Part shown: positions 1-64,000 of the stretch, in pieces | Layout of the letters: every line of letters starts with the position of its first letter | How positions within the stretch are numbered: the first letter of the stretch is position 1 | NCBI RefSeq assembly: GCF_900177245.1 | Contig: NZ_FXBM01000002.1 | Span: forward strand, 744,001-808,000 | DNA from: Rathayibacter oskolensis | Lineage (GTDB): Bacteria > Actinomycetota > Actinomycetes > Actinomycetales > Microbacteriaceae | Reading direction: 5' to 3' | DNA length: 64,000 nucleotides | Position numbers and translations under genes: made by a program | Notes under the pieces: model-generated | The model's input: the letters and a program-made list of their open reading frames with translations, nothing else | Told to the model about the DNA's origin: nothing | The model's database searches: none

Positions 1-687
1 ATGGACCCGGCGTCGCAGGCGGCGATCGAGACCAACAAGCAGGTCATGGTCATCAACCGGGTGCTGAACCAGTGGCGCACCCGCGAGACGGGGACGGCGT
101 CGCGACGCCTCCACCTGCACTTCTGGGCCAAGCCGCTCGAGCTCGTCGGCGACGACGAGGGGCGGGTCGCGGCGATCCGCTACGAGCGCACCGAGCCGGA
201 CGGCGAGGGCGGCGTGCGCGGCACGGGCGAGATCCGCGAGATCGCGGTCCAGGCCGTCTACCGCGCGGTGGGGTACTTCGGCTCCCCGCTCGACGGGCTG
301 CCGTTCGACGAGCGCCGCGGAGTGATCCCGAACCGCGAGGGCATGGTCCTGGACGACGAGGACCAGCCGGTCCACGGCGTCTACGCGACCGGCTGGATCA
401 AGCGTGGACCGGTCGGCCTCATCGGCCACACGAAGTCCGATGCGATGGAGACCGTGGCGCACGTGCTCAACGACCAGGCGTCGTGGTGGACCCCGGTGCA
501 CCCGGAGGAGTCGGCGGTCGTGGCGCTCCTCGAGGAGCGCGAGATCGCCTACACCGACCTCGACGGCTGGCACCGCCTCGACGAGCACGAGATGGCGCTC
601 GGCGCCCCCGAGGGGCGCGTCCGCGTGAAGGTCGTGCCGCGCGAGGACATGATCGCGATCTCCAGGTCCGAGACCGTCCCGAGCTGA
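1..687 (+). CDS. fprA: Ferredoxin/NADP+ reductase, FprA type (5' partial)
   Basis: This is the C-terminal 228 residues of an FAD-dependent NADPH:ferredoxin oxidoreductase of the adrenodoxin-reductase/FprA family. The gene runs in from the left edge, so the first codon seen is probably an internal Met and the FAD-binding N-terminus is missing. The diagnostic stretch is the GWIKRGPVGLIGHTKSD block at about residues 131-147, the conserved flavin-contacting region, preceded by the YRAVGYFG segment of the pyridine-nucleotide domain. FprA enzymes pass electrons between NADPH and ferredoxins. The gene ends at a TGA and is followed at once by a strong hairpin, so it appears to be transcribed independently of the next gene. 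The family assignment is firm; the physiological partner cannot be read from the sequence. Confidence 0.85.
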   Translation: MDPASQAAIETNKQVMVINRVLNQWRTRETGTASRRLHLHFWAKPLELVGDDEGRVAAIRYERTEPDGEGGVRGTGEIREIAVQAVYRAVGYFGSPLDGLPFDERRGVIPNREGMVLDDEDQPVHGVYATGWIKRGPVGLIGHTKSDAMETVAHVLNDQASWWTPVHPEESAVVALLEEREIAYTDLDGWHRLDEHEMALGAPEGRVRVKVVPREDMIAISRSETVPS

Positions 688-700
688 CGCTCCTCCATCA

Positions 701-726
701 GGGCCCTCCGGAGATCCGGGGGGCCC
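701..726 (+). terminator. Rho-independent-like terminator after the fprA gene
   Basis: GGGCCCTCCGGA and TCCGGGGGGCCC form a stem with a very short loop 14 bases after the stop codon, followed by TTCGTCGTC. The T-tract is weak, as is usual in GC-rich genomes. Confidence 0.65.
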
Positions 727-794
727 TTCGTCGTCGTCGCGCGCATGTCGGAGGCCTCCCGTATCATGCGGGCAACCACGAGGACAGGGACGCC

Positions 795-3047
795 ATGACC
801 ACTGCAGGCCCGCACGACGTCATCCGGGTGCGCGGCGCCCGCCAGAACAATCTGCGCGGAGTCGACGTCGACATCCCCAAGCGCCGCATCACGGTCTTCA
901 CCGGCGTCTCGGGCTCCGGCAAGTCGTCGCTCGTGTTCGGCACCATCGCCGCCGAGTCGCAGCGCCTGATCAACGAGACCTACTCCGCGTTCCTCCAGCA
1001 GTTCATGGGGTCGCCCGCCCGGCCCGACGTCGAGTCGCTCGACGGCCTGTCCGCGACGATCGTCGTCGACCAGGAGCGGATGGGCGCGAACGCCCGCTCG
1101 ACCGTGGGCACCGCCACCGACGCCTACACGATGCTGCGCATCCTCTTCAGCCGCATCGGCGACCCCCACGTCGGCACGAGCGGAGCCTTCTCGTTCAACC
1201 TGCCCGAGGGGATGTGCCCTCGGTGCGAGGGCACGGGCCGCGTCTCCGACATCGACCTCGACGCGCTGTTCGACCGGTCGAAGTCGCTCGACGACGGCGC
1301 CCTCGACGCCATCCCCAACTTCGTCGTCGGCGGCTGGTACTGGAAGAGCCTCGCCGAGTCGGGCCTCTACCCCTCCGATGTGCCGATCGCCGAGTTCACC
1401 CCCGAGCAGCTCGACGACTTCCTCTACCGGCCCGCCACGAAGATGGCGATCGCGGGGATGAACCTGACCTACGAGGGCCTCGTGGTCAAGGTCACCCGGC
1501 TCTACCTCGCGAAGGAGGCGGCGCAGGCGCACATCCGGGCGTTCGCCGAGCGCGTGGCCACCTTCGCGGCCTGCCCCGAGTGCGGCGGCGCCCGGCTGAC
1601 GCGGGCGGCGCTCTCCTCCCTCATCGAGGGCCGCAACATCGCCGAGTGCTCATCGATGCAGGCGACGGACCTGGCCGAGTGGCTGCGGGGCGTGCGCGAT
1701 CCCTCCGTCGCCCCGATCGTCGAGACGCTGCTCGGCACCCTCGACTCGCTCGTGCAGGTGGGGCTCGGCTACCTCTCGCTCGATCGCGAGTCGGGCACGC
1801 TCTCGGGCGGCGAGGCGCAGAGGGTCAAGATGGTGCGGCACCTCGGCTCGAGCCTCACCGACATCACCTACGTCTTCGACGAGCCGACGGCGGGGCTCCA
1901 TCCGCACGACGTGTCGCGGGTCGTCGAGCTGCTGCGGCAGCTCCGCGACAAGGGCAACACGGTGCTGGTCGTCGAGCACAAGCCCGAGATCATCCGGGTC
2001 GCCGATCACATCGTCGACCTGGGGCCGCGGGCGGGAGCGCACGGCGGCGAGATCCGCTTCGAGGGGTCGGTCGACGATCTCCGCGGCTCCGACACCCTCA
2101 CCGGGCGCCACCTCGACCACCGGGTGCCGCTGAAGGAGTCGGTGCGTCGCCCGCGCGGAGCGGCCGAGATCCGCGGGGCCGCCACCCACAACCTCCGGGG
2201 TGTCGACGTCGATGTGCCCCTGGGGGTGCTGGCCGTCGTGACGGGGGTCGCCGGATCCGGCAAGTCCTCCCTGATCCACGGGTCCCTGGCCAGACGCGAG
2301 GGAGTCATCGTCGCCGACCAGTCGCCGATCCGCGGCTCCCGGAGGAGCAACCCCGCGACCTACACGGGCGTGCTCGACTCCATCCGCGCGGCGTTCGCGA
2401 AGGCGAACAAGGTCAAGCCGGCGCTCTTCAGCGCGAACTCCGCGGGCGCCTGCCCGGTCTGCAAGGGCGCCGGACTGATCTTCACCGAGCTCGGCCCGGC
2501 CGCGACGGTCTCGTCGGTCTGCGAGGAGTGCGAGGGCAAGCGGTTCACGGCCGAGGTCCTCGAGTACCGGCTCGACGGGAAGAACATCCACGAGGTGCTC
2601 TCGCTGCCGATAGTCGAGGCGGCCGACTTCTTCGGCTCCGGGCCGGCGCACACGATCCTCGCCCGCCTGGTCGATGTCGGACTCGGCTACCTCACGCTCG
2701 GGCAGCCGCTGAACACCCTCTCGGGCGGTGAGCGGCAGCGCCTCAAGCTCGCCATCAACATGGCCTCGAAGGGATCGATCTACATCCTCGACGAGCCCAC
2801 GACCGGTCTGCACCTGGCCGACGTCGACAACCTGCTGGGTCTGCTCGACCGGCTGGTCGACTCCGGCAACTCGGTGATCGTCATCGAGCACCACCAGGCG
2901 CTGATGGCCCACGCCGACTGGATCATCGACGTGGGCCCCGGAGCCGGCCACGAGGGCGGCTCGATCGTCTTCGAGGGGACGCCGGCCGAGCTGGTCGCGT
3001 CGGCCGACACCCTCACGGCGCGGGCGCTGCGGGCGTACGTGGGCTGA
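795..3047 (+). CDS. UvrA-like ABC ATPase (excinuclease UvrA paralogue)
   Basis: The 750-residue product is a twin-ATPase of the UvrA family. The first Walker A (GVSGSGKSSL) lies at about residues 37-46 and a second (GVAGSGKSSL) near 485. There are two LSGGE(A/R)QR signatures, each followed by a DEPTAGLH/DEPTTGLH Walker B. Four CxxC pairs (CPRC, CPEC, CPVC, CEEC) mark the zinc modules. Canonical UvrA is about 950 residues, so this is the short paralogous class that lacks most of the UvrB-binding/insertion region. Such paralogues have been linked to antibiotic self-protection or DNA-damage tolerance rather than core repair. ATG at 795 is chosen because the family N-terminus (IRVRGARQNNL) starts just after it. 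TATCAT at 762 is a possible -10. The gene is probably monocistronic, between two hairpins. Confidence 0.9.
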   Translation: MTTAGPHDVIRVRGARQNNLRGVDVDIPKRRITVFTGVSGSGKSSLVFGTIAAESQRLINETYSAFLQQFMGSPARPDVESLDGLSATIVVDQERMGANARSTVGTATDAYTMLRILFSRIGDPHVGTSGAFSFNLPEGMCPRCEGTGRVSDIDLDALFDRSKSLDDGALDAIPNFVVGGWYWKSLAESGLYPSDVPIAEFTPEQLDDFLYRPATKMAIAGMNLTYEGLVVKVTRLYLAKEAAQAHIRAFAERVATFAACPECGGARLTRAALSSLIEGRNIAECSSMQATDLAEWLRGVRDPSVAPIVETLLGTLDSLVQVGLGYLSLDRESGTLSGGEAQRVKMVRHLGSSLTDITYVFDEPTAGLHPHDVSRVVELLRQLRDKGNTVLVVEHKPEIIRVADHIVDLGPRAGAHGGEIRFEGSVDDLRGSDTLTGRHLDHRVPLKESVRRPRGAAEIRGAATHNLRGVDVDVPLGVLAVVTGVAGSGKSSLIHGSLARREGVIVADQSPIRGSRRSNPATYTGVLDSIRAAFAKANKVKPALFSANSAGACPVCKGAGLIFTELGPAATVSSVCEECEGKRFTAEVLEYRLDGKNIHEVLSLPIVEAADFFGSGPAHTILARLVDVGLGYLTLGQPLNTLSGGERQRLKLAINMASKGSIYILDEPTTGLHLADVDNLLGLLDRLVDSGNSVIVIEHHQALMAHADWIIDVGPGAGHEGGSIVFEGTPAELVASADTLTARALRAYVG

Positions 3048-3048
3048 G

Positions 3049-3065
3049 CCCGGCCGAGGGCCGGG
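3049..3065. terminator. Bidirectional hairpin between convergent genes
   Basis: CCCGGCC-GAG-GGCCGGG forms a perfect 7-bp stem exactly between the UvrA-like stop codon and the stop codon of the convergent Nudix gene, so it could serve both. Confidence 0.6.
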
Positions 3066-3719
3066 TCAGCGCGAGAAGGGGCCGCTCAACGCCGCCCACT
3101 GCAGCAGCATGATCGTCTTGGCGTCGACGATCTGCACGCCGATCTGGGCGAGCGCCTCGTCGAACGACAGCTCGACCAGCTCGGTGTCCTCGCCCTCGTC
3201 GGCGAGCCCCGCGTGGACGCCCTGGCGCGAGCCCGCGCGGTAGCGCCCGGCGTAGAAGTGCAGCATCTCGGTGATCGACCCCGGGCTCATGTACGAGTCG
3301 AAGACGTGCTCGAGCCGGCCGACCTCGAGACCGGTCTCCTCCTCCGCCTCGCGGCGGGCACCCTCCTCCGGACCGTCCTCGTCGAGGAGGCCGGCCGGCA
3401 CCTCGAGGAGCATGCCGTCGAGGTTGCCGTTGACGTACGTCGGGTAGCGGAACTGCCGCACGAGGACCACGGTCCGAGACTCCGGGTCGTAGAGGAGCAC
3501 GGCCGCGCCGTTCCCGCGGTCGTACGTCTCGCGGTGCTCGGTGCTCCAGTGGCCGTCGCGGTGCCGGTACTCGAACTCGGTGGTCCGGAGGATGTACCAG
3601 TGGCTCGAGAGGAGGGTCACCTCCTTCACCACCACGTCGGGGGTGGCGGTGAGGTCGTAGCCCTCCCGATCGAGTCCCGTGCGGCCCCGGCGGTCGGGCT
3701 CGTCGATCCCGGCGGTCAT
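3066..3719 (-). CDS. nudK: Nudix hydrolase, NudK (GDP-mannose pyrophosphatase) type
   Basis: The product is a 217-residue Nudix hydrolase. The Nudix box lies at about residues 110-131 and ends in RREAEEETGL; relative to the textbook box it is one residue short near its start, as in the NudK subgroup. Upstream blocks REXYDRGNGAAVLLYD and VRQFRYPTYVNGN, and the downstream YMSPGSITE, match the E. coli NudK pattern closely. NudK hydrolyses GDP-mannose and related nucleotide sugars; related ADP-ribose pyrophosphatases are the alternative. The catalytic glutamates EExxG are present. It lies 26 bases downstream of the YajQ gene on the same strand and may share its transcript. Confidence 0.85.
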   Translation of the reverse strand: MTAGIDEPDRRGRTGLDREGYDLTATPDVVVKEVTLLSSHWYILRTTEFEYRHRDGHWSTEHRETYDRGNGAAVLLYDPESRTVVLVRQFRYPTYVNGNLDGMLLEVPAGLLDEDGPEEGARREAEEETGLEVGRLEHVFDSYMSPGSITEMLHFYAGRYRAGSRQGVHAGLADEGEDTELVELSFDEALAQIGVQIVDAKTIMLLQWAALSGPFSR

Positions 3720-3745
3720 GCGCGTGCTCCTGTCGGCGACATCCC

Positions 3746-4234
3746 TCAGCGGAAGTTGACGAACTGCAGGTCGAGGTCGAGGTCGGCCCCGCGCAGCAGC
3801 GCCATCGTCGCCTGCAGGTCGTCGCGGCTCTTCGACGAGACGCGCAGCTCGTCACCCTGGATCTGCGACTTGACCGACTTGGGGGCCTCGTCCCGGATCA
3901 GCTTGTTGATCTTCTTGGCGTGCTCCTGATCGATGCCGTCCTTGAGGGTCGATTCGATCCGGTACTCCTTGCCCGAGGCGAAGGGCTCGCCCGAGTCGAG
4001 GCTCTTGAGGCTGATGCCGCGCTTGATGAGCTTGGTCTGGAACACGTCGAGGATGGCGTTCGCGCGCTCCTCGGTGTTCGCCTTGATCAGGATCTTCTCG
4101 CCGCTCCAGGCGATCGAGGCGCCGACGTTCTTGAAGTCGTAGCGCTGCTCGACCTCCTTGTGGGCCTGGTTCAGGGCGTTGTCCGCCTCCATCTTGTCGA
4201 CCTTGCTGACGACGTCGAACGTAGAATCTGCCAT
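3746..4234 (-). CDS. yajQ: YajQ family nucleotide/cyclic-di-GMP-binding protein
   Basis: The 162-residue product is a full-length YajQ/DUF520 protein. It opens with [15 protein letters not shown] and has the family blocks [17 protein letters not shown], then [28 protein letters not shown] and the C-terminal LDLQFVNFR. YajQ proteins have two ferredoxin-like domains. Some bind cyclic di-GMP and act on transcription regulators, but the role in Actinobacteria is not established. ATG at 4234 gives the canonical N-terminus. The gene is transcribed divergently from the lipoprotein gene at 4301, with about 66 bases for both promoters, and leads toward nudK. Confidence 0.93.
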
Positions 4235-4300
4235 GCCTCCGAGCTTAGCTTTCGGGCCTCGGCCGGGCCTGCTCCAAGGCGCCCCTGCTACGACTGGAGG

Positions 4301-5029
4301 GTGCGCCGCCTCCCGTTCCTCCTGCTCGTGCCCGTCATCGGCGCGCTGCTCGCGGGCTGCTCCGGATCGACCATCGAGTACGAGGGCGGAGTGGTCACCG
4401 TGCCGCCCACGGTCGGCGAACCCGTCGCGGCGGATCCCGCGCTGCTCGAGGACCCGGCGGAGACGGAGGCGACCCCCGTCCGCCTCCTCACGAGCGCCGA
4501 CTGGCTCGCGAGCACCGCAGAGGGCAGCGGCATCCCCGAGCGGGCGCTCACCGCCTACGCGGGCACAGCGCTGCTGACCTCGGCCGTCGACCCCGACTGC
4601 CGGCTCGACTGGGCCACTCTCGCGGGCATCGGCTACGTCGAGAGCCGCCACGGGACGATCTTCGGAGGCGCCCTCGGCGAGGACGGCCGCCCCAGCGAGC
4701 CGATCTACGGACCCCGCCTCGACGGCACCCGATTCGACCTCGTCGAGGACAACGACGGAGGAGCGCTCGACGGCGACTCCGAGGTCGACCGCGCGATGGG
4801 CCCGCTGCAGATCATCCCGGCGACCTGGATGGCCTGGGCCTCCAGCGGCTGGGATCCGCAGAACGTCGACCAGCAGGCCGTCACCGCGGCCCGCTACCTC
4901 TGCGAGGCGGGCGGCGACCTCTCGACAGAGTCGGGCTGGCGCGCGGCCATCGCCGCCTACAACCCCGCCGGCAGCTACGCAGGCAAGGTCGCCGAAGCCG
5001 CATCGCGCTACGCCGCGGCGGCCGACTGA
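4301..5029 (+). CDS. Lipoprotein with lytic transglycosylase (SLT-like) domain
   Basis: The 242-residue product has a lipoprotein signal peptide: RR, a hydrophobic core, then LLAGC with the lipidated Cys at about residue 20. After a low-complexity spacer comes a soluble-lytic-transglycosylase-like domain with [15 protein letters not shown] (likely catalytic Glu), [12 protein letters not shown] and [14 protein letters not shown]. Enzymes of this fold cleave the MurNAc-GlcNAc bond of peptidoglycan, here outside the membrane. The GTG at 4301 is the best start because it gives a complete signal peptide, but GGAGG directly abuts it, so translation may be leaderless. The gene ends about 95 bases before tRNA-Tyr. 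Confidence 0.82.
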
Positions 5030-5124
5030 CCGCGGCCACGCCGCGATTTCCGATCCACCGCCCCCGTGGGTATCCTTGTCCAGCGCCTTCGGTCGAGAGC
5101 ACGACTCCCGGTCGGGTGCGCCAC

Positions 5125-5206
5125 GGCGAGTTACCCTAGCGGCCAAAGGGATCTGACTGTAAATCAGACGGCGTAGCCTTCGGGGGTTCGAATCCCTCAC
5201 TCGCCA
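5125..5206 (+). tRNA. tRNA-Tyr (GTA)
   Basis: The 7-bp acceptor stem GGCGAGT/ACTCGCC pairs perfectly. The anticodon stem TCTGA/TCAGA encloses CTGTAAA with anticodon GTA at 5159-5161, and there is a long variable arm, as expected for tRNA-Tyr. The discriminator is A at 5206; CCA is not encoded. Its 3' half is the attachment site of the prophage remnant, so the tRNA stays whole at the left border. Confidence 0.97.
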
Positions 5207-5207
5207 C
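5156..5207 (+). repeat. attL: 52-bp direct repeat copy 1
   Basis: The sequence from ACTGTAAATCAGACGG through CTCACTCGCCAC is identical to 8504-8555. It covers the anticodon loop to the 3' end of tRNA-Tyr plus one base. Identity stops at both ends at once (G5155 against A8503; A5208 against T8556), giving exact borders. Confidence 0.95.
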
Positions 5208-5229
5208 ATCCGCGGAATACCGCCAATCG

Positions 5230-5270
5230 AAGCCTCGACAGGCCCTCTCAGAGGGTCAGCGTCGGGGCTT
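5230..5270 (+). terminator. Terminator downstream of tRNA-Tyr, inside the element
   Basis: AAGCCTCGAC (5230-5239) pairs with GTCGGGGCTT (5261-5270; one G-T pair) and is followed by CTTTCG. It lies beyond the att core, so the element appears to supply the tRNA terminator. It also overlaps the end of the integrase gene on the other strand. Confidence 0.6.
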
Positions 5271-5547
5271 CTTTCGTTCCCGTGAGCACACTTGTGAGCA
5301 CATCGGGTCGGAGGGGCGTCAGGAGCGAGGCGACACCCGCGACCGCGTCGCGTGCCTTCTCGCCGACGAGGTGCGCGTACAGGTCGCGCGTGATCACCGA
5401 GTTCGAGTGGCCCATGATCTTCGACACGACCGCCATGTCCTCGCCGTTCGAGAGCGCCAGGCTGGCGAAGAGGTGCCGGAGGTCGTGGAACCGCTGGGGC
5501 CGTAGGCCGGAGCCCGCGCCGTCGTCGACATGTTCCACGTCGAGTGG
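5248..5547 (-). pseudogene. Tyrosine recombinase (phage integrase), C-terminal fragment
   Basis: Only the catalytic C-terminus remains, about 95 residues. The recognisable block [21 protein letters not shown] carries the HxxR box, followed by [21 protein letters not shown] with the second His and the nucleophile Tyr. The last residues read into the left border. Upstream of about 5547 the frame stays open but no longer resembles an integrase; the opposite strand there starts to encode a terminase. The core-binding domain and first catalytic Arg are missing, so the protein cannot be active. The gene orientation, 3' end next to attL, is standard for tRNA-targeting integrases. Confidence 0.88.
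5282..5301. repeat. Paired GTGAGCAC motifs near attL (possible arm-type sites)
   Basis: GTGAGCAC occurs at 5282-5289 and 5294-5301, 12 bases apart. The same pair, 11 bases apart, occurs near attR at 8367 and 8378. Phage integrases often bind short direct repeats on both arms, so these are candidate integrase or excisionase sites. Confidence 0.4.
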
Positions 5548-5574
5548 AGGCGTGACCGCTTCGGATGCGCCCGT

Positions 5575-5904
5575 CCTCAGCCGATCACCGTCACCCGCGG
5601 GCGTGAGCGGAACGGTCCGAACGTGCCGAAGGCGGACCTCTTCGCCTCCGTGCTCGTGCCGCTCCAGCAAGGCCGCCTGAAGGTCGCTGACGGGCTCCCG
5701 CTGGGCCCGGTCCTGGAGCACGAGCTGCTGTCGTTCCGGCAGAAAATCACCGCCAGTGGTCGCGACTCGATCGAGTTCGAGCGGCGGGCGGGCGAGGGGC
5801 ACGGCGACCTCGTGTCCGCCCTCTCGCTCGCGACGTACTGGCCGAACACCATGCGGCGGCCGTCGGTCGTCGAACGCCCCACCCTCATCACGGAAGGAAT
5901 CTGA
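5575..5904 (+). pseudogene. Phage terminase large subunit, C-terminal fragment
   Basis: About 109 residues remain. The segment [10 protein letters not shown], then VPKADLFASVLVPLQQGRLKV, ELLSFRQKITASG and EGHGDLVSALSLATYW follows the end of the RNase-H-like nuclease domain of phage large terminases (typical pattern KxDL...LLQxGRLKI...ELxxFRxKIxxSG...HDDLVxALALA). The ATPase domain and most of the nuclease are absent, and the usual HDDL appears as HGDL. The fragment ends two bases before the next start codon. Its left end lies within about 30 bases of the integrase fragment's break, so one deletion probably truncated both. Confidence 0.7.
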
Positions 5905-5906
5905 CC

Positions 5907-6485
5907 ATGACCGATGACCTGACCCCCGAGACCATCGAGCCCGACGAGACGACGGAGGTCCCCGACGAGACCTCGGACACCGTCGAGCCGGATGCCGAGA
6001 CCTCGGACACCGTCGAGCCGGATGCCGAGACGACCGACGCCCCCGACGAGGAGGAGGCCGACAACCTTGCGTCCCTGCCGCCGGAGCGGCTCGCGAAGCT
6101 GCTCCGCGAGAAGCGCGCCGCCGAGGCCAGCGCCCGCGGCCGCCTCCGCGACGCCGACGCTGAGATCGCGCGCCTGACCGAGACTGCCCGTGCGGCCCAG
6201 CGCGGCCAGGTGGCCGAGGCCGCGAACCGCCTCCGCGCGCTGCCGACCGCGGTCGCCGACGTCGTCGACCGGATCGACATCACGTCGGTGCTCGGCGAGG
6301 ACGGTTCGATCGACAGGGAGAAGCTGAACGACGCGATCGAAGCGCTCTTCGTGACCCGGCCGCACTGGAAGATGCCGAAGGTCTCGACCCGCTCCGGGCC
6401 GGGGATCGCCGGGGGCGAGTCGGGCTACGAGCACTCGCGCCTGCGCGAGCAGAAGGCCACATGGAGCGACGTCCTCTCGCAGTAG
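5907..6485 (+). CDS. Phage capsid scaffold-like protein
   Basis: The 192-residue product has a strongly acidic N-terminus (residues 1-52, Asp/Glu/Thr-rich) and an alanine/arginine-rich coiled-coil-prone middle (about 55-115, with RLAKLLREKRAAEA). The C-terminus is basic. That architecture, together with its place directly upstream of a major capsid gene, is typical of phage scaffolding proteins that guide procapsid assembly. The frame is intact. It contains a perfect 30-bp tandem duplication giving TSDTVEPDAE twice. No enzymatic motif is seen. The call rests on composition and context rather than a signature. Confidence 0.65.
   Translation: MTDDLTPETIEPDETTEVPDETSDTVEPDAETSDTVEPDAETTDAPDEEEADNLASLPPERLAKLLREKRAAEASARGRLRDADAEIARLTETARAAQRGQVAEAANRLRALPTAVADVVDRIDITSVLGEDGSIDREKLNDAIEALFVTRPHWKMPKVSTRSGPGIAGGESGYEHSRLREQKATWSDVLSQ
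5967..6026 (+). repeat. Perfect 30-bp tandem duplication in the scaffold gene
   Basis: Positions 5967-5996 and 5997-6026 are identical. The duplication keeps frame and adds ten residues to the acidic tail. Confidence 0.95.
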
Positions 6486-6582
6486 GCGTCTCGGGCGGCC
6501 GATGTCGGTGGCGAATGGTATCCTCGGTATACCTTTCCGCCGTGCGCGGCTCGGCCGCCCCCTGCGGGCACTCCAGAACTCC

Positions 6583-6639
6583 GCCCCTTGCGGGCAGTGA
6601 TCGAACGACCTCCCCCGTTTCTCGCTGCCCGAAAGGGGC
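6583..6639 (+). promoter_or_regulatory. Long-range hairpin enclosing the capsid ribosome binding site
   Basis: GCCCCTTGCGGGCAG (6583-6597) pairs with CTGCCCGAAAGGGGC (6625-6639), 14 of 15 positions, with a 27-base loop. The right arm contains GAAAGGGG, the only good Shine-Dalgarno before the ATG at 6646. Folding would hide the site, so the structure could limit capsid translation. It has no T-tract, which argues against a plain terminator. Confidence 0.55.
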
Positions 6640-6645
6640 TCTCCC

Positions 6646-7536
6646 ATGACCGTCAAGACCTCCACCACCAACGTCCGCGGCATCACCCCGGACCAGACCG
6701 ACGACCTCATCGTCCTGCCCGTCGAGCGCGCCTCCGTCGCGATCCAGGCATCGACCCTCATCGCCACCGAGGCGACCCGGACCCACATCCCGCTCGTCAC
6801 CGAGGACCCCTCCGCCGCGTGGGTCGCCGAGGGCGAAGAGATCGGCGCGTCCGACCCGAAGATCGACGACGTCGTCGTCGAGCCCGCGAAGATCGCCGGA
6901 CTCACCGTCATCACGAACGAACTCGCCCGCGACTCTTCCCCAGCCGCGCAGAACATCATCGGCGACGGCCTCGCCCGCGACATCGCCCGGAAGATCGACC
7001 TCGCCTACTTCGGTTCCCGAGGCGCCAACCTCGTCCAGCCGAAGGGCCTCGGCGACCTCGTCGGCTTCACGGCCGTCACCGCGGGCACCGCCTGAGCGAA
7101 CCTCGACCCCTTCGCGGAGGCCATCGCGAACGCTGACGGCCTCGGGCTCACCATCGACTCCTTCGTGGCGAACCCCGCCGACGCGCTCGCCCTCGCGAAG
7201 CTGAAGGAAACGATTTCCGGCTCGAACAAGCCCCTCCTCGGCTCTGACCCGACCGCGGCGACCCGCAGGCTCCTCCAGGGCGTCCCCCTGCTCACGAGCC
7301 CCGGAGTCGCTCCCGGCACCGTCTGGGGTATCCCGCAGGTCCGCGCGATCGTCGTCCGCCGCCTCGACGTCGAACTCGATCGCGCGATCGTCGTCCGCCG
7401 CCTCGACGTCGAACTCGACATCGACACCTCCGCCTACTTCACCAGCTACCGCACCGCGATCCGCGCCGTCATGCGCGTCTCCTTCGCGTTCCCCCACGCG
7501 GCCGCGATCCAGAAGATCAAGTGCGCGGCCGCGTAG
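6646..7536 (+). pseudogene. HK97-type major capsid protein, interrupted by TGA
   Basis: The first 149 codons (MTVKTSTTNVRGITPDQTDD...) and the codons after the stop are in the same frame and together make one capsid-like protein of about 296 residues. Capsid-fold blocks include TRTHIPLVTEDPSAAWVAEG, ITNELARDS, DIARKIDLAYF and the C-terminal AYFTSYRTAIRAVMRVSF. The break is a TGA at 7093-7095 between GTA and ANLDPFAEA; one base change from TGG would explain it. Downstream is a 39-bp tandem duplication that repeats RAIVVRRLDVELD. There is a good SD (AAAGGGG) inside a hairpin before the start. A full-length protein would need stop readthrough, which nothing else here suggests. Confidence 0.85.
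7342..7419 (+). repeat. 39-bp tandem duplication in the capsid gene
   Basis: Copies at 7342-7380 and 7381-7419 match at 38 of 39 positions (last base T against C). The duplication is in frame and repeats 13 residues. Confidence 0.95.
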
Positions 7537-7580
7537 GCCGCGCACTACTCCCGCCGGGTGAGGGCGTCGGGACACAACGG

Positions 7581-7617
7581 AACCCCCGGGTAGCTGAGGA
7601 GCTGGGCCCGGGGGTTT
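7581..7617 (+). terminator. Terminator after the capsid gene
   Basis: AACCCCCGGG (7581-7590) pairs with CCCGGGGGTT and ends in TTT, a 10-bp stem with a 16-base loop. It closes the structural-gene block. Confidence 0.75.
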
Positions 7618-7670
7618 CGCCGTGTTCGCCCAACGCGAGAGACTTCGCGAGGAACAGATTGGAGTCCTTC

Positions 7671-7889
7671 ATGGCGGAGGCAACACCGGACGTGGTCCTG
7701 CTCGGCAACGGTCCCTACTGGGAAGTTCGTAATCAGGTGTACGGCATCGCCTCCGACAGCAGCGACATGGGATTCATCCGTCAGGTCGACGAGGGGTTCG
7801 AAGCGTTCAGTCGCGGTGATATGCCGCAGAGCGTCGGGGTCTTCTCCTCACTGGAGGCCGCAAAGCTCGCTCTTCTGGCCCGCTACTGA
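7671..7889 (+). CDS. Small hypothetical protein in the prophage remnant
   Basis: The 72-residue product starts at ATG 7671 with GGAG seven bases upstream. It reads as a compact soluble domain with GPYWEVRNQVYGIASDSSDMGF in the middle (split here only for description: aromatic-rich WEVRN, then acidic DSSDMG) and a helical C-terminus LEAAKLALLARY. There is no signal peptide or membrane segment. I do not recognise the family. It sits after the capsid terminator in the usual cargo position beside the right attachment site, and shares strand and spacing with the next small gene. Confidence 0.6.
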   Translation: MAEATPDVVLLGNGPYWEVRNQVYGIASDSSDMGFIRQVDEGFEAFSRGDMPQSVGVFSSLEAAKLALLARY

Positions 7890-7970
7890 AATCCGAGGTT
7901 CGCGGCGCTTCCCTCGCAAAGTTTTCCCCGCCAGCATGGGCTCGTCCTGAACCCGAACGAGAGGCACGAA

Positions 7971-8381
7971 ATGGTCGACTGGAAACCGATGGAGTTCCGA
8001 CGAGGCGGGGGGTACCTCAAGCACGATCTGCTTTCGCGGTTCCCGGCGTACGGCGGTGACCAAGAACGTGGGCTCGACTGGATGTCGGACGTGACTCTGA
8101 CGCTCGTCTGGATCGACTACGACAGCGGATCGGTGCTACTGCTGGAGCCGCACGGCTCTCGGGTCGCCTCCGGCATGTATCACGCGCGGATTCACTTCGC
8201 GACTTCGGACCGGCTCTTCGAGATCGATCTGCCGCTCACTCAGTATCAGTTCGACCCCTACGCGCACTACGACCAGGGACCACCGCCGATCGAGGTTCGC
8301 GACGAAGCTGTCGCCTATCTCTCGCGGATCCTGGGCCAGGAGTTGGCGACTTCCATTCCTCCCGCCGTGAGCACTTCGTGA
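7971..8381 (+). CDS. Hypothetical protein in the prophage remnant
   Basis: The 136-residue product starts at ATG 7971 with GAGAGGCACGAA upstream. It contains alternating hydrophobic strands (LTLVWIDYDSGSVLLLE, then HARIHFATSDRLFEIDL) and a proline-rich loop DQGPPPIEVRDE, suggesting a beta-rich soluble fold. No catalytic motif, signal peptide or membrane segment is visible, and I do not recognise the family. Its last codons overlap the GTGAGCAC repeats near attR. It may be cargo kept by selection, since both this gene and its neighbour at 7671 are intact while the phage genes around them are broken. Confidence 0.6.
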   Translation: MVDWKPMEFRRGGGYLKHDLLSRFPAYGGDQERGLDWMSDVTLTLVWIDYDSGSVLLLEPHGSRVASGMYHARIHFATSDRLFEIDLPLTQYQFDPYAHYDQGPPPIEVRDEAVAYLSRILGQELATSIPPAVSTS

Positions 8382-8385
8382 GCAC
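8367..8385. repeat. Paired GTGAGCAC motifs near attR
   Basis: GTGAGCAC lies at 8367-8374 and 8378-8385. The pair mirrors that at 5282-5301 near attL, making these candidate integrase arm sites. Confidence 0.4.
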
Positions 8386-8503
8386 AGAAGGGCGGATTTC
8401 GAGGGATTGAGGCGGCTGATGCCGGGTACGCGTTCGCTGGCGGCCCGGCAGCAAACGCCGGGGACGGATGCCATAGGACAACTGCGGTCAGTCGCCTGAT
8501 CAA

Positions 8504-8555
8504 ACTGTAAATCAGACGGCGTAGCCTTCGGGGGTTCGAATCCCTCACTCGCCAC
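8504..8555 (+). repeat. attR: 52-bp direct repeat copy 2
   Basis: This copy is identical to 5156-5207. Upstream of it the sequence is unrelated to a tRNA 5' half, so only the attachment duplicate is present here, not a second tRNA gene. Confidence 0.95.
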
Positions 8556-8621
8556 TGTGCTTATTAACACCAGCAATCTCGGTGAGTTTCTCGTCCTGGA
8601 AGCAAGCGTTGCTGGAAGCTC

Positions 8622-8668
8622 GGTGCTTCTGGAACGACCAGTGCTTCTGGGAAGACCAGTGCTTCTGG
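8622..8668. repeat. Short triple repeat in a gene-free gap
   Basis: GTGCTTCTGG occurs at 8623, 8641 and 8659 at an 18-base spacing, the first two units continuing as (G)AA(C/G)ACCA. It lies just outside attR and before the end of the minus-strand gene at 8743. No function is evident. Confidence 0.6.
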
Positions 8669-8742
8669 CGCACTCCGGTCGACTCCTCGGAGGGGCCGCG
8701 AGGGTTCTTCGCTCGGGCGGGTGATCCGCGGAGGGCGGCGGG

Positions 8743-9588
8743 CTAGCTGATCAGGTCGTGCGCGCGCCAGCCGACGAGGGCGCCGCAGGCGACCGACAGC
8801 ACCATTCCCACCGGGCCGTAGACGGCGATCCCGCCGAGGAGCACCGAGGCCACCACCGTCACCGCGAGAGCGGCGAGTTTCAGGTCGGGCGGCATGCCGT
8901 AGCGCGAGACGCGCTGGAGGTTCGCGAGAAGGCCTCCGTCCTGGTCGAGCGTCGTCGGCTGACCGACGCCGATCGCCAGCACGTTCGACAGCACGAGCGA
9001 CCCGGCCAGGACGAGTGCGGCTCCCACCGCGCCGGAACGACTCGCGAAGTGCTCGCCGTTCGCAACGATGATGAGGAACGCGACGAAGACGCCTCCCGAG
9101 ATCGACAGGGTCGACAGGACGATCGCGGCGACTCCGCCGTCGAGACCCGGGTCGATGAGGCGGATGCCGAGGGCCGGCCCGATGAGGCCCGCCGCGATGA
9201 CGAGGACGTCGAGCCACCTGTTCGCCGTCGAGACGGCACGCCTGCTCTCGGCGCCGGGGCCGATCAGCAGCACCTTCTCGAGGGCGTCGTCGCCGGAGTC
9301 GGTCGTCTGATCGCCTGCGATGCGCCCGAGACCGGCCTCGGCCGCGGCGAGGGCGTCGTGCGGGGTGAACGCGACCCGCGCCTCCGGCGCGATCGTCCTC
9401 GTGAGGCGCACCGGACCGTGCCTGCCCTGCACGAGCAGGGTCCCTCCGCCCGCCGCGGCCAGCCCGGCGGAGGCCGCGCTCATCGCGAGCGCTTGCGTCC
9501 GGAACGGGCCTTCCCTGCCGGACGAGCCGTCGCGAGTGACGAGCCACCCACCCGACGCGGCGTCGAACGCGACGGTCGCTGTCGTCAT
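8743..9588 (-). CDS. Membrane protein with N-terminal DUF2188-like domain
   Basis: The 281-residue product begins with a short domain (about residues 1-65, with WLVTRDG, FRTQALAMSAA and LLVQGRHGPVR) that resembles DUF2188, a small fold normally found as a free-standing protein. The C-terminal half has about five hydrophobic segments (VLVIAAGLIGPALG, AAIVLSTLSISGGVFVAFLII, GAALVLAGSLVLSNVLAIG, LAALAVTVVASVLLGG, GMVLSVACGALVGW). The role is unknown. It is the first chromosomal gene to the right of the prophage and appears monocistronic. Confidence 0.7.
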   Translation of the reverse strand: MTTATVAFDAASGGWLVTRDGSSGREGPFRTQALAMSAASAGLAAAGGGTLLVQGRHGPVRLTRTIAPEARVAFTPHDALAAAEAGLGRIAGDQTTDSGDDALEKVLLIGPGAESRRAVSTANRWLDVLVIAAGLIGPALGIRLIDPGLDGGVAAIVLSTLSISGGVFVAFLIIVANGEHFASRSGAVGAALVLAGSLVLSNVLAIGVGQPTTLDQDGGLLANLQRVSRYGMPPDLKLAALAVTVVASVLLGGIAVYGPVGMVLSVACGALVGWRAHDLIS

Positions 9589-9708
9589 CCGGTGCTCCGC
9601 TCTGAGCGTCCTGATCGGGGGAGGCGCCCTGACGAGAAGAGCATCCTGAACGGGAGATTCCTCCTCCGTCGGCGAGGTGTCAAGGAACAGCGACTCGGCG
9701 ACGACCGC

Positions 9709-10557
9709 TCAGTCGAGAGGCGGGCGGCTGCGGCCGAGGAACTGCCGGAGCGAGACGGGCGCGAGTCCCGTGAGGCGCTCGACGTCGTCGGACACGTGCG
9801 CCAGCTCGCCCGCGGCGACCGCCGTGTAGGTGCTGACCCATGCGTCGACCTGCCAGCGCGGGGCGTTCCAGCGCTCGCGGGAGGCGTACGCCTCCTCCAG
9901 GGTCTCGTCGACGAAGACGGCGGGACGGCCGGAGTCTGTGAGGGTCGCCGCGATCTCGGCGAAGGTGAGCGCCTCCGGACCGGTGAGCTCGTAGGTCGCG
10001 CCGCGGTGCAGGGCGGGGTCGCGGAGGATCGCGGCTGCCGAGCGGGCCACGTCCTCCCGGGCGACGAGCGCGGCCCGGCCGTCGCCCGCCGGCCCGCGGA
10101 TCGCGCCGTCGTCGCCGAGCATCTCGGGCACGAAGTCGAGGTAGAGGTTGTCGCGCAGGAAGGTGAAGGCCATGCCGGAGGCGCGGATCGCCTCCTCCGT
10201 CGCCGCGTGATCGCGGGCGAGCGTGAAGGTCGCCGTGGGCGAGGCGCCGGCGAAGGAGGTGTAGACGACGTGCTCGACGCCCGCTGCCGTCGCGGCCGCG
10301 ACCATCGACAGGTGCTCCGAGAGGCGGTCCTCGTTCTCGGAGGCGGACACCATCAGCAGCACCCGCGCGCCGTCCAGGGCACCGCCGACCTCGGTGAAGG
10401 AGGCGCGGACGGTGCTCGCTCCCGGGAGCCGCGGGGCCCGCGAGGGGTCGCGGGCGAGAAGCCGGAGGGGGAGCCCCTGCGCAGCGAGGAGCCGCGCGAC
10501 GCCTCCCCCCACGGCTCCGGTGACTCCGGTGAGGGCGATCGGCTGCTCGGTGCTCAT
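9709..10557 (-). CDS. NmrA-like NAD(P)-binding reductase
   Basis: The 282-residue product is an atypical short-chain dehydrogenase of the NmrA/HSCARG type. The N-terminal TGVTGAVGGGVARLL is the glycine-rich NAD(P) loop. It is followed by LLMVSASENEDR, VVYTSFAGASPTATF, FTLARDHAATEEAIRASG, AFTFLRDNLYLDF and TYELTGPEALTF, a pattern shared with NAD(P)H-dependent quinone oxidoreductase-like proteins. The ATG at 10557 is chosen because it gives MSTEQPIALTGVTG, placing the dinucleotide loop correctly. The substrate is unknown. It is divergent from the inositol phosphatase-like gene, with only 42 bases between starts. Confidence 0.85.
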   Translation of the reverse strand: MSTEQPIALTGVTGAVGGGVARLLAAQGLPLRLLARDPSRAPRLPGASTVRASFTEVGGALDGARVLLMVSASENEDRLSEHLSMVAAATAAGVEHVVYTSFAGASPTATFTLARDHAATEEAIRASGMAFTFLRDNLYLDFVPEMLGDDGAIRGPAGDGRAALVAREDVARSAAAILRDPALHRGATYELTGPEALTFAEIAATLTDSGRPAVFVDETLEEAYASRERWNAPRWQVDAWVSTYTAVAAGELAHVSDDVERLTGLAPVSLRQFLGRSRPPLD

Positions 10558-10599
10558 GCCTCCCATGATGCTCTGCCGGGCGGTCCCTAGGCTGGGGGC

Positions 10600-11412
10600 A
10601 TGAGCGCCAACGCCTCCCTCCTCGCCATCGCCCGCTCGATCGCCGTGGAGGCCGCGCACCTCGCCCGGCAGCGTCGACAGGACGGGGTCGAGGTCGCGGC
10701 ATCGAAGTCGTCGCCGGAGGACGTGGTCACCGCCGCCGACCGCGAGGTCGAGCAGCTCATCCGGCGCAGGCTCGCCGAGGCGCGACCCGACGACGCGTTC
10801 CTCGGCGAGGAGTCGGGCGGCGGCGGCGGGACCAGCGGACTGACGTGGGTCGTGGATCCGATCGACGGCACCGTCAACTACCTCTACGGCATCCCGTCGT
10901 ACGCGGTCAGCATCGCGGTGGTCGAGGGGGAGCCCGATCCGACGACGTGGACGGCGCTCGCCGGGGCGGTCGTGAACGGCGCCACCGGAGAGGCGTGGAC
11001 CGCGGCGGCGGGGGAGGGGGCCGAGCGCGACGGCGTGCCGCTGCGCGCGGTGCCGCCGGCCCCGCTCTCGCTCGCGCTGGTCGGCACCGGCTTCGGCTAC
11101 GACGCCGGGAGGCGGATGCGCCAGGGCGCGGTCGTGCAGGAGCTTCTCGGATCGGTGCGGGACATCCGACGCATCGGCTCGGCGGCCCTCGACCTCTGCG
11201 CGGTGGCGACGGGGCAGCTCAACGCCTACTACGAGCGCGGGCTCAACCCGTGGGATCTGGCCGCCGGCGCTCTGATCGCCCAGGAGGCGGGGGCTCGCGT
11301 GGCCGGCTTCGACGGTCGCGCTGCCGGCTCCGACCTGCTCATCGCGGCGCCCGACCCGCTGTTCGGAGAGCTCGAGGCTCTGCTCCGGAGGCTCCGCGCC
11401 GACGAGGTGTGA
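10600..11412 (+). CDS. Inositol monophosphatase family protein
   Basis: The 270-residue product has all three Mg-binding boxes: FLGEES (about residues 67-72), WVVDPIDGTVNY (83-94) and NPWDLAAG (near 212). The family dephosphorylates myo-inositol phosphates and, in Actinobacteria, histidinol phosphate or other sugar phosphates, so the substrate cannot be fixed from sequence. Length is normal. The ATG at 10600 follows a short gap and no strong SD is visible. Confidence 0.92.
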   Translation: MSANASLLAIARSIAVEAAHLARQRRQDGVEVAASKSSPEDVVTAADREVEQLIRRRLAEARPDDAFLGEESGGGGGTSGLTWVVDPIDGTVNYLYGIPSYAVSIAVVEGEPDPTTWTALAGAVVNGATGEAWTAAAGEGAERDGVPLRAVPPAPLSLALVGTGFGYDAGRRMRQGAVVQELLGSVRDIRRIGSAALDLCAVATGQLNAYYERGLNPWDLAAGALIAQEAGARVAGFDGRAAGSDLLIAAPDPLFGELEALLRRLRADEV

Positions 11413-11536
11413 CCGTTCACGACAGGGTTCCCGGACGCGGACCCGGTGCATGCGAATACATCGTCGCGCACGCAATCGGTGCTCTCGGCCCCGTGGGACT
11501 ACCGAATCGAGCGTCACGGCCTCGGCCTGTGGCCCT

Positions 11537-11565
11537 TTCAACCCCCTCGTGGCATCCTTTATGAA
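11537..11565 (+). promoter_or_regulatory. Candidate sigma70-type promoter for the M23 peptidase gene
   Basis: TTCAAC (11537) and TATGAA (11560) are separated by 17 bases in the only AT-rich patch of the 257-base gap. It would give a 5' leader of roughly 97 bases. No riboswitch consensus was recognised in the leader. Confidence 0.45.
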
Positions 11566-11669
11566 TTCGTGACATTCGCACAGGCTGCGGTCATGAGCAC
11601 CCGGGAAGCGCTTCGACCCCTGACGGAGCGCCCTCCCCCTCCCTGTCCCCGACGGAAGATCCCGATTTC

Positions 11670-12617
11670 GTGAGCCCCGATTCGCCCGCCCCCGCTGCCT
11701 CCGCATCGACCCTCGGCGAATCGACCCCACCCCTCTCCCGTCGCGAGCTCCGCGAGCGCGAGCGCGCCGCCGCCCTCGCGGCCGAGGTCGCCTCCGACGG
11801 CGCCGTCAGCGTGTCGCAGCTGCAGGAGGCCGAGCGTCGCGTCGCCGCCTCGCGGAGGACCCCGCCGGCTCCGGTTCCCGCGCCCCGGGTCGGCGCGCTG
11901 CGACCCGCGCAGGGTGGGAGGCGACTCGGCGGCCTCGTCGCACTCTCGTTCGCCGCGGCGATCATCGCTGCGACCTCGGTGCCCGCGACCTCCCTGCTCA
12001 CCGCCGAGGACGTCCAGGCGCAGAGCATGACGTCGGTCACCGGCGGCCAGGAGCGCGGATCCCAGTCGTTCGTCGCCGGCGAGGTCGGTGCCGAGACGGC
12101 CTCGCGTGACGGCTTCGGGGTGCAGGAGCGCAAGACCCAGACGAACGTGGCCGACATCGGCCGCACCTCCGACACCGGCTTCACGAACGACCCCAACGCG
12201 TCGATCCAGTGGCCGTTCGCCGTCGGGGTGCCCGTCGGCGACAGGTTCGGCTACCGCAACTGCGCGGGCTGCTCGGTGAACCACGGCGGCACCGACTTCA
12301 ACCCCGGCGACGGCTCCCCGATCCAGTCGATCGCGGACGGCGTCGTCCGCACCGTCGTCGACGGCGAGGGCTCGCTCGGCGTGCACGTGATCGTCGACCA
12401 CGAGATCGACGGCGAGCTGGTCTCGAGCGTCTACGCGCACATGCAGCACGGCTCGGCGGCCGTCAGCGAGGGCGACCCGGTCAAGGTCGGCCAGCTGCTC
12501 GGCCTCGTCGGCACGACCGGGATGTCGACCGGGCCGCACCTCCACTTCGAGATCCGCCTCGACGGCACCACGAAGGTCGACTCGTACCTCTGGCTCAAGG
12601 CGAACGCGAACCGCTGA
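11670..12617 (+). CDS. M23 family metallopeptidase, membrane-anchored
   Basis: The 315-residue product has a charged cytoplasmic N-terminus (1-84), one membrane segment (about 85-105, GGLVALSFAAAIIAATSVPA) and an extracellular linker. The LytM/M23 domain carries the zinc ligands in HGGTDF (205-210) and GPHLHFE (289-295), plus YAHMQHG (255-261). Such enzymes cut peptide crosslinks in peptidoglycan, and the N-terminal anchor places the catalytic domain outside the cell. GTG at 11670 has GGAAG 12 bases upstream; no better start is in frame. The gene ends facing the GH13 gene, with a repeat element in the gap. Confidence 0.9.
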   Translation: MSPDSPAPAASASTLGESTPPLSRRELRERERAAALAAEVASDGAVSVSQLQEAERRVAASRRTPPAPVPAPRVGALRPAQGGRRLGGLVALSFAAAIIAATSVPATSLLTAEDVQAQSMTSVTGGQERGSQSFVAGEVGAETASRDGFGVQERKTQTNVADIGRTSDTGFTNDPNASIQWPFAVGVPVGDRFGYRNCAGCSVNHGGTDFNPGDGSPIQSIADGVVRTVVDGEGSLGVHVIVDHEIDGELVSSVYAHMQHGSAAVSEGDPVKVGQLLGLVGTTGMSTGPHLHFEIRLDGTTKVDSYLWLKANANR

Positions 12618-12633
12618 TCCGGCGCCGTTCGCC

Positions 12634-12759
12634 GGCGCGATCCGCACGCGTCCGGTGCGATCCGCAGGAGCGGGTGCGATCTGCGGGCGCTGCCGGCGGA
12701 AGAGCGCTCTCCGCCGCATGCACCGTGCCGGAACGCGCGCGAGCACCTGCGAATCGCAC
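12634..12759. repeat. Intergenic repeat family A, copy 1
   Basis: Direct motifs GGCGCGATCCGCACG (12634), GGTGCGATCCGCAGG (12654) and GGTGCGATCTGCGGG (12673) face an inverted copy CCTGCGAATCGCAC (12746-12759). The centre includes AGCGCTCTCC. The same layout recurs at 41317 and 63159. This copy sits between convergent genes. Confidence 0.8.
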
Positions 12760-12801
12760 GCCGCGATCCCGTCGAGGCGACCCCGCCGGGCCGCGCCCGC
12801 C

Positions 12802-14529
12802 TCAGCTCGCGCGCAGCCAGACCGTCGTGTCGCCCGGCAGCGTCGCGCCCGCCAGCTCCTCCGAGGCCAGGACGACCGAGCCGTCCGGCAGCGCCACCGG
12901 AGTCGAGCCCGTGTTCGCGATCACGACGACGCCTCCGTTGCGGAACGCGACGACCTCCTCCGGGAAGCCCTCCAGCCACTCGACGGAGCCGGCGCCCAGC
13001 CCCTCCGAGCGGCGGACGGCGAGGAGCGACCGGTAGAGCTCGAGGGTCGACCCCGCGACTCCGCGCTGGGTCTCACGGGCGTACGGCGCCCAGTCGAGCG
13101 GCTGCGGCAGCCACGACGCCCCGCCGTCGTTGAAGCGGTAGGCGGGCGCGCCGGCCTGCCAGGGCAGCGGAACGCGGCAGCCGTCGCGGCCGTAGCGCTC
13201 GCCGCTCGTGCGGAACCAGGTAGGGTCCTGTCGGGCCGAGTCGGGCAGGTCGATCGCCTCGGGGAGTCCGAGCTCCTCGCCCTGGTACACGTAGGCCGAG
13301 CCCGGCAGCGCCAGCATCAGCGCGGAGGCGGCGCGCGCGCGACGAAGGCCGAGGACCGGGTCGGGCAGGCCGGGGGTCAGCGGGCCGATGCCGTAGCCCT
13401 GCGGGTTGTCCGAGGTGAGCGCGAGGCGGCTCGCGTGCCGCACGACGTCGTGGTTCGACAGCACCCAGGTCGAGGGCGCACCCACACTCGCGAAGGCGGT
13501 GAGGGAGGAGTCGATGATGTCCCGCAGGGCGGGTCCCTCCCACGGAGTCTCGAGGTAGGCGAAGTTGAAGGCCTGGTGCATCTCGTCGGGGCGCACCCAG
13601 CGCGCGAGCTTCGAGAGCGGCTGCACCCACGCCTCCGCGCAGAGCACGCGGTCGTCGGGGTATTCGGCGAGCAGCTCGTGCCAGTCGCGGTAGATCTCGT
13701 GCACGCCGTCCTGGGCCCAGTAGGGCGCGGTCTCGGGGTCCTCGCCGTCCGCCGGCGCGATGCCTCCCATCGAGCCGCTGTCGGCGGGCGGGGTGTAGTC
13801 GGGCAGCCCGGCGGCCTTGATCATGCCGTGCGCGACGTCCACCCTGAAGCCGTCGACCCCGCGGTCGAGCCAGAACCGCAGGATCTCGCGGAAGCGCTCC
13901 CGGACCCATTCGTTCGTCCAGTCGAAGTCCGGCTGCGAGGTGTCGAAGAGGTGCAGGTACCACTGGCCCGCCGTGCCGTCCGGCTCCGTGATGCGGGTCC
14001 AGGCGGGGCCGCCGAAGACCGACTCCCAGTTGTTCGGGGGCAGCTCGCCCTCCGAGCCGCGTCCATCGCGGAAGAGGTAGCGGGCGCGCTCGGCGCTCCC
14101 CGCGGGCGCCGCGAGCGCCTCCTGGAACGACGGGTGCGCACTGGAGGAGTGGTTGGGCACGAGGTCGACGATGATGCGGATGCCGAGGGCGTGCGAGCGC
14201 GCGAGCATCGCATCGAAGTCGGCGAGGGTGCCGAAGAGAGGATCCACGTCGCAGTAGTCGGCGACGTCGTAGCCGGCGTCCTTCTGCGGGGAGGTCATGA
14301 AGGGCGAGAGCCAGATCGCGTCGACGCCGAGCTCGGCGAGGCTGTCGAGCCGGGAGGTGATGCCCGGCAGGTCGCCGATCCCGTCGCCGTCCGCATCGGC
14401 GAAGGAGCGCGGGTAGATCTGGTAGATGACCGCCGTCCGCCACCATTCGGAGCCCGGGACGCTCGGTGCCCCGGGGTCGGTGGCGGCGGAGTTCTCGGGC
14501 GCGCCGGAGAGAGCGGTGTCCAGGGTCAT
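12802..14529 (-). CDS. GH13 alpha-glucosidase (oligo-1,6-glucosidase type)
   Basis: The 575-residue product is a full-length glycoside hydrolase 13. It has the N-terminal WWRTAVIYQIYPRSF block, DLVPNHSS, the nucleophile region GFRVDVAHG (Asp about 231), the acid/base CAEAW (Glu about 299) and SNHD (358-361). This is the retaining mechanism used on alpha-1,4/1,6 glucosides such as maltose, isomaltose and trehalose-like sugars. No signal peptide is present, so it is cytoplasmic and acts on imported oligosaccharides. No sugar transporter lies beside it. ATG at 14529 gives a short extension before the conserved start, normal for actinobacterial members. Confidence 0.93.
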   Translation of the reverse strand: MTLDTALSGAPENSAATDPGAPSVPGSEWWRTAVIYQIYPRSFADADGDGIGDLPGITSRLDSLAELGVDAIWLSPFMTSPQKDAGYDVADYCDVDPLFGTLADFDAMLARSHALGIRIIVDLVPNHSSSAHPSFQEALAAPAGSAERARYLFRDGRGSEGELPPNNWESVFGGPAWTRITEPDGTAGQWYLHLFDTSQPDFDWTNEWVRERFREILRFWLDRGVDGFRVDVAHGMIKAAGLPDYTPPADSGSMGGIAPADGEDPETAPYWAQDGVHEIYRDWHELLAEYPDDRVLCAEAWVQPLSKLARWVRPDEMHQAFNFAYLETPWEGPALRDIIDSSLTAFASVGAPSTWVLSNHDVVRHASRLALTSDNPQGYGIGPLTPGLPDPVLGLRRARAASALMLALPGSAYVYQGEELGLPEAIDLPDSARQDPTWFRTSGERYGRDGCRVPLPWQAGAPAYRFNDGGASWLPQPLDWAPYARETQRGVAGSTLELYRSLLAVRRSEGLGAGSVEWLEGFPEEVVAFRNGGVVVIANTGSTPVALPDGSVVLASEELAGATLPGDTTVWLRAS

Positions 14530-14596
14530 GGCGTCAAGGATAACGGGGCACCGATCGCGTCCCCTGGCCGCGAGTGCTCTGCCCTAGGGTCGACGG

Positions 14597-14776
14597 GTGA
14601 GCGATGAGACCCCCGACGAAGCCCGAGCCCGACGTCGGAGGGCCCTGCTCTGGGTCGTGCCGCTGCTCGTCCTGCTGATCGGCGGGCTCCTGGCCGCGAC
14701 GCTCGCGATCGGCGGCTACGCCGCGCGCACGATGACGGGGGCGGCTGCGCAGGCGGCGGTGCTCACGCTCGCCTAG
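14597..14776 (+). CDS. Small single-pass membrane protein
   Basis: A 59-residue reading frame starts with GTG at 14597, just after CGACGG, and ends at TAG 14774-14776. The N-terminus is charged (SDETPDEARARRRR), and the middle is one strongly hydrophobic helix (LLWVVPLLVLLIGGLLAATL), then a short alanine-rich tail. The sequence starts 67 bases from the divergent GH13 gene and its stop codon overlaps that of mrpG on the other strand within the palindrome CCTAGG. Coding is likely from composition and topology, but the family is not recognised. Confidence 0.6.
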   Translation: MSDETPDEARARRRRALLWVVPLLVLLIGGLLAATLAIGGYAARTMTGAAAQAAVLTLA

Positions 14777-15222
14777 GCGGTCGCGGCCGGTCCGTGCTCG
14801 TCCTCGGGCTGCGGCGCGGCCGATCGCTCCACCGCCTCCTCGGAGGCGTGTCCCGACTCCGGGCCCGTCCGCGCCTGCTCGTCGGCCCGGCTCACCGCGT
14901 CGGCGAGCTCGTCGGCCACGAGGAACCCCGTCGACACGGCCTCTGCGCGGTAGGCCGCCCGCCCCACCATGTGGGCCGAGACGGGGACGGTCAGCAGCTG
15001 GAAGCCGATGACCAGCACGACGGTGCCGGCCGCGGCGAAGCCCGGATTGCGGATCGCCACCGCGAGCATCACGCAGATGAGACCGAGCACCTGGGGCTTG
15101 GTACCCGCGTGCATCCTCGAGAGGAGATCGTCGAAGCGGAGCAGCCCGATCGCCGCGACCAGCGACAGCACGGCGCCCGCGGTGACGAGCACGGCCGTGA
15201 CGACGTCCCAGAAGGCGTCCAT
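14773..15222 (-). CDS. mrpG: Mrp antiporter subunit G
   Basis: The 149-residue product is MrpG/MnhG/PhaG: three membrane segments with the conserved GLLRFDDLLSRMHAGTKPQVLG block, followed by an unusual acidic tail of about 45 residues (ADAVSRADEQ...EDEHGP). It is the last gene of the six-gene mrp operon and starts one base after the MrpF stop. MrpG is required for assembly of the hetero-oligomeric Na+/H+ antiporter in the cytoplasmic membrane. Confidence 0.93.
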   Translation of the reverse strand: MDAFWDVVTAVLVTAGAVLSLVAAIGLLRFDDLLSRMHAGTKPQVLGLICVMLAVAIRNPGFAAAGTVVLVIGFQLLTVPVSAHMVGRAAYRAEAVSTGFLVADELADAVSRADEQARTGPESGHASEEAVERSAAPQPEDEHGPAATA

Positions 15223-15223
15223 G

Positions 15224-15490
15224 TCAGTCCTCCTCGCGGTTGGCCAAGAACTTCGCGACGCTGATCGAGCCGAAGACCGCGAACAGCGCGAGGCAGAGGG
15301 CGACGGGGAGCGTCCTCGCGTGCTGGTTGACCGCCATCTCGGCGCCCAGCCCGCAGATGATCGTGGCGACCAGCACGTCGGCGGCGACGACGCGGTCGAG
15401 GATCGAGGGTCCGCGGAGGATGCGCACCAGCGAGAGCAGGGTGGCCGCGCCGAAGAGGGGCACCAGGATCCAGGCGAGCCAGTCGATCAT
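15224..15490 (-). CDS. mrpF: Mrp antiporter subunit F
   Basis: The 88-residue product has three membrane helices and the MrpF signature RGPSILDRVVAADVLV. Its start ATG overlaps the mrpE stop by four bases (ATGA), so translation is coupled. Length is normal for the family. MrpF is a small structural subunit of the antiporter complex. Confidence 0.93.
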   Translation of the reverse strand: MIDWLAWILVPLFGAATLLSLVRILRGPSILDRVVAADVLVATIICGLGAEMAVNQHARTLPVALCLALFAVFGSISVAKFLANREED

Positions 15491-16059
15491 CGAAGGGCCC
15501 CCGCCCCGTCGGCGAGGGGCCGGCTGACCCGCTCGACGTCCTCGCGCGAGCCGATGGCGCGCACGATCCGCGCCTCCGTCTCGAGCACGGTGCGGCGCAC
15601 CTCCTCGATGCGGTGGGTCTCGTCGTGCGTCACACCGAGAACGTGCAGGTAGAGCACGTTCTGCTGCGGATCGACGTCGATCACCAGGGAGCCGGGGACG
15701 AGCGAGACGGCCTCGGTGGTCCAGACCAGCATCCCCTCGGAGCGGCTGCGCAGGTGCACGGCGACGATCGCGTTGTGCACGGGGACCGGCAGAGTGACGA
15801 TCTGCCACGACACCCGTACCGAGGCGACGGCGATGTCGGCGGCGAGGCGGACGAGGAACACCACCAGGTACCAGGGGTTCACCCGGTTCGAGAACTCGAC
15901 GGGCGGGAGGTAGAAGACCCGGGTGATCAGGAGAGCGACGAGGAATCCCGAGACGATCGAGAGCACGGAGACGTCGTCCCAGAGCAGCACCCAGATGCCC
16001 ACGAGTGTGACGAACATCGCGAAGCGGTTCCAGAAGTCGACGCGGCGGCGGGGGCTCAT
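15487..16059 (-). CDS. mrpE: Mrp antiporter subunit E
   Basis: The 190-residue product matches MrpE/MnhE: N-terminal membrane helices (FVTLVGIWVLLW), the linker RVFYLPPVEF, then LAADIAVASVRVSWQIV and the cytoplasmic domain TTEAVSLVPGSLVIDVD with YLHVLGV. The start codon overlaps the mrpD stop and the stop overlaps mrpF, four bases each. MrpE is needed for full complex assembly. Confidence 0.93.
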   Translation of the reverse strand: MSPRRRVDFWNRFAMFVTLVGIWVLLWDDVSVLSIVSGFLVALLITRVFYLPPVEFSNRVNPWYLVVFLVRLAADIAVASVRVSWQIVTLPVPVHNAIVAVHLRSRSEGMLVWTTEAVSLVPGSLVIDVDPQQNVLYLHVLGVTHDETHRIEEVRRTVLETEARIVRAIGSREDVERVSRPLADGAGALR

Positions 16060-17651
16060 CGGGGCCCCTCCTCTCCGAAGGACGAGTCGCGGTAGACCGT
16101 CGCGATGTAGGTGGCGGGGTCGGCGATCGCTGCGGCGGCGTGCTCGCTCGCGTCGTAGAGCGGTCCGGCGCCGACGGTCAGGACGACGCTGACGAGCACC
16201 ATCCCGGCGGTCGCGAGCACCATCATCGGGGGCGAGTGGCGCGTTCGGACCGTTCCGGTGTCGTGCGGGTCCTCCTGCAGCTGATCGATCAGGGGCGACT
16301 CGTAGCCGGGCACCTCCTCCTGGCGGCGCCAGAACGCCATGTTCCAGACACGGGCGACGGCGTAGAGGGTGAGGAGCGAGGTGACCGCTCCGGCGCCGAT
16401 CACGGCCCAGATCAGCCAGTCCGGCTGCTCGACGGCCGACTCGGCTCCGGCGACGAAGAGTCCGACCTTGCCGAGGAACCCGGTGAACGGCGGGATCCCA
16501 CCGAGGTTCATCGCGGGGATGAAGTAGAGCAGGGCGAGCAGGGGCGAGGCCTTGAGGAGCCCGCCGAGCCGGAGGATCGAGGTCGTCCCTCCGACGCGCT
16601 CGATCAGACCCGTCGCGAGGAACAGCGTCGTCTGCACGGTGATGTGGTGGATCACGTAGAAGATCGTCGCCGCATAGCCCGCCTGGGTGCCGATCGCGAT
16701 GCCGAAGACCATGTAGCCGATGTGCGAGACCAGGGTGAACGAGAGCATCCGCTTGATGTCGGCCTGCGCCACGGCTCCGAGGATCCCGACGACCAGGGTG
16801 AGCAGAGCCACGACCAGGAGGACCTCGGTGAGCGCGCCCCCGGGGAAGAGCAGCGTCTCGGTGCGGATGAGCGCGTAGACGCCGACCTTGGTCAGCAGGC
16901 CCGCGAACACGGCGGTGACCGGGGCCGGAGCGGTCGGGTAGGAGTCGGGGAGCCAGAACGACAGCGGGAAGACCGCCGCCTTGATGCCGAAGCCCAGCAG
17001 CAGCATCACGTGCAGCACCAGCTGCACATCGGCGGGGAGCTCGGCGATGCGGATCGAGAGCTGCGCCATGTTGACGGTTCCCGTGGCTCCGTAGAGCAGG
17101 CCGATCGCCGAGAGGAAGAAGACGCTCGAGACCAGGCTGACGACCACGTAGGTCGTGCCCGCCCTGATGCGCGGCGCGGTGCCGCCGAGGGTGATCAGCA
17201 CGTAGCTGGCCGCGAGGAGGATCTCGAAGCCGACGTAGAGGTTGAAGAGGTCGCCCGCGACGAAGGCGTTGAGGATGCCCGCCGAGAGGATCAGGTACGT
17301 CGGGTGGAAGATCGTGACCGGTGTCTCGCGATTGCCGTCGACGAGGCCCTGGCCGACGGAGAAGAGGAGGACCCCGAGCAGCGTGATCGAGGTGATCACG
17401 AGCATCAGAGCCGACAGCGGATCGACGACGAGGACGATGCCCCACGGCGGCTCCCAGCCGCCCACGTAGACCGCGCTGCCGCCTCCGTCGCCCGTGAGGA
17501 CGATCACCAGCATCACGGAGGAGATCACCAGGACGGCCGAGAGCGTCACGATGTTGACGAGGATCTGAGCGCGGCGGTGGCGGCCCAGGATCAGCGCGAC
17601 CGCCGCCCCCAGCAGGGGGAGGGTGACGACGAGGGGGATCAGCGCGGTCAT
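16056..17651 (-). CDS. mrpD: Mrp antiporter subunit D (NuoN/NuoM-like)
   Basis: The 531-residue product is a 14-helix proton-translocating subunit related to complex I NuoM/N. Recognisable blocks include FNLYVGFEILLAASYVL with the conserved Glu, GIKAAVFPLSFWLPDSYPTAPAPV with the key Lys, ADIKRMLSFTLVSHIGYM and PPFTGFLGKVGL. It works with MrpA in exchanging cytoplasmic Na+ (or K+) for protons. It is coupled by 4-base overlaps to both neighbours. Confidence 0.95.
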   Translation of the reverse strand: MTALIPLVVTLPLLGAAVALILGRHRRAQILVNIVTLSAVLVISSVMLVIVLTGDGGGSAVYVGGWEPPWGIVLVVDPLSALMLVITSITLLGVLLFSVGQGLVDGNRETPVTIFHPTYLILSAGILNAFVAGDLFNLYVGFEILLAASYVLITLGGTAPRIRAGTTYVVVSLVSSVFFLSAIGLLYGATGTVNMAQLSIRIAELPADVQLVLHVMLLLGFGIKAAVFPLSFWLPDSYPTAPAPVTAVFAGLLTKVGVYALIRTETLLFPGGALTEVLLVVALLTLVVGILGAVAQADIKRMLSFTLVSHIGYMVFGIAIGTQAGYAATIFYVIHHITVQTTLFLATGLIERVGGTTSILRLGGLLKASPLLALLYFIPAMNLGGIPPFTGFLGKVGLFVAGAESAVEQPDWLIWAVIGAGAVTSLLTLYAVARVWNMAFWRRQEEVPGYESPLIDQLQEDPHDTGTVRTRHSPPMMVLATAGMVLVSVVLTVGAGPLYDASEHAAAAIADPATYIATVYRDSSFGEEGPR

Positions 17652-18148
17652 CGCTCCTCCTTCCTGTCATCGGTCATGGCGCTCTCGCCGTGCTTGGACG
17701 CCGTGCCCTCGTCGCTCGCCTCGAGCAGATCGTCGAGCGCCCTGTCGTCGGCGGTGGTCTGCGCCGAGATGCCGGCCGCGTCGGCGCGGACGGAGGTGTC
17801 GGTCTCGTCGTCCTCGACCTGGTCGGCGTTGGCGAGGCGCCAGCGCCGGTAGATCATCGCGAGGAGGAACGCCGAGACTCCGAACGTGATCACGATCGCC
17901 GTCAGGATCAGGGCCTGGGGGAGCGGGTCGGCCATCTCGTCGGCGATCTGCTCGTAGGAGCGGCCGTCGTCGGTCACGAAGGGCGCGAGACCCGCTCGCC
18001 CCGCCATCAGCAGGATCAGGATGTTGGTCGCGTTGCCGATCAGGAGGAACCCGATCAGGATCCGGGTCAGGCTGCGCTCGAGCATCTGGTAGACGCCGGC
18101 GGCGTGGAGCACCGCCATCACGACGACGAGGACGAGGGTGACGCTCAT
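17648..18148 (-). CDS. mrpC: Mrp antiporter subunit C (NuoK-like)
   Basis: The 166-residue product resembles NuoK/MrpC: three helices with YQMLERSLTRILIGFLLIGNATNI and DPLPQALILTAIVITFGVSAF. It carries a C-terminal extension of about 45 acidic residues (VEDDETDTSVRADA...), longer than in most homologues. Start and stop codons overlap the neighbouring mrp genes by four bases. Confidence 0.94.
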   Translation of the reverse strand: MSVTLVLVVVMAVLHAAGVYQMLERSLTRILIGFLLIGNATNILILLMAGRAGLAPFVTDDGRSYEQIADEMADPLPQALILTAIVITFGVSAFLLAMIYRRWRLANADQVEDDETDTSVRADAAGISAQTTADDRALDDLLEASDEGTASKHGESAMTDDRKEER

Positions 18149-21100
18149 TCGTCTCCCCGCCCGGGTCCGCCGACGACCGTCGCTCCAGTGGGCAGCTTCG
18201 TCTCGAGTCCGTCGACCGTGCCGGCACCGGGCCCGGGGGAGTCGCCGTCGGTCGAATGGGTGACGCCGTCGCCGGAGGACTCACCGCGCTCGGCCTCCTC
18301 ACCGTGGCGGTCGACCTCGCCGCCGAGGCTCCGGAGGATGTCGAGGGCCAGGCCGATCACGATGAAGTAGACCCCGATGTCGAAGAGGGTGGAGGTGCCG
18401 ATGTGCAGCTCGCCCAGGATCGGCACCTCGAGGTCGAGCCAGCTCGACTCGAGCACCTGGAGTCCGAAGACGAGCGACGACACCGCGGTGCCGACGGCGA
18501 AGAGGAGACCCAGGCCCAGCACCTTGCCGGCGTCGATCGGAGCGGCCTCGCCGAGCTCGAAGCGTCCGCCGGCGAGATAGCGGGCGACCAGGGCGAGACC
18601 GGCGAGCAGGCCGCCCGCGAAGCCTCCGCCCGGGGTGTTGTGACCCGTGAAGAGCAGGTAGACCGAGACGATCATCGCGGGGTGGAACAGGAGGCGCACC
18701 AGCACCTCGAGCACGATCGAGCGGTTCTCGGGGCGCAGCGTCCGCCCGGCGACGAGCCACGAGCCGCGGTCACCGCTCTGCTCGGCGTCCTTCGCCGGGG
18801 CGGTGAGGTCGAGGGCGCGCTCGGCGCGGTCGGCGGCGCTCTGCGACTCGAGGCGGGGCGCGCCTCCGGCCCTGCTGGAGAGGAAGATCAGGCTCGCGAC
18901 ACCCGTCGCGACGACGACGAGGACCGAGATCTCGCCCATCGTGTCCCAGGCGCGGATGTCGACGAGCAGGACGTTGACGATGTTGCGCCCCTGCCCCTCC
19001 TCGTAGGAGAGGCGGGGGAGCTCGGCCGAGATGGGCGTCGCCGTGCGGGCGCCGAGGGCGATCGTCGCGACGACGGCCATGACGGCGCCGACCGCGATGC
19101 CGATCACCGCGCGCAGGCGCTTGCGCATCGGCTGGTGCTTCGCGGCGATCCGGGTCGGGAGTCGCCGCAGGACGAGGACGAAGACCACCAGGGTCACCGT
19201 CTCGATGAGCGCCTGAGTGAGGGCGAGGTCGGGGGCACCCTGGAGGGCGAAGAGGGCGACCATCCCGTAGCCGGTGCCGCCCGCGAGCAGGACCGCGGCC
19301 ACGCGGTTGCGGGCGACCGCGCAGAGGATCGCGGCGACGATCATCACGGCGGCGACGGCGAGCTGACCGGGGCTGTCCCAGAACACGAGCTCGTCGGGCC
19401 AGGTGCGGGTGAACGCCGCCGCACTGCCGGCGCCGCCGACGAAGACGGCGAAGATCACTGTGAGGTAGCGGGGGAGCGAGCCGCGCTGCACGAACTCGGT
19501 GACCGTGCTCGCGACCCGGTCGAGCCAGCGCACGGTGGCCCAGTAGCCCTCGGCCGAGTCGATGCGGTTCGGCAGCATCGACTGCGCCTTCGCGACGGCG
19601 ACCCGCTTGGCGAAGAGGAGGAGGCCGATCGCGATCACGAGGGCGCTGAGACCGAGCGCCGGCTCGAAGCCGTGCCAGAGGGCCAGATGGTAGGTGCCGT
19701 GCTCGGCCAGGGCCTCGGCCGCGAGCACGGGGTCGGCGTCGGCGGCCGCGAGGGGCAGGGTGTCGGCGTAGACGGCGCTGAGCGGATCGAGGACCGACGC
19801 GGCGACGCCTCCCACGACGCTCACCGCGGCGAGCACGACGGGAGCCGCGGTGAAGGCCCACGGCTCGGCGTGCAGGTGCGTGTCCTCGAGGCCCTTCTTG
19901 CGGGCGAAGGCGCCCCAGAAGAAGCGGGCCGAGTAGGCGACGGTGAGGATCGAGCCCAGCACGAGGCCGACCAGGGCGATCCAGCCCCAGACCGAGCCCT
20001 GCTCACCGGCCCCGAGGAGGCTCGTGAAGACGGCCTCCTTGGCGACGAAGCCGAGCAGCGGCGGGATCCCCGCCATCGAGAGCACGCCGATCAGCGCGGC
20101 GGCCGCGAGCACCGGTGCCCGGCGGCCGATCCCGCTGAGCTTGCGCAGGTCGCGGGTGCCCGCCCGGTGGTCGACGATACCGACGACCAGGAAGAGCAGG
20201 GCCTTGAACAACGCGTGGCCGAGGAGGAGGGTCAGCCCGGCGAGAGCTGCGTCCCGCGAGCCGAACCCGACGGCGACCGTGAGGAAGCCGAGCTGGCTGA
20301 CGGTGCCGTAGGCCAGCACGAGCTTGAGGTCGTACTGGCGGAGCGAGCGCCAGCCGCCGACGAGCATCGTCCACACACCGACGCAGACGATCACGGGCAG
20401 CCAGACGGCGTCGTCGGCGAAGCCGGGCGCGAGGCGCGCGACGAGGTAGATGCCCGCCTTGACCATCGCCGCGGCGTGGAGGTAGGCGCTGACCGGGGTC
20501 GGCGCGGCCATCGCGGCCGGCAGCCAGAAGTGGAACGGCACGAGGGCCGACTTCGAGAAGGCGCCCAGCAGGACGAGCACCAGGGCGACCGAGACGATCG
20601 GGCCCGACGGGGCCGCCGCGACGATCCCCTCGAGACTCGTCGTCCCGGCCTGGACCACGAGGATCACGACTCCGACGAGCATCGCGAGCCCGCCGAGCGT
20701 GGTGACGAGCAGGGCCTGCAGGCCGGCTCCCCTGCTCTCCTTGCGGCCGCTGTAGTGCCCGATCAGGAGGTAGGAGAGGACGCTGGTCGCCTCCCAGAAC
20801 ACGAAGAGGATGATCACGTCGTCGGCGGTGACCAGCCCGTACATCACGCCGGCGAAGGCGAAGAGGAGCGCGGCGAAGCGGCCGAGCGACGGCTCGTCCC
20901 GCCGGAAGTAGCTCGCGCAGTAGACGAGCACGAGGGCGCCGACCCCGCTGACGACGAGCGCCAGCACCATCGAGAGGGCGTCGAGGCGGAACGAGAGGGC
21001 GACGTCGAGCGACGGGATCCACGGGACGCTCTCGCGGATCTCGCCTCCGTCGAGGACGGTCGGCAGCGAGGACGCGGTGGCGACGAAGGTGCCCGCCGGG

Positions 21101-21198
21101 ACGAGAGCGAGGCCGTAGAAGGCCTTCGGGCCGACCCGGTCGACGATCCACGGCGTGACGACGGCGAGAGCGAACGTGATCGAGAGGATGAGGAGCAT
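18145..21198 (-). CDS. mrpA: Mrp antiporter subunit A fused to subunit B
   Basis: The 1017-residue product is MrpA (NuoL-like) with the MrpB domain fused at its C-terminus. The NuoL-like part has FWEATSVLSYLLIGHY, FHFWLPAAMAAPTPVSAYLHAA, KLVLAYGTVSQLGF and GIPPLLGFVAKE. A middle DUF4040/MrpB-like segment includes QGAPDLALTQALIETVTLVVF and RIAAKHQP. The C-terminal MnhB domain has FTGHNTPGGGFAGGLLAGLALVARY. The fusion explains why no separate mrpB exists in the operon. ATG at 21198 has GGGAGG eight bases upstream. It is the first gene of the operon, divergent from the beta-propeller gene with about 110 bases for promoters. Confidence 0.94.
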   Translation of the reverse strand: MLLILSITFALAVVTPWIVDRVGPKAFYGLALVPAGTFVATASSLPTVLDGGEIRESVPWIPSLDVALSFRLDALSMVLALVVSGVGALVLVYCASYFRRDEPSLGRFAALLFAFAGVMYGLVTADDVIILFVFWEATSVLSYLLIGHYSGRKESRGAGLQALLVTTLGGLAMLVGVVILVVQAGTTSLEGIVAAAPSGPIVSVALVLVLLGAFSKSALVPFHFWLPAAMAAPTPVSAYLHAAAMVKAGIYLVARLAPGFADDAVWLPVIVCVGVWTMLVGGWRSLRQYDLKLVLAYGTVSQLGFLTVAVGFGSRDAALAGLTLLLGHALFKALLFLVVGIVDHRAGTRDLRKLSGIGRRAPVLAAAALIGVLSMAGIPPLLGFVAKEAVFTSLLGAGEQGSVWGWIALVGLVLGSILTVAYSARFFWGAFARKKGLEDTHLHAEPWAFTAAPVVLAAVSVVGGVAASVLDPLSAVYADTLPLAAADADPVLAAEALAEHGTYHLALWHGFEPALGLSALVIAIGLLLFAKRVAVAKAQSMLPNRIDSAEGYWATVRWLDRVASTVTEFVQRGSLPRYLTVIFAVFVGGAGSAAAFTRTWPDELVFWDSPGQLAVAAVMIVAAILCAVARNRVAAVLLAGGTGYGMVALFALQGAPDLALTQALIETVTLVVFVLVLRRLPTRIAAKHQPMRKRLRAVIGIAVGAVMAVVATIALGARTATPISAELPRLSYEEGQGRNIVNVLLVDIRAWDTMGEISVLVVVATGVASLIFLSSRAGGAPRLESQSAADRAERALDLTAPAKDAEQSGDRGSWLVAGRTLRPENRSIVLEVLVRLLFHPAMIVSVYLLFTGHNTPGGGFAGGLLAGLALVARYLAGGRFELGEAAPIDAGKVLGLGLLFAVGTAVSSLVFGLQVLESSWLDLEVPILGELHIGTSTLFDIGVYFIVIGLALDILRSLGGEVDRHGEEAERGESSGDGVTHSTDGDSPGPGAGTVDGLETKLPTGATVVGGPGRGDE

Positions 21199-21309
21199 CA
21201 CATGTTCCTCCCAAGGCATACTCAGCGCGGTCGCACGACAAGGGTAACGGAGGGGTGCGCGGCCGAAGCTGAGTGCCCGGAGGGTTGCCGGGCGCCGTAT
21301 CTTCGGGGC

Positions 21310-22212
21310 ATGGCCCGCTCCCTGCTTCCCGACCAGCTCTGCCGCATCCGGATCCACGACGTCGCCAGCGGTGTCGCGACCACGGTCTTCGAGTCCGACT
21401 CGCTCCTGGTGGAGGCACCGAACTGGTCTCCTGACGGCTCGTTCCTGGTCGTCAACGGCGACGGCGGCCTGTTCCGGCTCGGACTCGAGGGGGCGGAGGC
21501 GGGGCGGCTCCAGCCGATCGCGCTCGACGGTGTGCCGGACGAGCTCAACAACGACCACGTCCTCGCACCCGAGGGAGGCGTCGCCTACGTCTCGGCGCGC
21601 GACGGGCACCTCTACGCGGTGGCCCTCGACGCCTCAGCGCCGGCCCGCCGCCTCACCGCCGACCCCGAGGGCGGCCGCTTCAAGCACTACCTGCACGGCG
21701 TCTCGCCCGACGGCTCGCTGCTGGCCCTGATCGGCGGCGGCGAGGACGCCTCCGGGCAGTGGGTGACCAACGTCTACACGATGCCCGCCTCCGGAGGCCC
21801 GCTCACCGCCCTGACCGATGACGCCCACCCCGATGACGGAGTCGACGTCGCTCCCGACGGCGAGACTCTCTACTTCAACTCCGAGCGCGCGGGGGGCGGC
21901 GCGGGTCGTGCGCAGCTGTTCCGGATGCGCCGCGACGGCTCCGGCCTCGAGCGCGTGGTCGAGTCGGACACGGTCGACTGGTTCCCTCACGTCTCGCCCG
22001 ACGGCGCGCACCTGCTCTACCTCGCCTACCCCTCCGGGACGATCGGCCACCCCGAGAACCTCCCGGTCGAGCTGCGGCTGCGGGGCCCGTCCTCCGGCAC
22101 CGAGCCGGGCCGGGTCGTGCAGCGGCTCCTCGGCGGGCAGGGCACGATCAACGTCGCGGGCTGGGCGCCCGACTCGACGCGCTTCGCCTACGCCGACTAC
22201 CCCCGCGCCTGA
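21310..22212 (+). CDS. TolB-like beta-propeller protein
   Basis: The 300-residue product has repeated PD40/WD40-like blades marked by SPDGS/APDGE: NWSPDGSFLVVNGDGGLFRL, then GVSPDGSLLALIGG, DVAPDGETLYFNSER, HVSPDGAHLLYLAY and GWAPDSTRFAYAD. It has no signal peptide, so unlike TolB it is cytoplasmic. Homologues in Actinobacteria and Firmicutes are annotated as TolB-related or biopolymer-transport proteins without a known reaction. It is divergent from the mrp operon and ends at a hairpin. Confidence 0.8.
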   Translation: MARSLLPDQLCRIRIHDVASGVATTVFESDSLLVEAPNWSPDGSFLVVNGDGGLFRLGLEGAEAGRLQPIALDGVPDELNNDHVLAPEGGVAYVSARDGHLYAVALDASAPARRLTADPEGGRFKHYLHGVSPDGSLLALIGGGEDASGQWVTNVYTMPASGGPLTALTDDAHPDDGVDVAPDGETLYFNSERAGGGAGRAQLFRMRRDGSGLERVVESDTVDWFPHVSPDGAHLLYLAYPSGTIGHPENLPVELRLRGPSSGTEPGRVVQRLLGGQGTINVAGWAPDSTRFAYADYPRA

Positions 22213-22214
22213 TT

Positions 22215-22239
22215 CGGAGCCGGTCCCGGCCCGGCTCCG
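22215..22239 (+). terminator. Hairpin after the beta-propeller gene
   Basis: CGGAGCCGG and CCGGCTCCG form a 9-bp perfect stem with a 7-base loop two bases after the stop codon. Confidence 0.6.
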
Positions 22240-22294
22240 CGCGGTCGGCTCGATCGGGTGGTCACGGTTCGTGGAGCGGGGTGCGCTCGCCGAC

Positions 22295-22320
22295 GGGGAA
22301 GCGCTGCGACGCGCTTCCCC
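22295..22320. other. Perfect 10-bp inverted repeat in a gap
   Basis: GGGGAAGCGC-TGCGAC-GCGCTTCCCC is a perfect stem in the 250-base gap before the aldo/keto reductase gene. It lacks a T-tract and could be a second terminator or a protein-binding site. The rest of this gap shows nothing recognisable. Confidence 0.5.
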
Positions 22321-22462
22321 GGATACGGCTCGCGGTTCCCGCAGGGGGTGTCCGGCTCGTGGGTCCCGCTCGTGGAACCGAGACGCCGGAGGTGCACCTG
22401 AGTGCTTGCCGCAGATGCCGGGGACGGGGGTCTCGCGAGCATGTGCTCAGGGGTTGAATCGG

Positions 22463-23440
22463 ATGATGACGATCGACAGCGCACCACCGGCCCACGACTC
22501 CTCCACCCGCGCACCGCTCGGCGACTCCGGGATCGAGGTGTTCCCCCTGTCGCTCGGCGGCAACGTCTTCGGCTGGACCGCGGGCCGGCAGACCTCCTAC
22601 GACGTCCTCGACGGCTACGTCGCCGCCGGAGGCGACTTCATCGACACCGCCGACTCGTACTCCTCGTGGGTGCCCGGCAACAAGGGCGGCGAGTCCGAGA
22701 CGATCATCGGCGAGTGGCTGACCCGGCGCAGGTCGCGCGACGACGTCGTGATCGCGACGAAGGTGAGCCGCCACCCGCGGTTCCCCGGTCTCTCGCCCGA
22801 GAACGTCCGGGCAGCGGCCCGCGCGTCGCTCGAGCGGCTGCAGACCGATCGGATCGACCTCTACTACGCGCACTTCGACGACGACGCCGTCGCCATGGAG
22901 GACATCGCCCGCGTCTTCTCCGAGCTCGTCGACGAGGGACTCGTGCGCGCGATCGGGGTGTCGAACCTCAGCGCCGACCGCATCCGCGAGTGGCTGCGCA
23001 TCGCGGAGGCGGAGGGGCTGCACGCGCCCGTCGCTCTGCAGCCGCACTACAACCTGGTCGAGCGGGACATCGAGGCCGACCTCGTGCCGCTCGCCCGCGA
23101 GGCCGGCCTGGCCGTCGTGCCCTACTTCGCGCTCGCCTCCGGGTTCCTGACGGGCAAGTACCGCGACGGGACGACTCCCGACGGCCCGCGCGCCTCCGGT
23201 GCGGCGAAGTACCTCGACGCGCGAGGACGACGAGTCCTCGCGGCTCTCGACGCGGTGGCCGCGACCCACGGAGTCGAGGTCGCGACCGTCTCGCTGGCGT
23301 GGCTGCGCTCGCAGCCCGGCGTGGTGGCTCCGATCGCGAGCGCCCGGGTCGTGGAGCAGCTGCCGGCTCTGGTCGCCTCGGCGTCGCTCGTGCTGACCGC
23401 GGACGAGCTGTCGGCGCTGGACGCCGCGAGCCGCTCGTAG
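22463..23440 (+). CDS. Aldo/keto reductase
   Basis: The 325-residue product is an NADPH-dependent aldo/keto reductase of the (alpha/beta)8 type. The catalytic tetrad can be placed in DTADSYSSW (Asp, Tyr), IATKVS (Lys) and LYYAHFDDD (His). VRAIGVSNLS and the C-terminal VAPIASARVVEQL form the cofactor pocket. The family reduces a wide range of carbonyls, and the substrate is not predictable. Two ATG codons at 22463 and 22466 are both possible starts. The gene appears to stand alone. Confidence 0.92.
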   Translation: MMTIDSAPPAHDSSTRAPLGDSGIEVFPLSLGGNVFGWTAGRQTSYDVLDGYVAAGGDFIDTADSYSSWVPGNKGGESETIIGEWLTRRRSRDDVVIATKVSRHPRFPGLSPENVRAAARASLERLQTDRIDLYYAHFDDDAVAMEDIARVFSELVDEGLVRAIGVSNLSADRIREWLRIAEAEGLHAPVALQPHYNLVERDIEADLVPLAREAGLAVVPYFALASGFLTGKYRDGTTPDGPRASGAAKYLDARGRRVLAALDAVAATHGVEVATVSLAWLRSQPGVVAPIASARVVEQLPALVASASLVLTADELSALDAASRS

Positions 23441-23447
23441 GGAGGCC

Positions 23448-23480
23448 GGTCTCGATACGCCGCCCCCTCGTAGCGGCGGT
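23448..23480. repeat. Intergenic repeat family B, copy 1 (short)
   Basis: GGTCTCGATACGCCGCC starts eight bases after the aldo/keto reductase stop and is followed by CGTAGCGGCGGTC; CGCCGC and GCGGCG can pair. The GGTCTCGA(T/G)ACGCCGCC core recurs at 38119. Confidence 0.6.
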
Positions 23481-23564
23481 CGGGGCCGCCCGCCCGGGGT
23501 GCTATTGTCTAACGGTGCCAAATCGCGGGCGCGCCCTGAGACGGGCACTCAGACCCGCAGGTGC

Positions 23565-23636
<72 letters not shown>

Positions 23637-23671
23637 CCGTTCCCGGCAGGCCGAGCCTGGAGGAAACGCGC

Positions 23672-23745
23672 GGCGGGGTAGCTCAGGTGGTTAGAGCACA
23701 CGGCTCATAATCGTGGTGTCGCGGGTTCAAGTCCCGCTCCCGCTA
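23672..23745 (+). tRNA. tRNA-Met (CAT)
   Basis: The acceptor GGCGGGG pairs with TCCCGCT with G-T pairs at both ends. The anticodon loop CTCATAA gives CAT, and the T-arm is GCGGG-TTCAAGT-CCCGC. It looks like elongator Met; a tRNA-Ile read as CAT before lysidine modification is the alternative. It lies 35 bases after tRNA-Thr and probably shares its transcript. Confidence 0.93.
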
Positions 23746-23754
23746 CGTCGGCGG

Positions 23755-23787
23755 AGAACCCCGTCTCGCACTGCGAGTCGGGGTTCT
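23755..23787 (+). terminator. Terminator of the tRNA-Thr/tRNA-Met transcript
   Basis: AGAACCCCG (23755-23763) pairs with CGGGGTTCT (23779-23787), and the inner CTCGCA/TGCGAG extends the stem. TTCT follows. This is the clearest intrinsic terminator in the window. Confidence 0.85.
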
Positions 23788-23790
23788 TCT

Positions 23791-23880
23791 GCGTTCACCT
23801 CTGTTGCTCCGTTGCGTTCACCTCTGTGGCGTTCACCCCCGGGCGTTCACCTCTGCGGCGTTGACCTCTTCGCCGTTGAC
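23791..23880 (+). repeat. Degenerate tandem array of GCGTTCACCTCTG units
   Basis: Units start at 23791, 23814, 23829, 23843, 23858 and 23872. The last four intervals are 14-15 bases; the first is 23. The core is GCGTTCACC(T/C)C(T), drifting to GCGTTGACCTC at the right end. The array lies directly before the iron box. Confidence 0.75.
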
Positions 23881-23904
23881 CCCTGTTGCCCCACCGGCGC
23901 TTGG

Positions 23905-23923
23905 TAAGGCTAGGCTAACCGAA
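23905..23923. promoter_or_regulatory. DtxR/IdeR-type iron box
   Basis: TAAGGCTAGGCTAACCGAA matches the IdeR/DtxR consensus TTAGGTTAGGCTAACCTAA at 16 of 19 positions and keeps the central palindrome. It lies 36 bases before the siderophore-interacting protein gene, so Fe-loaded repressor should shut that gene off. Confidence 0.85.
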
Positions 23924-23958
23924 CCCGCCGCGTCCGACGGCGTGCTCGGAGGTCCCGC

Positions 23959-24786
23959 ATGTCCCGCTCGTTCACGCCGACCCGGCCCACCGACCCCCAG
24001 GTCGTCACCGTCGAGGTGGTGCGGACGGTGCGCGTGACGCCGAGCATGCAGCGCGTCACGTTCGGCGGCCCGGGTGCGGCGCTCCTGCATCCGCTCGGGC
24101 ACGACCAGTGGTTCCGGCTCTTCCTGCCGCGCCCGGGTCAGGAGGAGCTGCGGCTCCCCACTCGCGCAAGCGCCCTCTGGTACGCGCAGTACCTCGCGAT
24201 GCCGCGCGCCCGGCGCCCGTTCGTGCGCAACTACACCGTGCGGCGCTATCGCGCCGAGGGCGCCGACGGCGGTCCCGAGCTCGATGTCGACTTCGTGGTG
24301 CACGGTGAGGGAGGAGAGGCGGGACCGGCCGTGACCTTCGCTCTCACCGCCGCCGTCGGCGATCGCGTCGGCATCCTCGACCAGGGTCTCGGCTACCGGC
24401 GAGGGGACGGTACCGACTGGTGCCTGCTCGTCGCCGACGAGACGGGTCTTCCGGCGGTCGCGGGGATCCTGGGCTCGCTGCCCGCGGACCGCCGCGCGGA
24501 GGTGTTCCTCGAGGTGCCCGGCGACGACGACCGCCAGCCGATCGCCTCCTCCGACGCCGTGACCGTGCACTGGCTCCCGCGTGCCGACGCGCACGCCCGA
24601 CCGGGCGAGCGCGCCCTCGACGTGCTCCGCGGCGCCGAGCTGCCTGCCGGCCGCCCCTCCGTCTTCGCGGTGGGCGAGTCGGCTCTCGCGACCGGCGCCC
24701 GTCGCCACCTCGCCGCCGAGCGGGGCGTCGACAAGCGCGACATCACCTTCATCGGCTACTGGCGGCACGGAGTCGCGGCGCCCTGA
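23959..24786 (+). CDS. Siderophore-interacting protein (FAD-dependent ferric reductase)
   Basis: The 275-residue product belongs to the SIP/ViuB family. The FAD-binding motif RPFVRNYTVRRYR lies at about residues 90-102. The NAD(P)-side Rossmann segment starts near WCLLVADETGLPAVAGIL, and the family C-terminus FIGYWRHG is present. Members reduce imported ferric siderophores in the cytoplasm to release Fe2+. The upstream iron box supports iron-repressed expression. ATG at 23959 gives a normal length. No siderophore transporter lies in the window. Confidence 0.93.
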   Translation: MSRSFTPTRPTDPQVVTVEVVRTVRVTPSMQRVTFGGPGAALLHPLGHDQWFRLFLPRPGQEELRLPTRASALWYAQYLAMPRARRPFVRNYTVRRYRAEGADGGPELDVDFVVHGEGGEAGPAVTFALTAAVGDRVGILDQGLGYRRGDGTDWCLLVADETGLPAVAGILGSLPADRRAEVFLEVPGDDDRQPIASSDAVTVHWLPRADAHARPGERALDVLRGAELPAGRPSVFAVGESALATGARRHLAAERGVDKRDITFIGYWRHGVAAP

Positions 24787-24811
24787 CGCGGGCCGGCCGT
24801 GCCGTAGCGGG

Positions 24812-25666
24812 TCAGACCGCGCAGCCCGCGAAGAGCACGTCGTCGGAGGAGACCAGGTCGTCGAGGGTCAGCAGCCGGTCGAGGTCGTGGCCTGCCGCCA
24901 GAGCGTTGGTCCGCTCGAGTGCGGTCTGCGGGGCGAGCCGCCCCTCCATCACGCCATCGAGGGCGCGCACCGCGCAGGCCGCGACGACTCCCTCGGGAGT
25001 CCCGCCGATACCCAGCACGAGGTCGACGCGGCCGGAGGGGTCCGCCGCCTCGATCGCGACCGACACGTCGCCCTCGCCGCGCAGCTCGAGCGCGACGCCG
25101 GCGGCCCGGAGCGACGCGACGAGACCTGCGTGACGCGGCTTGTCGAGCACGACGACGACCAGCTCGGACACCGGCTTGCCGAGTGCCCGCGCCAGCCGCG
25201 TCACGTTCTCGGCCGGGTCGAGATCGAGCCCGACGACTCCCGCGCCCGCCGCCGAGCAGACGAGCTTGTCCATGTAGAACACATCGCGCGGGTCGAGCAT
25301 CGTGCCGCGCGGCGCGAGGGCGATGACGCAGACCGAGCCGGGGATCCCCTCGGCCGTCAGCCTCGTGCCGTCGAGCGGGTCGACGGCGACATCGCACACC
25401 GGCGACGTCGCCCGACCGAGGTGCTCGCCGTTCGCGAGCATGGGTGCGTCGTCCTTCTCGCCCTCGCCGATGACGACGACGCCGTCGAACGGCGCCTCGG
25501 CGAGCACCTCGCGCATCGCCGCGACCGAGGCCGCGTCGGCCGCGACCTTGTCGCCGCGGCCGTACCAGCCGCGGGCCGCCTCGGCCGCCGCCCGCACGCT
25601 CTCGGCCACCGCCTCCCGGAGCTCCGGCGAGTAGGAGGGCGACGCGATCAGCCGGACGTCGCTCAC
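24812..25666 (-). CDS. glpX: Class II fructose-1,6-bisphosphatase homologue, shortened
   Basis: The 284-residue product is clearly GlpX-like: GRGDKVAADAASVAAMREVL, VVIGEGEKDDAPML, CDVAVDPLDGTRLTAEG with the metal ligands, and GIGGTPEGVVAACAVRALDG. GlpX enzymes hydrolyse fructose-1,6-bisphosphate, some also sedoheptulose-1,7-bisphosphate. Usual length is about 320-340; here the protein stops at DDVLFAGCAV, just where the family continues into an (A)TG(V/I)TDG segment. About 40-50 C-terminal residues are therefore missing and activity is uncertain. Its start overlaps the stop of the fused synthase by four bases, so it is co-translated and comes under the same tryptophan attenuator. It may be a paralogue, with the main glpX elsewhere. 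Confidence 0.85.
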   Translation of the reverse strand: MSDVRLIASPSYSPELREAVAESVRAAAEAARGWYGRGDKVAADAASVAAMREVLAEAPFDGVVVIGEGEKDDAPMLANGEHLGRATSPVCDVAVDPLDGTRLTAEGIPGSVCVIALAPRGTMLDPRDVFYMDKLVCSAAGAGVVGLDLDPAENVTRLARALGKPVSELVVVVLDKPRHAGLVASLRAAGVALELRGEGDVSVAIEAADPSGRVDLVLGIGGTPEGVVAACAVRALDGVMEGRLAPQTALERTNALAAGHDLDRLLTLDDLVSSDDVLFAGCAV

Positions 25667-27537
25667 GCGCGGGCCGGCTGCGAGGTCGCGGTGCGCACCA
25701 GGCGCTCGAGGGTCCGCAGCCCGTCCGACGACAGCACCGACTCCAGGTGACCCTGCACCGACGCGACCCCGTCGCCCCGGAGCGCGTTGACGACTCCGGT
25801 CGCCGCATCGCCCGAGACCTCGAGGTCGAGAAGCGGGGTGCGCGTCGTGCCCTCGCCGGCGACGGAGGAGAAGGTGTTGTAGAAGCCGATCGCCGCATCC
25901 TCGCCGAACACGTCGACGGCCAGTCGCACACCCTGGCGGGGCGCCGGCAGCGGCTCGACCGGGAGACCCGCGAGCAGCGAGAGCATCTGGTGGCTCAGGC
26001 AGACGGCCAGCATCGGCCGCTCGGAGTCGAGCCGCTCGGTCATCAGGGCGCGCAGGCGCGCGATCCGCGGCTCGGAGTCGTCGCGCGGGTCACCGGGGCC
26101 GGGGCCGAACACCACCAGGTCGTCCGAGAGCACGTCCTCCACGCTCGACCAGCGCTCGACCCTCGCGTCCATCCCGAGGTGGCGCAGCTGGTGGGCGAGC
26201 ATCGTCGTGAACTGGTCCTCGTTGTCGACGATGAGGGCGGTGTGCCCGGCGAGGCCCTCGATGTGCTCGGGAGCCTGCGGCCGCAGCCAGAACGAGGCGA
26301 GGCGCTCGTTGCGCGCCTCGAGCGCCTCCTTCACCCCCGGCTGGGCGTTGAGGTCGATCGCGGGAGGGATGTCGCGGTGGGGGAGGAGGCCGAGGGCCGA
26401 GAGCACGCCGGAGGCCTTGGCGCGCGTCTCGGCGACCTCGCCCTCGGGCGTCGAGTGGCGCACGAGCGTGGCGCCGGCCGGCACGGTGAGCCGGCCGTCC
26501 TCGCGGAGGTAGGCGGTGCGGATCAGGATCGGCGCGTCGACGGTGTAGCCGTGCTCCTCGGGCTCGAACAGCGCCAGCACGCCGGAGTAGTAGCCGCGCG
26601 GCTCCTTCTCGTACTCGGCGATGACCGCGCAGGCGTTCTCCATCGGAGAGCCGGTGACCGTCGGCGCGAACATCGTCAGCCGCAGCACCTCGCGCACGTC
26701 GAGACCGGTCCGGCCCTCGAGCAGGTACTCGGTGTGGCTGAGCCGCGACATCTGCTTGAGGAACGGCCCGAGGATGCGTCCGCCGTTCGGGCAGACGGCG
26801 CTCATCATCTTCATCTCCTCGTCGACCACCATGAAGAGCTCCTCGCTCTCCTTCACGTCGGCGAGGAACGCGAGCACCTCGTCCCCCGTCGGACCGGCTG
26901 CGGGGTGCCGGAAGGTGCCGCTGATCGGGTTCATCATCGCGACGCCATCGCGCACCGAGACGTGACGCTCGGGGGTCGCTCCCACCGCGGTCACCGTCTG
27001 CGCTCCTCCGGAGCCGGGGGTGTGGATCGCGAAGGTCCAGTAGGCGCCCGACTCGTCGGTCAGCAGCCGGCGGAACCAGGCCAGCACCGCCTCGACCGGA
27101 GGCGCGTCGGTGTGAGCGACGAACGCCCGGTTGATCACGAAGTTGGCGCCCTCTCCGCGGCCGATCTCGTCGTCGATCACCCGGCGGACGATCTCGGCGT
27201 ACTCGTCGTCCGGCACGTCGAAGCCGCGCTCCTCCACCGGGATCTCGCGGTCGGGGAGGAGGCGGAGGACCTCCGCCAGCGGCACGCTCTCGCGCTCGCG
27301 GACGATCAGGTTGCGCAGCGGCGCTCCGTCGTCCTTCGCCGCGAACCCGCGCTCGCGCACCTGCCGGTAGGGGACCAGGGTGAGCACGTCGTCGCCGTCG
27401 AGCGGGATGTCGGCGAGACCCTCGACGTCGACCACATCGCCCGTGAAGACGTCGACGTCGTCGCGGCCCTGGCGGAGGACGATCGCGAACGGGAGCGAGC
27501 CGTCGGAGGCGAGGATGCGGGAGAGGAGCGAGGTCAT
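25663..27537 (-). CDS. Fused anthranilate/ADIC synthase (TrpE-TrpG, PhzE-like)
   Basis: The 624-residue product joins a chorismate-binding domain (about 1-420) and a class I glutamine amidotransferase (about 435-620). The first has FVINRAFVAH, GATPERHVSV, MMNPISGTFRHP, VDEEMKMMSAVCPNGG and FAPTVTGSPMENAC. The second has FGPGPGDPRDD, the nucleophile in AVCLSHQML and the His-Glu pair in VQGHLES. The arrangement is that of PhzE, which makes 2-amino-2-deoxyisochorismate, and of fused TrpEG enzymes, which make anthranilate; sequence reading alone cannot separate the two. A Trp-Trp leader peptide and hairpin lie upstream, which favours a role linked to tryptophan supply. The next gene, a GlpX homologue, overlaps by four bases. 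Confidence 0.88.
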   Translation of the reverse strand: MTSLLSRILASDGSLPFAIVLRQGRDDVDVFTGDVVDVEGLADIPLDGDDVLTLVPYRQVRERGFAAKDDGAPLRNLIVRERESVPLAEVLRLLPDREIPVEERGFDVPDDEYAEIVRRVIDDEIGRGEGANFVINRAFVAHTDAPPVEAVLAWFRRLLTDESGAYWTFAIHTPGSGGAQTVTAVGATPERHVSVRDGVAMMNPISGTFRHPAAGPTGDEVLAFLADVKESEELFMVVDEEMKMMSAVCPNGGRILGPFLKQMSRLSHTEYLLEGRTGLDVREVLRLTMFAPTVTGSPMENACAVIAEYEKEPRGYYSGVLALFEPEEHGYTVDAPILIRTAYLREDGRLTVPAGATLVRHSTPEGEVAETRAKASGVLSALGLLPHRDIPPAIDLNAQPGVKEALEARNERLASFWLRPQAPEHIEGLAGHTALIVDNEDQFTTMLAHQLRHLGMDARVERWSSVEDVLSDDLVVFGPGPGDPRDDSEPRIARLRALMTERLDSERPMLAVCLSHQMLSLLAGLPVEPLPAPRQGVRLAVDVFGEDAAIGFYNTFSSVAGEGTTRTPLLDLEVSGDAATGVVNALRGDGVASVQGHLESVLSSDGLRTLERLVRTATSQPARA

Positions 27538-27585
27538 CGTGGTCCTTGGTTCGGGGTGTCCCTCACCCGGGCCCCGACATGCAGA

Positions 27586-27610
27586 ACGACCGCCCGGATG
27601 AGGCGGTCGT
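27586..27610 (-). promoter_or_regulatory. Attenuator hairpin of the trp-type leader
   Basis: On the minus strand ACGACCGCC and GGCGGTCGT form a perfect 9-bp stem with a 7-base loop, followed by TCTG. It lies between the leader peptide and the synthase start, where an intrinsic attenuator would be expected. The T-tract is short. Confidence 0.7.
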
Positions 27611-27639
27611 GTGCGAGAGGTCTCTGCGCGTCGGCCAGC

Positions 27640-27681
27640 CTAGGAGGCGGGCCACCAGGGGCTTCGGGTCGACGTGCGCAT
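27640..27681 (-). CDS. trpL: Tryptophan leader peptide
   Basis: A 13-residue frame reads MRTSTRSPWWPAS with adjacent Trp codons at 27657-27652, then TAG. It lies 30 bases upstream of a hairpin and about 100 bases upstream of the fused synthase. Stalling at the Trp pair under tryptophan shortage is the classic trigger of attenuation. No Shine-Dalgarno is visible before the ATG, so it is probably translated leaderless from a transcript start near 27681. Confidence 0.8.
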   Translation of the reverse strand: MRTSTRSPWWPAS

Positions 27682-27722
27682 GGGGGGAGTCTAGGGGACG
27701 GCCGGTCGGGCGGCCAAGCGGA

Positions 27723-28514
27723 TCAGCGGGGCGCCCCCTCGACGCTCGCGGGCGCGATCCGGTCGGTCGACTCGCCCCGCAGCGTCCGGAGGAGGAGGGT
27801 CGCGCCGGCCGTCGCGGCGGGGGTCGCGACCACCGCGCCTCCCGGCACGAGGAACGCGAGGTAGACCGCGATGCCGAAGCCGAGGGACACGGCGCGGTGC
27901 TCGCCGAGGAGGCGTCGGCGCTCGCGGAGGCTCATCCCCCTGGCGTCTCCCGCGAACCCGGTCAGCTCGAGGGCGAGGGCGCGCCCGCCGACGAGGGCGC
28001 CGGCGATCAGGCCGACGATCTGGCCGACGACGGGAATGAAGCCGAGCAGCACCAGCACGACGCCGATGCCGAGCGAGGTCGCGACCAGCACACCGGAGTC
28101 GCGCAGCCCCCGGCCGATCCCGCGCCAGAAGCCCGTCTCGTGCTCGTCGGGGACTCCGCCGAGCTCGTTCTCGACGCCGCGCCAGATCCGCTCGTAGAAC
28201 GGGTCGCCGACCAGGAGGGTCACCGCGGCGAAGAGGACCACGCCGAGCGCGACCAGTGCTCCGACCGCGGCGATCCCGAGCAGGAGGCGCGCGGTCGAGG
28301 CCCAGGCGTCGCTCCATCCGTCGAGGAACGGCGTCAGCGCGAGGACGACGTCGTTGATCCGGCTGAGCACGAGGGCCAGCACGCCCACGAAAACGAGGCC
28401 GACGACCAACGGTGGGATCGCACCGAGGAGCATCGCTCGGGGGGAGCGCACCCAGGTGCCGAGACCCCGGCCGAAGAGCCGTGCGCCGAGGGCCAGGTCG
28501 CGGAGGATCGCCAT
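27723..28514 (-). CDS. EI24/CysZ-like membrane protein
   Basis: The 263-residue product has four or more membrane segments: AMLLGAIPPLVVGLVFVGVL, LLLGIAAVGALVALGVVLF, VLVATSLGIGVVLVLLGFIPVVGQIVGLIAG and FGIAVYLAFLVPGGAVVATP. The pattern, including GDPFYERIWR and GFIPVVG, matches the EI24 domain family. That family includes the CysZ sulfate permease and many uncharacterised actinobacterial proteins. A sulfate role is therefore only possible. It lies upstream of the trp-type leader on the same strand, 41 bases away. Confidence 0.8.
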   Translation of the reverse strand: MAILRDLALGARLFGRGLGTWVRSPRAMLLGAIPPLVVGLVFVGVLALVLSRINDVVLALTPFLDGWSDAWASTARLLLGIAAVGALVALGVVLFAAVTLLVGDPFYERIWRGVENELGGVPDEHETGFWRGIGRGLRDSGVLVATSLGIGVVLVLLGFIPVVGQIVGLIAGALVGGRALALELTGFAGDARGMSLRERRRLLGEHRAVSLGFGIAVYLAFLVPGGAVVATPAATAGATLLLRTLRGESTDRIAPASVEGAPR

Positions 28515-28706
28515 GCCCTGATCCTCCCAGAACCGCGTGCCACCCGGCGGATCGACGACTCCGCCCTCCCCGTTATGCGATCGATGCAGAACGTCGTCGA
28601 GCGGAGGATGTGCGCGTGCTCAGCGCACTGATAGACATCAGCCAGGCGTCACGGGGGCAGCTTCGACGCCGATCCCACTTCCACATTCTCGAGAAGGAAT
28701 ACATCC

Positions 28707-30017
28707 ATGTCTCACCGGGGGGCTCCTCTCCGCTCGCGCTCGCGTCTCGCGTGCCTCATTCTCGCCGTCGGCCTCTCCGTCGGCGTCCTCGCGCCGGGGG
28801 CGGCCGCGAGCACCAGTACTCCGGAGCCGACGGTGACCGCCACCGCGACGGCGACCCCGACGCCCACGGTGACCCCGATTCCGTCGGCTACGGCTACGGC
28901 TACGGCGACCGCGACTCCGACGGCTGCGCCCACTCCGACGGCCGATCCGACGGCCACCGCTGCGCCGACGCCGACGGAGACCGCCACGACCGAGCCGACC
29001 GCGGAGCCGGCGCCCGCCTCGCCCGCGCCCTCGGGGGAGCAGACCGCGGCACCCGCGCTCAGCGACAGCGAGGCGCTCGACGCCTGCCTGGCGGCCAACG
29101 GCGGGACGGTCGCCCGCGATGTCCTCGGCGAGGTCTCGGTGACTCTCTCCGGCGCGAGTCCCCTCGTCTCCATTCCTCCGTTCGACGTGGCCGACTGCCT
29201 CGACCGCGCCGAGGTGCGGGTCTGGAACCTCGACTACGAGCGTCCGACCGAGTCCGGGTACACCCTCGAGCTCCTGGGCGTCTTCCCGGTCGAGGGAACC
29301 GAGTTCCGCGGCGTGACCTACGGGTACGGCGCACTCCCCGCGGGTGACCAGGGCGTCCTCGTGACGGTCGCGGGCTTCGTCGGCGCCGCCGAGAGCCCGT
29401 TCGAGCCGATCGGCGACGAGGTGCGACTCGACGTTCCCGTGGAGACTCCCGGAGCGCCCGACGCCGACTCCGAGGCCTACGCCGCGTGCGTCGCCTCCAA
29501 CGGCGGACAGGTCGTCGTCAGCCAGTCCGGCGAGGTCACCGCGAGCACGACGAACGGCATCATGACCGTCGTCGTCCCTGCGATCGAGACGGTCGACTGC
29601 CTCGACTCGGTGACCCTCGTGATTTGGGCGGCGGACTACGACCGGCCGACGGAGGACCACCCCTTCATCGCGGTGAGACTCGACGAGATCGCGATCGCGT
29701 CGCCCTTCTACGGCGGCGGGACCTTCAGCTACCCCGTCACCACGGGCCACATCGACGCGATGGTCACGGTGGTCGGCGCTCTCGGGACCGCCCAGGGCGG
29801 ACTCGAGTACGTGACCTACCGGGCGCACGTCACGCAGCCCGGTGAGATCACCACCACGACCGCCTCCACCACCACTCGCGGCGGAACGCGGGGCGGCCCG
29901 ACGCTCGCGTCGACCGGCGTCGAGACGGCGGGAGTCGCCTCCGGCGCCGCCGCCCTGCTGGCCCTCGGCCTCGTCTCGCTCGTCATGACGCGCCGACGTC
30001 GCGCCGCCCAGCAGTAA
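28707..30017 (+). CDS. LAxTG-anchored surface protein with duplicated domain
   Basis: The 436-residue product has a signal peptide (1-34, ending PGAAAS) and a Thr/Pro/Ala-rich linker (about 36-112). Two related domains of about 125 residues follow, opening with SDSEALDACLAANGG and DSEAYAACVASNGG, each containing a V(A/D)CLD...YxRPTE block. A Thr-rich stalk leads to the sorting signal LASTG (about 400-404), a hydrophobic helix and RRRRAAQQ. LAxTG signals are typical substrates of class E sortases in high-GC Gram-positives, so the protein should be bound to the cell wall. The binding partner is unknown. ATG at 28707 has GAGAAGGA upstream. No sortase gene is in the window. Confidence 0.85.
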   Translation: MSHRGAPLRSRSRLACLILAVGLSVGVLAPGAAASTSTPEPTVTATATATPTPTVTPIPSATATATATATPTAAPTPTADPTATAAPTPTETATTEPTAEPAPASPAPSGEQTAAPALSDSEALDACLAANGGTVARDVLGEVSVTLSGASPLVSIPPFDVADCLDRAEVRVWNLDYERPTESGYTLELLGVFPVEGTEFRGVTYGYGALPAGDQGVLVTVAGFVGAAESPFEPIGDEVRLDVPVETPGAPDADSEAYAACVASNGGQVVVSQSGEVTASTTNGIMTVVVPAIETVDCLDSVTLVIWAADYDRPTEDHPFIAVRLDEIAIASPFYGGGTFSYPVTTGHIDAMVTVVGALGTAQGGLEYVTYRAHVTQPGEITTTTASTTTRGGTRGGPTLASTGVETAGVASGAAALLALGLVSLVMTRRRRAAQQ

Positions 30018-30027
30018 CTGCCACCCC

Positions 30028-30061
30028 GAGGGGCCCGGGAGTCACGACTCCCGGGCCCCTC
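30028..30061. terminator. Bidirectional terminator between convergent genes
   Basis: GAGGGGCCCGGGAGTC and GACTCCCGGGCCCCTC are perfectly complementary over 16 bp with almost no loop. The hairpin lies between the surface-protein and racemase stops. Confidence 0.85.
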
Positions 30062-30073
30062 GTGCGTCGCCGG

Positions 30074-30808
30074 TCAGGCGAGCTCGAACGGTGCGAGCAG
30101 CCCGCTCATCGCCTTCGCGCGCGGGGCGGCGAACTCGTCGCGGCGCGAGGTCGTGACGCCCATCGCGACCAGTCCCTCGACGAGGCGGACCGCCGACGCG
30201 ACTCCGTCGATGACGGGCACGCCGAGCTCGCGCGAGAGCTCCCGGCAGAGGTCGGCCATCCCCGCGCAGCCCAGCACGACGGAGTCGGATCCGTCGGCCT
30301 CGAGCGCGTCGCGGCAGGCGGCGAGGATCACGCGACGGGCGTCGGAGCGCGGGTCATCGAGCTCGAGGACGGGGATGTCGCAGGCGTGCACGTCGCGGCA
30401 CGCCTCGCCGAAGCCCGCCCGCCGCGCGATGTCCCACGCGCGACCGCTCGTGCGCGACAGGGTCGTGACCACGCTGAAGCCGCGACCGACCAGCGTCGCC
30501 GTGTGCATCGCCGCCTCCGCGATGCCGATCACCGGACCGCTCGCGATCTCGCGGGCGGCGTCGACGCCCGGATCGCCGAAGCACGCGATCACCGCACCGT
30601 CGCTGCCCGCCGTCTCCGCCCGCGCGATCTCGTGCAGGATCCCGGGCACGGCGAGCGCCTCGTCGTAGTGGCTCTCGATCGAGGCGGGCCCCATCGGCGG
30701 AGTCACCGCGGCGATCTCGGTGCCGATGGAGGCGACGGAGCGTCCGGCGCGGCCGATCGCCTCCGTCATCGACTCGGTCGTGTTCGGGTTGATGACAGTG
30801 ATGAGCAT
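30074..30808 (-). CDS. Asp/Glu/hydantoin racemase family protein
   Basis: The 244-residue product has the two Cys catalytic positions of the family, in VIACFGDPG (about 76) and VVLGCAGM (about 180). It opens with ITVINPNTTESMT, typical of hydantoin and allantoin racemases. These enzymes epimerise 5-substituted hydantoins or allantoin before ring opening. The gene lies 79 bases downstream of an NCS1 transporter on the same strand, which fits uptake and racemisation of one substrate. No hydantoinase or allantoinase is in the window. Confidence 0.9.
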   Translation of the reverse strand: MLITVINPNTTESMTEAIGRAGRSVASIGTEIAAVTPPMGPASIESHYDEALAVPGILHEIARAETAGSDGAVIACFGDPGVDAAREIASGPVIGIAEAAMHTATLVGRGFSVVTTLSRTSGRAWDIARRAGFGEACRDVHACDIPVLELDDPRSDARRVILAACRDALEADGSDSVVLGCAGMADLCRELSRELGVPVIDGVASAVRLVEGLVAMGVTTSRRDEFAAPRAKAMSGLLAPFELA

Positions 30809-30887
30809 GGTGTCCTCGAGTAGCGGTGAGAGGAGAGGGGGCGGTCCTCGCCTGCCGCCCCCTCCCCGGACGCCGGGAGCGGGTGGA

Positions 30888-32465
30888 TCAGACGAGCGAG
30901 CCGTCGCTCACGTTCTCGAGGTCCTCCTCGAGCCGCCCGATGCGCGGTGAGCGCCGCTCGAGCAGGGCCATCGCGACGAAGCCGAGCCCGCAGCCGATGA
31001 ACCAGCTGTAGTCGCCGAGCCAGGTGAAGGAGGCGCCCCCCGCCTCCTCGATCCAGCGCGGCACGAGCACCGAGAGCACCGACGGCAGGCCGCCGATCGC
31101 GGTCGCCCAGACGGCGTTGGGGTTGAAGCCCCTCGAGAACCAGTACCGACCGGTCTCGCCCATCGTGTAGAGGTCGTCGACCCAGACGCGCTGACGGCTG
31201 ATCAGGTAGTAGCCGGCGATCAGGACGCCGAACAGCGGACCGATCAGGGCGCCGAGGATGCCGAGCGTGTAGTGGATGGCCGTGTCGTTCGAGTACCAGT
31301 TCCACGGGGTGAGCAGCACCGAGCCGACAGCGGCGATCATGCCGCCCATCCGCCAGCTGATCTTCTTCGGGTTGACGTTCGAGAAGTCGAACGCGGGAGA
31401 GATGAAGTTGGCGACGATGTTGATGCCGATGGTGGCGATCACGAACGTGAGCCCGCCGAGGAGGACGGCGAACCAGGTGTCGATGCGCTCGACGGTCTCG
31501 ATCGGGTCGGTGATCAGCTCACCGAAGACGGGCACCGTCGCGGAGGCGGTGATCACCGTCAGCAGCGAGAAGAAGAGGAAGTTGATCGGCAGGCCGAGCA
31601 GGTTGCCCTTCTTGACCGCCTTGTAGCTCCGGGCGTAGCGCGAGAAGTCGCCGAAGTTGAGCATCGGGCCCGAGAAGTAGGCGACGACCAGCGCGACGGC
31701 CGAGATCATCACGGGGATCGACGCGGCGAAGTCGAGAGGCTCGCCCGAGCCGAGGTTGAGCGAGATGTTCTCCCAGCCCGCCTGCGAGACGAGGTAGACC
31801 GCGAGGATCAGCATCACGACGTAGACCGCGGGTCCGGCCCAGTCGATGAAGCGGCGGATCGACTCCATCCCTCTCCAGAAGAGCGCGGCCTGCGCGACCC
31901 AGAGGATCGCGTAGGAGAGGTAGCCGAGCGCCGAGAGCCCGAGGAAGGACGCCTCGGGAGTGTTCCAGGACGCGAGATCGGGGAAGAACTTGAGGAAGAC
32001 GATGTTCAGCGACTGCGCGGCCAGGTAGGTCTGCACGCCGTACCAGGCGATCGCGATGAGACCGCGGATGATGCCGGGGATGTTGGCGCCGCGGATCCCG
32101 AAGATCGCGCGGTTGATGACCGGGTAGGGCACACCCGTGACCTGGCTCGGCTTGGCGACCAGGTTGCAGAAGATCTGCACGATCACGATGCCGACCACGA
32201 GGGCGACGAGCACCTGCCAGCCCGCGAGTCCGAGGGCGAACAGGGAGCCGGCGGTGACGTAGCCGCCGACGCTGTGCACGTCCGACATCCAGAACGCGAA
32301 GATGTTGTAGCTCGACCACCGCTGCTTGGCGAGCGGGGCGAGGTCGTCGTTCGCGAGCCGGTCGTCGTAGCCGGGCTTGATCAGCGGGGCTCCGGCGGGC
32401 AGGTCGGCGTCGATCGAGACCGCGGCGTGCGGGTCGACCTGAGGAGTGGTAGCGCGGTCGGTCAT
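30888..32465 (-). CDS. NCS1 family nucleobase/hydantoin/allantoin transporter
   Basis: The 525-residue product is a 12-helix cation-coupled symporter. Conserved NCS1 features include WSSYNIFAFWMSDVHSVGGY near the N-terminus, YPVINRAIFGIRGANIPGIIRGL, and IAWYGVQTYLAAQ. Helix 8 includes FSGPMLNFGDFSRYA. The family carries uracil, cytosine, allantoin or aryl-hydantoins. The racemase downstream and the XRE-cupin regulator upstream suggest a hydantoin-like or purine-degradation substrate. The 223-base divergent gap holds a strong palindrome. Confidence 0.92.
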   Translation of the reverse strand: MTDRATTPQVDPHAAVSIDADLPAGAPLIKPGYDDRLANDDLAPLAKQRWSSYNIFAFWMSDVHSVGGYVTAGSLFALGLAGWQVLVALVVGIVIVQIFCNLVAKPSQVTGVPYPVINRAIFGIRGANIPGIIRGLIAIAWYGVQTYLAAQSLNIVFLKFFPDLASWNTPEASFLGLSALGYLSYAILWVAQAALFWRGMESIRRFIDWAGPAVYVVMLILAVYLVSQAGWENISLNLGSGEPLDFAASIPVMISAVALVVAYFSGPMLNFGDFSRYARSYKAVKKGNLLGLPINFLFFSLLTVITASATVPVFGELITDPIETVERIDTWFAVLLGGLTFVIATIGINIVANFISPAFDFSNVNPKKISWRMGGMIAAVGSVLLTPWNWYSNDTAIHYTLGILGALIGPLFGVLIAGYYLISRQRVWVDDLYTMGETGRYWFSRGFNPNAVWATAIGGLPSVLSVLVPRWIEEAGGASFTWLGDYSWFIGCGLGFVAMALLERRSPRIGRLEEDLENVSDGSLV

Positions 32466-32583
32466 GGTGGATCCACCTCTCGGGCGGTCGCGCGGGGTCC
32501 GCGCGGGCGACTGTGTCAGGGTTGTCGAGGCGGCGGGCGAGGCGGTCGGCCGTCACCGCGAGGAGCGTGGGGCAGTGGCTCGG

Positions 32584-32603
32584 AGTGAAGTGATCGCTTC
32601 ACT
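32584..32603. promoter_or_regulatory. Palindromic operator between transporter and regulator
   Basis: AGTGAAG-TGATCG-CTTCACT has perfect 7-bp arms and a nearly symmetric centre (GATC). It lies in the shared divergent region and is the most likely binding site of the XRE-cupin regulator encoded at 32689. Confidence 0.7.
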
Positions 32604-32688
32604 GAGATGTCAACCTACGGCGCGGTGCCCCGCGGTTCGTTTCGGCTCGGTTACGGCTGCGTGACGTTCGCCGAGGGAAGGATGACGA

Positions 32689-33297
32689 GTGATGCTCTCC
32701 GACAGCGGAGCCACCGGCGCGGCCGATCGCGACCGGCTCGGAGCCCGGCTCCGGGAGCTGCGGCTCGCCGCAGGAGTGTCGCAGCGCGCGCTCGCCGGTC
32801 GGCTCGGGATCTCGATCAGCGCCGTCTCCCAGATCGAGCGCGGCGCGATGCAGCCCTCTGTCGGGCGCCTGATCGCCGTGGTCGGGGCTCTCGGTGTGCC
32901 CCTCTCGGCCGTGTTCGACTCCGCCGCTCCCGAGCCCGCCGCGGTCGCGCCCGCGGTGGTCGAGTCCGCGGTGATCCGGGCGGGGGAGGTGGCGCCCGTC
33001 GTCCTCGACGGAGGAGTCCTCTTCCGTCGACTGGCACCCGGTCTGGTCGACACGGTCGACTTCTTCGAGTCGACCTACCCGCCGGGCGCGACCTCGACGG
33101 CCCACCGCCAGTTCCTCCGCCACGACGGCTTCGAGATCGGCACCGTGACGCTCGGCGAGCTCACGATCGAGTTCGAGGACGAGGTCGTCGTGCTCGCGGC
33201 GGGCGATGCCATCACCTTCCCGTGCGAGCGCCCCCATCGGATGGTCAATCGCGGGCCTGCGCCGGCCGTCGCCACCTGGCTGATCGTGCACCGCTGA
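32689..33297 (+). CDS. XRE-family regulator with C-terminal cupin domain
   Basis: The 202-residue product has an N-terminal helix-turn-helix (about 18-72: LRELRLAAGVSQRALAGRLG, then SISAVSQIERG and PSVGRLIAVV). A C-terminal cupin barrel follows (about 118-200: STAHRQFLRHDGFEIGTVTL...AGDAITFPCERPHRMVN), probably the effector pocket. This is a common architecture for controlling amino acid, purine or polyamine catabolism. GTG at 32689 or ATG at 32692 are both served by GGGAAGGA. It is divergent from the NCS1 transporter gene, which it likely controls along with itself. Confidence 0.88.
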   Translation: MMLSDSGATGAADRDRLGARLRELRLAAGVSQRALAGRLGISISAVSQIERGAMQPSVGRLIAVVGALGVPLSAVFDSAAPEPAAVAPAVVESAVIRAGEVAPVVLDGGVLFRRLAPGLVDTVDFFESTYPPGATSTAHRQFLRHDGFEIGTVTLGELTIEFEDEVVVLAAGDAITFPCERPHRMVNRGPAPAVATWLIVHR

Positions 33298-33422
33298 GCC
33301 GGCCGGTGCGAGTCGCGCCAGTTCGCTTCGGGCACCATGCGCGTATGGGATCCTGATCGCGCTCCTCCACAGCGGGGGCGAGGCGACTGCTTGTCCACAC
33401 CCCGCCGGAATCCGGCCGGGAG

Positions 33423-33809
33423 ATGCGCCTCGATGTCGGTGCCGCCTGGTGTGCTGGGCGCCTCGAGCGATTGGTGCGGAACGTGGATGGACGCAAGGAC
33501 GGCAGGCGCGGCGATGGATGCCCTCGGTGGTGCGCGGGTGAGCACGACGAGATCTCGGCGGCGGCGGAGCGGCTGCACCGCTCCGCGACGAGATCGCTGC
33601 CGATGGTGCTCTGGTCGGACACCGGGGAGCCGGGCGACCCGTCGGCGGTGACGGTGCACGTCTCCGTCTGCCGGCCGGGCCCTGCGGGAGAGGAGCGGCT
33701 GCGGGTCGAGGCCGACGGCCTCGGCGCCCTCGACCTCGATCTCAGCTCCGCCGCACGGCTCGTCCGCGGGGTGGAGTCGACGCTGCGCCTACTCGATCCC
33801 ACCGCGTGA
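33423..33809 (+). CDS. DUF6907-like small protein
   Basis: The conserved part begins at about residue 32 with CPRWCAGEHDE, then VTVHVSVCRPGPAGEERLRVEA and LDLDLSSAARLVRGVE, resembling the DUF6907 family of small actinobacterial proteins with a CPxWC motif. The function is not known. The frame is open from ATG 33423 (128 residues), but GTG 33483 gives a 108-residue protein without the unconserved Arg/Gly-rich start and is at least as likely. The last 21 bases overlap the end of the convergent XRE gene. Confidence 0.65.
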   Translation: MRLDVGAAWCAGRLERLVRNVDGRKDGRRGDGCPRWCAGEHDEISAAAERLHRSATRSLPMVLWSDTGEPGDPSAVTVHVSVCRPGPAGEERLRVEADGLGALDLDLSSAARLVRGVESTLRLLDPTA

Positions 33810-34076
33810 GGCGCGGGGCGGGTTCGGCGGCAGCAGGTCCATCAGCTCGACCCCGAGGGCCTCGCAGAGCGCGAGCAGGGTGTGCAGCGTGGGGTTGGCC
33901 GGCGACCCCGGCTTCGACTCCCCCTTCTCGAACTTCTGGTAGGTGTAGCCGGCGAGGCCCGCCGCGTGCGCGATCCGCTCCTGGCTCTCGCCCTTGGCGA
34001 TGCGCGCGCGGTGCATGTTGGTGCCGAGCTCGCGGGCGTAGGTGGTCCAGTCGCGATCGGGGGAGGGTGTGGCCAT
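33789..34076 (-). CDS. Small XRE-family DNA-binding protein
   Basis: The 95-residue product is essentially one helix-turn-helix: NMHRARIAKGESQERIAHAAG, then TYQKFEKGESKPGSPANPTL and LLALCEALGVELMDLLP. Single-domain XRE proteins usually act as local repressors. It is convergent with the DUF6907-like gene (21-base overlap) and divergent from the HadA-like gene with about 138 bases between. No target can be named. Confidence 0.85.
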   Translation of the reverse strand: MATPSPDRDWTTYARELGTNMHRARIAKGESQERIAHAAGLAGYTYQKFEKGESKPGSPANPTLHTLLALCEALGVELMDLLPPNPPRASRGGIE

Positions 34077-34214
34077 GCCCGCCAGCTTCCGAGAAGTCGG
34101 CGCTGCGGTCAGCCACATGCAGATGGGAAATTGCCGATGGTCATACCGGCGTGAGCGATCGGAGGCGCCCACCGGCCCCCGGGGAGCCCTGACGGCAGCG
34201 CCTAGGATGGCCGG

Positions 34215-34661
34215 GTGCCAGTGAACCCCGAACTCGTCGGCCGCGTCTTCGCGCCCACCGAGCCCTATCAGGTGGGTCGGGAGAAGGTCCGCGAGTTCGC
34301 CCGCGCCGTCTCCGCGACCTCTCCCCTCCACCACGACGCGCAGGCAGCCCGCGAGGCCGGCTACGGCGACGTCGTCGCGCCGCCCACGTTCGCCGTGGTG
34401 GTGCAGGAGTACACCCTCGCGCGGCTCCTCGCCGAGCCCGACTCCGGGATCGACTTCAGCCGGGTCGTGCACGGCGACCAGCGGTTCAGCTACTCCCGGC
34501 CGATCGTCGCCGGTGACGAGCTGACGGCCACCCTCGCCGTCGCCTCGATCAAGCGCCTCGGTGCGCACTCGATGGTGACCACGGAGTCGACCATGGTCGA
34601 CGTCGAGGGCGCGCACGTCGTCACCGCGGTGTCCACTCTCGTCGTCAGGGGAGACGAATGA
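34215..34661 (+). CDS. MaoC-like dehydratase, HadA/FAS1-dehydratase type
   Basis: The 148-residue product has the hot-dog fold pattern of the N-terminal MaoC-like dehydratases: VGRVFAPTEPYQVGREKVREF, GDVVAPPTFAVVV, FSRVVHGDQRFSYSRPIVAGD. In mycobacteria the paired proteins HadA/HadC and HadB form the (3R)-hydroxyacyl-ACP dehydratase of long-chain fatty acid elongation. This subunit lacks the catalytic Asp-His pair seen in the next gene, as expected for HadA. The start is GTG 34215. Its stop overlaps the HadB-like start by four bases. The order HadA-HadB-MurB is widely kept in Actinobacteria. Confidence 0.85.
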   Translation: MPVNPELVGRVFAPTEPYQVGREKVREFARAVSATSPLHHDAQAAREAGYGDVVAPPTFAVVVQEYTLARLLAEPDSGIDFSRVVHGDQRFSYSRPIVAGDELTATLAVASIKRLGAHSMVTTESTMVDVEGAHVVTAVSTLVVRGDE

Positions 34662-35089
34662 CCGCCGACCGCCCCGCCCTCGCCGAGCTGTCGGTCGGTG
34701 ACGTGGTCGCCGAGAGGCGGTTCCACCTCGAGCGCGGCACCCTCGTCCGATACGCCGGCGCCTCGGGAGACTTCAACCCGATCCACTACCGCGACGACGT
34801 CGCCGCCGAGGTGGGGCTCCCGGGCGTGCTGGCGCACGGGATGCTCACGATGGGGACGGCCGTGCAGGTCGTCGTCGACTGGGTCGGCGACCCGGGCCTC
34901 GTGGTCGACTACCAGGTGCGCTTCACCCGACCGGTCGTGGTCGATCCTCGCGAGGGCGCCGATGTCGACGTCGTCGCGAAGGTCGGTGCGCTCGGACTCG
35001 ACGAGGGCTGGGCGCGCATCGACCTCGCCGTGAGCGTCGCCGGACAGGCCGTCCTCGGCAAGGCCCAGGCGCGCGTCGCCCTGTCGTGA
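34658..35089 (+). CDS. MaoC-like dehydratase, HadB type (catalytic subunit)
   Basis: The 143-residue product carries the hydratase-2 motif YAGASGDFNPIHYRDDVA with the catalytic Asp and His, then LPGVLAHGMLTMG. It would form a heterodimer with the preceding subunit to dehydrate 3-hydroxyacyl thioesters. Start ATG 34658 overlaps the upstream stop (ATGA) and murB begins 10 bases after its end, so the three genes look like one transcript. Confidence 0.87.
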   Translation: MTADRPALAELSVGDVVAERRFHLERGTLVRYAGASGDFNPIHYRDDVAAEVGLPGVLAHGMLTMGTAVQVVVDWVGDPGLVVDYQVRFTRPVVVDPREGADVDVVAKVGALGLDEGWARIDLAVSVAGQAVLGKAQARVALS

Positions 35090-35099
35090 CCGACTCGCG

Positions 35100-36221
35100 A
35101 TGACTCCTCTCTCCTCGCTCACGACGCTCCGGGTCGGCGGCCCCGCCGGTCGCCTCGTCGAAGCGACGACCGAGGCCGAGCTGGTCTCGACCCTCCAGAC
35201 GCTCTGGGCCGACGACGAGCCGTGGCTCGTCCTCGGCGGAGGCTCGAACCTCCTGGTCGGCGACGACGGAGTCGACGCGACGGTCGTCCTCGTGCGCACC
35301 TCGGGCATCGAGCGCCTCGAGACCGCCGAGCCGGGAGCCGTACACCTCCGCGTGCAGGCGGGGGAGTCGTGGGACGGGCTCGTCGCCGCGGCGGTGGAGC
35401 GAGGCTGGGCCGGGCTCGAGGCCCTGAGCGGGATCCCCGGGACCGTCGGCGCCTCGCCCGTGCAGAACATCGGCGCCTACGGTCAGGAGCTGTCGGACAC
35501 CCTCGTCGCGGTGTCCTTCCTCGACGAGGGAGCCCGCGAGCCGGTGCGGCTGAGCGCCGAGGAGCTCGGGCTCGGCTACCGCACGTCGGTCATCAAGCAG
35601 GGTCGCCGCGGGGTCGTCCTCGCCGTCGAGCTGCTCCTCGAGGAGTCGGGGGAGCAGGGCGCCGGGTCGCCCGTGGCCTACAGCCAGCTCGCCACGGCCC
35701 TCGGAGTCGCTCTCGGTGATCGCGTACCGCTGACCGCGGTGCGCGAGACCGTCCTCCGGCTGCGGGCGTCGAAGGGCATGGTGCTCGACCCGGCCGACCC
35801 CGACACGGCCAGTGCCGGCTCCTTCTTCACGAACCCCCTGGTCACGGTCGCCTTCGCCGACTCGCTGCCGCCCGCGGCCCCGCGCTGGCCGGTCGAGCCC
35901 GTGCACGAGGCCGCCGTGGTCACCCCTCTCTCGGCCGTCGAGGCGGGTGCGCCCGTCGGCGTCCCCGCTCCCGCGGCGCCCGGTGAGCTGGTCAAGCTCA
36001 GCGCGGCGTGGTTGATCGAGCACTCGGGAGTCTCGCGCGGGTTCGCGCTGCCGGGCTCGCGCGCCGCCGTCTCGAGCAAGCACACGCTCGCCCTCACGAA
36101 CCGGGGCGGCGCCCGCGCTGAGGAGATCGCCGAGCTGGCCCGCTACGTGCAGGGCAGGGTGCTCTCCGAGTTCGGCGTGCTCCTGCACCCGGAGCCGGTC
36201 GTCGTCGGCACCACGGTCTGA
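35100..36221 (+). CDS. murB: UDP-N-acetylenolpyruvoylglucosamine reductase
   Basis: The 373-residue product is MurB, the FAD-dependent enzyme that reduces UDP-GlcNAc-enolpyruvate to UDP-MurNAc in the cytoplasm. Visible motifs are TTLRVGGPAG at the N-terminus, VLGGGSNLLVGDDG, SGIPGTVGASPVQNIGAYGQE, the GYRTS loop, AGSFFTNP with the catalytic Ser, and VSSKHTLALTNRG near the end. It has the type I insertion and usual length. The gene is the last of the HadA-HadB-murB set. Confidence 0.95.
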   Translation: MTPLSSLTTLRVGGPAGRLVEATTEAELVSTLQTLWADDEPWLVLGGGSNLLVGDDGVDATVVLVRTSGIERLETAEPGAVHLRVQAGESWDGLVAAAVERGWAGLEALSGIPGTVGASPVQNIGAYGQELSDTLVAVSFLDEGAREPVRLSAEELGLGYRTSVIKQGRRGVVLAVELLLEESGEQGAGSPVAYSQLATALGVALGDRVPLTAVRETVLRLRASKGMVLDPADPDTASAGSFFTNPLVTVAFADSLPPAAPRWPVEPVHEAAVVTPLSAVEAGAPVGVPAPAAPGELVKLSAAWLIEHSGVSRGFALPGSRAAVSSKHTLALTNRGGARAEEIAELARYVQGRVLSEFGVLLHPEPVVVGTTV

Positions 36222-36238
36222 CGCGGGCGGGGCGGCCG

Positions 36239-37099
36239 TCAGGAGTCGCGGCGGATCCAGCGGAACGTCAGCCGGCACGCCACCAGTCCCACGACCAGCC
36301 AGACGGCCAGGGCGATGGCGACTCCGCCCAGATCCCAGGCTCCGTCGACCTCGAGCCTCTCGAAGTCCGACGGGAGGAAGACGGCGCGCATCCCCTGCGC
36401 GATCCACTTCAGCGGGAAGACGCTCGCGACGTTCTGCAGCCAGTCCGGCAGCGTCGTGAACGAGAGGTACGACCCCGAGATGAACTGCAGCACGAGCAGC
36501 GGCGGCACGATGACCGCCGTCGCGCTCTTGCCCGACCGGGGCAGAGCAGAGACGGCGATCCCGAGGATCGCCGACGTCGCCACTCCGGCGAGGTAGACCC
36601 AGGCGAACGTCGCCCAGCGCCACCCGTCGGTCGGCAGCTCGACCGAGAAGACGGTGGCGGCGACGACCAGGAGCAGGGCGGTCTGCGCGAGGCTGGTCAC
36701 GAGCACCTGCCCGAACTTGCCGAGGAAGTAGCTCAGCACCGGCAGGGGAGCCCCGGCGAGACGCTTCAGCGTGCCGTCGCTGCGCTCGACCGCGATGTCG
36801 ACTCCGAGGTTCTGCACGCCCGAGAGCAGGATGCCGGCCGCCGCGAGTCCCGGCACGTAGTACTCGGCCATCGTGATGCCAGCGCTCTGCGGGTCGGACT
36901 GCATCACGGCGTTCTCGCCGAACGCCACCGAGAAGATCGTCAACAGCAGCACCGGGAAGAGGAAGGTGAAGAAGACCTGGTCGGGCGCGCGGAAGTAGGA
37001 GCGCACCTCGTAGCGCGCACGCGCCGCCCCGAGGCGGAGCGTCCGGCCGGGGCCGGTGCGCAACGGCCGGACCCGGCCGGGGGAGACGAGGGTGCTCAT
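36239..37099 (-). CDS. ABC-2 type transporter permease
   Basis: The 286-residue product has about six membrane segments (FFTFLFPVLLLTIFSVAFG, YYVPGLAAAGILLSGVQNLG, VLVTSLAQTALLLVVAATVF, WVYLAGVATSAILGIAVSAL, and so on). The ABC-2 loop PPLLVLQFISGSYLSF is followed by PDWLQNVASVFPLKWIAQGMR. It is the membrane half of an export system with the ATPase encoded upstream, overlapping by four bases. The cargo is unknown; such pairs often export drugs or lipids. Confidence 0.9.
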   Translation of the reverse strand: MSTLVSPGRVRPLRTGPGRTLRLGAARARYEVRSYFRAPDQVFFTFLFPVLLLTIFSVAFGENAVMQSDPQSAGITMAEYYVPGLAAAGILLSGVQNLGVDIAVERSDGTLKRLAGAPLPVLSYFLGKFGQVLVTSLAQTALLLVVAATVFSVELPTDGWRWATFAWVYLAGVATSAILGIAVSALPRSGKSATAVIVPPLLVLQFISGSYLSFTTLPDWLQNVASVFPLKWIAQGMRAVFLPSDFERLEVDGAWDLGGVAIALAVWLVVGLVACRLTFRWIRRDS

Positions 37100-37977
37100 G
37101 CGGGTTCTCCGATGCGGTCGAGGGTGTCGCCCGCGCGATCGTCGCGGATGAGGTCGAGGTAGATGTCCTCGAGGCTCGGACGGACGACCTCGAGGGCGGC
37201 GGGTTCGCCGAGCCGCTCGCCGAGCTCGGCGACGAGCCGGGCGGGTTCGGCGGAGCGGACCCGGTGCAGCACCCCCGCCTCCTCCCACTGGACGATCGGC
37301 ACCCGGGCCTCGTCGCCGCCGATCTCGCTCACCGGACCGATGGCCAGCAGGCGGCCGCCCGCGATGACGGCGGCCCGATCGCCGAGCCGTGCCGCCTCGT
37401 CGAGGTAGTGGGTGGTCAGCAGGATCGTCGTGCCCTCGCTCTTGAGCAGCGCGACCAGCTCCCAGAAGGAGTGGCGAGCCTCCGGATCGAAGCCCGTGGT
37501 CGGCTCGTCGAGGAACACGAGCTCGGGGCGTCCGATGATGCCCAGCGCCACGTCGACGCGTCGACGCTGGCCGCCCGAGAGCTTCCCGATGCGCGAGCGC
37601 GCCTTGGCGGTGAGTCCGACCGCCTCGATCGTCTCGTCGACGTCGCGCGGGTGCGGGTACAGGCCGGCGAAGTGGGCGATCTGCTCGCGGACGGTGGCGT
37701 TGCCGGACTCGCCGCTGGACTGGAGCACGATCCCGAGCCGCGACTTCCAGGCGAGATCGCCGTGCCGCGGGTCGACGCCGAGCACCGAGACCTCGCCTCC
37801 GGAGCGGTCGCGGTAGCCCTCGAGGATCTCGATCGTGGTCGACTTGCCCGCGCCGTTGGGGCCGAGGAGGGCGAAGGTCTCACCGCGGTGGATGTCGAAC
37901 GTGATGCCGGAGACCGCCGGCGCGCCGCCGTAGTCCTTCCGCAGGTCGCGGACGCAGACGGCGGAGTCGGGGCTCAT
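37096..37977 (-). CDS. ABC transporter ATP-binding protein (DrrA/CcmA type)
   Basis: The 293-residue product has Walker A GPNGAGKST, the Q-loop region LQSSGESGNATVREQ, signature LSGGQRRRVDVALGI and Walker B LVFLDEPTTGFD. A C-terminal domain of about 70 residues ends in VVRPSLEDIYLDLI, typical of drug-exporter ATPases. ATG at 37977 (MSPDSAVCVRDLRKDYGG) is chosen because the family N-terminus starts right after it. It is translationally coupled to the permease. A gene-free 312-base stretch lies upstream. Confidence 0.92.
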   Translation of the reverse strand: MSPDSAVCVRDLRKDYGGAPAVSGITFDIHRGETFALLGPNGAGKSTTIEILEGYRDRSGGEVSVLGVDPRHGDLAWKSRLGIVLQSSGESGNATVREQIAHFAGLYPHPRDVDETIEAVGLTAKARSRIGKLSGGQRRRVDVALGIIGRPELVFLDEPTTGFDPEARHSFWELVALLKSEGTTILLTTHYLDEAARLGDRAAVIAGGRLLAIGPVSEIGGDEARVPIVQWEEAGVLHRVRSAEPARLVAELGERLGEPAALEVVRPSLEDIYLDLIRDDRAGDTLDRIGEPA

Positions 37978-38118
37978 CGTCCCAGCGTGCACTGTCGGCG
38001 CCCCGAGGGACAGTGATCGCCGCATTCCGACGCACCCTTGCGGATCGCGCCCGCGCCCCTCGCTGATCCGGCAGTCGAGCGGGCGGGCCTGCGCGGGGCC
38101 GACGTCCACAGGGAGGTC

Positions 38119-38203
38119 GGTCTCGAGACGCCGCCTGCGCGGCTACTCGACCATCAGGCTGCGGGGAGCGCGTCGGCCGCTGCGCGGCCACTCGACCGGT
38201 GGG
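38119..38203. repeat. Intergenic repeat family B, copy 2, in a 312-base gap
   Basis: The gap 37978-38289 contains no supported gene. It holds GGTCTCGAGACGCCGCC-TGCGCGGC-TACTCGACC (38119 on), then a second unit GTCGGCCGCTGCGCGGCCACTCGACC. GGCCGCTGCGCGGCC is a near-palindrome. The CTCGA..TACTCGACC ends match the family B copies at 23448 and 56820. Confidence 0.75.
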
Positions 38204-38289
38204 CTACGGCGCGAGCGCGACCGGCGGTTCGCTGCAGCACCCGTCGCGAAGCCGACCGCGGCCGCTCGACGACGAAGGAGGAGAACGGC

Positions 38290-39516
38290 CTAACGGAACA
38301 GCGCCTGGAGGCGCTTCACGCCCTCGAGGAGCGCGTCGTCGCCGAGGGCGTAGGAGAGGCGCAGGTATCCGCTCGGGCCGAAGGCCTCTCCGGGGACCGT
38401 CGCGACCTCGGCCTGCTCGAGGATGAGGTCGGCCAGCTCGAGGGAGGTCGTCGGAGTGACGCCTCGCCACTCGCGGTTCAGCAGCCCGCTGACGTCGGGG
38501 TAGACGTAGAACGCTCCGCCCGGCGTCGGGCACTCGACCCCGTCGATCGCGTTCAGCTCGGCGACGATCGTGCGCCGGCGGCGGTCGAACGCGAGGCGCA
38601 TCTCCTCGGCCGGCTCCTGCGGGCCGGTGAGAGCGGCGATGGCCGCGCGCTGCGAGATGTTCGAGACGTTGCTCGAGAGGTGCGACTGCAGGTTCGAGGC
38701 GCCCTTGATCGCGTCGGCCGGGCCGACCATCCAGCCCACCCGCCAGCCCGTCATCGCGTAGGTCTTCGCGACGCCGTTCACGAGGATCGTGCGGTCGCGC
38801 AGCGCGGGAACCGCCTCCACGATCGAGGTGGCCGACTCGAGCGGCGCCGCGTCGTCCTGGCCCTCCTCGGCGTAGACGAGGTTCTGGTAGATCTCGTCGG
38901 CGACGACCCAGAGGCCGTGCTCCTCGGCCCACTCGCCGATGGCGCGGGTCTGCTCCGCCGAGTAGACGGCTCCGGTCGGGTTCGAGGGGGAGACGAAGAG
39001 GAGCACCGTCGTGCGCTCGGTCCGCGCCGCCTCGAGCTGCTCGACGGTGACGAGGTAGCCCTGGTCGGCGCCCGCGAAGACGTCGACCTGCACTCCTCCG
39101 GCGAGCTTGATCGCCTCGGGGTACGTGGTCCAGTAGGGAGTGGGGACGAGCACCTCGTCGCCGTCGTCGAGGAGCGTCTGGAAGGCCTGGTAGACGGCCT
39201 GCTTGCCGCCGTTGGTCACGACGACCTGCGAGGCCTCGACCGCCCATCCGGAGTCGCGCGCGGTCTTCTCGGCGATCGCCTCGCGGAGGTCGGGCAGCCC
39301 GGCGGCCGGGGTGTAGCGGTAGTTCCGCGGGTCGAGCACGGCGGCCGAGGCGGCCTCGACGATGTGCTCGGGGGTGCGGAAGTCGGGCTCTCCGGCGGCG
39401 TACGAGATGACGGGGCGGCCCTGCGCCTGGAGTGCCTTCGCCTTGGCGTCGACCTTCAGGGTCGCGGACTCGGCGATGGCGGCGATGCGGGCGGAGATGC
39501 GAGCGGAGGAGGACAC
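38290..39516 (-). CDS. aspC: PLP-dependent aminotransferase, class I (aspartate aminotransferase type)
   Basis: The 408-residue product is a fold-type I aminotransferase. It has the N-terminal [48 protein letters not shown], the Schiff-base lysine in [17 protein letters not shown], and the substrate-binding Arg in [10 protein letters not shown]. It likely moves amino groups between aspartate and 2-oxoglutarate; broader specificity is possible. GTG at 39516 gives the conserved start ([13 protein letters not shown]). It is divergent from tRNA-Trp/secE, its usual place in Actinobacteria. Confidence 0.92.
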
Positions 39517-39572
39517 GATTCTCAGCGTATCCTGCGCGCGCGGAGGGCCGCCTCCGCCCCGTCGTGCCCGGC

Positions 39573-39601
39573 TGGACACGTCCAGCGGGTCCACGTACAC
39601 T
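39573..39601 (+). promoter_or_regulatory. Candidate promoter for tRNA-Trp-secE-nusG
   Basis: TGGACA (39573) and TACACT (39596) with a 17-base spacer fit a sigma70-type promoter. It would start transcription about 100 bases before tRNA-Trp. Confidence 0.55.
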
Positions 39602-39706
39602 CGTCCGAGGTAGTCGAACTCTGCCCCGATTCGCAGCGCCCGAGAGGGTGCGCAGCCGGGGGGAGCGGGGTCCGACTCCTCCTCGGATGCCCGCAACGGC
39701 ATCCAT

Positions 39707-39779
39707 AGGGCGGTGGCTCAATTGGTAGAGCAGCGGTCTCCAAAACCGCAGGTTGCAGGTTCGAGCCCTGTCCGCCCTG
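39707..39779 (+). tRNA. tRNA-Trp (CCA)
   Basis: The acceptor AGGGCGG/CCGCCCT is perfect. The anticodon loop CTCCAAA gives CCA, and the T-loop is TTCGAGC. The discriminator is G at 39779. The tRNA precedes secE, the usual actinobacterial order. Confidence 0.97.
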
Positions 39780-39891
39780 CACATCGATGCCCGTCGCACG
39801 CGGTCCCCGCGATGCAGCGGACATCGGTCCAGGGCCGCCTCACGGGCGGCCGGCCACACCGGAGGTTCCGGTGCGGGAAAGGTGCGTGCAG

Positions 39892-40167
39892 GTGGCCGGG
39901 AAAGCAGTCGACGAGCCGAGCGAGGACGTCGTCGCGATCGCGAATCAGCAGCGAGCCGCGCGGCGCAATCCGTTCGCGAGGATCGCCCTCTTCATCCGGC
40001 AGGTCATCGCCGAGCTGAAGAAGGTCGTCACGCCGACCCGCAAAGAGCTGGGCAACTACGTCGTGGTGGTGCTGATCTTCGTCGTCATCATGATGGCGCT
40101 GGTCTCGTTCCTCGACTGGGTGTTCGCGCTGGCCGTGACCTACGTCTTCGGCACACCCGCCACCTGA
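39892..40167 (+). CDS. secE: Preprotein translocase subunit SecE
   Basis: The 91-residue product is SecE: an amphipathic region ARIALFIRQVIAELKKVVTPTRKEL, then one membrane helix (YVVVVLIFVVIMMALVSFL). It clamps SecY in the protein-export channel. The start is uncertain. GTG 39892 has GAAAGG nine bases upstream and gives a normal length; in-frame GTGs at 39886 and 39871 (the latter five bases after GGAGG) would add a few residues. Confidence 0.93.
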   Translation: MAGKAVDEPSEDVVAIANQQRAARRNPFARIALFIRQVIAELKKVVTPTRKELGNYVVVVLIFVVIMMALVSFLDWVFALAVTYVFGTPAT

Positions 40168-40268
40168 GCCCGGAGGCGTCCGCGATCGCGAGAGCGGCGG
40201 ACGCCGGCGACAGCGGTGCGCGCCCCGAGCGGGCGCGGACCGGATCGAACGAGAGAGAGTTGTGACGA

Positions 40269-41246
40269 GTGTCTGACAGAAACCGCGACGACGTCGACTG
40301 GGCGACGGCTGCCGAGCAGTCGTCGGAGGTCGACGAGACGCAGGAGGGCGGCACCCTAGCCCAGGCTGAGGACGCCATCGAGCCCGCCGAGGAGGGCGCG
40401 CTGAGCGTCATCGACGAGAACGAGTCCGAGGACGACCTCGCCTCCGACCTGGAGGCGGCGCTCGACGCGATCGGCTCGGTCGACGACCCGGAGGCCGACT
40501 CGGCCGTCGACGAGGCCGCGCACATCGACACCGTCGAGGAGGCCGAAGCGGCCCTCGAGGCGGTCGAGGACGAGGCCGAGGTCGCCGCCGAGGACGCGGA
40601 GGCCACCGGCGAGGACGTCGCCGACATCGACCCCTACGAGGCGTTCCGCACGGAGCTGCGCGGCAAGATGGGCAAGTGGTACGTCATCCACTCCTACGCC
40701 GGCTTCGAGAAGCGCGTGAAGTCGAACATCGAGAACCGCAAGGTCTCGCTCGAGGCCGAGGACTACATCTTCGAGGTCCAGGTCCCGATGGAGGACGTGG
40801 TCGAGATCAAGAACGGCCAGCGCAAGATGGTGACCCGCGTCCGCATCCCGGGCTACGTGCTGGTGCGCATGGACCTCAACGAGGACTCGTGGTCGGTCGT
40901 CCGGCACACCCCCGGCGTGACCGGCTTCGTGGGCAACGCCCACAACCCGACTCCTCTGCGCTTCGAGGAGGCCTTCACCATGCTGAAGAGCCTCGTCGAG
41001 ATCAAGGACGTCGCCCCGTCGAAGGCCTCCGGCGCCAAGGGCCAGAAGCAGACGCAGCGCGTCCTGCCGGCCGAGGTCGACTTCGAGATCGGCGAGACGA
41101 TCACGATCAAGGAGGGCTCGTTCGCGGGTCTTCCGGGTTCGATCAGCGAGATCAAGCCCGAGAGCGGCAAGCTCACGGTGCTGGTGTCGCTCTTCGAGCG
41201 CGAGACTCCGGTCGAGCTGTCGTTCGATCAGGTCACCAAGCTCTGA
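40269..41246 (+). CDS. nusG: Transcription termination/antitermination factor NusG
   Basis: The 325-residue product has a normal NusG core: GKWYVIHSYAGFEKRVKSN at about 136-154, then RIPGYVLVRMDL and TGFVGNAHNPTPL. The KOW domain is FEIGETITIKEGSFAGLPG. The core is preceded by about 130 very acidic residues (Asp/Glu/Ala). E. coli NusG is about 180 residues; N-terminal acidic extensions are common in Actinobacteria, but this one is long. NusG binds RNA polymerase and couples it with Rho or ribosomes. GTG 40269 follows GAGAGAGAGTTGTG. A hairpin ends the transcript. Confidence 0.95.
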   Translation: MSDRNRDDVDWATAAEQSSEVDETQEGGTLAQAEDAIEPAEEGALSVIDENESEDDLASDLEAALDAIGSVDDPEADSAVDEAAHIDTVEEAEAALEAVEDEAEVAAEDAEATGEDVADIDPYEAFRTELRGKMGKWYVIHSYAGFEKRVKSNIENRKVSLEAEDYIFEVQVPMEDVVEIKNGQRKMVTRVRIPGYVLVRMDLNEDSWSVVRHTPGVTGFVGNAHNPTPLRFEEAFTMLKSLVEIKDVAPSKASGAKGQKQTQRVLPAEVDFEIGETITIKEGSFAGLPGSISEIKPESGKLTVLVSLFERETPVELSFDQVTKL

Positions 41247-41267
41247 CGCTCGCCGTCGCGCTGCAGC

Positions 41268-41303
41268 CGAACGCCTCCTCCGCCTGCCGGAGGGGGCGTT
41301 CGG
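41268..41303 (+). terminator. Terminator after nusG
   Basis: CCGAACGCCTCCTCC (41268 on) pairs with GGAGGGGGCGTTCGG (41289-41303), 14 of 15 positions, with a loop of about six bases. It separates nusG from the ribosomal protein genes. Confidence 0.7.
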
Positions 41304-41316
41304 CGTTGCGGGGTGG

Positions 41317-41440
41317 GGTGCGATCTGCGGGTGCTCGTGCGATTCGCAGGAATCGGTACGGTCTGCCAGCGATCGAGGCGAGCAAGCGCTCTCCTGAGCC
41401 AGGTGTCGGCCGGAGAAGCAGGATCTCCTGCAGATTGCAC
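41317..41440. repeat. Intergenic repeat family A, copy 2, in a 381-base gap
   Basis: The gap 41247-41627 has no gene. Direct motifs GGTGCGATCTGCGGG (41317) and GTGCGATTCGCAGG (41337) face the inverted copy CCTGCAGATTGCAC (41427-41440). The centre contains AAGCGCTCTCC, as in copy 1. It lies between the nusG terminator and the rplK promoter region. Confidence 0.8.
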
Positions 41441-41464
41441 CGGCACCTGCGGCAGGAGTCGCCC

Positions 41465-41493
41465 TGTCGTTACCGGCCCGAAGCGTGTAAGAT
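41465..41493 (+). promoter_or_regulatory. Candidate promoter for rplK-rplA
   Basis: TAAGAT (41488-41493) is a plausible -10. The -35 region 17 bases upstream (TGTCGT) is weak. It would give a leader of about 130 bases, long enough for the L1-binding autoregulation known for this operon, though no such site was identified. Confidence 0.35.
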
Positions 41494-41627
41494 CGGACGG
41501 GTTTTCGTGTCGGCGCCCCGAGTGTGCGCGCCGGCCGACCCTCCTCCACCGCGATGCGACTGTGTCGTCTGCGCGGGAGAGCGGCCGGGAACCCCCACCG
41601 CTCGAACCCTGAGAAAAGGAATCCTGA

Positions 41628-42059
41628 ATGGCCCCCAAGAAGAAGGTCACCGGTCTGATCAAGCTCCAGATCAAGGCCGGCGCGGCGAACCCCGCGCCCC
41701 CGATCGGACCGGCGCTCGGTCAGCACGGCGTCAACATCATGGAGTTCTGCAAGGCGTACAACGCCCAGACCGAGTCGCAGCGCGGCAACGTCATCCCCGT
41801 CGAGATCACCGTCTACGAGGACCGTTCGTTCACGTTCATCCTCAAGACCCCGCCCGCCGCGGAGCTCATCAAGAAGGCCGCCGGCGTCGCCAAGGGCTCG
41901 TCGACCCCGCACACCGTCAAGGTCGCCAAGCTGACCCGCGCGCAGGTCCGCGAGATCGCGGAGGCGAAGCAGGTCGACCTGAACGCCAACGACATCGACG
42001 CGGCAGCGAAGATCATCGCCGGCACGGCCCGCTCGATGGGCATCACCGTAGAGGGCTAG
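41628..42059 (+). CDS. rplK: 50S ribosomal protein L11
   Basis: The 143-residue product is L11: [29 protein letters not shown] begins the N-terminal thiostrepton-binding domain ([19 protein letters not shown]), and the C-terminal rRNA-binding domain contains [22 protein letters not shown]. It binds 23S rRNA in the GTPase-associated centre. GAAAAGGA precedes the ATG. rplA follows after 83 bases that contain a small AGAGCC/GGCTCT hairpin. Confidence 0.98.
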
Positions 42060-42142
42060 TCCTCGCGCCCTTCCAGAACTCAACACCCGTGGGAGAGCCC
42101 GCCAGGCTCTAGAACCACATTCTCGTTTCAAGGAGAAACAAC

Positions 42143-42835
42143 ATGGCACAGAAGTCGAAGGCCTACCGGGCCGCAGCGGCCAAGCTCGAAGAGGGCAAGT
42201 TCTACACCGCCGACGAGGCGGTCGCTCTCGCACGCGAGACCGGTTCGGCCAAGTTCAACAGCACCGTCGAGGTCGCGCTCAAGCTCGGCGTCGACCCGCG
42301 CAAGGCCGACCAGATGGTCCGCGGAACGGTCATCCTCCCCCACGGCACGGGCAAGACCGCCCGCGTCATCGTGTTCGCGACCGGCCCCGCGGCCGAGGCC
42401 GCGATCGCAGCAGGCGCCGACGAGGTCGGCGGCGCCGAGCTCATCGAGAAGGTCGCCGGCGGCTACACCTCGTTCGACTCCGCCGTCTCGACGCCGGAGC
42501 TCATGGGCCAGGTCGGTCGTCTCGGAAAGGTGCTCGGCCCCCGCGGCCTCATGCCCAACCCGAAGACCGGCACCGTGACCCCGGACGTGGCGAAGGCCGT
42601 GACCGAGATCAAGGGCGGCAAGATCGAGTTCCGCGTCGACAAGCACGCCAACGTGCACCTCGTCGTCGGCAAGGCCGCTTTCACCGAGGAGCAGCTCCAG
42701 GAGAACTTCAAGACGGCGCTCGACGAGATCGTCCGCCTGAAGCCGTCCTCCTCGAAGGGCCGCTACATCCAGAAGGCCGCCGTCTCGACGACCTTCGGCC
42801 CCGGCATCCCGCTGGACGTCAACGTCCTCGCCTGA
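42143..42835 (+). CDS. rplA: 50S ribosomal protein L1
   Basis: The 230-residue product is L1, with the N-terminal [18 protein letters not shown], the signature [19 protein letters not shown] and the C-terminal [14 protein letters not shown]. It binds 23S rRNA in the E-site stalk and usually represses its own operon. A strong SD (AAGGAG) precedes the ATG. A hairpin with a TTCG loop ends the operon. Confidence 0.98.
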
Positions 42836-42856
42836 GCCGCGGCGCAGCACTGACAG

Positions 42857-42886
42857 GGAGGGGGTCCGCTTCGGCGGGCCCTCTCC
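42857..42886 (+). terminator. Terminator of the rplK-rplA operon
   Basis: GGAGGGGGTCCGC-TTCG-GCGGGCCCTCTCC forms a 13-bp stem with a stable tetraloop and one mismatch, followed by TTCGTCGTC. Confidence 0.8.
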
Positions 42887-42932
42887 TTCGTCGTCTCCGG
42901 AGGCGCCCGCCTCCGCGGGCATACTGGTCGGC

Positions 42933-43490
42933 GTGGCCGATCCCTCCCTCCCGCCCGGCTCGCCCGTGACGGTGCGCCGTGCCGCCGCGTCCGACGCCGG
43001 GGCGCTCTCGATCCTGGCGGCGGCGACGTTCCCGCTCGCCTGCCCGCCCCACGTCACGGCGGAGGCGAAGGCCGACTTCATCCGCACGGTGCTGTCGGTC
43101 GAGCGGTTCCGCGAGTACCTCGCCGACGAGGCCCGGATGCTGTTCGTGGCCGAGGACGAGACGGGGGCGCTCGCCTACACCATGCTCCTCCGGGGCGAGC
43201 CCGCCGACCCGGACGCCGCCTCCGCGATCGTGCACCGGCCGACGGTGGAGGTCAGCAAGTGCTACGCGCTGCCCGCCCGGCACGGCTCGGGGATCGCCGC
43301 CCGGCTGATGACGGCGAGCATCGAGGAGGCGGGGGAGAGCGGCGCGCGCGGAGTCTGGCTGGGCGTGAACCAGGAGAACGCGCGGGCGCGCCGCTTCTAC
43401 GCGAAGCACGGCTTCGAGGTCGTGGGCACGAGGCGGTTCCTCGTCGGTGGACGGTGGGAGGACGACTTCGTGCTCGAGCGCGCCCTCTGA
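42933..43490 (+). CDS. GNAT family N-acetyltransferase
   Basis: The 185-residue product has the GNAT fold: VTVRRAAASDAGALSILA at the start, YALPARHGSGIAARLM as the acetyl-CoA loop (the usual R/QxxGxG/A seen as RHGSGIA), then GVNQENARARRFYAKHGFE and GRWEDDFVLERAL. The acceptor substrate is unknown. GTG 42933 is the only well-placed start. It stands alone between the ribosomal operon and a convergent reductase. Confidence 0.88.
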   Translation: MADPSLPPGSPVTVRRAAASDAGALSILAAATFPLACPPHVTAEAKADFIRTVLSVERFREYLADEARMLFVAEDETGALAYTMLLRGEPADPDAASAIVHRPTVEVSKCYALPARHGSGIAARLMTASIEEAGESGARGVWLGVNQENARARRFYAKHGFEVVGTRRFLVGGRWEDDFVLERAL

Positions 43491-43503
43491 TCCCGCCGTC
43501 GGG

Positions 43504-44535
43504 TCAGCCCTCGGCGACCGTGAGCACGATCTTGCCGCGGGTGTGACCGGTCTCGAGCTGCTCGTGCGCCTGGCAGGCCTGAGCGAGCGGGAAGATGCCG
43601 TCGATGAAGACGCGGACGTCGCCCGACTCGAGCAGTCGCGAGACCACCGCGAGCGTGGCGCCGTCCGGGGCGACCTTGTAGGTGGAGGCGCGGACTCCCG
43701 CCGCCGCCGACTCCTCGAAGAACTCGGGCCAGCTCCCGGTGGGGGCGTTGACGATCAGGCCGCCCGGCCGCAGCACCGTCAGCGAGCGCGAGCCGGTGCG
43801 GTCGTGCACGTTGCCGACGAGGTCGATGACCACGTCGACCTCGTCGAGGAGCTCGTCGAACCGCTCGGTGGTGTGGTCGATCACCCGCGACGCACCGAGC
43901 TCGCGCAGCCACTGCAGGTTGCGGGTCGAGCCGGTCGCGATGACGGAGGCCCCGAAGTAGGCGGCGAACTGGACCGCGAAGTGGCCGACTCCGCCGGAAC
44001 CGGCGTGGATGAGCATCCGCTGCCCCTCGTGCGCCTTCGCCAGCTCGACGACCATGCCCCAGGCCGTCAGCGCGGCGAGCGGCACTCCCGCCGCCTCGAC
44101 GTGTGAAAGAGTCGAGGGCTTCCTGGTGACCGAGACGCTCGGCACCGTCACGTACTCGGCGTACGAGCCCGAGTAGCGGGGCACCATCACGAAGCCGTAG
44201 ACCTCGTCGCCGGGTCGCAGCGAGTGCGCGGGGTAGGGGCTAGAGACGACGACTCCCGAGAAGTCGTGACCGAGGACCGCCGGGTAGGAGCCGATCTGCG
44301 AGGCGACGCCGCGACCCGCGCGCGTCTTCGCGTCGAGCGGGTTCACTCCTGCCGCGATCACCTTGACGGTGAACTCGGCGTTGATGGCCGTGGGAGTCGG
44401 CACCGTCGCGAGGTGGAGCACCGAGGCGTCGCCCGGAGCGTCGATGACGGCGGCCGTCATCGTGTCGGGCACGACGACCTCCTCCGGGATCTCTCCGATC
44501 ACGAGGCCGTGCCCGAGCGCACTGTTGTGCATCAT
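43504..44535 (-). CDS. Zinc-independent alcohol dehydrogenase / quinone reductase-like oxidoreductase
   Basis: The 343-residue product belongs to the MDR superfamily. It has the GroES-like N-terminal part (AAGVNPLDAKTRAGRG, YPAVLGHDFSGVV) and the NADP-binding loop HAGSGGVGHFAVQFAAYFGASVIATGS. Catalytic-zinc cysteines are not apparent, so it is nearer to quinone oxidoreductase/crotonyl reductase types. Start 44535 has AGGAAGG upstream and is preferred; an internal ATG at 44460 would remove an unconserved 25-residue extension. It ends 13 bases from the convergent acetyltransferase gene. Confidence 0.88.
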   Translation of the reverse strand: MMHNSALGHGLVIGEIPEEVVVPDTMTAAVIDAPGDASVLHLATVPTPTAINAEFTVKVIAAGVNPLDAKTRAGRGVASQIGSYPAVLGHDFSGVVVSSPYPAHSLRPGDEVYGFVMVPRYSGSYAEYVTVPSVSVTRKPSTLSHVEAAGVPLAALTAWGMVVELAKAHEGQRMLIHAGSGGVGHFAVQFAAYFGASVIATGSTRNLQWLRELGASRVIDHTTERFDELLDEVDVVIDLVGNVHDRTGSRSLTVLRPGGLIVNAPTGSWPEFFEESAAAGVRASTYKVAPDGATLAVVSRLLESGDVRVFIDGIFPLAQACQAHEQLETGHTRGKIVLTVAEG

Positions 44536-44745
44536 CGCCCTTCCTGTCGCGGCACCGGTGGTGGTTCGAGCGGGAGGGAACGGCAGAACTGCACCCCCGA
44601 CCCCGCTTCCGAGTGCCGCGCTCAGTCAATCGAGGTAATGAGTCCGGGCTGTTACGGCGGTGTCACCCGCCCGAGAAGATTGCCCGGATGGCCCCCGGAC
44701 GGGAGGTGTACCGGGAGTCGGCCGCCGGTCTGGCACGATGAGGGG

Positions 44746-45480
44746 ATGCAGCGTTGTCGGGCACGGATCACCGTCCTCGTGAGCGGCGCAGCCCTCGTCC
44801 TGGCGGGTCTCTCGCTGCTCCTGGCGGCGCGAGCGAGCATCGGCACGAGCCGCTGGGTCTACGTCAGCGAGATGGGTGCCCCCGATCTGCCGACCGCCGG
44901 GACCTTCCGCATCGCGCTCCTCCTCGTGGCGGCCGGAGGGGCGCTGATCGCGGCAGGCTCGTGGAGCGTGCGGACCCGGCTCCTCAGGGGTCTTCCGCCC
45001 TCGGCCGTGATCCTCCTCGCCGCGGCCTGCTTCGCTCTCGCGTCGCAGGTCACCTGCACGGCCGGCTGCCCGCTGCCCGTGGGGCCGGCCTTCAGCTGGC
45101 AGGACCTCATCCACACCTCGGCAGCCGTCCTCGGCTTCGCGGCGGCCTGCGTGGCCATGCTGCAGCTGGCCACGGCCCGCGAGCGCCCCGGAGTCGCGCG
45201 GCTGTCGCTGATCGCGGGGATCGCTGTCGCGGTCGTGGCCGGCGCAGGAGCAGTGCTCTCCCTCCTGCGGGTGTGGATGGGTCTCGGCGGCACTCTCGAG
45301 TTCGTGGCGACCGCGATCGCCGTGCTCTGGCTGGCGGTCGTCGGAGTGGCCCTGGCCGCCGAGGAGGTCAGCGCCGTGCGAGCCAGTCGCGGACGTGCCC
45401 GCGGATCCGATCCTGCTGAGCGGCGAGGCCGGCGTCCCGTGCCGGGACCCGCTCGAGGTCTGCATCCGGAAGAGCCCTAG
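44746..45480 (+). CDS. DUF998-like membrane protein
   Basis: The 244-residue product has six hydrophobic segments, the first at about 9-29 (ITVLVSGAALVLAGLSLLLA). The motif WVYVSEMGAPDLPTAGTFRIALL and the helix arrangement match DUF998, an uncharacterised family of membrane proteins. Two Cys lie in VTCTAGCPLPVG. ATG 44746 has GAGGGG upstream. The last 113 bases overlap, in the opposite direction, the end of the alpha/beta hydrolase gene; the overlapped C-terminus is Arg/Pro-rich and unstructured. Confidence 0.75.
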   Translation: MQRCRARITVLVSGAALVLAGLSLLLAARASIGTSRWVYVSEMGAPDLPTAGTFRIALLLVAAGGALIAAGSWSVRTRLLRGLPPSAVILLAAACFALASQVTCTAGCPLPVGPAFSWQDLIHTSAAVLGFAAACVAMLQLATARERPGVARLSLIAGIAVAVVAGAGAVLSLLRVWMGLGGTLEFVATAIAVLWLAVVGVALAAEEVSAVRASRGRARGSDPAERRGRRPVPGPARGLHPEEP

Positions 45481-46123
45481 CCCACTGCTCCGCGACGGCG
45501 ACCGGGTGCACCGGGTCGCGGTCGGCGGCGATGACGAGCGTGCGCGCGATCACTCCGGCCAGCTCGCCCGAGTCGCGGTAGGCGGCGTTACGCGGGATCT
45601 CGGCGAGCCGGACCGCGCGCTCGGCGGCGCGGGGAGAGCGGAACTGCAGCACCAGCGCCTCCGCCGACGCCGGTGACACCTGGGCGGCGCGGGCGAAGAG
45701 CCCGGAGGCGCGGAACAGCCGCTCGCCGCGCTTGGCTCCGTGATCGTGCAGCAGCTGCGCGATCACGGGGAACACCGAGAGGTTCTCGGGCAGCGGCTCG
45801 GCCGTGAAGGCCGGTCTGACGAACACCGCGCGGTCGATCGGCAGCACCTTCCGGCTCGCCAGCTTCAGGGCGATCGCCGCGCCCATCGAGATGCCGAGGA
45901 CCGTGAGCGGCTTGTGCGCGGCTCCGGCGCGGACCACCTGCTCGGTCACCTCGTCGGCGAGGGAGTCGAGCGAGAAGTCGGCCGCCGCGCCGAGCTCGTC
46001 GGAGGAGCCGTGGGCGCGGATGTCGGGGGCGAGGACCTCGGTGCCGGCCGGGAGCGCGGAGCGCAGCAGACCCAGCGGCTGGGAGCGATCGCCGCCCAGA
46101 CCGTGCAGGAGCAGGGCGGTCAC
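45368..46123 (-). CDS. Alpha/beta hydrolase
   Basis: The 251-residue product is a single-domain alpha/beta hydrolase. It opens with LLLHGLGGDRSQ (oxyanion region), carries the nucleophile elbow GISMGAA (Ser about 99), an Asp in VIAADRDPVHP and the expected C-terminal helix region. The substrate is unknown. GTG 46123 overlaps the stop of the YqaJ-domain gene by four bases (GTGA), so the two are co-translated. Its 3' end overlaps the convergent DUF998-like gene by 113 bases. Confidence 0.83.
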   Translation of the reverse strand: MTALLLHGLGGDRSQPLGLLRSALPAGTEVLAPDIRAHGSSDELGAAADFSLDSLADEVTEQVVRAGAAHKPLTVLGISMGAAIALKLASRKVLPIDRAVFVRPAFTAEPLPENLSVFPVIAQLLHDHGAKRGERLFRASGLFARAAQVSPASAEALVLQFRSPRAAERAVRLAEIPRNAAYRDSGELAGVIARTLVIAADRDPVHPVAVAEQWARALPDADLERVPARDAGLAAQQDRIRGHVRDWLARR

Positions 46124-46767
46124 CGCCGGCCCGCGCGCGTTCTCTCGTGCAGCTCCGCCATCAGCATCCCGGCGAGACGGACCAGCATGTGGATCTCGTC
46201 CTCGTCGCGGTCGACCCAGCGGCACTCGGGATCGGCGTCGAGGGGGACGAAGTCGCGGTGCTGCTCCCAGACGACCAGGGTGCGCTCGGCACCCAGGACG
46301 TACTGCTGCCAGAAGACCTGGCGCAGGTAGTGCCGCGGGATGCTCTTCCACGGCTTCGTGGTCGTCTTGATCTCGCACAGCTCGAGCCGGCCGTCCTGGC
46401 GCAGGCCGATGCCGTCGGGAGTGGCGAGGTGACGGCGCTCCTGGCTCGCGTGGAAGAGCGTGCTGCTCGGCTCGATCGCGTGCTCGCGGCGGACCCAGGC
46501 CGCGATCTCGGGTTCGCGCGCCCGCCCGTGATCGGTGAAGGCGTTGCCTCCGAAGCCCGTGCCGTAGAGCTTGTCGAGCGCGGCCTTGTCGATGGCCGCC
46601 GGCGAGGAGAGGCGGGCGACGTCGGTCGCGGTGATGCCGCGGGAGCGGGCGCGGAGCCAGGCGACGCGGTCCGAGGAGTCGGCGACGACCCGCCTGAGGT
46701 GCGGCGGCTCGGCGTCCACGAAGACGGGCTGCGTCTCCCAGGGGAACGAGAGCTGCAGATCGGGCAC
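46120..46767 (-). CDS. YqaJ-domain nuclease/recombinase-like protein
   Basis: The 215-residue product contains the YqaJ fold (lambda exonuclease-like PD-(D/E)xK nuclease): WLRARSRGITATDVARLSS, FTDHGRAREPEIAAWV (Glu of the RExE motif), LATPDGIGL with the Asp, and LELCEIKTTTKPW with the ExK pair. Homologues work in phage recombination, but many Actinobacteria carry chromosomal copies of unknown role. No recombinase (RecT/Beta) lies beside it. Start GTG 46767 lacks a clear SD. It is coupled to the downstream hydrolase gene. Confidence 0.8.
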   Translation of the reverse strand: MPDLQLSFPWETQPVFVDAEPPHLRRVVADSSDRVAWLRARSRGITATDVARLSSPAAIDKAALDKLYGTGFGGNAFTDHGRAREPEIAAWVRREHAIEPSSTLFHASQERRHLATPDGIGLRQDGRLELCEIKTTTKPWKSIPRHYLRQVFWQQYVLGAERTLVVWEQHRDFVPLDADPECRWVDRDEDEIHMLVRLAGMLMAELHERTRAGRR

Positions 46768-46886
46768 CGATCGATCATGCGCCCATTCGCGCGCACCGGC
46801 GAATCGGCACGCCGGGCCCCGCGTTCGCCGTGCGCGAGATGCCGGGATCGAGGCGGCGGCGATGGTGCACCCAGGGCGTCCGGGGG

Positions 46887-47456
46887 TCAGCGCGGGTCGT
46901 CTCGGAGGATCCGCAGACCGCCCCGCTGCCGCCCCGACTCGTGGGCGGCGACCGCCCGGTGGACGGCCGTCCAGACGAGCTCGTGCTCGACCGGGGTCAG
47001 CTCGCCCTCGTCGAGGTCGGCATCGGCGCGGCGGAGCACGGCGGCGAGGGAGGCGAGGTGGTCGATGTCGTCGCCGAGCGTCGCGTCTGCCAGCAGGGAG
47101 GCGTGCGCGCTCGCGTGGGCGGAGGCCCGGCGTGTGCGAGCGGTCGTCCTCGCGAGGGCGAGTCCGCCGGCTCCGTAGAGGAGGGTGAGGATCGAGGCGA
47201 TCCACCACGCGTCCGCGCCGGTGAGAGCGAGGGCCGCGAAGGCTAGGAGGAGCACGAATCCGATCGTCGACCAGCTCTCGGCGAGGTGCTGGCGCCGCCG
47301 CTCGTCGGCGGGTGTCCCCGGGGGATAGACGACGAGGGTGCTGGAGGCGCTGCCGTAGCGCGTGACGGTGGTGGTGAGGTGGCCCCAGCGGTCGCGCCGA
47401 TCGAGGAGCCGGTTCAGGATCGACGTGATGCTGCGGGGAGGGTGTTCGGCGGTCAT
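46887..47456 (-). CDS. Membrane protein, DUF6611-like
   Basis: The 189-residue product has an N-terminal soluble part with RRDRWGHLTTTVTRYGSAS and LVVYPPGTPADERRR. Two membrane helices follow (TIGFVLLLAFAALALTG, ASILTLLYGAGGLALA), then a soluble helical C-terminus. The WGHL..TV.RYG and YPPGT..ERRR pattern resembles DUF6611, known only from Actinobacteria and of unknown function. ATG 47456 is preferred over longer open frames, which have shadow-like composition. Confidence 0.65.
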   Translation of the reverse strand: MTAEHPPRSITSILNRLLDRRDRWGHLTTTVTRYGSASSTLVVYPPGTPADERRRQHLAESWSTIGFVLLLAFAALALTGADAWWIASILTLLYGAGGLALARTTARTRRASAHASAHASLLADATLGDDIDHLASLAAVLRRADADLDEGELTPVEHELVWTAVHRAVAAHESGRQRGGLRILRDDPR

Positions 47457-47459
47457 CCC

Positions 47460-47544
47460 GTCAGGATCCGCCGGGTCGGAGCGCCGAGCGCGGGGGCTCA
47501 TGGGACGCATGCGCGGCAGGGGCGGATCCCCACGGAATCCTGAC
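47460..47544. other. Nested, mutually exclusive inverted repeats
   Basis: GTCAGGATCCGCC (47460-47472) can pair either with GGCGGATCC (47521-47529, 9 bp) or with ATCCTGAC (47537-47544, 8 bp). The two pairings share the left arm and exclude each other. The structure lies in the 95-base gap between two minus-strand genes. Confidence 0.45.
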
Positions 47545-47551
47545 GGGTCGC

Positions 47552-48133
47552 TCATTCGAGGGCGTGCAACCAGGCGGGCTGGCCGTCGGCGACGGACGGG
47601 GTCGCCGGAGCGACGCTCGCCTCGGGGACCGGGCGCAGGTCGCGGAGCACGACGGCGTCGGGGCAGGGCACGGCCAGGAGATCGCCCTCGCGCAGGTCGT
47701 CGGGGAGGACGGCGAGAGCGGCCTCGCAGGCCGTCCCCGCACTGCGGCCGGTCCCGAGGACGGTCGTCGGGTGGGCGTGTGCGCAGGATGCCCGTCCGAT
47801 CACGCGCATCTCCGCCCACACGGCGGGGACGGCGTCGAGGCAGGCGTCGATCACGATCTCGAGCCGACCCTCCGAGTCCCGTTTGGCCTCGGTGACGGCG
47901 ACCACGATCGCGGTCGCCTGCCGGTCGGGCGCCGGGCGACCGCCGGTGCCGGGCACGACTCCGGCCGCGACGTGCACGCAGGGGGTGCCGCACACCTCGA
48001 CGAGGCGCACGAGGGAGACCCCGGAGACGACGACGTCGGTCGTGCTCGCGCGGGTGAGCTCGGGCCAGGCGTTCACGTTCAACGGGTCGGGGATGCTGCG
48101 GCGCAGTCCCGGGAGCAGGGCGGTGAGGGTCAC
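47552..48133 (-). CDS. Hypothetical protein
   Basis: The 193-residue product is soluble with no signal peptide. It looks beta-rich in the middle (TDVVVSGVSLVRLVEVCGTPCVHVAAGVVP, quoted in part; ATAIVVAVTEAKRDSEG; IVIDACLDAVPAVWAEMRV) and has six Cys but no CxxC. I recognise no family. It precedes the DUF6611-like gene on the same strand. The position-specific base composition is coding-like. Confidence 0.55.
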   Translation of the reverse strand: MTLTALLPGLRRSIPDPLNVNAWPELTRASTTDVVVSGVSLVRLVEVCGTPCVHVAAGVVPGTGGRPAPDRQATAIVVAVTEAKRDSEGRLEIVIDACLDAVPAVWAEMRVIGRASCAHAHPTTVLGTGRSAGTACEAALAVLPDDLREGDLLAVPCPDAVVLRDLRPVPEASVAPATPSVADGQPAWLHALE

Positions 48134-48307
48134 GAACGGCCTCCTCGCCCGGTGGTGGAGCGGGGTGGGAGGGGGTCCGCGGCAGCGGAGGAGTCGAGGT
48201 TCATGCGTCCCGGTCTACGCGCCTTCCGAGCCCGCGGGAGCGATCCTCACGCAACCCGAACGCGGAGGACGCCGATCAGCACGACATCCGTGCCACGAGC
48301 GCGACCG

Positions 48308-49456
48308 TCAGCCGCGGAGGAAGGCGTCGACCTGGGCGGGGGAGAGAAGATGGCGGCGCACCATCAGGGCCGCACCGTGGACGCCGCCGCCGCGGGCCGC
48401 AGCCTGGACGATGTCGAGGGAGCGGGTCGCCAGGGGCAGGGAGCGGCGGTAGACCACCTCCCGGACGCCCGCGAGGACCTCGTGGCTCGCCTCCGCGACG
48501 CTGCCGCCGATCACGATGACGGAGGGGTTGAGCAGGTTCACGCAGGTGGCGAGCACCTCGCCGATGTCGCGGCCCGCCGCCCGCGTCAGGCCGACCGCCG
48601 TGCCGTCACCGGCGCGCAGCAGCTCGACCACGTCGGAGGTGCTCGGGACACCGAGGCGGTGGGCGAGCGCCGAACCGCTCGCGATCGCCTCGAGGTCGGC
48701 CTCTCCGCGCTCGCCGGGCACCTGCACGTGACCGAGATCGCCGGCGGCGCCGAGCGCACCGCGCTGGAGCGCGCCTCCGCTGACGATCCCGGCGCCGATG
48801 CCGGTCGAGACCTTCACGTAGAGGAGGTCGTCGATCTCGCGGTAGTGATCGGCGTGCTCGCCGAGGGCCAACAGGTTCACGTCGTTGTCGACGAGCACCG
48901 GCACGGCACGGCGGCCGCCGACGAAGGCGGGGATGTCGAAGCGGTCCCAGCCCGGCATGATCGGCGGCTTGACCGGCCGCCCCGTCGCGTGCTCGACGGG
49001 CCCCGGGACCCCGACGCCGACTCCGGCGAGCGGCGCGCCGCCGGGGATCGCGGCGAGCAGCGCGTCGGCGACGTCGAGGGCGTGCCCCAGGACGGGCAGC
49101 GGGCCGTCGGCGATGGCGATCGCCTCGCGCCTCTCGACGAGGACGCGCCCGTCGAGATCGGTGACGGCGATCGTCGCGTGCGCCGCCCCGAGGTCGATCG
49201 CGAGCAGGCGGCGGGCGGTCGGGTCGAACGCGACGCGCGCGGCGGGACGGCCACCCGAGGACGGTGCGTCGTCGCGGCGCACCACGAGTCCGGAGTCGGT
49301 GAGGGCGTCGAGCTGCGTCGAGACGGCGGCGCGATGGGCGCCCGTCTCGGCGGCGACGTCGGCCCGGGTGCGGGCGACTCCGTCGGAGAGAAGGAGGAGC
49401 AGCTCGCCCGCTGCGCTGACGGCGGGTCGGCGGCGGGGTGGCATGGCGAGAGTCAA
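48308..49456 (-). CDS. ROK family transcriptional regulator
   Basis: The 382-residue product has an N-terminal winged helix (about 15-65: GELLLLLSDGVARTRADVAA, then AAVSTQLDALTDSGLV) and a ROK/hexokinase-like fold: LLAIDLGAAHATIAVTDLDG, GVGVGVPGPVEH, VLVDNDVNLLALGEH, STGIGAGIVSGG. The ROK zinc motif (CxCGxxGC) is replaced by PGERGEAD, so the usual zinc cysteines are absent. TTG 49456 has GGAGG six bases upstream and is preferred over ATG 49444. It is divergent from the sugar-enzyme operon at 49590 and probably represses it. Confidence 0.88.
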   Translation of the reverse strand: MTLAMPPRRRPAVSAAGELLLLLSDGVARTRADVAAETGAHRAAVSTQLDALTDSGLVVRRDDAPSSGGRPAARVAFDPTARRLLAIDLGAAHATIAVTDLDGRVLVERREAIAIADGPLPVLGHALDVADALLAAIPGGAPLAGVGVGVPGPVEHATGRPVKPPIMPGWDRFDIPAFVGGRRAVPVLVDNDVNLLALGEHADHYREIDDLLYVKVSTGIGAGIVSGGALQRGALGAAGDLGHVQVPGERGEADLEAIASGSALAHRLGVPSTSDVVELLRAGDGTAVGLTRAAGRDIGEVLATCVNLLNPSVIVIGGSVAEASHEVLAGVREVVYRRSLPLATRSLDIVQAAARGGGVHGAALMVRRHLLSPAQVDAFLRG

Positions 49457-49489
49457 TCACAGCCTCCGGGCTTCTGCTCGAGAACACGA

Positions 49490-49539
49490 GACTTCTTACC
49501 GAACGCCACTCAGGTTTTGCTTGTTTCTCGTCAAAAGTC
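49490..49539. promoter_or_regulatory. Operator/promoter region between ROK gene and sugar operon
   Basis: GACTTCTTAC (49490) and GTCAAAAGTC (49530) are imperfect inverted repeats (8 of 10). Inside them TTTTG (49515) and CAAAA (49532) form TTTTG-N12-CAAAA. It is the one AT-rich patch of the 133-base divergent gap and a likely ROK-repressor site. Confidence 0.5.
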
Positions 49540-49589
49540 GCCGTAGGGTCGGAGGCACCATCCTTTCGACGTCGATCAGGAGCACCCCG

Positions 49590-50345
49590 GTGGTCACACC
49601 CTCAGACCTCTCCGTCCAGCTGTACTCGGTCCGCGAGCCCCTCGCCGCAGACCTGCCCGCCACCCTCGACCGGCTCGCCGGCATCGGACTCACGAAGGTC
49701 GAGCTCTTCGACTTCGTGAACCTCGCCGAGGGCTACCGCACGGCGCTGCCTGCCAGTGGGCTCTCGGCGCCGAGCGCCCACGCGCGCCTCCTCGGACCGC
49801 AGGAGGGCACCTCCGTCGACGAGACCCTCGACGTCGCCGCCTCCCTCGGTGTGCAGACCGTCATCGACCCCTTCGTCGACCCGGCCCGCTGGACCAGCGC
49901 CGACGACGTGAAGTCGATCGCCGACGATCTGAACGCGCTCGCCGACTCCGCCGCGTCGCGCGGGCTGGCGCTCGGCTACCACAACCACTGGTTCGAGTTC
50001 GAGAACCGCGTCGACGGCCGGAGCGCCTACGAGCACCTCGCGACGCTTCTCGACCCGCGGATCGTCCTCGAGCTCGACACCTACTGGGCCGCTGTGGGCG
50101 GTGACGACCCGGTCGAGGTGCTCGGCCGACTCGGCGACACGGTCCGCTTCCTCCACATCAAGGACGGACCGGTGTCGATGGACACTAAGGCGCAGCAGCC
50201 GGCAGGGTCGGGTGCGATGAACATCCCCGCGGTGCTCGCGGCAGCGCCTCAGGCGCTCCCCGTGCTCGAGTTCGACGCCTACGCCGGCGACATCTTCGAG
50301 GGCCTCACCACCGCGTTCGGCTACGTCACCGGGATCGACGCATGA
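49590..50345 (+). CDS. Sugar phosphate isomerase/epimerase-like TIM barrel (1)
   Basis: The 251-residue product is an AP-endonuclease-2/xylose-isomerase-like TIM barrel. It has LSVQLYSVREPL, GIGLTKVELFDF, then the metal-ligand segments GLALGYHNHWFEFE, IVLELDTYWA, VRFLHIKDG and LPVLEFD. Such enzymes isomerise or epimerise keto-sugars with a divalent metal. It is the first of four genes joined by 1-4 base overlaps. GTG 49590 is the start; CAGGAG lies about 12 bases upstream. Confidence 0.87.
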   Translation: MVTPSDLSVQLYSVREPLAADLPATLDRLAGIGLTKVELFDFVNLAEGYRTALPASGLSAPSAHARLLGPQEGTSVDETLDVAASLGVQTVIDPFVDPARWTSADDVKSIADDLNALADSAASRGLALGYHNHWFEFENRVDGRSAYEHLATLLDPRIVLELDTYWAAVGGDDPVEVLGRLGDTVRFLHIKDGPVSMDTKAQQPAGSGAMNIPAVLAAAPQALPVLEFDAYAGDIFEGLTTAFGYVTGIDA

Positions 50346-51451
50346 CCGGCTCGGGCCGCGCCGGCGTCGGCGTCATCGGTGCGGGCAACATCAGCACCCA
50401 GTACCTCACCAACCTCACGACGTTCCCCGATCTCGAGGTGCTCTTCGTCGCCGACATCGACCTCGAGCGCGCGAAGGCGCAGGCCGAGGCGTTCGGCGTG
50501 CCCGCGTCGGGTTCGGTCGACGAGCTCCTCGCGCACCCCGGCATCGAGATCGTCGTCAACCTGACGATCCCCGCCGCGCACGTCGAGGTCGCCCGCCGCG
50601 CCGTCGAGGCCGGCAAGCACGTCTGGACCGAGAAGCCCTTCTCGCTCGACCGCGACAGCGGAGTCGAGCTGCTCGCCCTCGCCAAGGAGAAGGGGCTGCG
50701 CGTCGCGACGGCTCCCGACACCTTCCTCGGTGCGGGTCTGCAGACCGCGCAGCGCATCATCGAGAGCGGCGCCATCGGCACTCCGCTCTCGGCGATCACC
50801 CTCTTCCAGGGCCCCGGCCCCGAGGGCTGGCACCCGAACCCCGAGTTCTTCTTCACCGAGGGCGGCGGACCGCTGCTCGACATGGGGCCGTACTACATCA
50901 CGACCCTCGTGCAGAACCTCGGACCGGTCGAGAGCGTCACGGCGGTCTCGTCGCAGGCGCGCGCCACCCGAGTCGTCGGCTCCGGTCCCAAGGAGGGCAC
51001 CGAGTTCCCGGTGACCATCCCGACGCACATCGGCGGCCTGCTGCGCTTCGAGTCCGGCGCCTCGGCCCAGGGAGTCTGGAGCTTCGAGTCGAGCAAGCTG
51101 CGGATGGGCTTCGTCGAGATCAACGGCACGGAGGGGACCCTCGTCCTTCCCGATCCGAACATGCACGACGGCGAGATCACCCTCTACCGCCGAGGCTCGA
51201 AGGAGCCCGAGGTCATCCAGGCCACGGGTTCGACCGCCTCGCGCGGCACGGGAGTGCTCGAGCTGGCGCGCGCGATCCGCGCCGACCGGGCGGAGGCCGC
51301 CTCCGGTGACCTCGCGTACCACGTGACCGACGTCATGCTCTCCCTCCTCGAGGCCGCAGAGACCGGCGAGAAGGTGCTCGTCGAGAGCACCGTCGTGCCC
51401 CGCCCCGCGCTGCCCGAGGACTGGGACCCGACGGAAGCGACGCTCGCCTGA
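50342..51451 (+). CDS. Gfo/Idh/MocA family dehydrogenase (1)
   Basis: The 369-residue product has the Rossmann loop [14 protein letters not shown] at the N-terminus, the family lysine in [11 protein letters not shown] (EKP, about residue 99), and [16 protein letters not shown] with the conserved Asp-Gly-rich start of the substrate domain. These NAD(P)-dependent enzymes oxidise or reduce sugars, inositols and glycosides, often at C3. It overlaps the previous gene by four bases and the next by one. Confidence 0.92.
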
Positions 51452-52557
51452 TGGCGGCCGCCCTCCGCGTCGGCGTGCTCGGAGGCGGCTTCATGGCCGC
51501 CGTGCACAGCCGCGCCGCTCGCAGCGCCGGTGCCGTGCTCGCGGGTGTCGCCTCCTCCAGCCCCGAGAAGGGCGAGAGGGCGGCGGGCGAGCTCGGCTTC
51601 GAGCGTGCCTACTCCGACGCGCAGGCGCTGATCGAGGACGACGACATCGACCTGATCCACGTCTGCACCCCGAACGCCTCGCACGCCGAGCTCGCCCTCG
51701 CCGCGATCGCCGCGGGCAAGCACGTGGTGTGCGAGAAGCCGCTCGCCGCCACGGTCGAGGAGGCGCGCTCGCTCGCGCGGGCCGCCTCCGCCGCGGGGAT
51801 CGTCGCGACCGTGCCGTTCGCCTACCGGTTCCACCCGATGGTGCGCGAGGCGCGCGCCCGCGTCGCCGCGGGCGAGACCGGCCGGCTGGTCACGGTGCGC
51901 GGCAGCTACCTGCAGGACTGGCTGCTCGGCGCCTCCGACGACAACTGGCGCGTCGACCCCGCCGCCGGAGGTCGCTCCCGCGCCTTCGGCGACATCGGCT
52001 CGCACCTGGTCGACCTGCTCGAGTTCGTGACGGGGGAGCGCATCGAGTCGCTCGCCTCGGTCACGAGCACGATCCACGCCGAGCGCGGCGGCAGGCCGGT
52101 CGAGACGGAGGACGCGGCGGGCGCGATCGTGCGCCTCGCGGGCGGTGCCGTGGGCACCCTCCTGGTCTCGCAGGTCACCGCGGGTCACCGCAACGAGCTC
52201 GTCCTCGAGGTCTCCGGCCTGGAGGAGTCGCTGCGCTTCGAGCAGGAGCTGCCCGAGACGCTGTGGGTGGGCCGCCGCGACAGCGCCGTGCTCGTCCCGC
52301 GCGACGGCGCGATCCTCGCTCCGGATGCGGCGCGGCTCTCCATCGTGCCGAGCGGGCACCCGATGGGCTATCAGGACGCGTTCAACGCCTTCGCCCGCGA
52401 CACCTACGCCGCCGTCGCCGGAGCCGACGTGGAGGGTCTGCCGACCTTCGACGATGGGCTCCGCGCCGCGCTGATCACCGAGGCCGTGCTCGACGCGGCC
52501 GCCACCGGCGCCTGGGTCACCGTGCCCGGCGCCGCAGACGAGGAGGCCCGCCCGTGA
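51451..52557 (+). CDS. Gfo/Idh/MocA family dehydrogenase (2)
   Basis: The 368-residue product is a second, distinct member: [32 protein letters not shown] in the form [30 protein letters not shown] with the catalytic Lys, [15 protein letters not shown], and [20 protein letters not shown] carrying the active-site Asp-His region. Two such enzymes in one operon suggest oxidation and later re-reduction of one sugar. Its stop shares four bases with the next start (GTGA). Confidence 0.92.
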
Positions 52558-53582
52558 GCGAGCAGAAGACCTACGCCGCCACCCACCCGGTGACCCTGTT
52601 CACCGGCCAGTGGGCCGACCTGCCCTTCGAGGAGGTCGCGCGCCTCGCCTCCGAGTGGGGCTACGACGGTCTCGAGATCGCCGCCTCCGGCGACCACCTC
52701 GATCTCAAGCGGGCCGACGAGGACGACTCGTACGTCGCCTCCCGGCTCGAGATCCTGGACCGCTACGGGCTCGAGGTCTTCGCGATCTCGAACCACCTCA
52801 CCGGCCAGGCCGTCTGCGACGATCCGATCGACTTCCGCCACAGGGCCCTCGTGCGCGACTACACCTGGGGCGACGGCGATCCCGAGGGCGTGCGACAGCG
52901 GGCCGCCGAGGACATGAAGCGCTCGGCACGCGTCGCGCGGAAGCTCGGCGTGGACGTCGTGGTGGGCTTCACGGGCTCGAAGATCTGGCCCTACGTGGCG
53001 CAGTTCCCGCCGGTGCCGGCCTCGGTGATCGAGGAGGGCTACGAGGACTTCGCCACGCGGTGGAACCCGATCCTCGACGAGTTCGACGCGCAGGGCGTCG
53101 TCTACGCGCACGAGGTGCACCCGTCCGAGATCGCCTACGACTACTGGTCGAGCGTGAAGACCCTCGAGGCGATCGGGCACCGGAAGGCCTTCGGATTCAA
53201 CTGGGACCCGTCGCACATGATGTGGCAGAACATCGACCCGGTCGGCTTCATCTGGGACTTCAAGGACCGGATCTACCACGTCGACTGCAAGGACACGCGG
53301 ATGCGCCCGCAGAACGGCCGCTCGGGCGTGCTCGGTTCGCACCTGCCGTGGGGCGACCCGCGGCGCGGGTGGGACTTCGTCTCGACAGGGCACGGAGACG
53401 TGCCGTGGGAGGACTCGTTCCGCGCGCTCGAGGCGATCGGCTACACCGGCCCGATCTCGATCGAGTGGGAGGACGCCGGCATGGACCGCCTGCACGGCGC
53501 GGCCGAGGCCGTGGGCTACATCCGCTCGCTGCTCTGGAAGCTGCCGACCGCGTCGTTCGACGCCGCGTTCTCGAACCAGTAG
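52554..53582 (+). CDS. Sugar phosphate isomerase/epimerase-like TIM barrel (2)
   Basis: The 342-residue product is a longer TIM barrel of the same superfamily. It has [34 protein letters not shown], then the metal-site segments [40 protein letters not shown] and ISIEWEDAG. Members of this size include isomerases and, among characterised relatives, subunits of 3-keto-glycoside-cleaving enzymes. The exact reaction is unknown. It ends the operon, followed by a very large hairpin. No transporter or kinase accompanies the four genes. Confidence 0.87.
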
Positions 53583-53592
53583 GCGCCGGCAC

Positions 53593-53660
53593 CGAGAGAG
53601 CCCCGTCCCGTCGAGGGAGCCTGCCGTCTCAGGCCGACTCGACGGGGCGGGGCTCTCTCG
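53593..53660. terminator. Large bidirectional terminator
   Basis: CGAGAGAGCCCCGTCCCGTC... (53593-53615) pairs with 53638-53660 over 23 bp with one mismatch and a 22-base loop. AGGCGCC (53581) and GGCGCCT (53664) can extend the base. It separates the sugar operon from the convergent DUF5997 gene. Confidence 0.85.
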
Positions 53661-53668
53661 CGGGGCGC

Positions 53669-54049
53669 CTACTCGGTGAGCTTGGCGGCCCGCTCCGCCT
53701 TCAGGCGCGCCTGCTCGCGGCGCACCTCGGCGTAGCGGTTCTGCTCGACGCGCAGCCACTCGGGCACCTCGTCGAGGAGGGCCTGGATCTCGGCCGACGT
53801 GAGCGCCTCGGTGATGCCGCCGCGGGCGAGCCCCGAGATCGAGACGTTGAGCCGGGAGGCGATGACGGGGCGCGGGTGCGGGCCCTCCTCGCGCAGCGTC
53901 GTCAGCCAGGCCGGCGGGTTCGCGACCAGCTCGTCGTACTGCTCGCGAGAGATCGACGACTCCTGGAACTCCTCCGGGGTCGCGGGCAGGAAGATCTGCA
54001 GCTTCTTCGCCGCGGTCGCAGCCTTCATCGTCTGGGTCGCCTTGGCCAT
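53669..54049 (-). CDS. DUF5997 family protein
   Basis: The 126-residue product is soluble and helical. It has KLQIFLPATPEEFQ, ISREQYDELVANPPAWL, GPHPRPVIASRLNVSISGLARGG (quoted in part) and a C-terminal charged helix QNRYAEVRREQARLKAERAA. The pattern matches DUF5997, a conserved actinobacterial family of unknown function. It is divergent from the LysR-substrate-domain gene by 44 bases, an arrangement that recurs in related genomes as far as I recall. Confidence 0.75.
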   Translation of the reverse strand: MAKATQTMKAATAAKKLQIFLPATPEEFQESSISREQYDELVANPPAWLTTLREEGPHPRPVIASRLNVSISGLARGGITEALTSAEIQALLDEVPEWLRVEQNRYAEVRREQARLKAERAAKLTE

Positions 54050-54093
54050 GCGGCAACCCTACCGGCGCCCGGTCGAGCGCCTACCCTGGAACG

Positions 54094-54924
54094 ATGAGCG
54101 ACGAGCCCGAGATCATCGACCACGAGGCTCACGAGGCGATCGACGTCGATGCGGGCCCCGTGCTCGCCGTCTCGCTCGTCCCCGGCGTCACGCCGACGAA
54201 GTGGACCCGCGTCTGGGGCCAGCGCCGACCCGAGCTCCCGCTGCGCATCACGGTGATCGACGAGCGCGAGCAGGAGTCGGTGCTGCGCGACGGCCGCGCG
54301 CTGCTCGCCTTCGTCCGCGGCGAGATCGCCTCCGACGCGGTCAGCTCGATCCACCTCTACGACGAGCAGCCCGTCGCCGTCCTCTGGCGCGAGCACCCCC
54401 TGGCCGATGCCGAGGGCGTCGAGGTCGCCGACCTGGCCGAGGAGCACCTGCTGCAGGATCCGGCCGAGGTGCCGGAGTGGGCGGCGCTCGCCGTCGAGAT
54501 CGCCGACGGCTCCCGGCGCCCGCTGCCCGTGCTGCGCGATCTCGACGACGCGGTCGAGCAGGTGGCGGCCGGCGTCGGCGTGCTGATCCTCCCGCAGTCG
54601 GTCGCGCGCGTGCACAGCCGCAAGGACGTCACCGCGGTGCCCGTGTCGGGAGTGGCCCCGACCTCCGTCCGCCTCGCGTGGCTCACGGAGGAGAAGAGCG
54701 ACGACATCGAGGACTTCATCGGCGTCGTGCGCGGCCGGAGCGCGAACACGACGCGCGGGACGGCGGCGACGCCTCCGGTGGCGTCACGGGCCAAGGCCGC
54801 GAAGGCCAAGGCGAGGGAGGTGCGCGAGGCGGCGGAGAAGGCGGGCGGCGGGCGCAAGAAGCCGGCGCGTCCCAGCGCGCCGAAGGCCGTCGTCCGGCGG
54901 ACGCGGAAGCCCCGTGGGCGCTGA
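54094..54924 (+). CDS. LysR substrate-binding-like domain protein without HTH
   Basis: The 276-residue product resembles the periplasmic-binding-like effector domain of LysR regulators (about 20-215: LAVSLVPGVTPTKWTRVW, VLWREHPLADAEGVEVADL, VAAGVGVLILPQSVARV) but has no helix-turn-helix. Instead it ends in about 50 residues rich in Lys, Ala and Arg (KAAKAKAREVREAAEKAG ... RRTRKPRGR), which could bind nucleic acid. The N-terminus is acidic. Its stop overlaps the following acetyltransferase gene by 11 bases. Confidence 0.72.
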   Translation: MSDEPEIIDHEAHEAIDVDAGPVLAVSLVPGVTPTKWTRVWGQRRPELPLRITVIDEREQESVLRDGRALLAFVRGEIASDAVSSIHLYDEQPVAVLWREHPLADAEGVEVADLAEEHLLQDPAEVPEWAALAVEIADGSRRPLPVLRDLDDAVEQVAAGVGVLILPQSVARVHSRKDVTAVPVSGVAPTSVRLAWLTEEKSDDIEDFIGVVRGRSANTTRGTAATPPVASRAKAAKAKAREVREAAEKAGGGRKKPARPSAPKAVVRRTRKPRGR

Positions 54925-55399
54925 GCCCGACTGGTCGCTCCGGCCGGGGGTCGTCGAGGACGCGGCGTGGATCGCCGAGCTCCGCGCTGTCGTGATGCGG
55001 CCCGACCTCGAGCGGCTCGACCGCTACGACGCGCACCGTGTGCGCCACCGGTTCCTCGACGGCTACCGGCCCGAGCACACGCGCGTCGTCGAGATCGACG
55101 GCTCCGCGGTCGGCTGCATCGCGGCGCGCGTCGAGGACGACGCCGTGTGGATCGAGCACTTCTACCTCGAGCCGGGCGTGCAGGGGCGCGGCGTCGGCGG
55201 CGAGGTGCTGCGCACGGTGATGGGCGAGGAGGCGCGTCACGACCTGCCCTTCCGCCTGGACGCGCTGCGAGGGAGCGCGGCCCGGCGACTGTACGAGCGG
55301 CACGGCTTCCGCTACGAGCGGCCGGAGGGGGAGTGGGACGAGATCCTGACGACCGGAGGGACGGGGGACAGCGCGGCCGGCGCCGTGCCCCCCTTGTGA
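54914..55399 (+). CDS. GNAT family N-acetyltransferase
   Basis: The 161-residue product has the GNAT core: SLRPGVVEDAAWIAELRAVV, VGCIAARVEDDAVWIEHFYL, and the acetyl-CoA loop VQGRGVGGEVLRTVM with the (Q/R)xxGxG motif. ARRLYERHGFRYERPEGEWDE ends the fold. The acceptor is unknown. GTG 54914 overlaps the preceding gene by 11 bases, suggesting co-translation. Confidence 0.9.
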   Translation: MGAEPDWSLRPGVVEDAAWIAELRAVVMRPDLERLDRYDAHRVRHRFLDGYRPEHTRVVEIDGSAVGCIAARVEDDAVWIEHFYLEPGVQGRGVGGEVLRTVMGEEARHDLPFRLDALRGSAARRLYERHGFRYERPEGEWDEILTTGGTGDSAAGAVPPL

Positions 55400-55436
55400 C
55401 GGAGGGGGACGAGCAGGGTCCGACGGCGCGTCGGGC

Positions 55437-55943
55437 TCAGGATCGGACGCGGAGGCGCCAGGGCAGCGCGAGCCAGATCCCGACGATGGCGACTCCCGTG
55501 ACCGTCGCCGCGGTGATCGCGAGGGGTCTGGTGGTGACGACGTCGAAGACGAGCAGCACCGTGCCGATGAGCACGAGCGCCACGGCGCCCAGAGTGAGTC
55601 GGAGGAGGACGTTCCCCGCGCGCACGAGCGCGGCCTTCGCCCGGCGGCGGAAGAGCTCGCGATGGAGGCTGACGGGAGCGAGCCCGAGGAGGGTCGCCGT
55701 CACGGAGACCGTGACCAGAACCAGGTACACGTCGACCTGGAAGGCATCGAGTTCGGTGAACCGCTGCTGGAAGGCGATCGCGAGCAGGAAGCCCGTCAGG
55801 ATCTGGGTGCCCGTCTGGATGACCCGGAGCTCCTGCAGGATCTCGTTCCAGTTCCGGTCCCACCGCTCCGTCTCGGTCTCGTCCCGGCCGTCGCCGGGGA
55901 TGTCGGAGTCGTCGGGAGACGTGTCGGCTGACGGCGAGGACAT
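55437..55943 (-). CDS. DUF6328-like membrane protein
   Basis: The 168-residue product has an acidic N-terminus, the motif RWDRNWNEILQELRVIQTGTQ and ILTGFLLAIAFQQRF, then three further membrane helices. The NEILQELRVIQTGxQxLTGFLL pattern is that of DUF6328, a family of unknown function. ATG 55943 is preferred over a longer frame starting at 56009 that lacks conserved sequence. The gene is convergent with the acetyltransferase gene and divergent from the dienelactone hydrolase gene. Confidence 0.78.
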   Translation of the reverse strand: MSSPSADTSPDDSDIPGDGRDETETERWDRNWNEILQELRVIQTGTQILTGFLLAIAFQQRFTELDAFQVDVYLVLVTVSVTATLLGLAPVSLHRELFRRRAKAALVRAGNVLLRLTLGAVALVLIGTVLLVFDVVTTRPLAITAATVTGVAIVGIWLALPWRLRVRS

Positions 55944-56070
55944 GCCGTCATTCTCGCCGAGCTCGAGTCCGGGCGGCGTGAGGAGCCCCGCGCGCCCGTC
56001 GACCAGCACGGCGGTGATCGAGCGCAGGGGTCCGCAGCCCGCTGTCGGTGCGCACGGCTAGGGTTCGGCC

Positions 56071-56796
56071 ATGCCCACGAGCGATGAGACCTGGACCCTG
56101 GCCGACCACGACGTACCCGTCTACCGCAGCGGAGAGGGCGAGCACGCGCTCATCCTGATCCACGAGGTCTGGGGGGTCGACGGGCACATCCGCTCGGTGG
56201 CCGATCGCTACGCGGCCGAGGGCTTCCGCGTCGTCGCACCCGAGCTGCTCGCCGAGAGCGGCCTGCTCGAGCAGCTCGACACCGAGCAGCGCGCCGACTA
56301 CGACCACCCGGTCCGGAGGCTGCCCCGCCAGGTCGAGCTGCGCACCTTCTTCGCGCCGGTCTTCACGCCCGAGCACTCGCAGCGCTCCGTCGCGATCCTC
56401 CGGGCACTGGTGAGCCGGCTGCTCAGCGAGGACGGCGTCCTCAGCGTCTCGGTGACCGGCTTCTGCTACGGCGGGACCTTCAGCTGGGCGCTGGCGCTCG
56501 CCGAGCCGCGTCTCGCCTCCGCCGTGCCGTTCTACGGGCACAACACCGCCTCCGCCGACGAGCTGGCCGCTCTCGACGTCGCGGTGCTCGCCTTCTACGG
56601 AGACCAGGACGCGCCCCTGATGGCGCAGGTCCCGGGCATCCGGGAGGCGACCGCGGGCGAGGACGTCGAGCTCGTCGTCTACCCGGGTGCGGGTCACGCG
56701 TTCTTCAACGACGCCAACGACGGCACCTACGACGCGGCGGCGGCGACCGACGCGTGGCCGCGCGCCCTCGCGTTCCTCCGCTCGCACGCGATCTGA
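56071..56796 (+). CDS. Dienelactone hydrolase family protein
   Basis: The 241-residue product is an alpha/beta hydrolase with a Cys nucleophile: VTGFCYGGTFSW (Cys about 132), an Asp in AFYGDQDAP and His in VYPGAGHAFFND. ALILIHEVWGVDGHIRSVADRYA carries the Glu that tunes the Cys. The family opens dienelactones in aromatic catabolism, but many members have other esters as substrates. No aromatic-degradation genes are nearby. Confidence 0.9.
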   Translation: MPTSDETWTLADHDVPVYRSGEGEHALILIHEVWGVDGHIRSVADRYAAEGFRVVAPELLAESGLLEQLDTEQRADYDHPVRRLPRQVELRTFFAPVFTPEHSQRSVAILRALVSRLLSEDGVLSVSVTGFCYGGTFSWALALAEPRLASAVPFYGHNTASADELAALDVAVLAFYGDQDAPLMAQVPGIREATAGEDVELVVYPGAGHAFFNDANDGTYDAAAATDAWPRALAFLRSHAI

Positions 56797-56819
56797 CGCA
56801 CTCGACGATCCGGCTCCGC

Positions 56820-56876
56820 CTGCTGATCGAGTAGCCCGCGGAGCGGATACGCCCTGCAGGGCTGCTCGACCAGCAG
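56820..56876. repeat. Intergenic repeat family B, copy 3
   Basis: CTGCTGATCGAGTAGC (56820-56835) and GCTGCTCGACCAGCAG (56861-56876) are inverted repeats (14 of 16). Between them lies CGGATACGCC. ATCGAGTAGC and CTCGACCAGCAGGC match the ends seen at 38119. It lies between convergent genes. Confidence 0.7.
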
Positions 56877-56896
56877 GCCGGCGAGCGGAGCGGGTG

Positions 56897-57568
56897 TCAG
56901 GCGACGTCCTTCACGTGCCCGCCCTTGATGTGCAGGCGGCGCTGAGCGCGGCGAGCGACGGCGGAGTCGTGCGTCACGATCACCAGGGTGAGACCGAGAT
57001 CCTTCCAGAGCGTCTCGAGCAGCGTCATGATGTCGTCGCGGGTGTCCTCGTCGAGGGCACCGGTCGGCTCGTCGGCCAGCAGCACCTTCGGGTTCTTCAC
57101 CAGTGCGCGGGCGATCGCGACGCGCTGCTGCTGGCCGCCCGAGAGCTCGGCGGGCAGGTGATCGAGCCGGTCCGCGAGCCCGACGGAGGCGAGCGCCTCC
57201 TTCGCGCGCGCGGCCCGCTCGGCCGACGGGATGCGCTGGGGAGCGAGGGCTGTCTCGACGTTCTCGAGCGCCGTGAGCGTCGGGATCAGGTTGAAGCTCT
57301 GGAAGACGATCCCGACGTCCTTCGCCCTGACCTCGGCCAGGCGGCCGTCGCCGGCCGACGAGATCTCGTTCTCGCCGAGCACGACGGTGCCGGAGGTCGG
57401 CCGGTCGAGGGCGCCGAGCATCTGCAGGAGCGTCGACTTGCCGCCTCCCGTCGGGCCTTGGATCGCGACCATCTGGCCGTCGGGGATCGAGAGAGTGACG
57501 TTCTTCAGCGCCGTGACCTTCGTCTTGGATCCGTCGTAGCTCTTGCTGACGTTCGTGAGGGTGTACAT
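56897..57568 (-). CDS. MacB-like ABC transporter ATP-binding protein
   Basis: The 223-residue product has Walker [10 protein letters not shown], the Q-loop [18 protein letters not shown], signature [15 protein letters not shown] and Walker [16 protein letters not shown], the LolD/MacB pattern. It pairs with the FtsX-type permease encoded 32 bases upstream. Such pairs act as mechanotransmission exporters or in signalling rather than classic transport. ATG 57568 gives the standard [11 protein letters not shown] start. Confidence 0.93.
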
Positions 57569-57600
57569 GTCGGTGTCCTTCGTGTCGAGGGTGGGTCGGC

Positions 57601-59061
57601 TCAGCCGACGGAGCGGAGTGCGGCGGCGGGGCGCAGGCGCGAGGCGCGCCAGCCTCCGATCGCACCGGCGAGGAGACCGCCGAGGATCGCGAGTCCGACC
57701 GCGAGCAGGATCACCGGGACGGTGATCGGCAGCGACAGGGCGATCTCGGTGGCCGTGGCCGTCTGCGCGGCACCCGGGCCTCCGCCTCCGAAGCCGCCGC
57801 CGGGGCCCGCCGCCGCCGTGGTCGTCGCGGAGGTGCCGGAGAGCGTCGGTGCGATGCCGTTCACGATGGCGATCCCCGCGAGGCCGATGACGATTCCGGC
57901 GGCGCCTCCGATCAGCCCCTGCACGACCGACTCGCCGGCGACCTGGCGCACGATCGAGCCGTTGGTCCAGCCGATGGCCTTGAGCGTCCCGAACTCCCGG
58001 GTGCGCCGGGTGACCCCCGAGATCGTGAAGAGCGTCGCGATCAGGAACGCGGCGGCGAGGACCAGGAGCGAGAGCCAGGTGCCCAGGCTCGAGACCAGGT
58101 CGCCGGCGGTCGACAGCGAGCCCGAGACGGAGGAGGCGAGGTCGGACTGCGTCGAGACGGTGTTGTCGGGGAGGGCCGTCTCGATGTCCGACTGGATCTG
58201 GGCGATGTCCTCGGAGGAGGCGGCCTGCACGTAGACCGACGAGATCATCCCGTCCTGGCCGGCGAGGGTCTGCGCGACGTCGAGCGGGATGTAGGTGTCG
58301 GAGGCGGTGCTCGCGTCGGTCGAGTCCGAGGTGACGATCCCGATCACGCTGAACTCGGTCCCGCCGATGTCGAGGGTCGAGCCGACCGAGAGCTCGGCGG
58401 TCGTGGCGTAGGAGGAGTCGATCACGACCACGTTCTGCCCCGCGTCCTCGGCGGTGAAGGTGCGGCCGTCGGTGAGGCTCACGTCGGCCAGGGGGCCGAT
58501 CGCCGAGCCGGCCGGGTCGAGCCCGAGCACCGAGAACGAGTCGACGTCGAAGGAGGATCCGCCGGCTCCGTCGGGTCCGCCGGAGGGCGCCTCGCCGGAC
58601 TGGTCGGCTCCGGGAGCGGCGCCCGAGCCCATCTGGCTCATGTCGGGCAGCTCGCCGTTGAAGGTGGTGTTGCTCAGCGAGAGAACGCCGATCGCGGTCT
58701 GCACGTCGTCGACTCCGAGGACCGTGTCGACGGCGGAGGCGTCGAACGTCGCCGTGCCGGGGTCGGCCGCGAGGCGGGACTGGTTGACCGAGGTCGTGCC
58801 GCCCTCGGTGGTCCCGTCGGACGAACCGAAGTCGAAGCGCTGCCCGCCGCCCTCGGTCGGGGCCTCGGCGGCCTGGGTGACGGTGATGTCGGTGCCGACT
58901 CCGTAGACGGACTCGAGGACGGAGGCCTGGGCGTTCTGCACTCCGGCGGCGAACGAGTTGACGAGGATCACGAGGGCGATGGCGAGCGCCATCCCGGCGG
59001 CGATGATGACGGTCTGCCGTCGCCGATTGGTGAGCTCTCGCCTGAGGTAGGTGGCGAACAT
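57601..59061 (-). CDS. MacB/FtsX-like ABC transporter permease
   Basis: The 486-residue product has one N-terminal helix (TVIIAAGMALAIALVILVNS) and a large extracellular MacB-core domain of about 290 residues with a Gly/Ser-rich insertion. Three C-terminal helices form the FtsX domain (LLVLAAAFLIATLFTISGVTRRTREFGTLKAIGWTNGSI region, quoted in part). A Gly/Ala-rich loop (GPGGGFGGGGPG) lies between the last helices. It is first in the two-gene unit with the ATPase. No signal for the cargo is seen. Confidence 0.9.
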   Translation of the reverse strand: MFATYLRRELTNRRRQTVIIAAGMALAIALVILVNSFAAGVQNAQASVLESVYGVGTDITVTQAAEAPTEGGGQRFDFGSSDGTTEGGTTSVNQSRLAADPGTATFDASAVDTVLGVDDVQTAIGVLSLSNTTFNGELPDMSQMGSGAAPGADQSGEAPSGGPDGAGGSSFDVDSFSVLGLDPAGSAIGPLADVSLTDGRTFTAEDAGQNVVVIDSSYATTAELSVGSTLDIGGTEFSVIGIVTSDSTDASTASDTYIPLDVAQTLAGQDGMISSVYVQAASSEDIAQIQSDIETALPDNTVSTQSDLASSVSGSLSTAGDLVSSLGTWLSLLVLAAAFLIATLFTISGVTRRTREFGTLKAIGWTNGSIVRQVAGESVVQGLIGGAAGIVIGLAGIAIVNGIAPTLSGTSATTTAAAGPGGGFGGGGPGAAQTATATEIALSLPITVPVILLAVGLAILGGLLAGAIGGWRASRLRPAAALRSVG

Positions 59062-59307
59062 CTGTTCCTTCGATCGGTCTGAGACGGTCCCGGAGCCGGG
59101 ACGCGGGGGAGGGAGCGGGGTGGTCCGCTCGATGGCCGACCGTAGGGGCGGGGTCTAAGCGCCCCCTTGCGCCTCCCTATGGGTCGACGATGACGCCGGC
59201 ACCCGCCTCCCGGGCCGCGGCGGGGGTTCCCCGGCGGCTGCCGCGGGCCTAGGCTCGCGCCCACGGAACGAACGGACAGCTGCAACGAACCGACGGAGGC
59301 GCCGATC

Positions 59308-60744
59308 ATGACTGCGACACGCGAGACCTCCGCTCCACCCGAGTTGAAGAGGGTCCTCGGCCCCAAGCTCCTCCTCCTGTTCGTCGTCGGCGACATCCTC
59401 GGCACGGGCATCTACGCCCTGACCGGTCAGGTCGCCGCCGAGGTGGGAGGCGCGGCCTGGCTGCCGTTCGTCATCGCGTTCGTCGTCGCGACGCTGACGG
59501 CCTGCTCCTATCTCGAGCTGGTGACCAAGTTCCCGCAGGCGGCAGGTGCGGCCCTCTACGCGCACAAGGCGTTCGGCATCCACTTCGTCACGTTCCTGGT
59601 CTGCTTCACGGTGATGGCGAGCGGGATCACCTCGGCGAGCGCCGCCTCCGGGGCGTTCGCGAGCAACTTCGCCCTCGGCTTCGGTCTGGGCGACGGCGCG
59701 GGGACGCGCCTGCTCATCGCGCTCGTGTTCATGGTCTGCATCGCGCTGGTCAATCTGCGCGGAGTCGCGGAGAGCGTCGGCCTGAACGTCGTGCTCACCC
59801 TGATCGAGCTCTCGGGTCTGCTGCTGGTGATCTTCGTCTGCTTCTTCGCCGTGTTCGGCGGTCAGGCCGACTTCTCGCGCGTGGTCGTCTTCGAGGGGCC
59901 GGAGGACAAGTCGCTGCTGCTCGCGGTCAGCACGGCGACCTCGCTCGCCTTCTTCGCGATGGTCGGCTTCGAGGACTCGGTGAACATGGCGGAGGAGACG
60001 AAGGAGCCCAGCCGCATCTTCCCGAAAGTCATGCTCACGGGTCTCGCGATCACGGCGGTCGTCTACGTGCTGGTGTCGACCCTCGCGGTCGCGATCGTGC
60101 CGGTGGGCGACCTCGCGGGCAACGACACTCCGCTCGTCACGGTCGTCGAGGCGGCGGCGCCGGACTTCCCCATCTCGACCCTGCTGCCCTTCATCTCGCT
60201 CTTCGCGGTGGCGAACAGCGCCCTGATCAACATGATGATGGCCAGCCGCCTGCTCTACGGGATGAGCAAGCAGGGCGTGCTCCCGCCGTTCCTGCGGAAC
60301 GTGCTGCCCGGCCGGCGCACGCCGTGGGCGGCGATCCTCTTCACCACCGTCATCGCGCTGCTCTTGACCGCCTACGTCTCGCGCGATCCGTCCGACCCGA
60401 TCGTGGTGCTGCTCGGAGGGACTACGTCGCTGCTGCTGCTCGCCGTGTTCGCCGTCGTGAACGTCTCGGTCCTCGTCCTGCGGAAGCAGCCGGTCGAGCA
60501 CAGCCACTTCCGCACGCCGACCGTGCTGCCGGTGCTCGGCGCGATCGCGTGCCTCTACCTCGTGCTGCCGATCACGTCGGGCCGCGATCTCGCCCAGTAC
60601 GAGATCGCCGGGGTGCTGCTGGTCGTCGGGGTGCTGCTGTGGTTCGCGACCTTCATCGACCGGAGGGTGCGCGGCTACGCGCGATCGGCGGTGGTCGAGG
60701 AGCCGGAGGCGCTCGAGTCGGCCGATCCCGCGAAGGATCGCTGA
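59308..60744 (+). CDS. APC family amino acid permease
   Basis: The 478-residue product is a 12-helix APC transporter. Helix 1 holds FVVGDILGTGIYALTGQVAA, a substrate-binding GxG(I/V) unwound region. EEETKEPSR appears as MAEETKEPSRIFPKVML, and ASRLLYGMSKQGVLPPFL lies in the second half. It carries amino acids or related amines by proton or exchange coupling; specificity cannot be read. The 246-base divergent gap to the MacB permease holds a GGGGCG/CGCCCC inverted repeat at about 59145 and nothing else recognised. Confidence 0.92.
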   Translation: MTATRETSAPPELKRVLGPKLLLLFVVGDILGTGIYALTGQVAAEVGGAAWLPFVIAFVVATLTACSYLELVTKFPQAAGAALYAHKAFGIHFVTFLVCFTVMASGITSASAASGAFASNFALGFGLGDGAGTRLLIALVFMVCIALVNLRGVAESVGLNVVLTLIELSGLLLVIFVCFFAVFGGQADFSRVVVFEGPEDKSLLLAVSTATSLAFFAMVGFEDSVNMAEETKEPSRIFPKVMLTGLAITAVVYVLVSTLAVAIVPVGDLAGNDTPLVTVVEAAAPDFPISTLLPFISLFAVANSALINMMMASRLLYGMSKQGVLPPFLRNVLPGRRTPWAAILFTTVIALLLTAYVSRDPSDPIVVLLGGTTSLLLLAVFAVVNVSVLVLRKQPVEHSHFRTPTVLPVLGAIACLYLVLPITSGRDLAQYEIAGVLLVVGVLLWFATFIDRRVRGYARSAVVEEPEALESADPAKDR

Positions 60745-60834
60745 GCCGGGACCGCTCGGCCCCTTCGGTTCCCCACAGGGACGGCATCGGCCGGACATAG
60801 CCTGCTCATAGGAAAGTCCCGATACTGGGGAGAC

Positions 60835-61593
60835 ATGAGCATCCCAGCCCCCTCGAAGCACCTCGCCTCCGCGCAGCGCACCCGACTCAAGCGCGCCGAC
60901 GGATCACCGATCCGCGTCCTCGTCGTCGACGACGAGAGCACCCTCACCGACCTGCTGCAGATGGCGCTCCGCTACGAGGGCTGGGAGGTGCGCACCGCGG
61001 CGGAGGGGCGCGCCGCGATCACGATCACCCGCGAGTTCCGTCCCGACGTGATCGTCCTCGACGTGATGCTCCCCGACATCGACGGGCTGCAGGTGCTCCA
61101 GAGGGTCCGCGCCGACGGGAGCGCGACGCCGGTGCTCTTCCTCACGGCGAAGGACGCCCTCGACGACCGCATCGCGGGGCTGACGGCCGGCGGAGACGAC
61201 TACGTCACCAAGCCGTTCTCGCTCGAGGAGCTCGTCGCCCGGATGCGCGGTCTCATCCGCCGCTCCACCCTGCTCGCCAACGACGTCGACGACCCCGAGG
61301 TCGTCGTCGGCGACCTCGTCCTCAACGAGGACAGCCACGAGGTCCGCCGCGGCGACACCGACATCGAGCTGACCGCGACCGAGTTCGAGCTGCTGCGCTT
61401 CCTGATGCGCAACCCTCGGCGCGTGCTGAGCAAGGCGCAGATCCTCGACCGGGTCTGGTCGTACGACTTCGGCGGCAAGTCGAGCGTGGTCGAGATCTAC
61501 ATCTCCTACCTCCGCAAGAAGATCGACGCGGGCCGCTCGCCCATGATCCACACCGTGCGCGGCGCCGGCTACATGCTGAAGCCCGCGGAGTAG
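60835..61593 (+). CDS. OmpR-family response regulator
   Basis: The 252-residue product has a receiver domain (about 24-140: VLVVDDESTL, the phospho-Asp in VIVLDVMLPD, Thr in LFLTAKD, Lys in YVTKPFS) and a winged-helix output domain (about 155-250: IELTATEFELLRFLMRNPRRVLSKAQIL, quoted in part; VEIYISYLRKKID; HTVRGAGYMLK). It is paired with the kinase gene that starts on its last base (TAGTG). The N-terminal 23 residues are an extension. Confidence 0.95.
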   Translation: MSIPAPSKHLASAQRTRLKRADGSPIRVLVVDDESTLTDLLQMALRYEGWEVRTAAEGRAAITITREFRPDVIVLDVMLPDIDGLQVLQRVRADGSATPVLFLTAKDALDDRIAGLTAGGDDYVTKPFSLEELVARMRGLIRRSTLLANDVDDPEVVVGDLVLNEDSHEVRRGDTDIELTATEFELLRFLMRNPRRVLSKAQILDRVWSYDFGGKSSVVEIYISYLRKKIDAGRSPMIHTVRGAGYMLKPAE

Positions 61594-63149
61594 TGGCAGC
61601 GGATCGCGGGCGGGCCCGGCCGACGCTCGGCGACTTCGCCACCCGCTCGGCGCTCCGGCGCTCGCGCGGCGGGCGTCGGTCTCCGTGGACGCTCCGGCGG
61701 CGGATGGTCGTCGCGGTCGTCGCGATGGTCGCCGTGACCGCGGGGATCGTGGGCGCCGTCAGCGTGCTGTCGCTGCGCGGGATCCTCTACGAGAGCACCG
61801 ACTCGCAGCTGAGCGACTCGCTCACCCGCCTCCAGAACTTCGACGGCCCGACTCAGTTCGCGGGGCCGAGCGCGATCGAGCGGGCGACGACCTGCCCGAG
61901 CGGATCGTTCGGCAACGGGCCCAGCCAGGACCTCAGCACCATCACCGCGGTGCGGGAGTCCGACGGATCCTTCGTCGGCGCGTACATCGACGCCGCCGAC
62001 ACCTGCCAGCAGTTCACCGACCCCGCCGATTCGGTGCTGAACGCCGCCGTCACCGCGGGTGGCGACGAGGTCACGATCGAGCTCCCCGGCGAGCTCGGGG
62101 AGTACCGGGTCCGCGCGACCGCGGTCGACGGCTCGGTCGTCGTCGTCGGAGTGCCCCTGGGCGAGGTCAGCGAGACGCTCCGCTCGCTGACGCTGGTCGT
62201 CCTGACGGTCGTCCTCCTGGCGATGATCCTCGTCGCCCTGATCGCGACCGCGATCATCCGGGTGGCCCTCCGGCCGCTCGAGCGGGTGGAGGCGACCGCG
62301 ACCCGCGTCGCCGAGCTGCCCCTCGAGCGCGGCGAGGTCGAGCTCGTGGAGCGCGTGCTCGAGGAGGACGCCGACACCCGCACCGAGGTCGGCCGGGTGG
62401 GCGCCGCGTTCAACCGCATGCTCGACCACGTCGGCGGGGCTCTGGAGGCGCGCCAGGCGAGCGAGAACAAGGTGCGGCAGTTCGTCGCCGACGCCTCGCA
62501 CGAGCTGCGCACCCCGCTCGCCGCGATCCGCGGCTACGCCGAGCTGCCCCGCCGGAGCGACGTCGAGCTGCCGGAGGCCGCGACCTACTCGCTCGACCGG
62601 ATCGAGTCGGCGGCGACCCGGATGACCTCCCTGGTCGAGGACCTCCTCCTCCTCGCGCGCCTCGACGAGGGACGCGACCTCGAGAAGGAGCCTGTCGATC
62701 TGACCATGGTGCTGATCGAGGCGGTGTCGGACGCGCACGTCGCCGGACCCGACCACGAGTGGGACCTCGACCTCCCGGAGGAGCCGCTCGAGATCCGCGG
62801 CGACGGCTTCCGCCTGCACCAGGTGGTCGCGAACCTGCTCCGGAACGCCGCCGTGCACACGCCTCCCGGCACCCGGGTCGTCGCGGCGCTCGCCGAGGAG
62901 CGCGACGAGCGCGGGCTGCCGATCGCGGTGGTGACGGTCACCGACTCCGGACCGGGGATCGACCCCGCGCTGGTGCCGGTGCTGTTCGAGCGGTTCGCGC
63001 GCGGCGACTCGTCGCGTGCCCGCACGACCGGCTCGACGGGCCTGGGGCTGGCGATCGTGTCGGCGGTCGTCGACGCGCACGGCGGGCGCGTGCTCGTCGA
63101 GTCGGAGCCCGGGCGCACGAGCTTCCGGGTGGAGCTGCCGGCGGGCTGA
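61593..63149 (+). CDS. Sensor histidine kinase
   Basis: The 518-residue product has a charged N-terminus, helix 1 (about 38-60, VAVVAMVAVTAGIVGAVSVL), an extracellular sensor of about 125 residues with two Cys (TTCPSG, DTCQQF), helix 2 (about 195-220) and a HAMP linker (ALRPLERVEATATRVAEL). The H-box is ADASHELRTPLAAIRGYAEL, and the ATPase has the N-box VVANLLRNAAVHT and G-boxes DSGPGID and TGSTGLGLAIV. The two extracellular Cys may form a disulfide. The stimulus is unknown. GTG 61593 overlaps the regulator stop. Confidence 0.95.
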   Translation: MAADRGRARPTLGDFATRSALRRSRGGRRSPWTLRRRMVVAVVAMVAVTAGIVGAVSVLSLRGILYESTDSQLSDSLTRLQNFDGPTQFAGPSAIERATTCPSGSFGNGPSQDLSTITAVRESDGSFVGAYIDAADTCQQFTDPADSVLNAAVTAGGDEVTIELPGELGEYRVRATAVDGSVVVVGVPLGEVSETLRSLTLVVLTVVLLAMILVALIATAIIRVALRPLERVEATATRVAELPLERGEVELVERVLEEDADTRTEVGRVGAAFNRMLDHVGGALEARQASENKVRQFVADASHELRTPLAAIRGYAELPRRSDVELPEAATYSLDRIESAATRMTSLVEDLLLLARLDEGRDLEKEPVDLTMVLIEAVSDAHVAGPDHEWDLDLPEEPLEIRGDGFRLHQVVANLLRNAAVHTPPGTRVVAALAEERDERGLPIAVVTVTDSGPGIDPALVPVLFERFARGDSSRARTTGSTGLGLAIVSAVVDAHGGRVLVESEPGRTSFRVELPAG

Positions 63150-63158
63150 GGCGCTGAC

Positions 63159-63339
63159 GTGCTCGATCTGCAGGTGCTGGTGCGATCTGCAGGAGATCAG
63201 GCCGAGATCACCCGTTCTGCCGCATGACCACGCACCGAACCGCCCCTGTCTCCGGCAGACGGCACCGACGCCTGCAGATCGCACTGACGCCTGTAGATCG
63301 CACCGCCGCCTGCAGACCGCACCGACGCCTGCAGACGGC
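63159..63339. repeat. Intergenic repeat family A, copy 3, with 19-bp array
   Basis: Direct motifs GTGCTCGATCTGCAGG (63159) and GGTGCGATCTGCAGG (63179) face an inverted series CCTGCAGATCGCAC at 63271, CCTGTAGATCGCACC at 63290, CCTGCAGACCGCACC at 63309 and CCTGCAGACGGC at 63328. The inverted copies are spaced exactly 19 bases. The element fills the 205-base gap between convergent genes. Confidence 0.85.
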
Positions 63340-63354
63340 GCGCGGAGCCTCCGC

Positions 63355-64000
63355 CTAGACGTTCACGCCCAGGCGCCGACGCGCGTCGTCCAGCGTGCGC
63401 ACCACCTGCACGACCTCGTCGAGCGGGTGCAGCGGCGACTCCGTGCGCCCCTCGGCGAGGTATCCCGCGAGGTGCACCGCCTCCCAGGCGAGCCCCTCAC
63501 CACCCTGGAGCGGCGACTCGTCCGTCCACGACCCGCTCTCGGAGCCGCGGGTCAGCGTCACCCCGCTGGGGCTCCAGAACGACGGATGCACGTCGATGCG
63601 CCCCTCCCCGCCGGCCACGAACGCGGTCTGCGGAGTATCGGCCAGCACGGTCGACGTAGCGACCGACTGCACGCCGCCCGCGTGCCGTCCCACGATGGTG
63701 GCGGTGGCGTCGACTCCGGTCTCGGTGAGGCTGCCGGCGACCACCGTGCTCTGCGGGGTGCCGGCGATCATCGAGACGAACGAGGAGGCGTAGACGCCCA
63801 CGTCGAGCAGGCCCCCGCCCGCGAGCGCCGGATCGAAGATGCGGCTCGACGGGTCGAACGGGAACGCCGCGCCGAAGTCCGCCGAGACGAGCGCGGGGGT
63901 TCCGACCGCCCCGTCGGCGACGAGCTGCCGGACCACGTCCACGTGCGGCAGGTAGCGCATCCACATCGCCTCCATCGCGAACACCCCCGCGTCGCGCGCG
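63355..64000 (-). CDS. Gfo/Idh/MocA family dehydrogenase (N-terminus beyond window)
   Basis: The C-terminal 215 or so residues of an oxidoreductase are present. The visible part starts at the edge of the substrate domain with FAMEAMWMRYLPHVDVVRQLV, then GTPALVSADFGAAFPF, GGGLLDVGVYASSFVSMIAG and the end EVVQVVRTLDDARRRLG. The ALAGGGLLDVGVY block is typical of the dihydrodiol dehydrogenase/glucose-fructose oxidoreductase branch. The NAD(P)-binding domain lies past position 64000, so the true start cannot be given. Confidence 0.9.
   Translation of the reverse strand, partial: ARDAGVFAMEAMWMRYLPHVDVVRQLVADGAVGTPALVSADFGAAFPFDPSSRIFDPALAGGGLLDVGVYASSFVSMIAGTPQSTVVAGSLTETGVDATATIVGRHAGGVQSVATSTVLADTPQTAFVAGGEGRIDVHPSFWSPSGVTLTRGSESGSWTDESPLQGGEGLAWEAVHLAGYLAEGRTESPLHPLDEVVQVVRTLDDARRRLGVNV

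Follow-up and report, generated by a model that had tools for sequence, protein, structure and literature searches.

Three intergenic sites in a 64,000-nucleotide stretch of the Rathayibacter oskolensis genome (the whole of which is called the window here) carry copies of one short word in facing orientation, and this raises the question of whether they are mobile elements, terminators or places where a protein docks. The initial annotation had placed the three sites in one family of intergenic modules with inverted ends, and all three are indeed of this kind. Each consists of the 14-mer GTGCGATCTGCAGG, extended inward by NGATCC, a centre of 57-58 bp (shorter than the 60-90 bases first proposed) and an inverted 14-mer. 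The inner facing 14-mers are approximately 72 bp apart, near seven helical turns. Extra copies are added outwards in 19 bp steps on either side and face inwards; the direct copies on the left and inverted copies on the right that had been described earlier are thereby refined to 19-bp arrays.

At site 1, the left array (12634..12687, plus strand) contains forward copies at 12634, 12654 and 12673, the last being the inner one and one step measuring 20 bp, and is followed by a centre of 58 bp (12688..12745, plus strand) with the box GGAAGAGCGCTCTCC at 12698-12712 and by one inverted right copy (12746..12760, minus strand) at a 14-mer distance of 72. Site 2 lies between nusG and rplK. Its left array (41317..41369, plus strand) has copies at 41317, 41336 and 41355, the inner one of which is decayed, its 57-bp centre (41370..41426, plus strand) carries AGCGCTCTCC at 41385-41394, and the inverted right copy (41427..41441, minus strand) stands at a distance of 71. 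By eye, a hairpin resembling a nusG terminator is already located ahead of this module, to which the terminator scan gave no score. At site 3, two left copies at 63160 and 63179 (inner; array 63160..63193, plus strand) and a 58-bp centre with a decayed box (63194..63251, plus strand) are followed by a right array (63252..63342, minus strand) of inverted copies at 63252, 63271, 63290, 63309 and 63328, in steps of exactly 19 bp. The left and right arrays are thus unequal in copy number, with 3/1 at site 1, 3/1 at site 2 (one left copy decayed) and 2/5 at site 3.

The spacing was assessed in 80 cores from a scan limited to distances of 70-73, in which the 14-mers were 71 (43 cores), 72 (33), 73 (3) or 70 (1) bp apart, so that 76/80 fell at 71 or 72; at least one of the 80, L160 1786, is probably false, and L253 is doubtful. 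An open scan with a 13-mer over distances of 15-150 had its top peaks at the base distance and at 19-bp multiples beyond it in genome G002 and in the window; it gave a mixed picture in G016, owing to one locus, and no peak in G017. In unselected stretches, 30 of 43 adjacent copies were spaced by 19 bp (G002 13/15, G016 11/16, window 6/7 on the same strand), the G017 stretch having no 19-bp arrays at all (0/5 neighbours). The pooled figure of 272/326 is biased, as most loci were fetched by motif patterns, many of which required the 19-bp spacing. Similarly, core detection demanded near-consensus ends, which inflates end conservation and undercounts decayed copies; decayed relics of modules were seen at L048 and in G007.

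In the window, single 15-mers with up to three mismatches exceed chance only moderately (22 vs 11.8 expected). What stands out is the clustered, phased arrangement, that is, the 19-bp tandem spacing together with inverted pairs at a fixed distance. The same holds for the occurrence of the motif within genes: by raw count, single words with at most two mismatches are commoner in genes than in modules, and it is the phased, paired form alone that is intergenic. The shared central AGCGCTCTCC that had been pointed out earlier is by itself not above chance in the window (10 matches with at most one mismatch vs 17 expected), but it is the window version of an off-centre palindromic box, roughly GGGAANGCGCTTTCC, that was recovered from 112 cores. 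The idea that the side of the box determines on which side the array grows was rejected (44 vs 47).

The family is not confined to the window. Tandem copies were matched in 11 of 15 genomes of the genus (reversed control 0), and among 14 genomes of relatives 7 were positive for the tandem pattern, with 102 matches in all. Outside the genus, sampling of 398 genomes from the family and 396 from the order turned up one species with modules; as the family pattern matched 6 of the 8 Rathayibacter bearers in the sample of 398, absence elsewhere is unproven. The order sample yielded G375 and two singletons, the latter without motif flanks. In the genus of the outside bearer, 1/26 genomes matched the strict pattern. 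Seven modules were read from this bearer, with five cores at a distance of 73 and two at 84/85, approximately one helical turn longer.

Many orthologous loci, though not all, carry the module. Of the 13 Rathayibacter genomes compared with the window, 9 have it at site 1 and 9 at site 3; the other 4 lack it in each case, so it is non-essential there; in six of the eight module-less cases the interval measures only 14-50 bp, flank included. A relationship between orthologous centres can be recognised within clades B and D, and for site 3 also within clade C, while in clade A those of sites 1 and 3 are not above background. Since centre homology at the same locus is mostly within background between clades, and likewise inside clade A, modules at shared places may have been gained independently more than once. 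The ends of orthologous modules are better conserved than the centres (0.89 vs 0.72 in clade B). Local duplication of units and of whole modules was observed, and one orthologous locus carries 5, 6 and 7 copies in three related species, a variability that suggests use as typing markers.

Modules are placed behind genes. Based on gene calls from a custom codon-usage script, 72 loci comprised 35 convergent, 31 same-direction, 4 divergent and 2 other cases; 70 of the 72 fall between genes, one, which is probably a false core, overlaps a called ORF, and one is at the locus end. Convergent pairs account for 35/70 classified loci compared with 176/1081 gene pairs (odds ratio 5.1, Fisher p 4e-10), and divergent pairs are depleted. 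At the 31 same-direction loci the median distance to the module is 39 bp from the stop codon of the upstream gene and 102 bp from the start codon of the next. At these loci 100 copies face the upstream gene and 63 do not (p 0.04), a weak signal of array polarity. That array size tracks transcription was rejected, as it had only this p value in its favour and does not hold in the thyX-dapA interval, where a gene designated here as X lies between two modules and, on either side of X, the larger arrays point away from it, not along transcription.

The 14-mer itself changes from clade to clade. At position 3, clade A has G in 40/42 copies, clade B has C or T in 21/22, clade C has G in 14/18 and clade D has A in 32/56 and G in 22/56, and the letters at position 15 likewise follow clade; these counts include orthologous and duplicated loci, so the copies are not independent. 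Such clade-specific letters are expected if a trans-acting protein reads the word, because its preference may drift. Together with the fixed spacing near seven helical turns, the letters at positions 3 and 15 lead us to favour protein binding, one of the options of the initial annotation. We tentatively propose, with a probability of about 0.4, that the module is a bidirectional boundary behind genes on which a putative binding protein docks. A sequence-specific Rathayibacter protein would bind each 14-mer with its inward NGATCC at the 3' ends of genes. With the inner sites approximately 72 bp apart, these proteins would share one face of the DNA helix and could bridge over the centre; a second protein may occupy the off-centre palindromic box, and the outward 19-bp copies would give a longer protein array. 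The likely effect would be that of a two-way roadblock or insulator, by which transcription or supercoils are kept out of the neighbouring gene. Binding, bridging and the boundary effect are all three what we infer from the arrangement of the letters.

Several of the same features could also be left by an old non-autonomous MITE-like family, a possible though less probable origin. The 14-mers would then be ends bound by a transposase and present in several copies, as some transposons have them; a synaptic complex would dictate the fixed length, and the transposase would have been lost or would act from elsewhere. This would fit the inverted ends (the facing 14-mers, a MITE trait, are present in every core by construction of the search), the fixed length, the intergenic bias, the patchy presence in one species of another genus and the lack of the module at some orthologous loci, and rapid divergence of the centres would hide old dispersal. 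Recent mobility, however, as suggested in the initial annotation, is unsupported. No dispersed cores with similar centres were found in the sample of 104 cores, in which the listed pairs (score of at least 22) with a centre identity of at least 0.79 were all from the same locus or had homologous flanks on both sides. Moreover, the outer boundary is variable and the inner one fixed, the reverse of a transposon end, and at the best empty site (G002, nusG-rplK) approximately 7 bp replace the module between diverged flanks, with no clear target duplication by eye. As reported before for the window, a RAYT gene was not found: a search for Y1_Tnp (PF01797), the only family covered by the transposase scan, matched 0/15 genus genomes and 5/14 control genomes. 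A phage or plasmid origin was rejected as well, the site 3 query giving no match in plasmids or phages. In IMG/VR there were 0 tandem matches, 41 single exact ones, taken as chance (not individually checked), and 5 loose pairs whose flanks did not continue the motif. Inversion of the centre by a recombinase was also dismissed, as the best orthologous matches are direct, not inverted, once the loci are brought into one orientation.

An explanation at the level of RNA, in which the inverted ends form a bidirectional hairpin terminator or mRNA stabiliser, appears improbable. Modules are indeed located behind genes, and when sites 1 and 2 are folded whole, either strand does better than its shuffles (z -1.6 to -3.3), but the centres alone (those of sites 1 and 2, and 51 bases of that of site 3) showed no such advantage, the numbers of copies in the left and right arrays differ, and a scan for stem-loops with a T tract gave 0 terminator-like matches at the three sites, so that the terminator option of the initial annotation is not borne out. 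Nor do the ends covary beyond genome bias: the left-right agreement was 0.656 compared with a permuted mean of 0.642, and 80 of 1000 permutations were as high, the fifteen modules without genome assignment being permuted as one group. With neither covariation of the ends nor self-complementarity of the centre, conservation seems to act on the DNA and not on an RNA. Rfam gave no gathering-level match at the three sites, and at six module loci three microRNA-type matches only (E 0.38-0.6), far below gathering scores. A BIME-like topology site, recruiting a nucleoid protein or gyrase to places where positive supercoils accumulate from converging transcription, is unlikely, though not to the same degree. 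It would agree with the enrichment at convergent pairs and 3' ends, and E. coli REPs at the 3' ends of ORFs are described in PMC3733652 as gyrase targets that may relieve supercoils. The clade-specific letters would, however, be unexpected for an enzyme as conserved as gyrase; the module is limited to one genus and one other species in the samples searched, and several species are without it at these loci.

Protein X, encoded between the two modules of the thyX-dapA interval, has an AbiEi-like winged helix and a DUF559 domain, Vsr/PD-(D/E)XK-like. Its DNA-binding and nuclease-like domains invite the reading that X binds and nicks the 14-mers and that repair leads to 19-bp growth and homogenisation, which we regard as very improbable. 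In the 7 Rathayibacter genomes with X at this place, modules flank it on both sides, and an intact module is there in 0/6 genomes without X; a single deletion could nevertheless take out X plus both modules. The raw tandem counts are 0, 25, 40, 43, 53, 69 and 120 with X and 0, 3, 8, 18, 20 and 71 without. Against the link, 71 tandem matches occur in G002, where there is no close X, and 0 in G017, where X is present; X of G018 contains a stop, and in the outgroup G010 a gene resembling X (41% identity) occupies the same interval without any modules. Because X and the arrays are mismatched genome by genome, X is a weak lead only. For an autonomous element with a gene between arrays, the long-range array pairs (approximately 1 kb apart) in four genomes gave no clear case and led only to X, as they proved to be two modules around it, L331 excepted. 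Returning to the protein-docking boundary, its fullest form would be a genus-specific system of facing arrays on one face of the DNA, seven turns apart, with a word that drifts clade by clade at many loci together with a putative trans-acting protein, and with outward growth in 19-bp steps by local duplication, not transposition; in this form, boldest where X-like nicking is made to drive the growth, we consider it doubtful.

The usual explanation for repeats behind genes is that they are mobile hairpins driven by RAYT, or else RNA elements. The Rathayibacter family fits neither well: its spacing is rigid, its word drifts clade-wide, its arms do not covary, and the sample shows no sign of recent dispersal. 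If the protein is found, the family would be a tractable case of a protein co-evolving with many sites, and a way to test if converging genes in bacteria are separated by protein boundaries.

Within the genus, a palindromic repeat of ~75 nt has been reported, with 99 copies in R. festucae, 15-50 in other isolates and 19 in R. toxicus (mBio 2018, PMC6113626). Genus and copy scale are alike, and as the portion of that report used here gives neither sequence nor anatomy, the repeat may be the present module or may instead be a second palindromic family that we also observed. The 14-mer string had no match in the literature text searched. According to another study (PMC3733652), GTAG-REPs with RAYT are short palindromic units in many intergenic copies, mostly between same-direction or convergent genes. 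Like such REPs and BIMEs, the modules combine short palindromic units, many copies and intergenic 3'-end placement with a proposed role as protein targets, but no RAYT gene occurs in 15 genus genomes, and each unit consists of two words spaced by 71/72 bp around a centre that is not self-complementary, with outward 19-bp arrays, whereas a REP is a hairpin of 20-40 bp. CGTC-tagged REPs, described there as dispersed palindromic repeats with no dedicated transposase, resemble the modules in this, yet the Rathayibacter ends are a spaced pair without covariation and not a compact palindrome, and no hairpin with a CGTC tag was noticed in passing. MITEs share the inverted ends around a short non-coding centre; the Rathayibacter centres, in contrast, have diverged, no dispersed sister copies were found among the cores compared, and the outer boundary varies. 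Streptococcal BOX elements are modular intergenic repeats as well, in which the inner unit can be multiplied, while in Rathayibacter the outer units multiply, on both sides and facing inwards. Finally, plasmid iterons and rDNA Sal boxes are direct repeats of ~18-22 bp read by one binding protein, whereas the Rathayibacter modules, whose binding protein is putative, form facing pairs at a fixed distance at many chromosomal loci.

The repeat unit is a 14-mer with the consensus GTGCGATCTGCAGG, followed on the inward side by NGATCC. In a module, two inner copies form a facing pair around a centre, and further copies may extend outwards as arrays. Among 80 distinct cores, tallied with a scan range of 70–73 only, the inner distance was 71 bp in 43, 72 in 33, 73 in three, and 70 in one. 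An open scan of distances from 15 to 150 was run on the window and on 400-kb stretches of three genus-group genomes. In G002 and in the window, the strongest peaks were this base distance with multiples of 19 added; the top value in G016 (141) came from a single locus, at which the base distance also occurs, and the G017 stretch gave no peak. The outward step was 19 bp in 30 of 43 neighbouring same-strand pairs at most 40 bp apart in unselected stretches and in 272/326 across all loci, many of which had been fetched by the 19-bp pattern. Each module side carries 1 to 12 copies, left and right often being unequal. Conservation of the 14-mer ends is partly a product of the search itself, and the module sample is biased towards good copies. 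At one G016 locus (L331, 2116–4577), a short forward array lies about 2.2 kb from a full module, and the only ORF called in the interval is 46 aa long.

Site 1 of the window lies between converging M23 peptidase and alpha-amylase genes, site 2 between nusG and rplK, and site 3 between converging histidine kinase and GFO/IDH-type genes. The Rfam search of the three sites returned no gathering-level family, and site 3 as a query had no match among plasmids and phages. The gene context of 72 loci was convergent in 35, same-direction in 31, divergent in four, unclassified in one, and overlapping a called ORF in one. Relative to 1081 adjacent gene pairs from three 400-kb stretches, convergent placement was in excess (35/70 loci; odds ratio 5.1, p = 4 × 10−10) and divergent placement depleted (p = 0.017). 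Stop codons lie 2–95 bp (median 23) from convergent modules. Single words with up to two mismatches fall mostly within genes, as a raw count without chance expectation. From the placement of the modules we infer a boundary function.

Tandem pairs were found in 11 of the 15 genus-group genomes, and the reversed control pattern gave 0. G003 and G017 carry single-copy modules, though no tandem pairs, and no modules were found in the outgroup genomes G009 and G010. The strict pair pattern matched 7/398 genomes of the family sample, namely six Rathayibacter and G375, a species of another genus, and 3/396 of the order sample, namely G375 and two singletons in whose flanks the motif was not continued. 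It was absent from 25 sister species of G375. The G375 genome is 2.5 Mb, and the two loci read have about 74% G+C; the seven cores in the loci read have a distance of 73 in five cases and 84/85 in two, and none has 19-bp arrays. At L317 (G375), position 1824, both sides of a module with a 14-mer distance of 84 carry the variant end GTCCGAAATGCAGGAGT in perfect mirror image.

The window NusG is 98% identical to those of Rathayibacter sp. VKM Ac-2754 and Leaf185. A tree from four gene pieces, some nodes of which are weak (lowest support 31), gave clades A (window, G001, G002, G018), B (G003, G008, G017, G019), C (G005, G007, G016), and D (G004, G006, G015). With the window included, 10 of 14 sequences have a module at site 1, and the same number have one at site 3. 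Between nusG and rplK, compared in the window and G001–G008, the window, G004, G005, and G006 have a module, G007 has a decayed one, and G001, G002, G003, and G008 have none. Clades B and D, and clade C at site 3, had orthologous centres that scored clearly higher than background; clade A and, at the gene X locus (described below), clade C did not. Between clades, a single pair (G002–G005 at site 3) exceeded the background maximum. Three clade D species (L127, L138, L288) share an orthologous module whose centres are 95–98% identical and whose arrays hold 6, 5, and 7 copies on one side against a single copy on the opposite side; its array size is a fast copy-number marker. The initial annotation had offered a mobile element as one option. 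Among 104 cores, all listed pairs with a centre identity of at least 0.79 were same-locus or had homologous flanks on both sides, while non-homologous pairs reached 0.77, so these cores give no sign of recent dispersal. Based on the centre comparisons and the occupancy of orthologous sites, modules and units duplicate locally and get lost, and they are inherited in the cases that permit a judgement. An older dispersal is conceivable, because centres diverge quickly.

Whole sites 1 and 2 fold better than shuffles (z −1.6 to −3.3), because their ends are inverted, while the centres fold no better (z −0.00 and 0.49 for sites 1 and 2 and, for 51 bases of the site 3 centre, 0.50). The centre as a hairpin was rejected, its symmetric complementarity being below that of mixed pairs at distances 71 (39 cores; 0.31 vs 0.35) and 72 (33 cores; 0.34 vs 0.41). 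After iterative orientation of 112 cores, the centre proved polar: one half reads.GATCCGcGCggGAa.GCGCtTtCc.CCG and contains a palindrome close to GGGAANGCGCTTTCC, and the opposite half is plain. The central AGCGCTCTCC noticed initially as shared is this off-centre box. Left and right inner copies of 84 cores agreed at variable letters little more than within-genome permutations (0.656 vs 0.642; 80/1000 permutations as high). One exception to this lack of agreement is the G375 module with the mirrored variant end. The word itself differs by clade. Position 3, fixed in the 14-genome pattern search and free in the 15-genome genus-group search, is G in 40/42 copies of clade A, C or T in 21/22 of B, G in 14/18 of C, and A in 32/56 and G in 22/56 of D; position 15, unconstrained in both tandem patterns, is G in 2/42, 0/22, 17/18, and 40/56, respectively. 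Because the paired words are rigidly spaced and drift clade-wise across loci, a putative trans-acting DNA-binding protein is a better fit for the modules than either an RNA hairpin or a recent transposon; a protein-binding module was one option of the initial annotation.

A possible partner is gene X, located between thyX and dapA in seven Rathayibacter genomes and flanked by modules on both sides (L329:2103–3365, L332:2037–3482, and L328, L330, L379, L385, and L388). In six Rathayibacter genomes without X there, both modules are also gone, with none intact and one relic (G007). X combines an AbiEi-type winged helix with a DUF559/MTES_1575 nuclease-like domain; PADLOC gave weak AbiEi matches and NCBIfam nothing. 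The larger arrays beside it mostly point outwards. X is only a lead, since G002 has many arrays and no close X, G017 has X and no arrays, and the outgroup G010 has an X-like gene and no modules.

Gene ends in G017 (L234–L253, 400 kb) are filled by a second palindromic repeat, CTGGTCGAGTAGCC...GGCGTATCGAGACC, which is more homogeneous than the 14-mer family, with 36 clusters there, 0 in G016, two in G002, and no full one in the window, where a degenerate relative lies in the vicinity of 56819–56878. At site 3, G003 has this repeat in place of the module seen in other species. In the outgroup G010 (L196, L212), other palindromic repeats, such as GGGTTGCCGTTTCTTTGAC and its inverse at L196, occupy the same intergenic places, which suggests that different repeat families share one gene-end niche. 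In the literature, the closest mention we found concerns a palindromic repeat of about 75 nt in Rathayibacter genomes (PMC6113626), which may or may not be the 14-mer module family.
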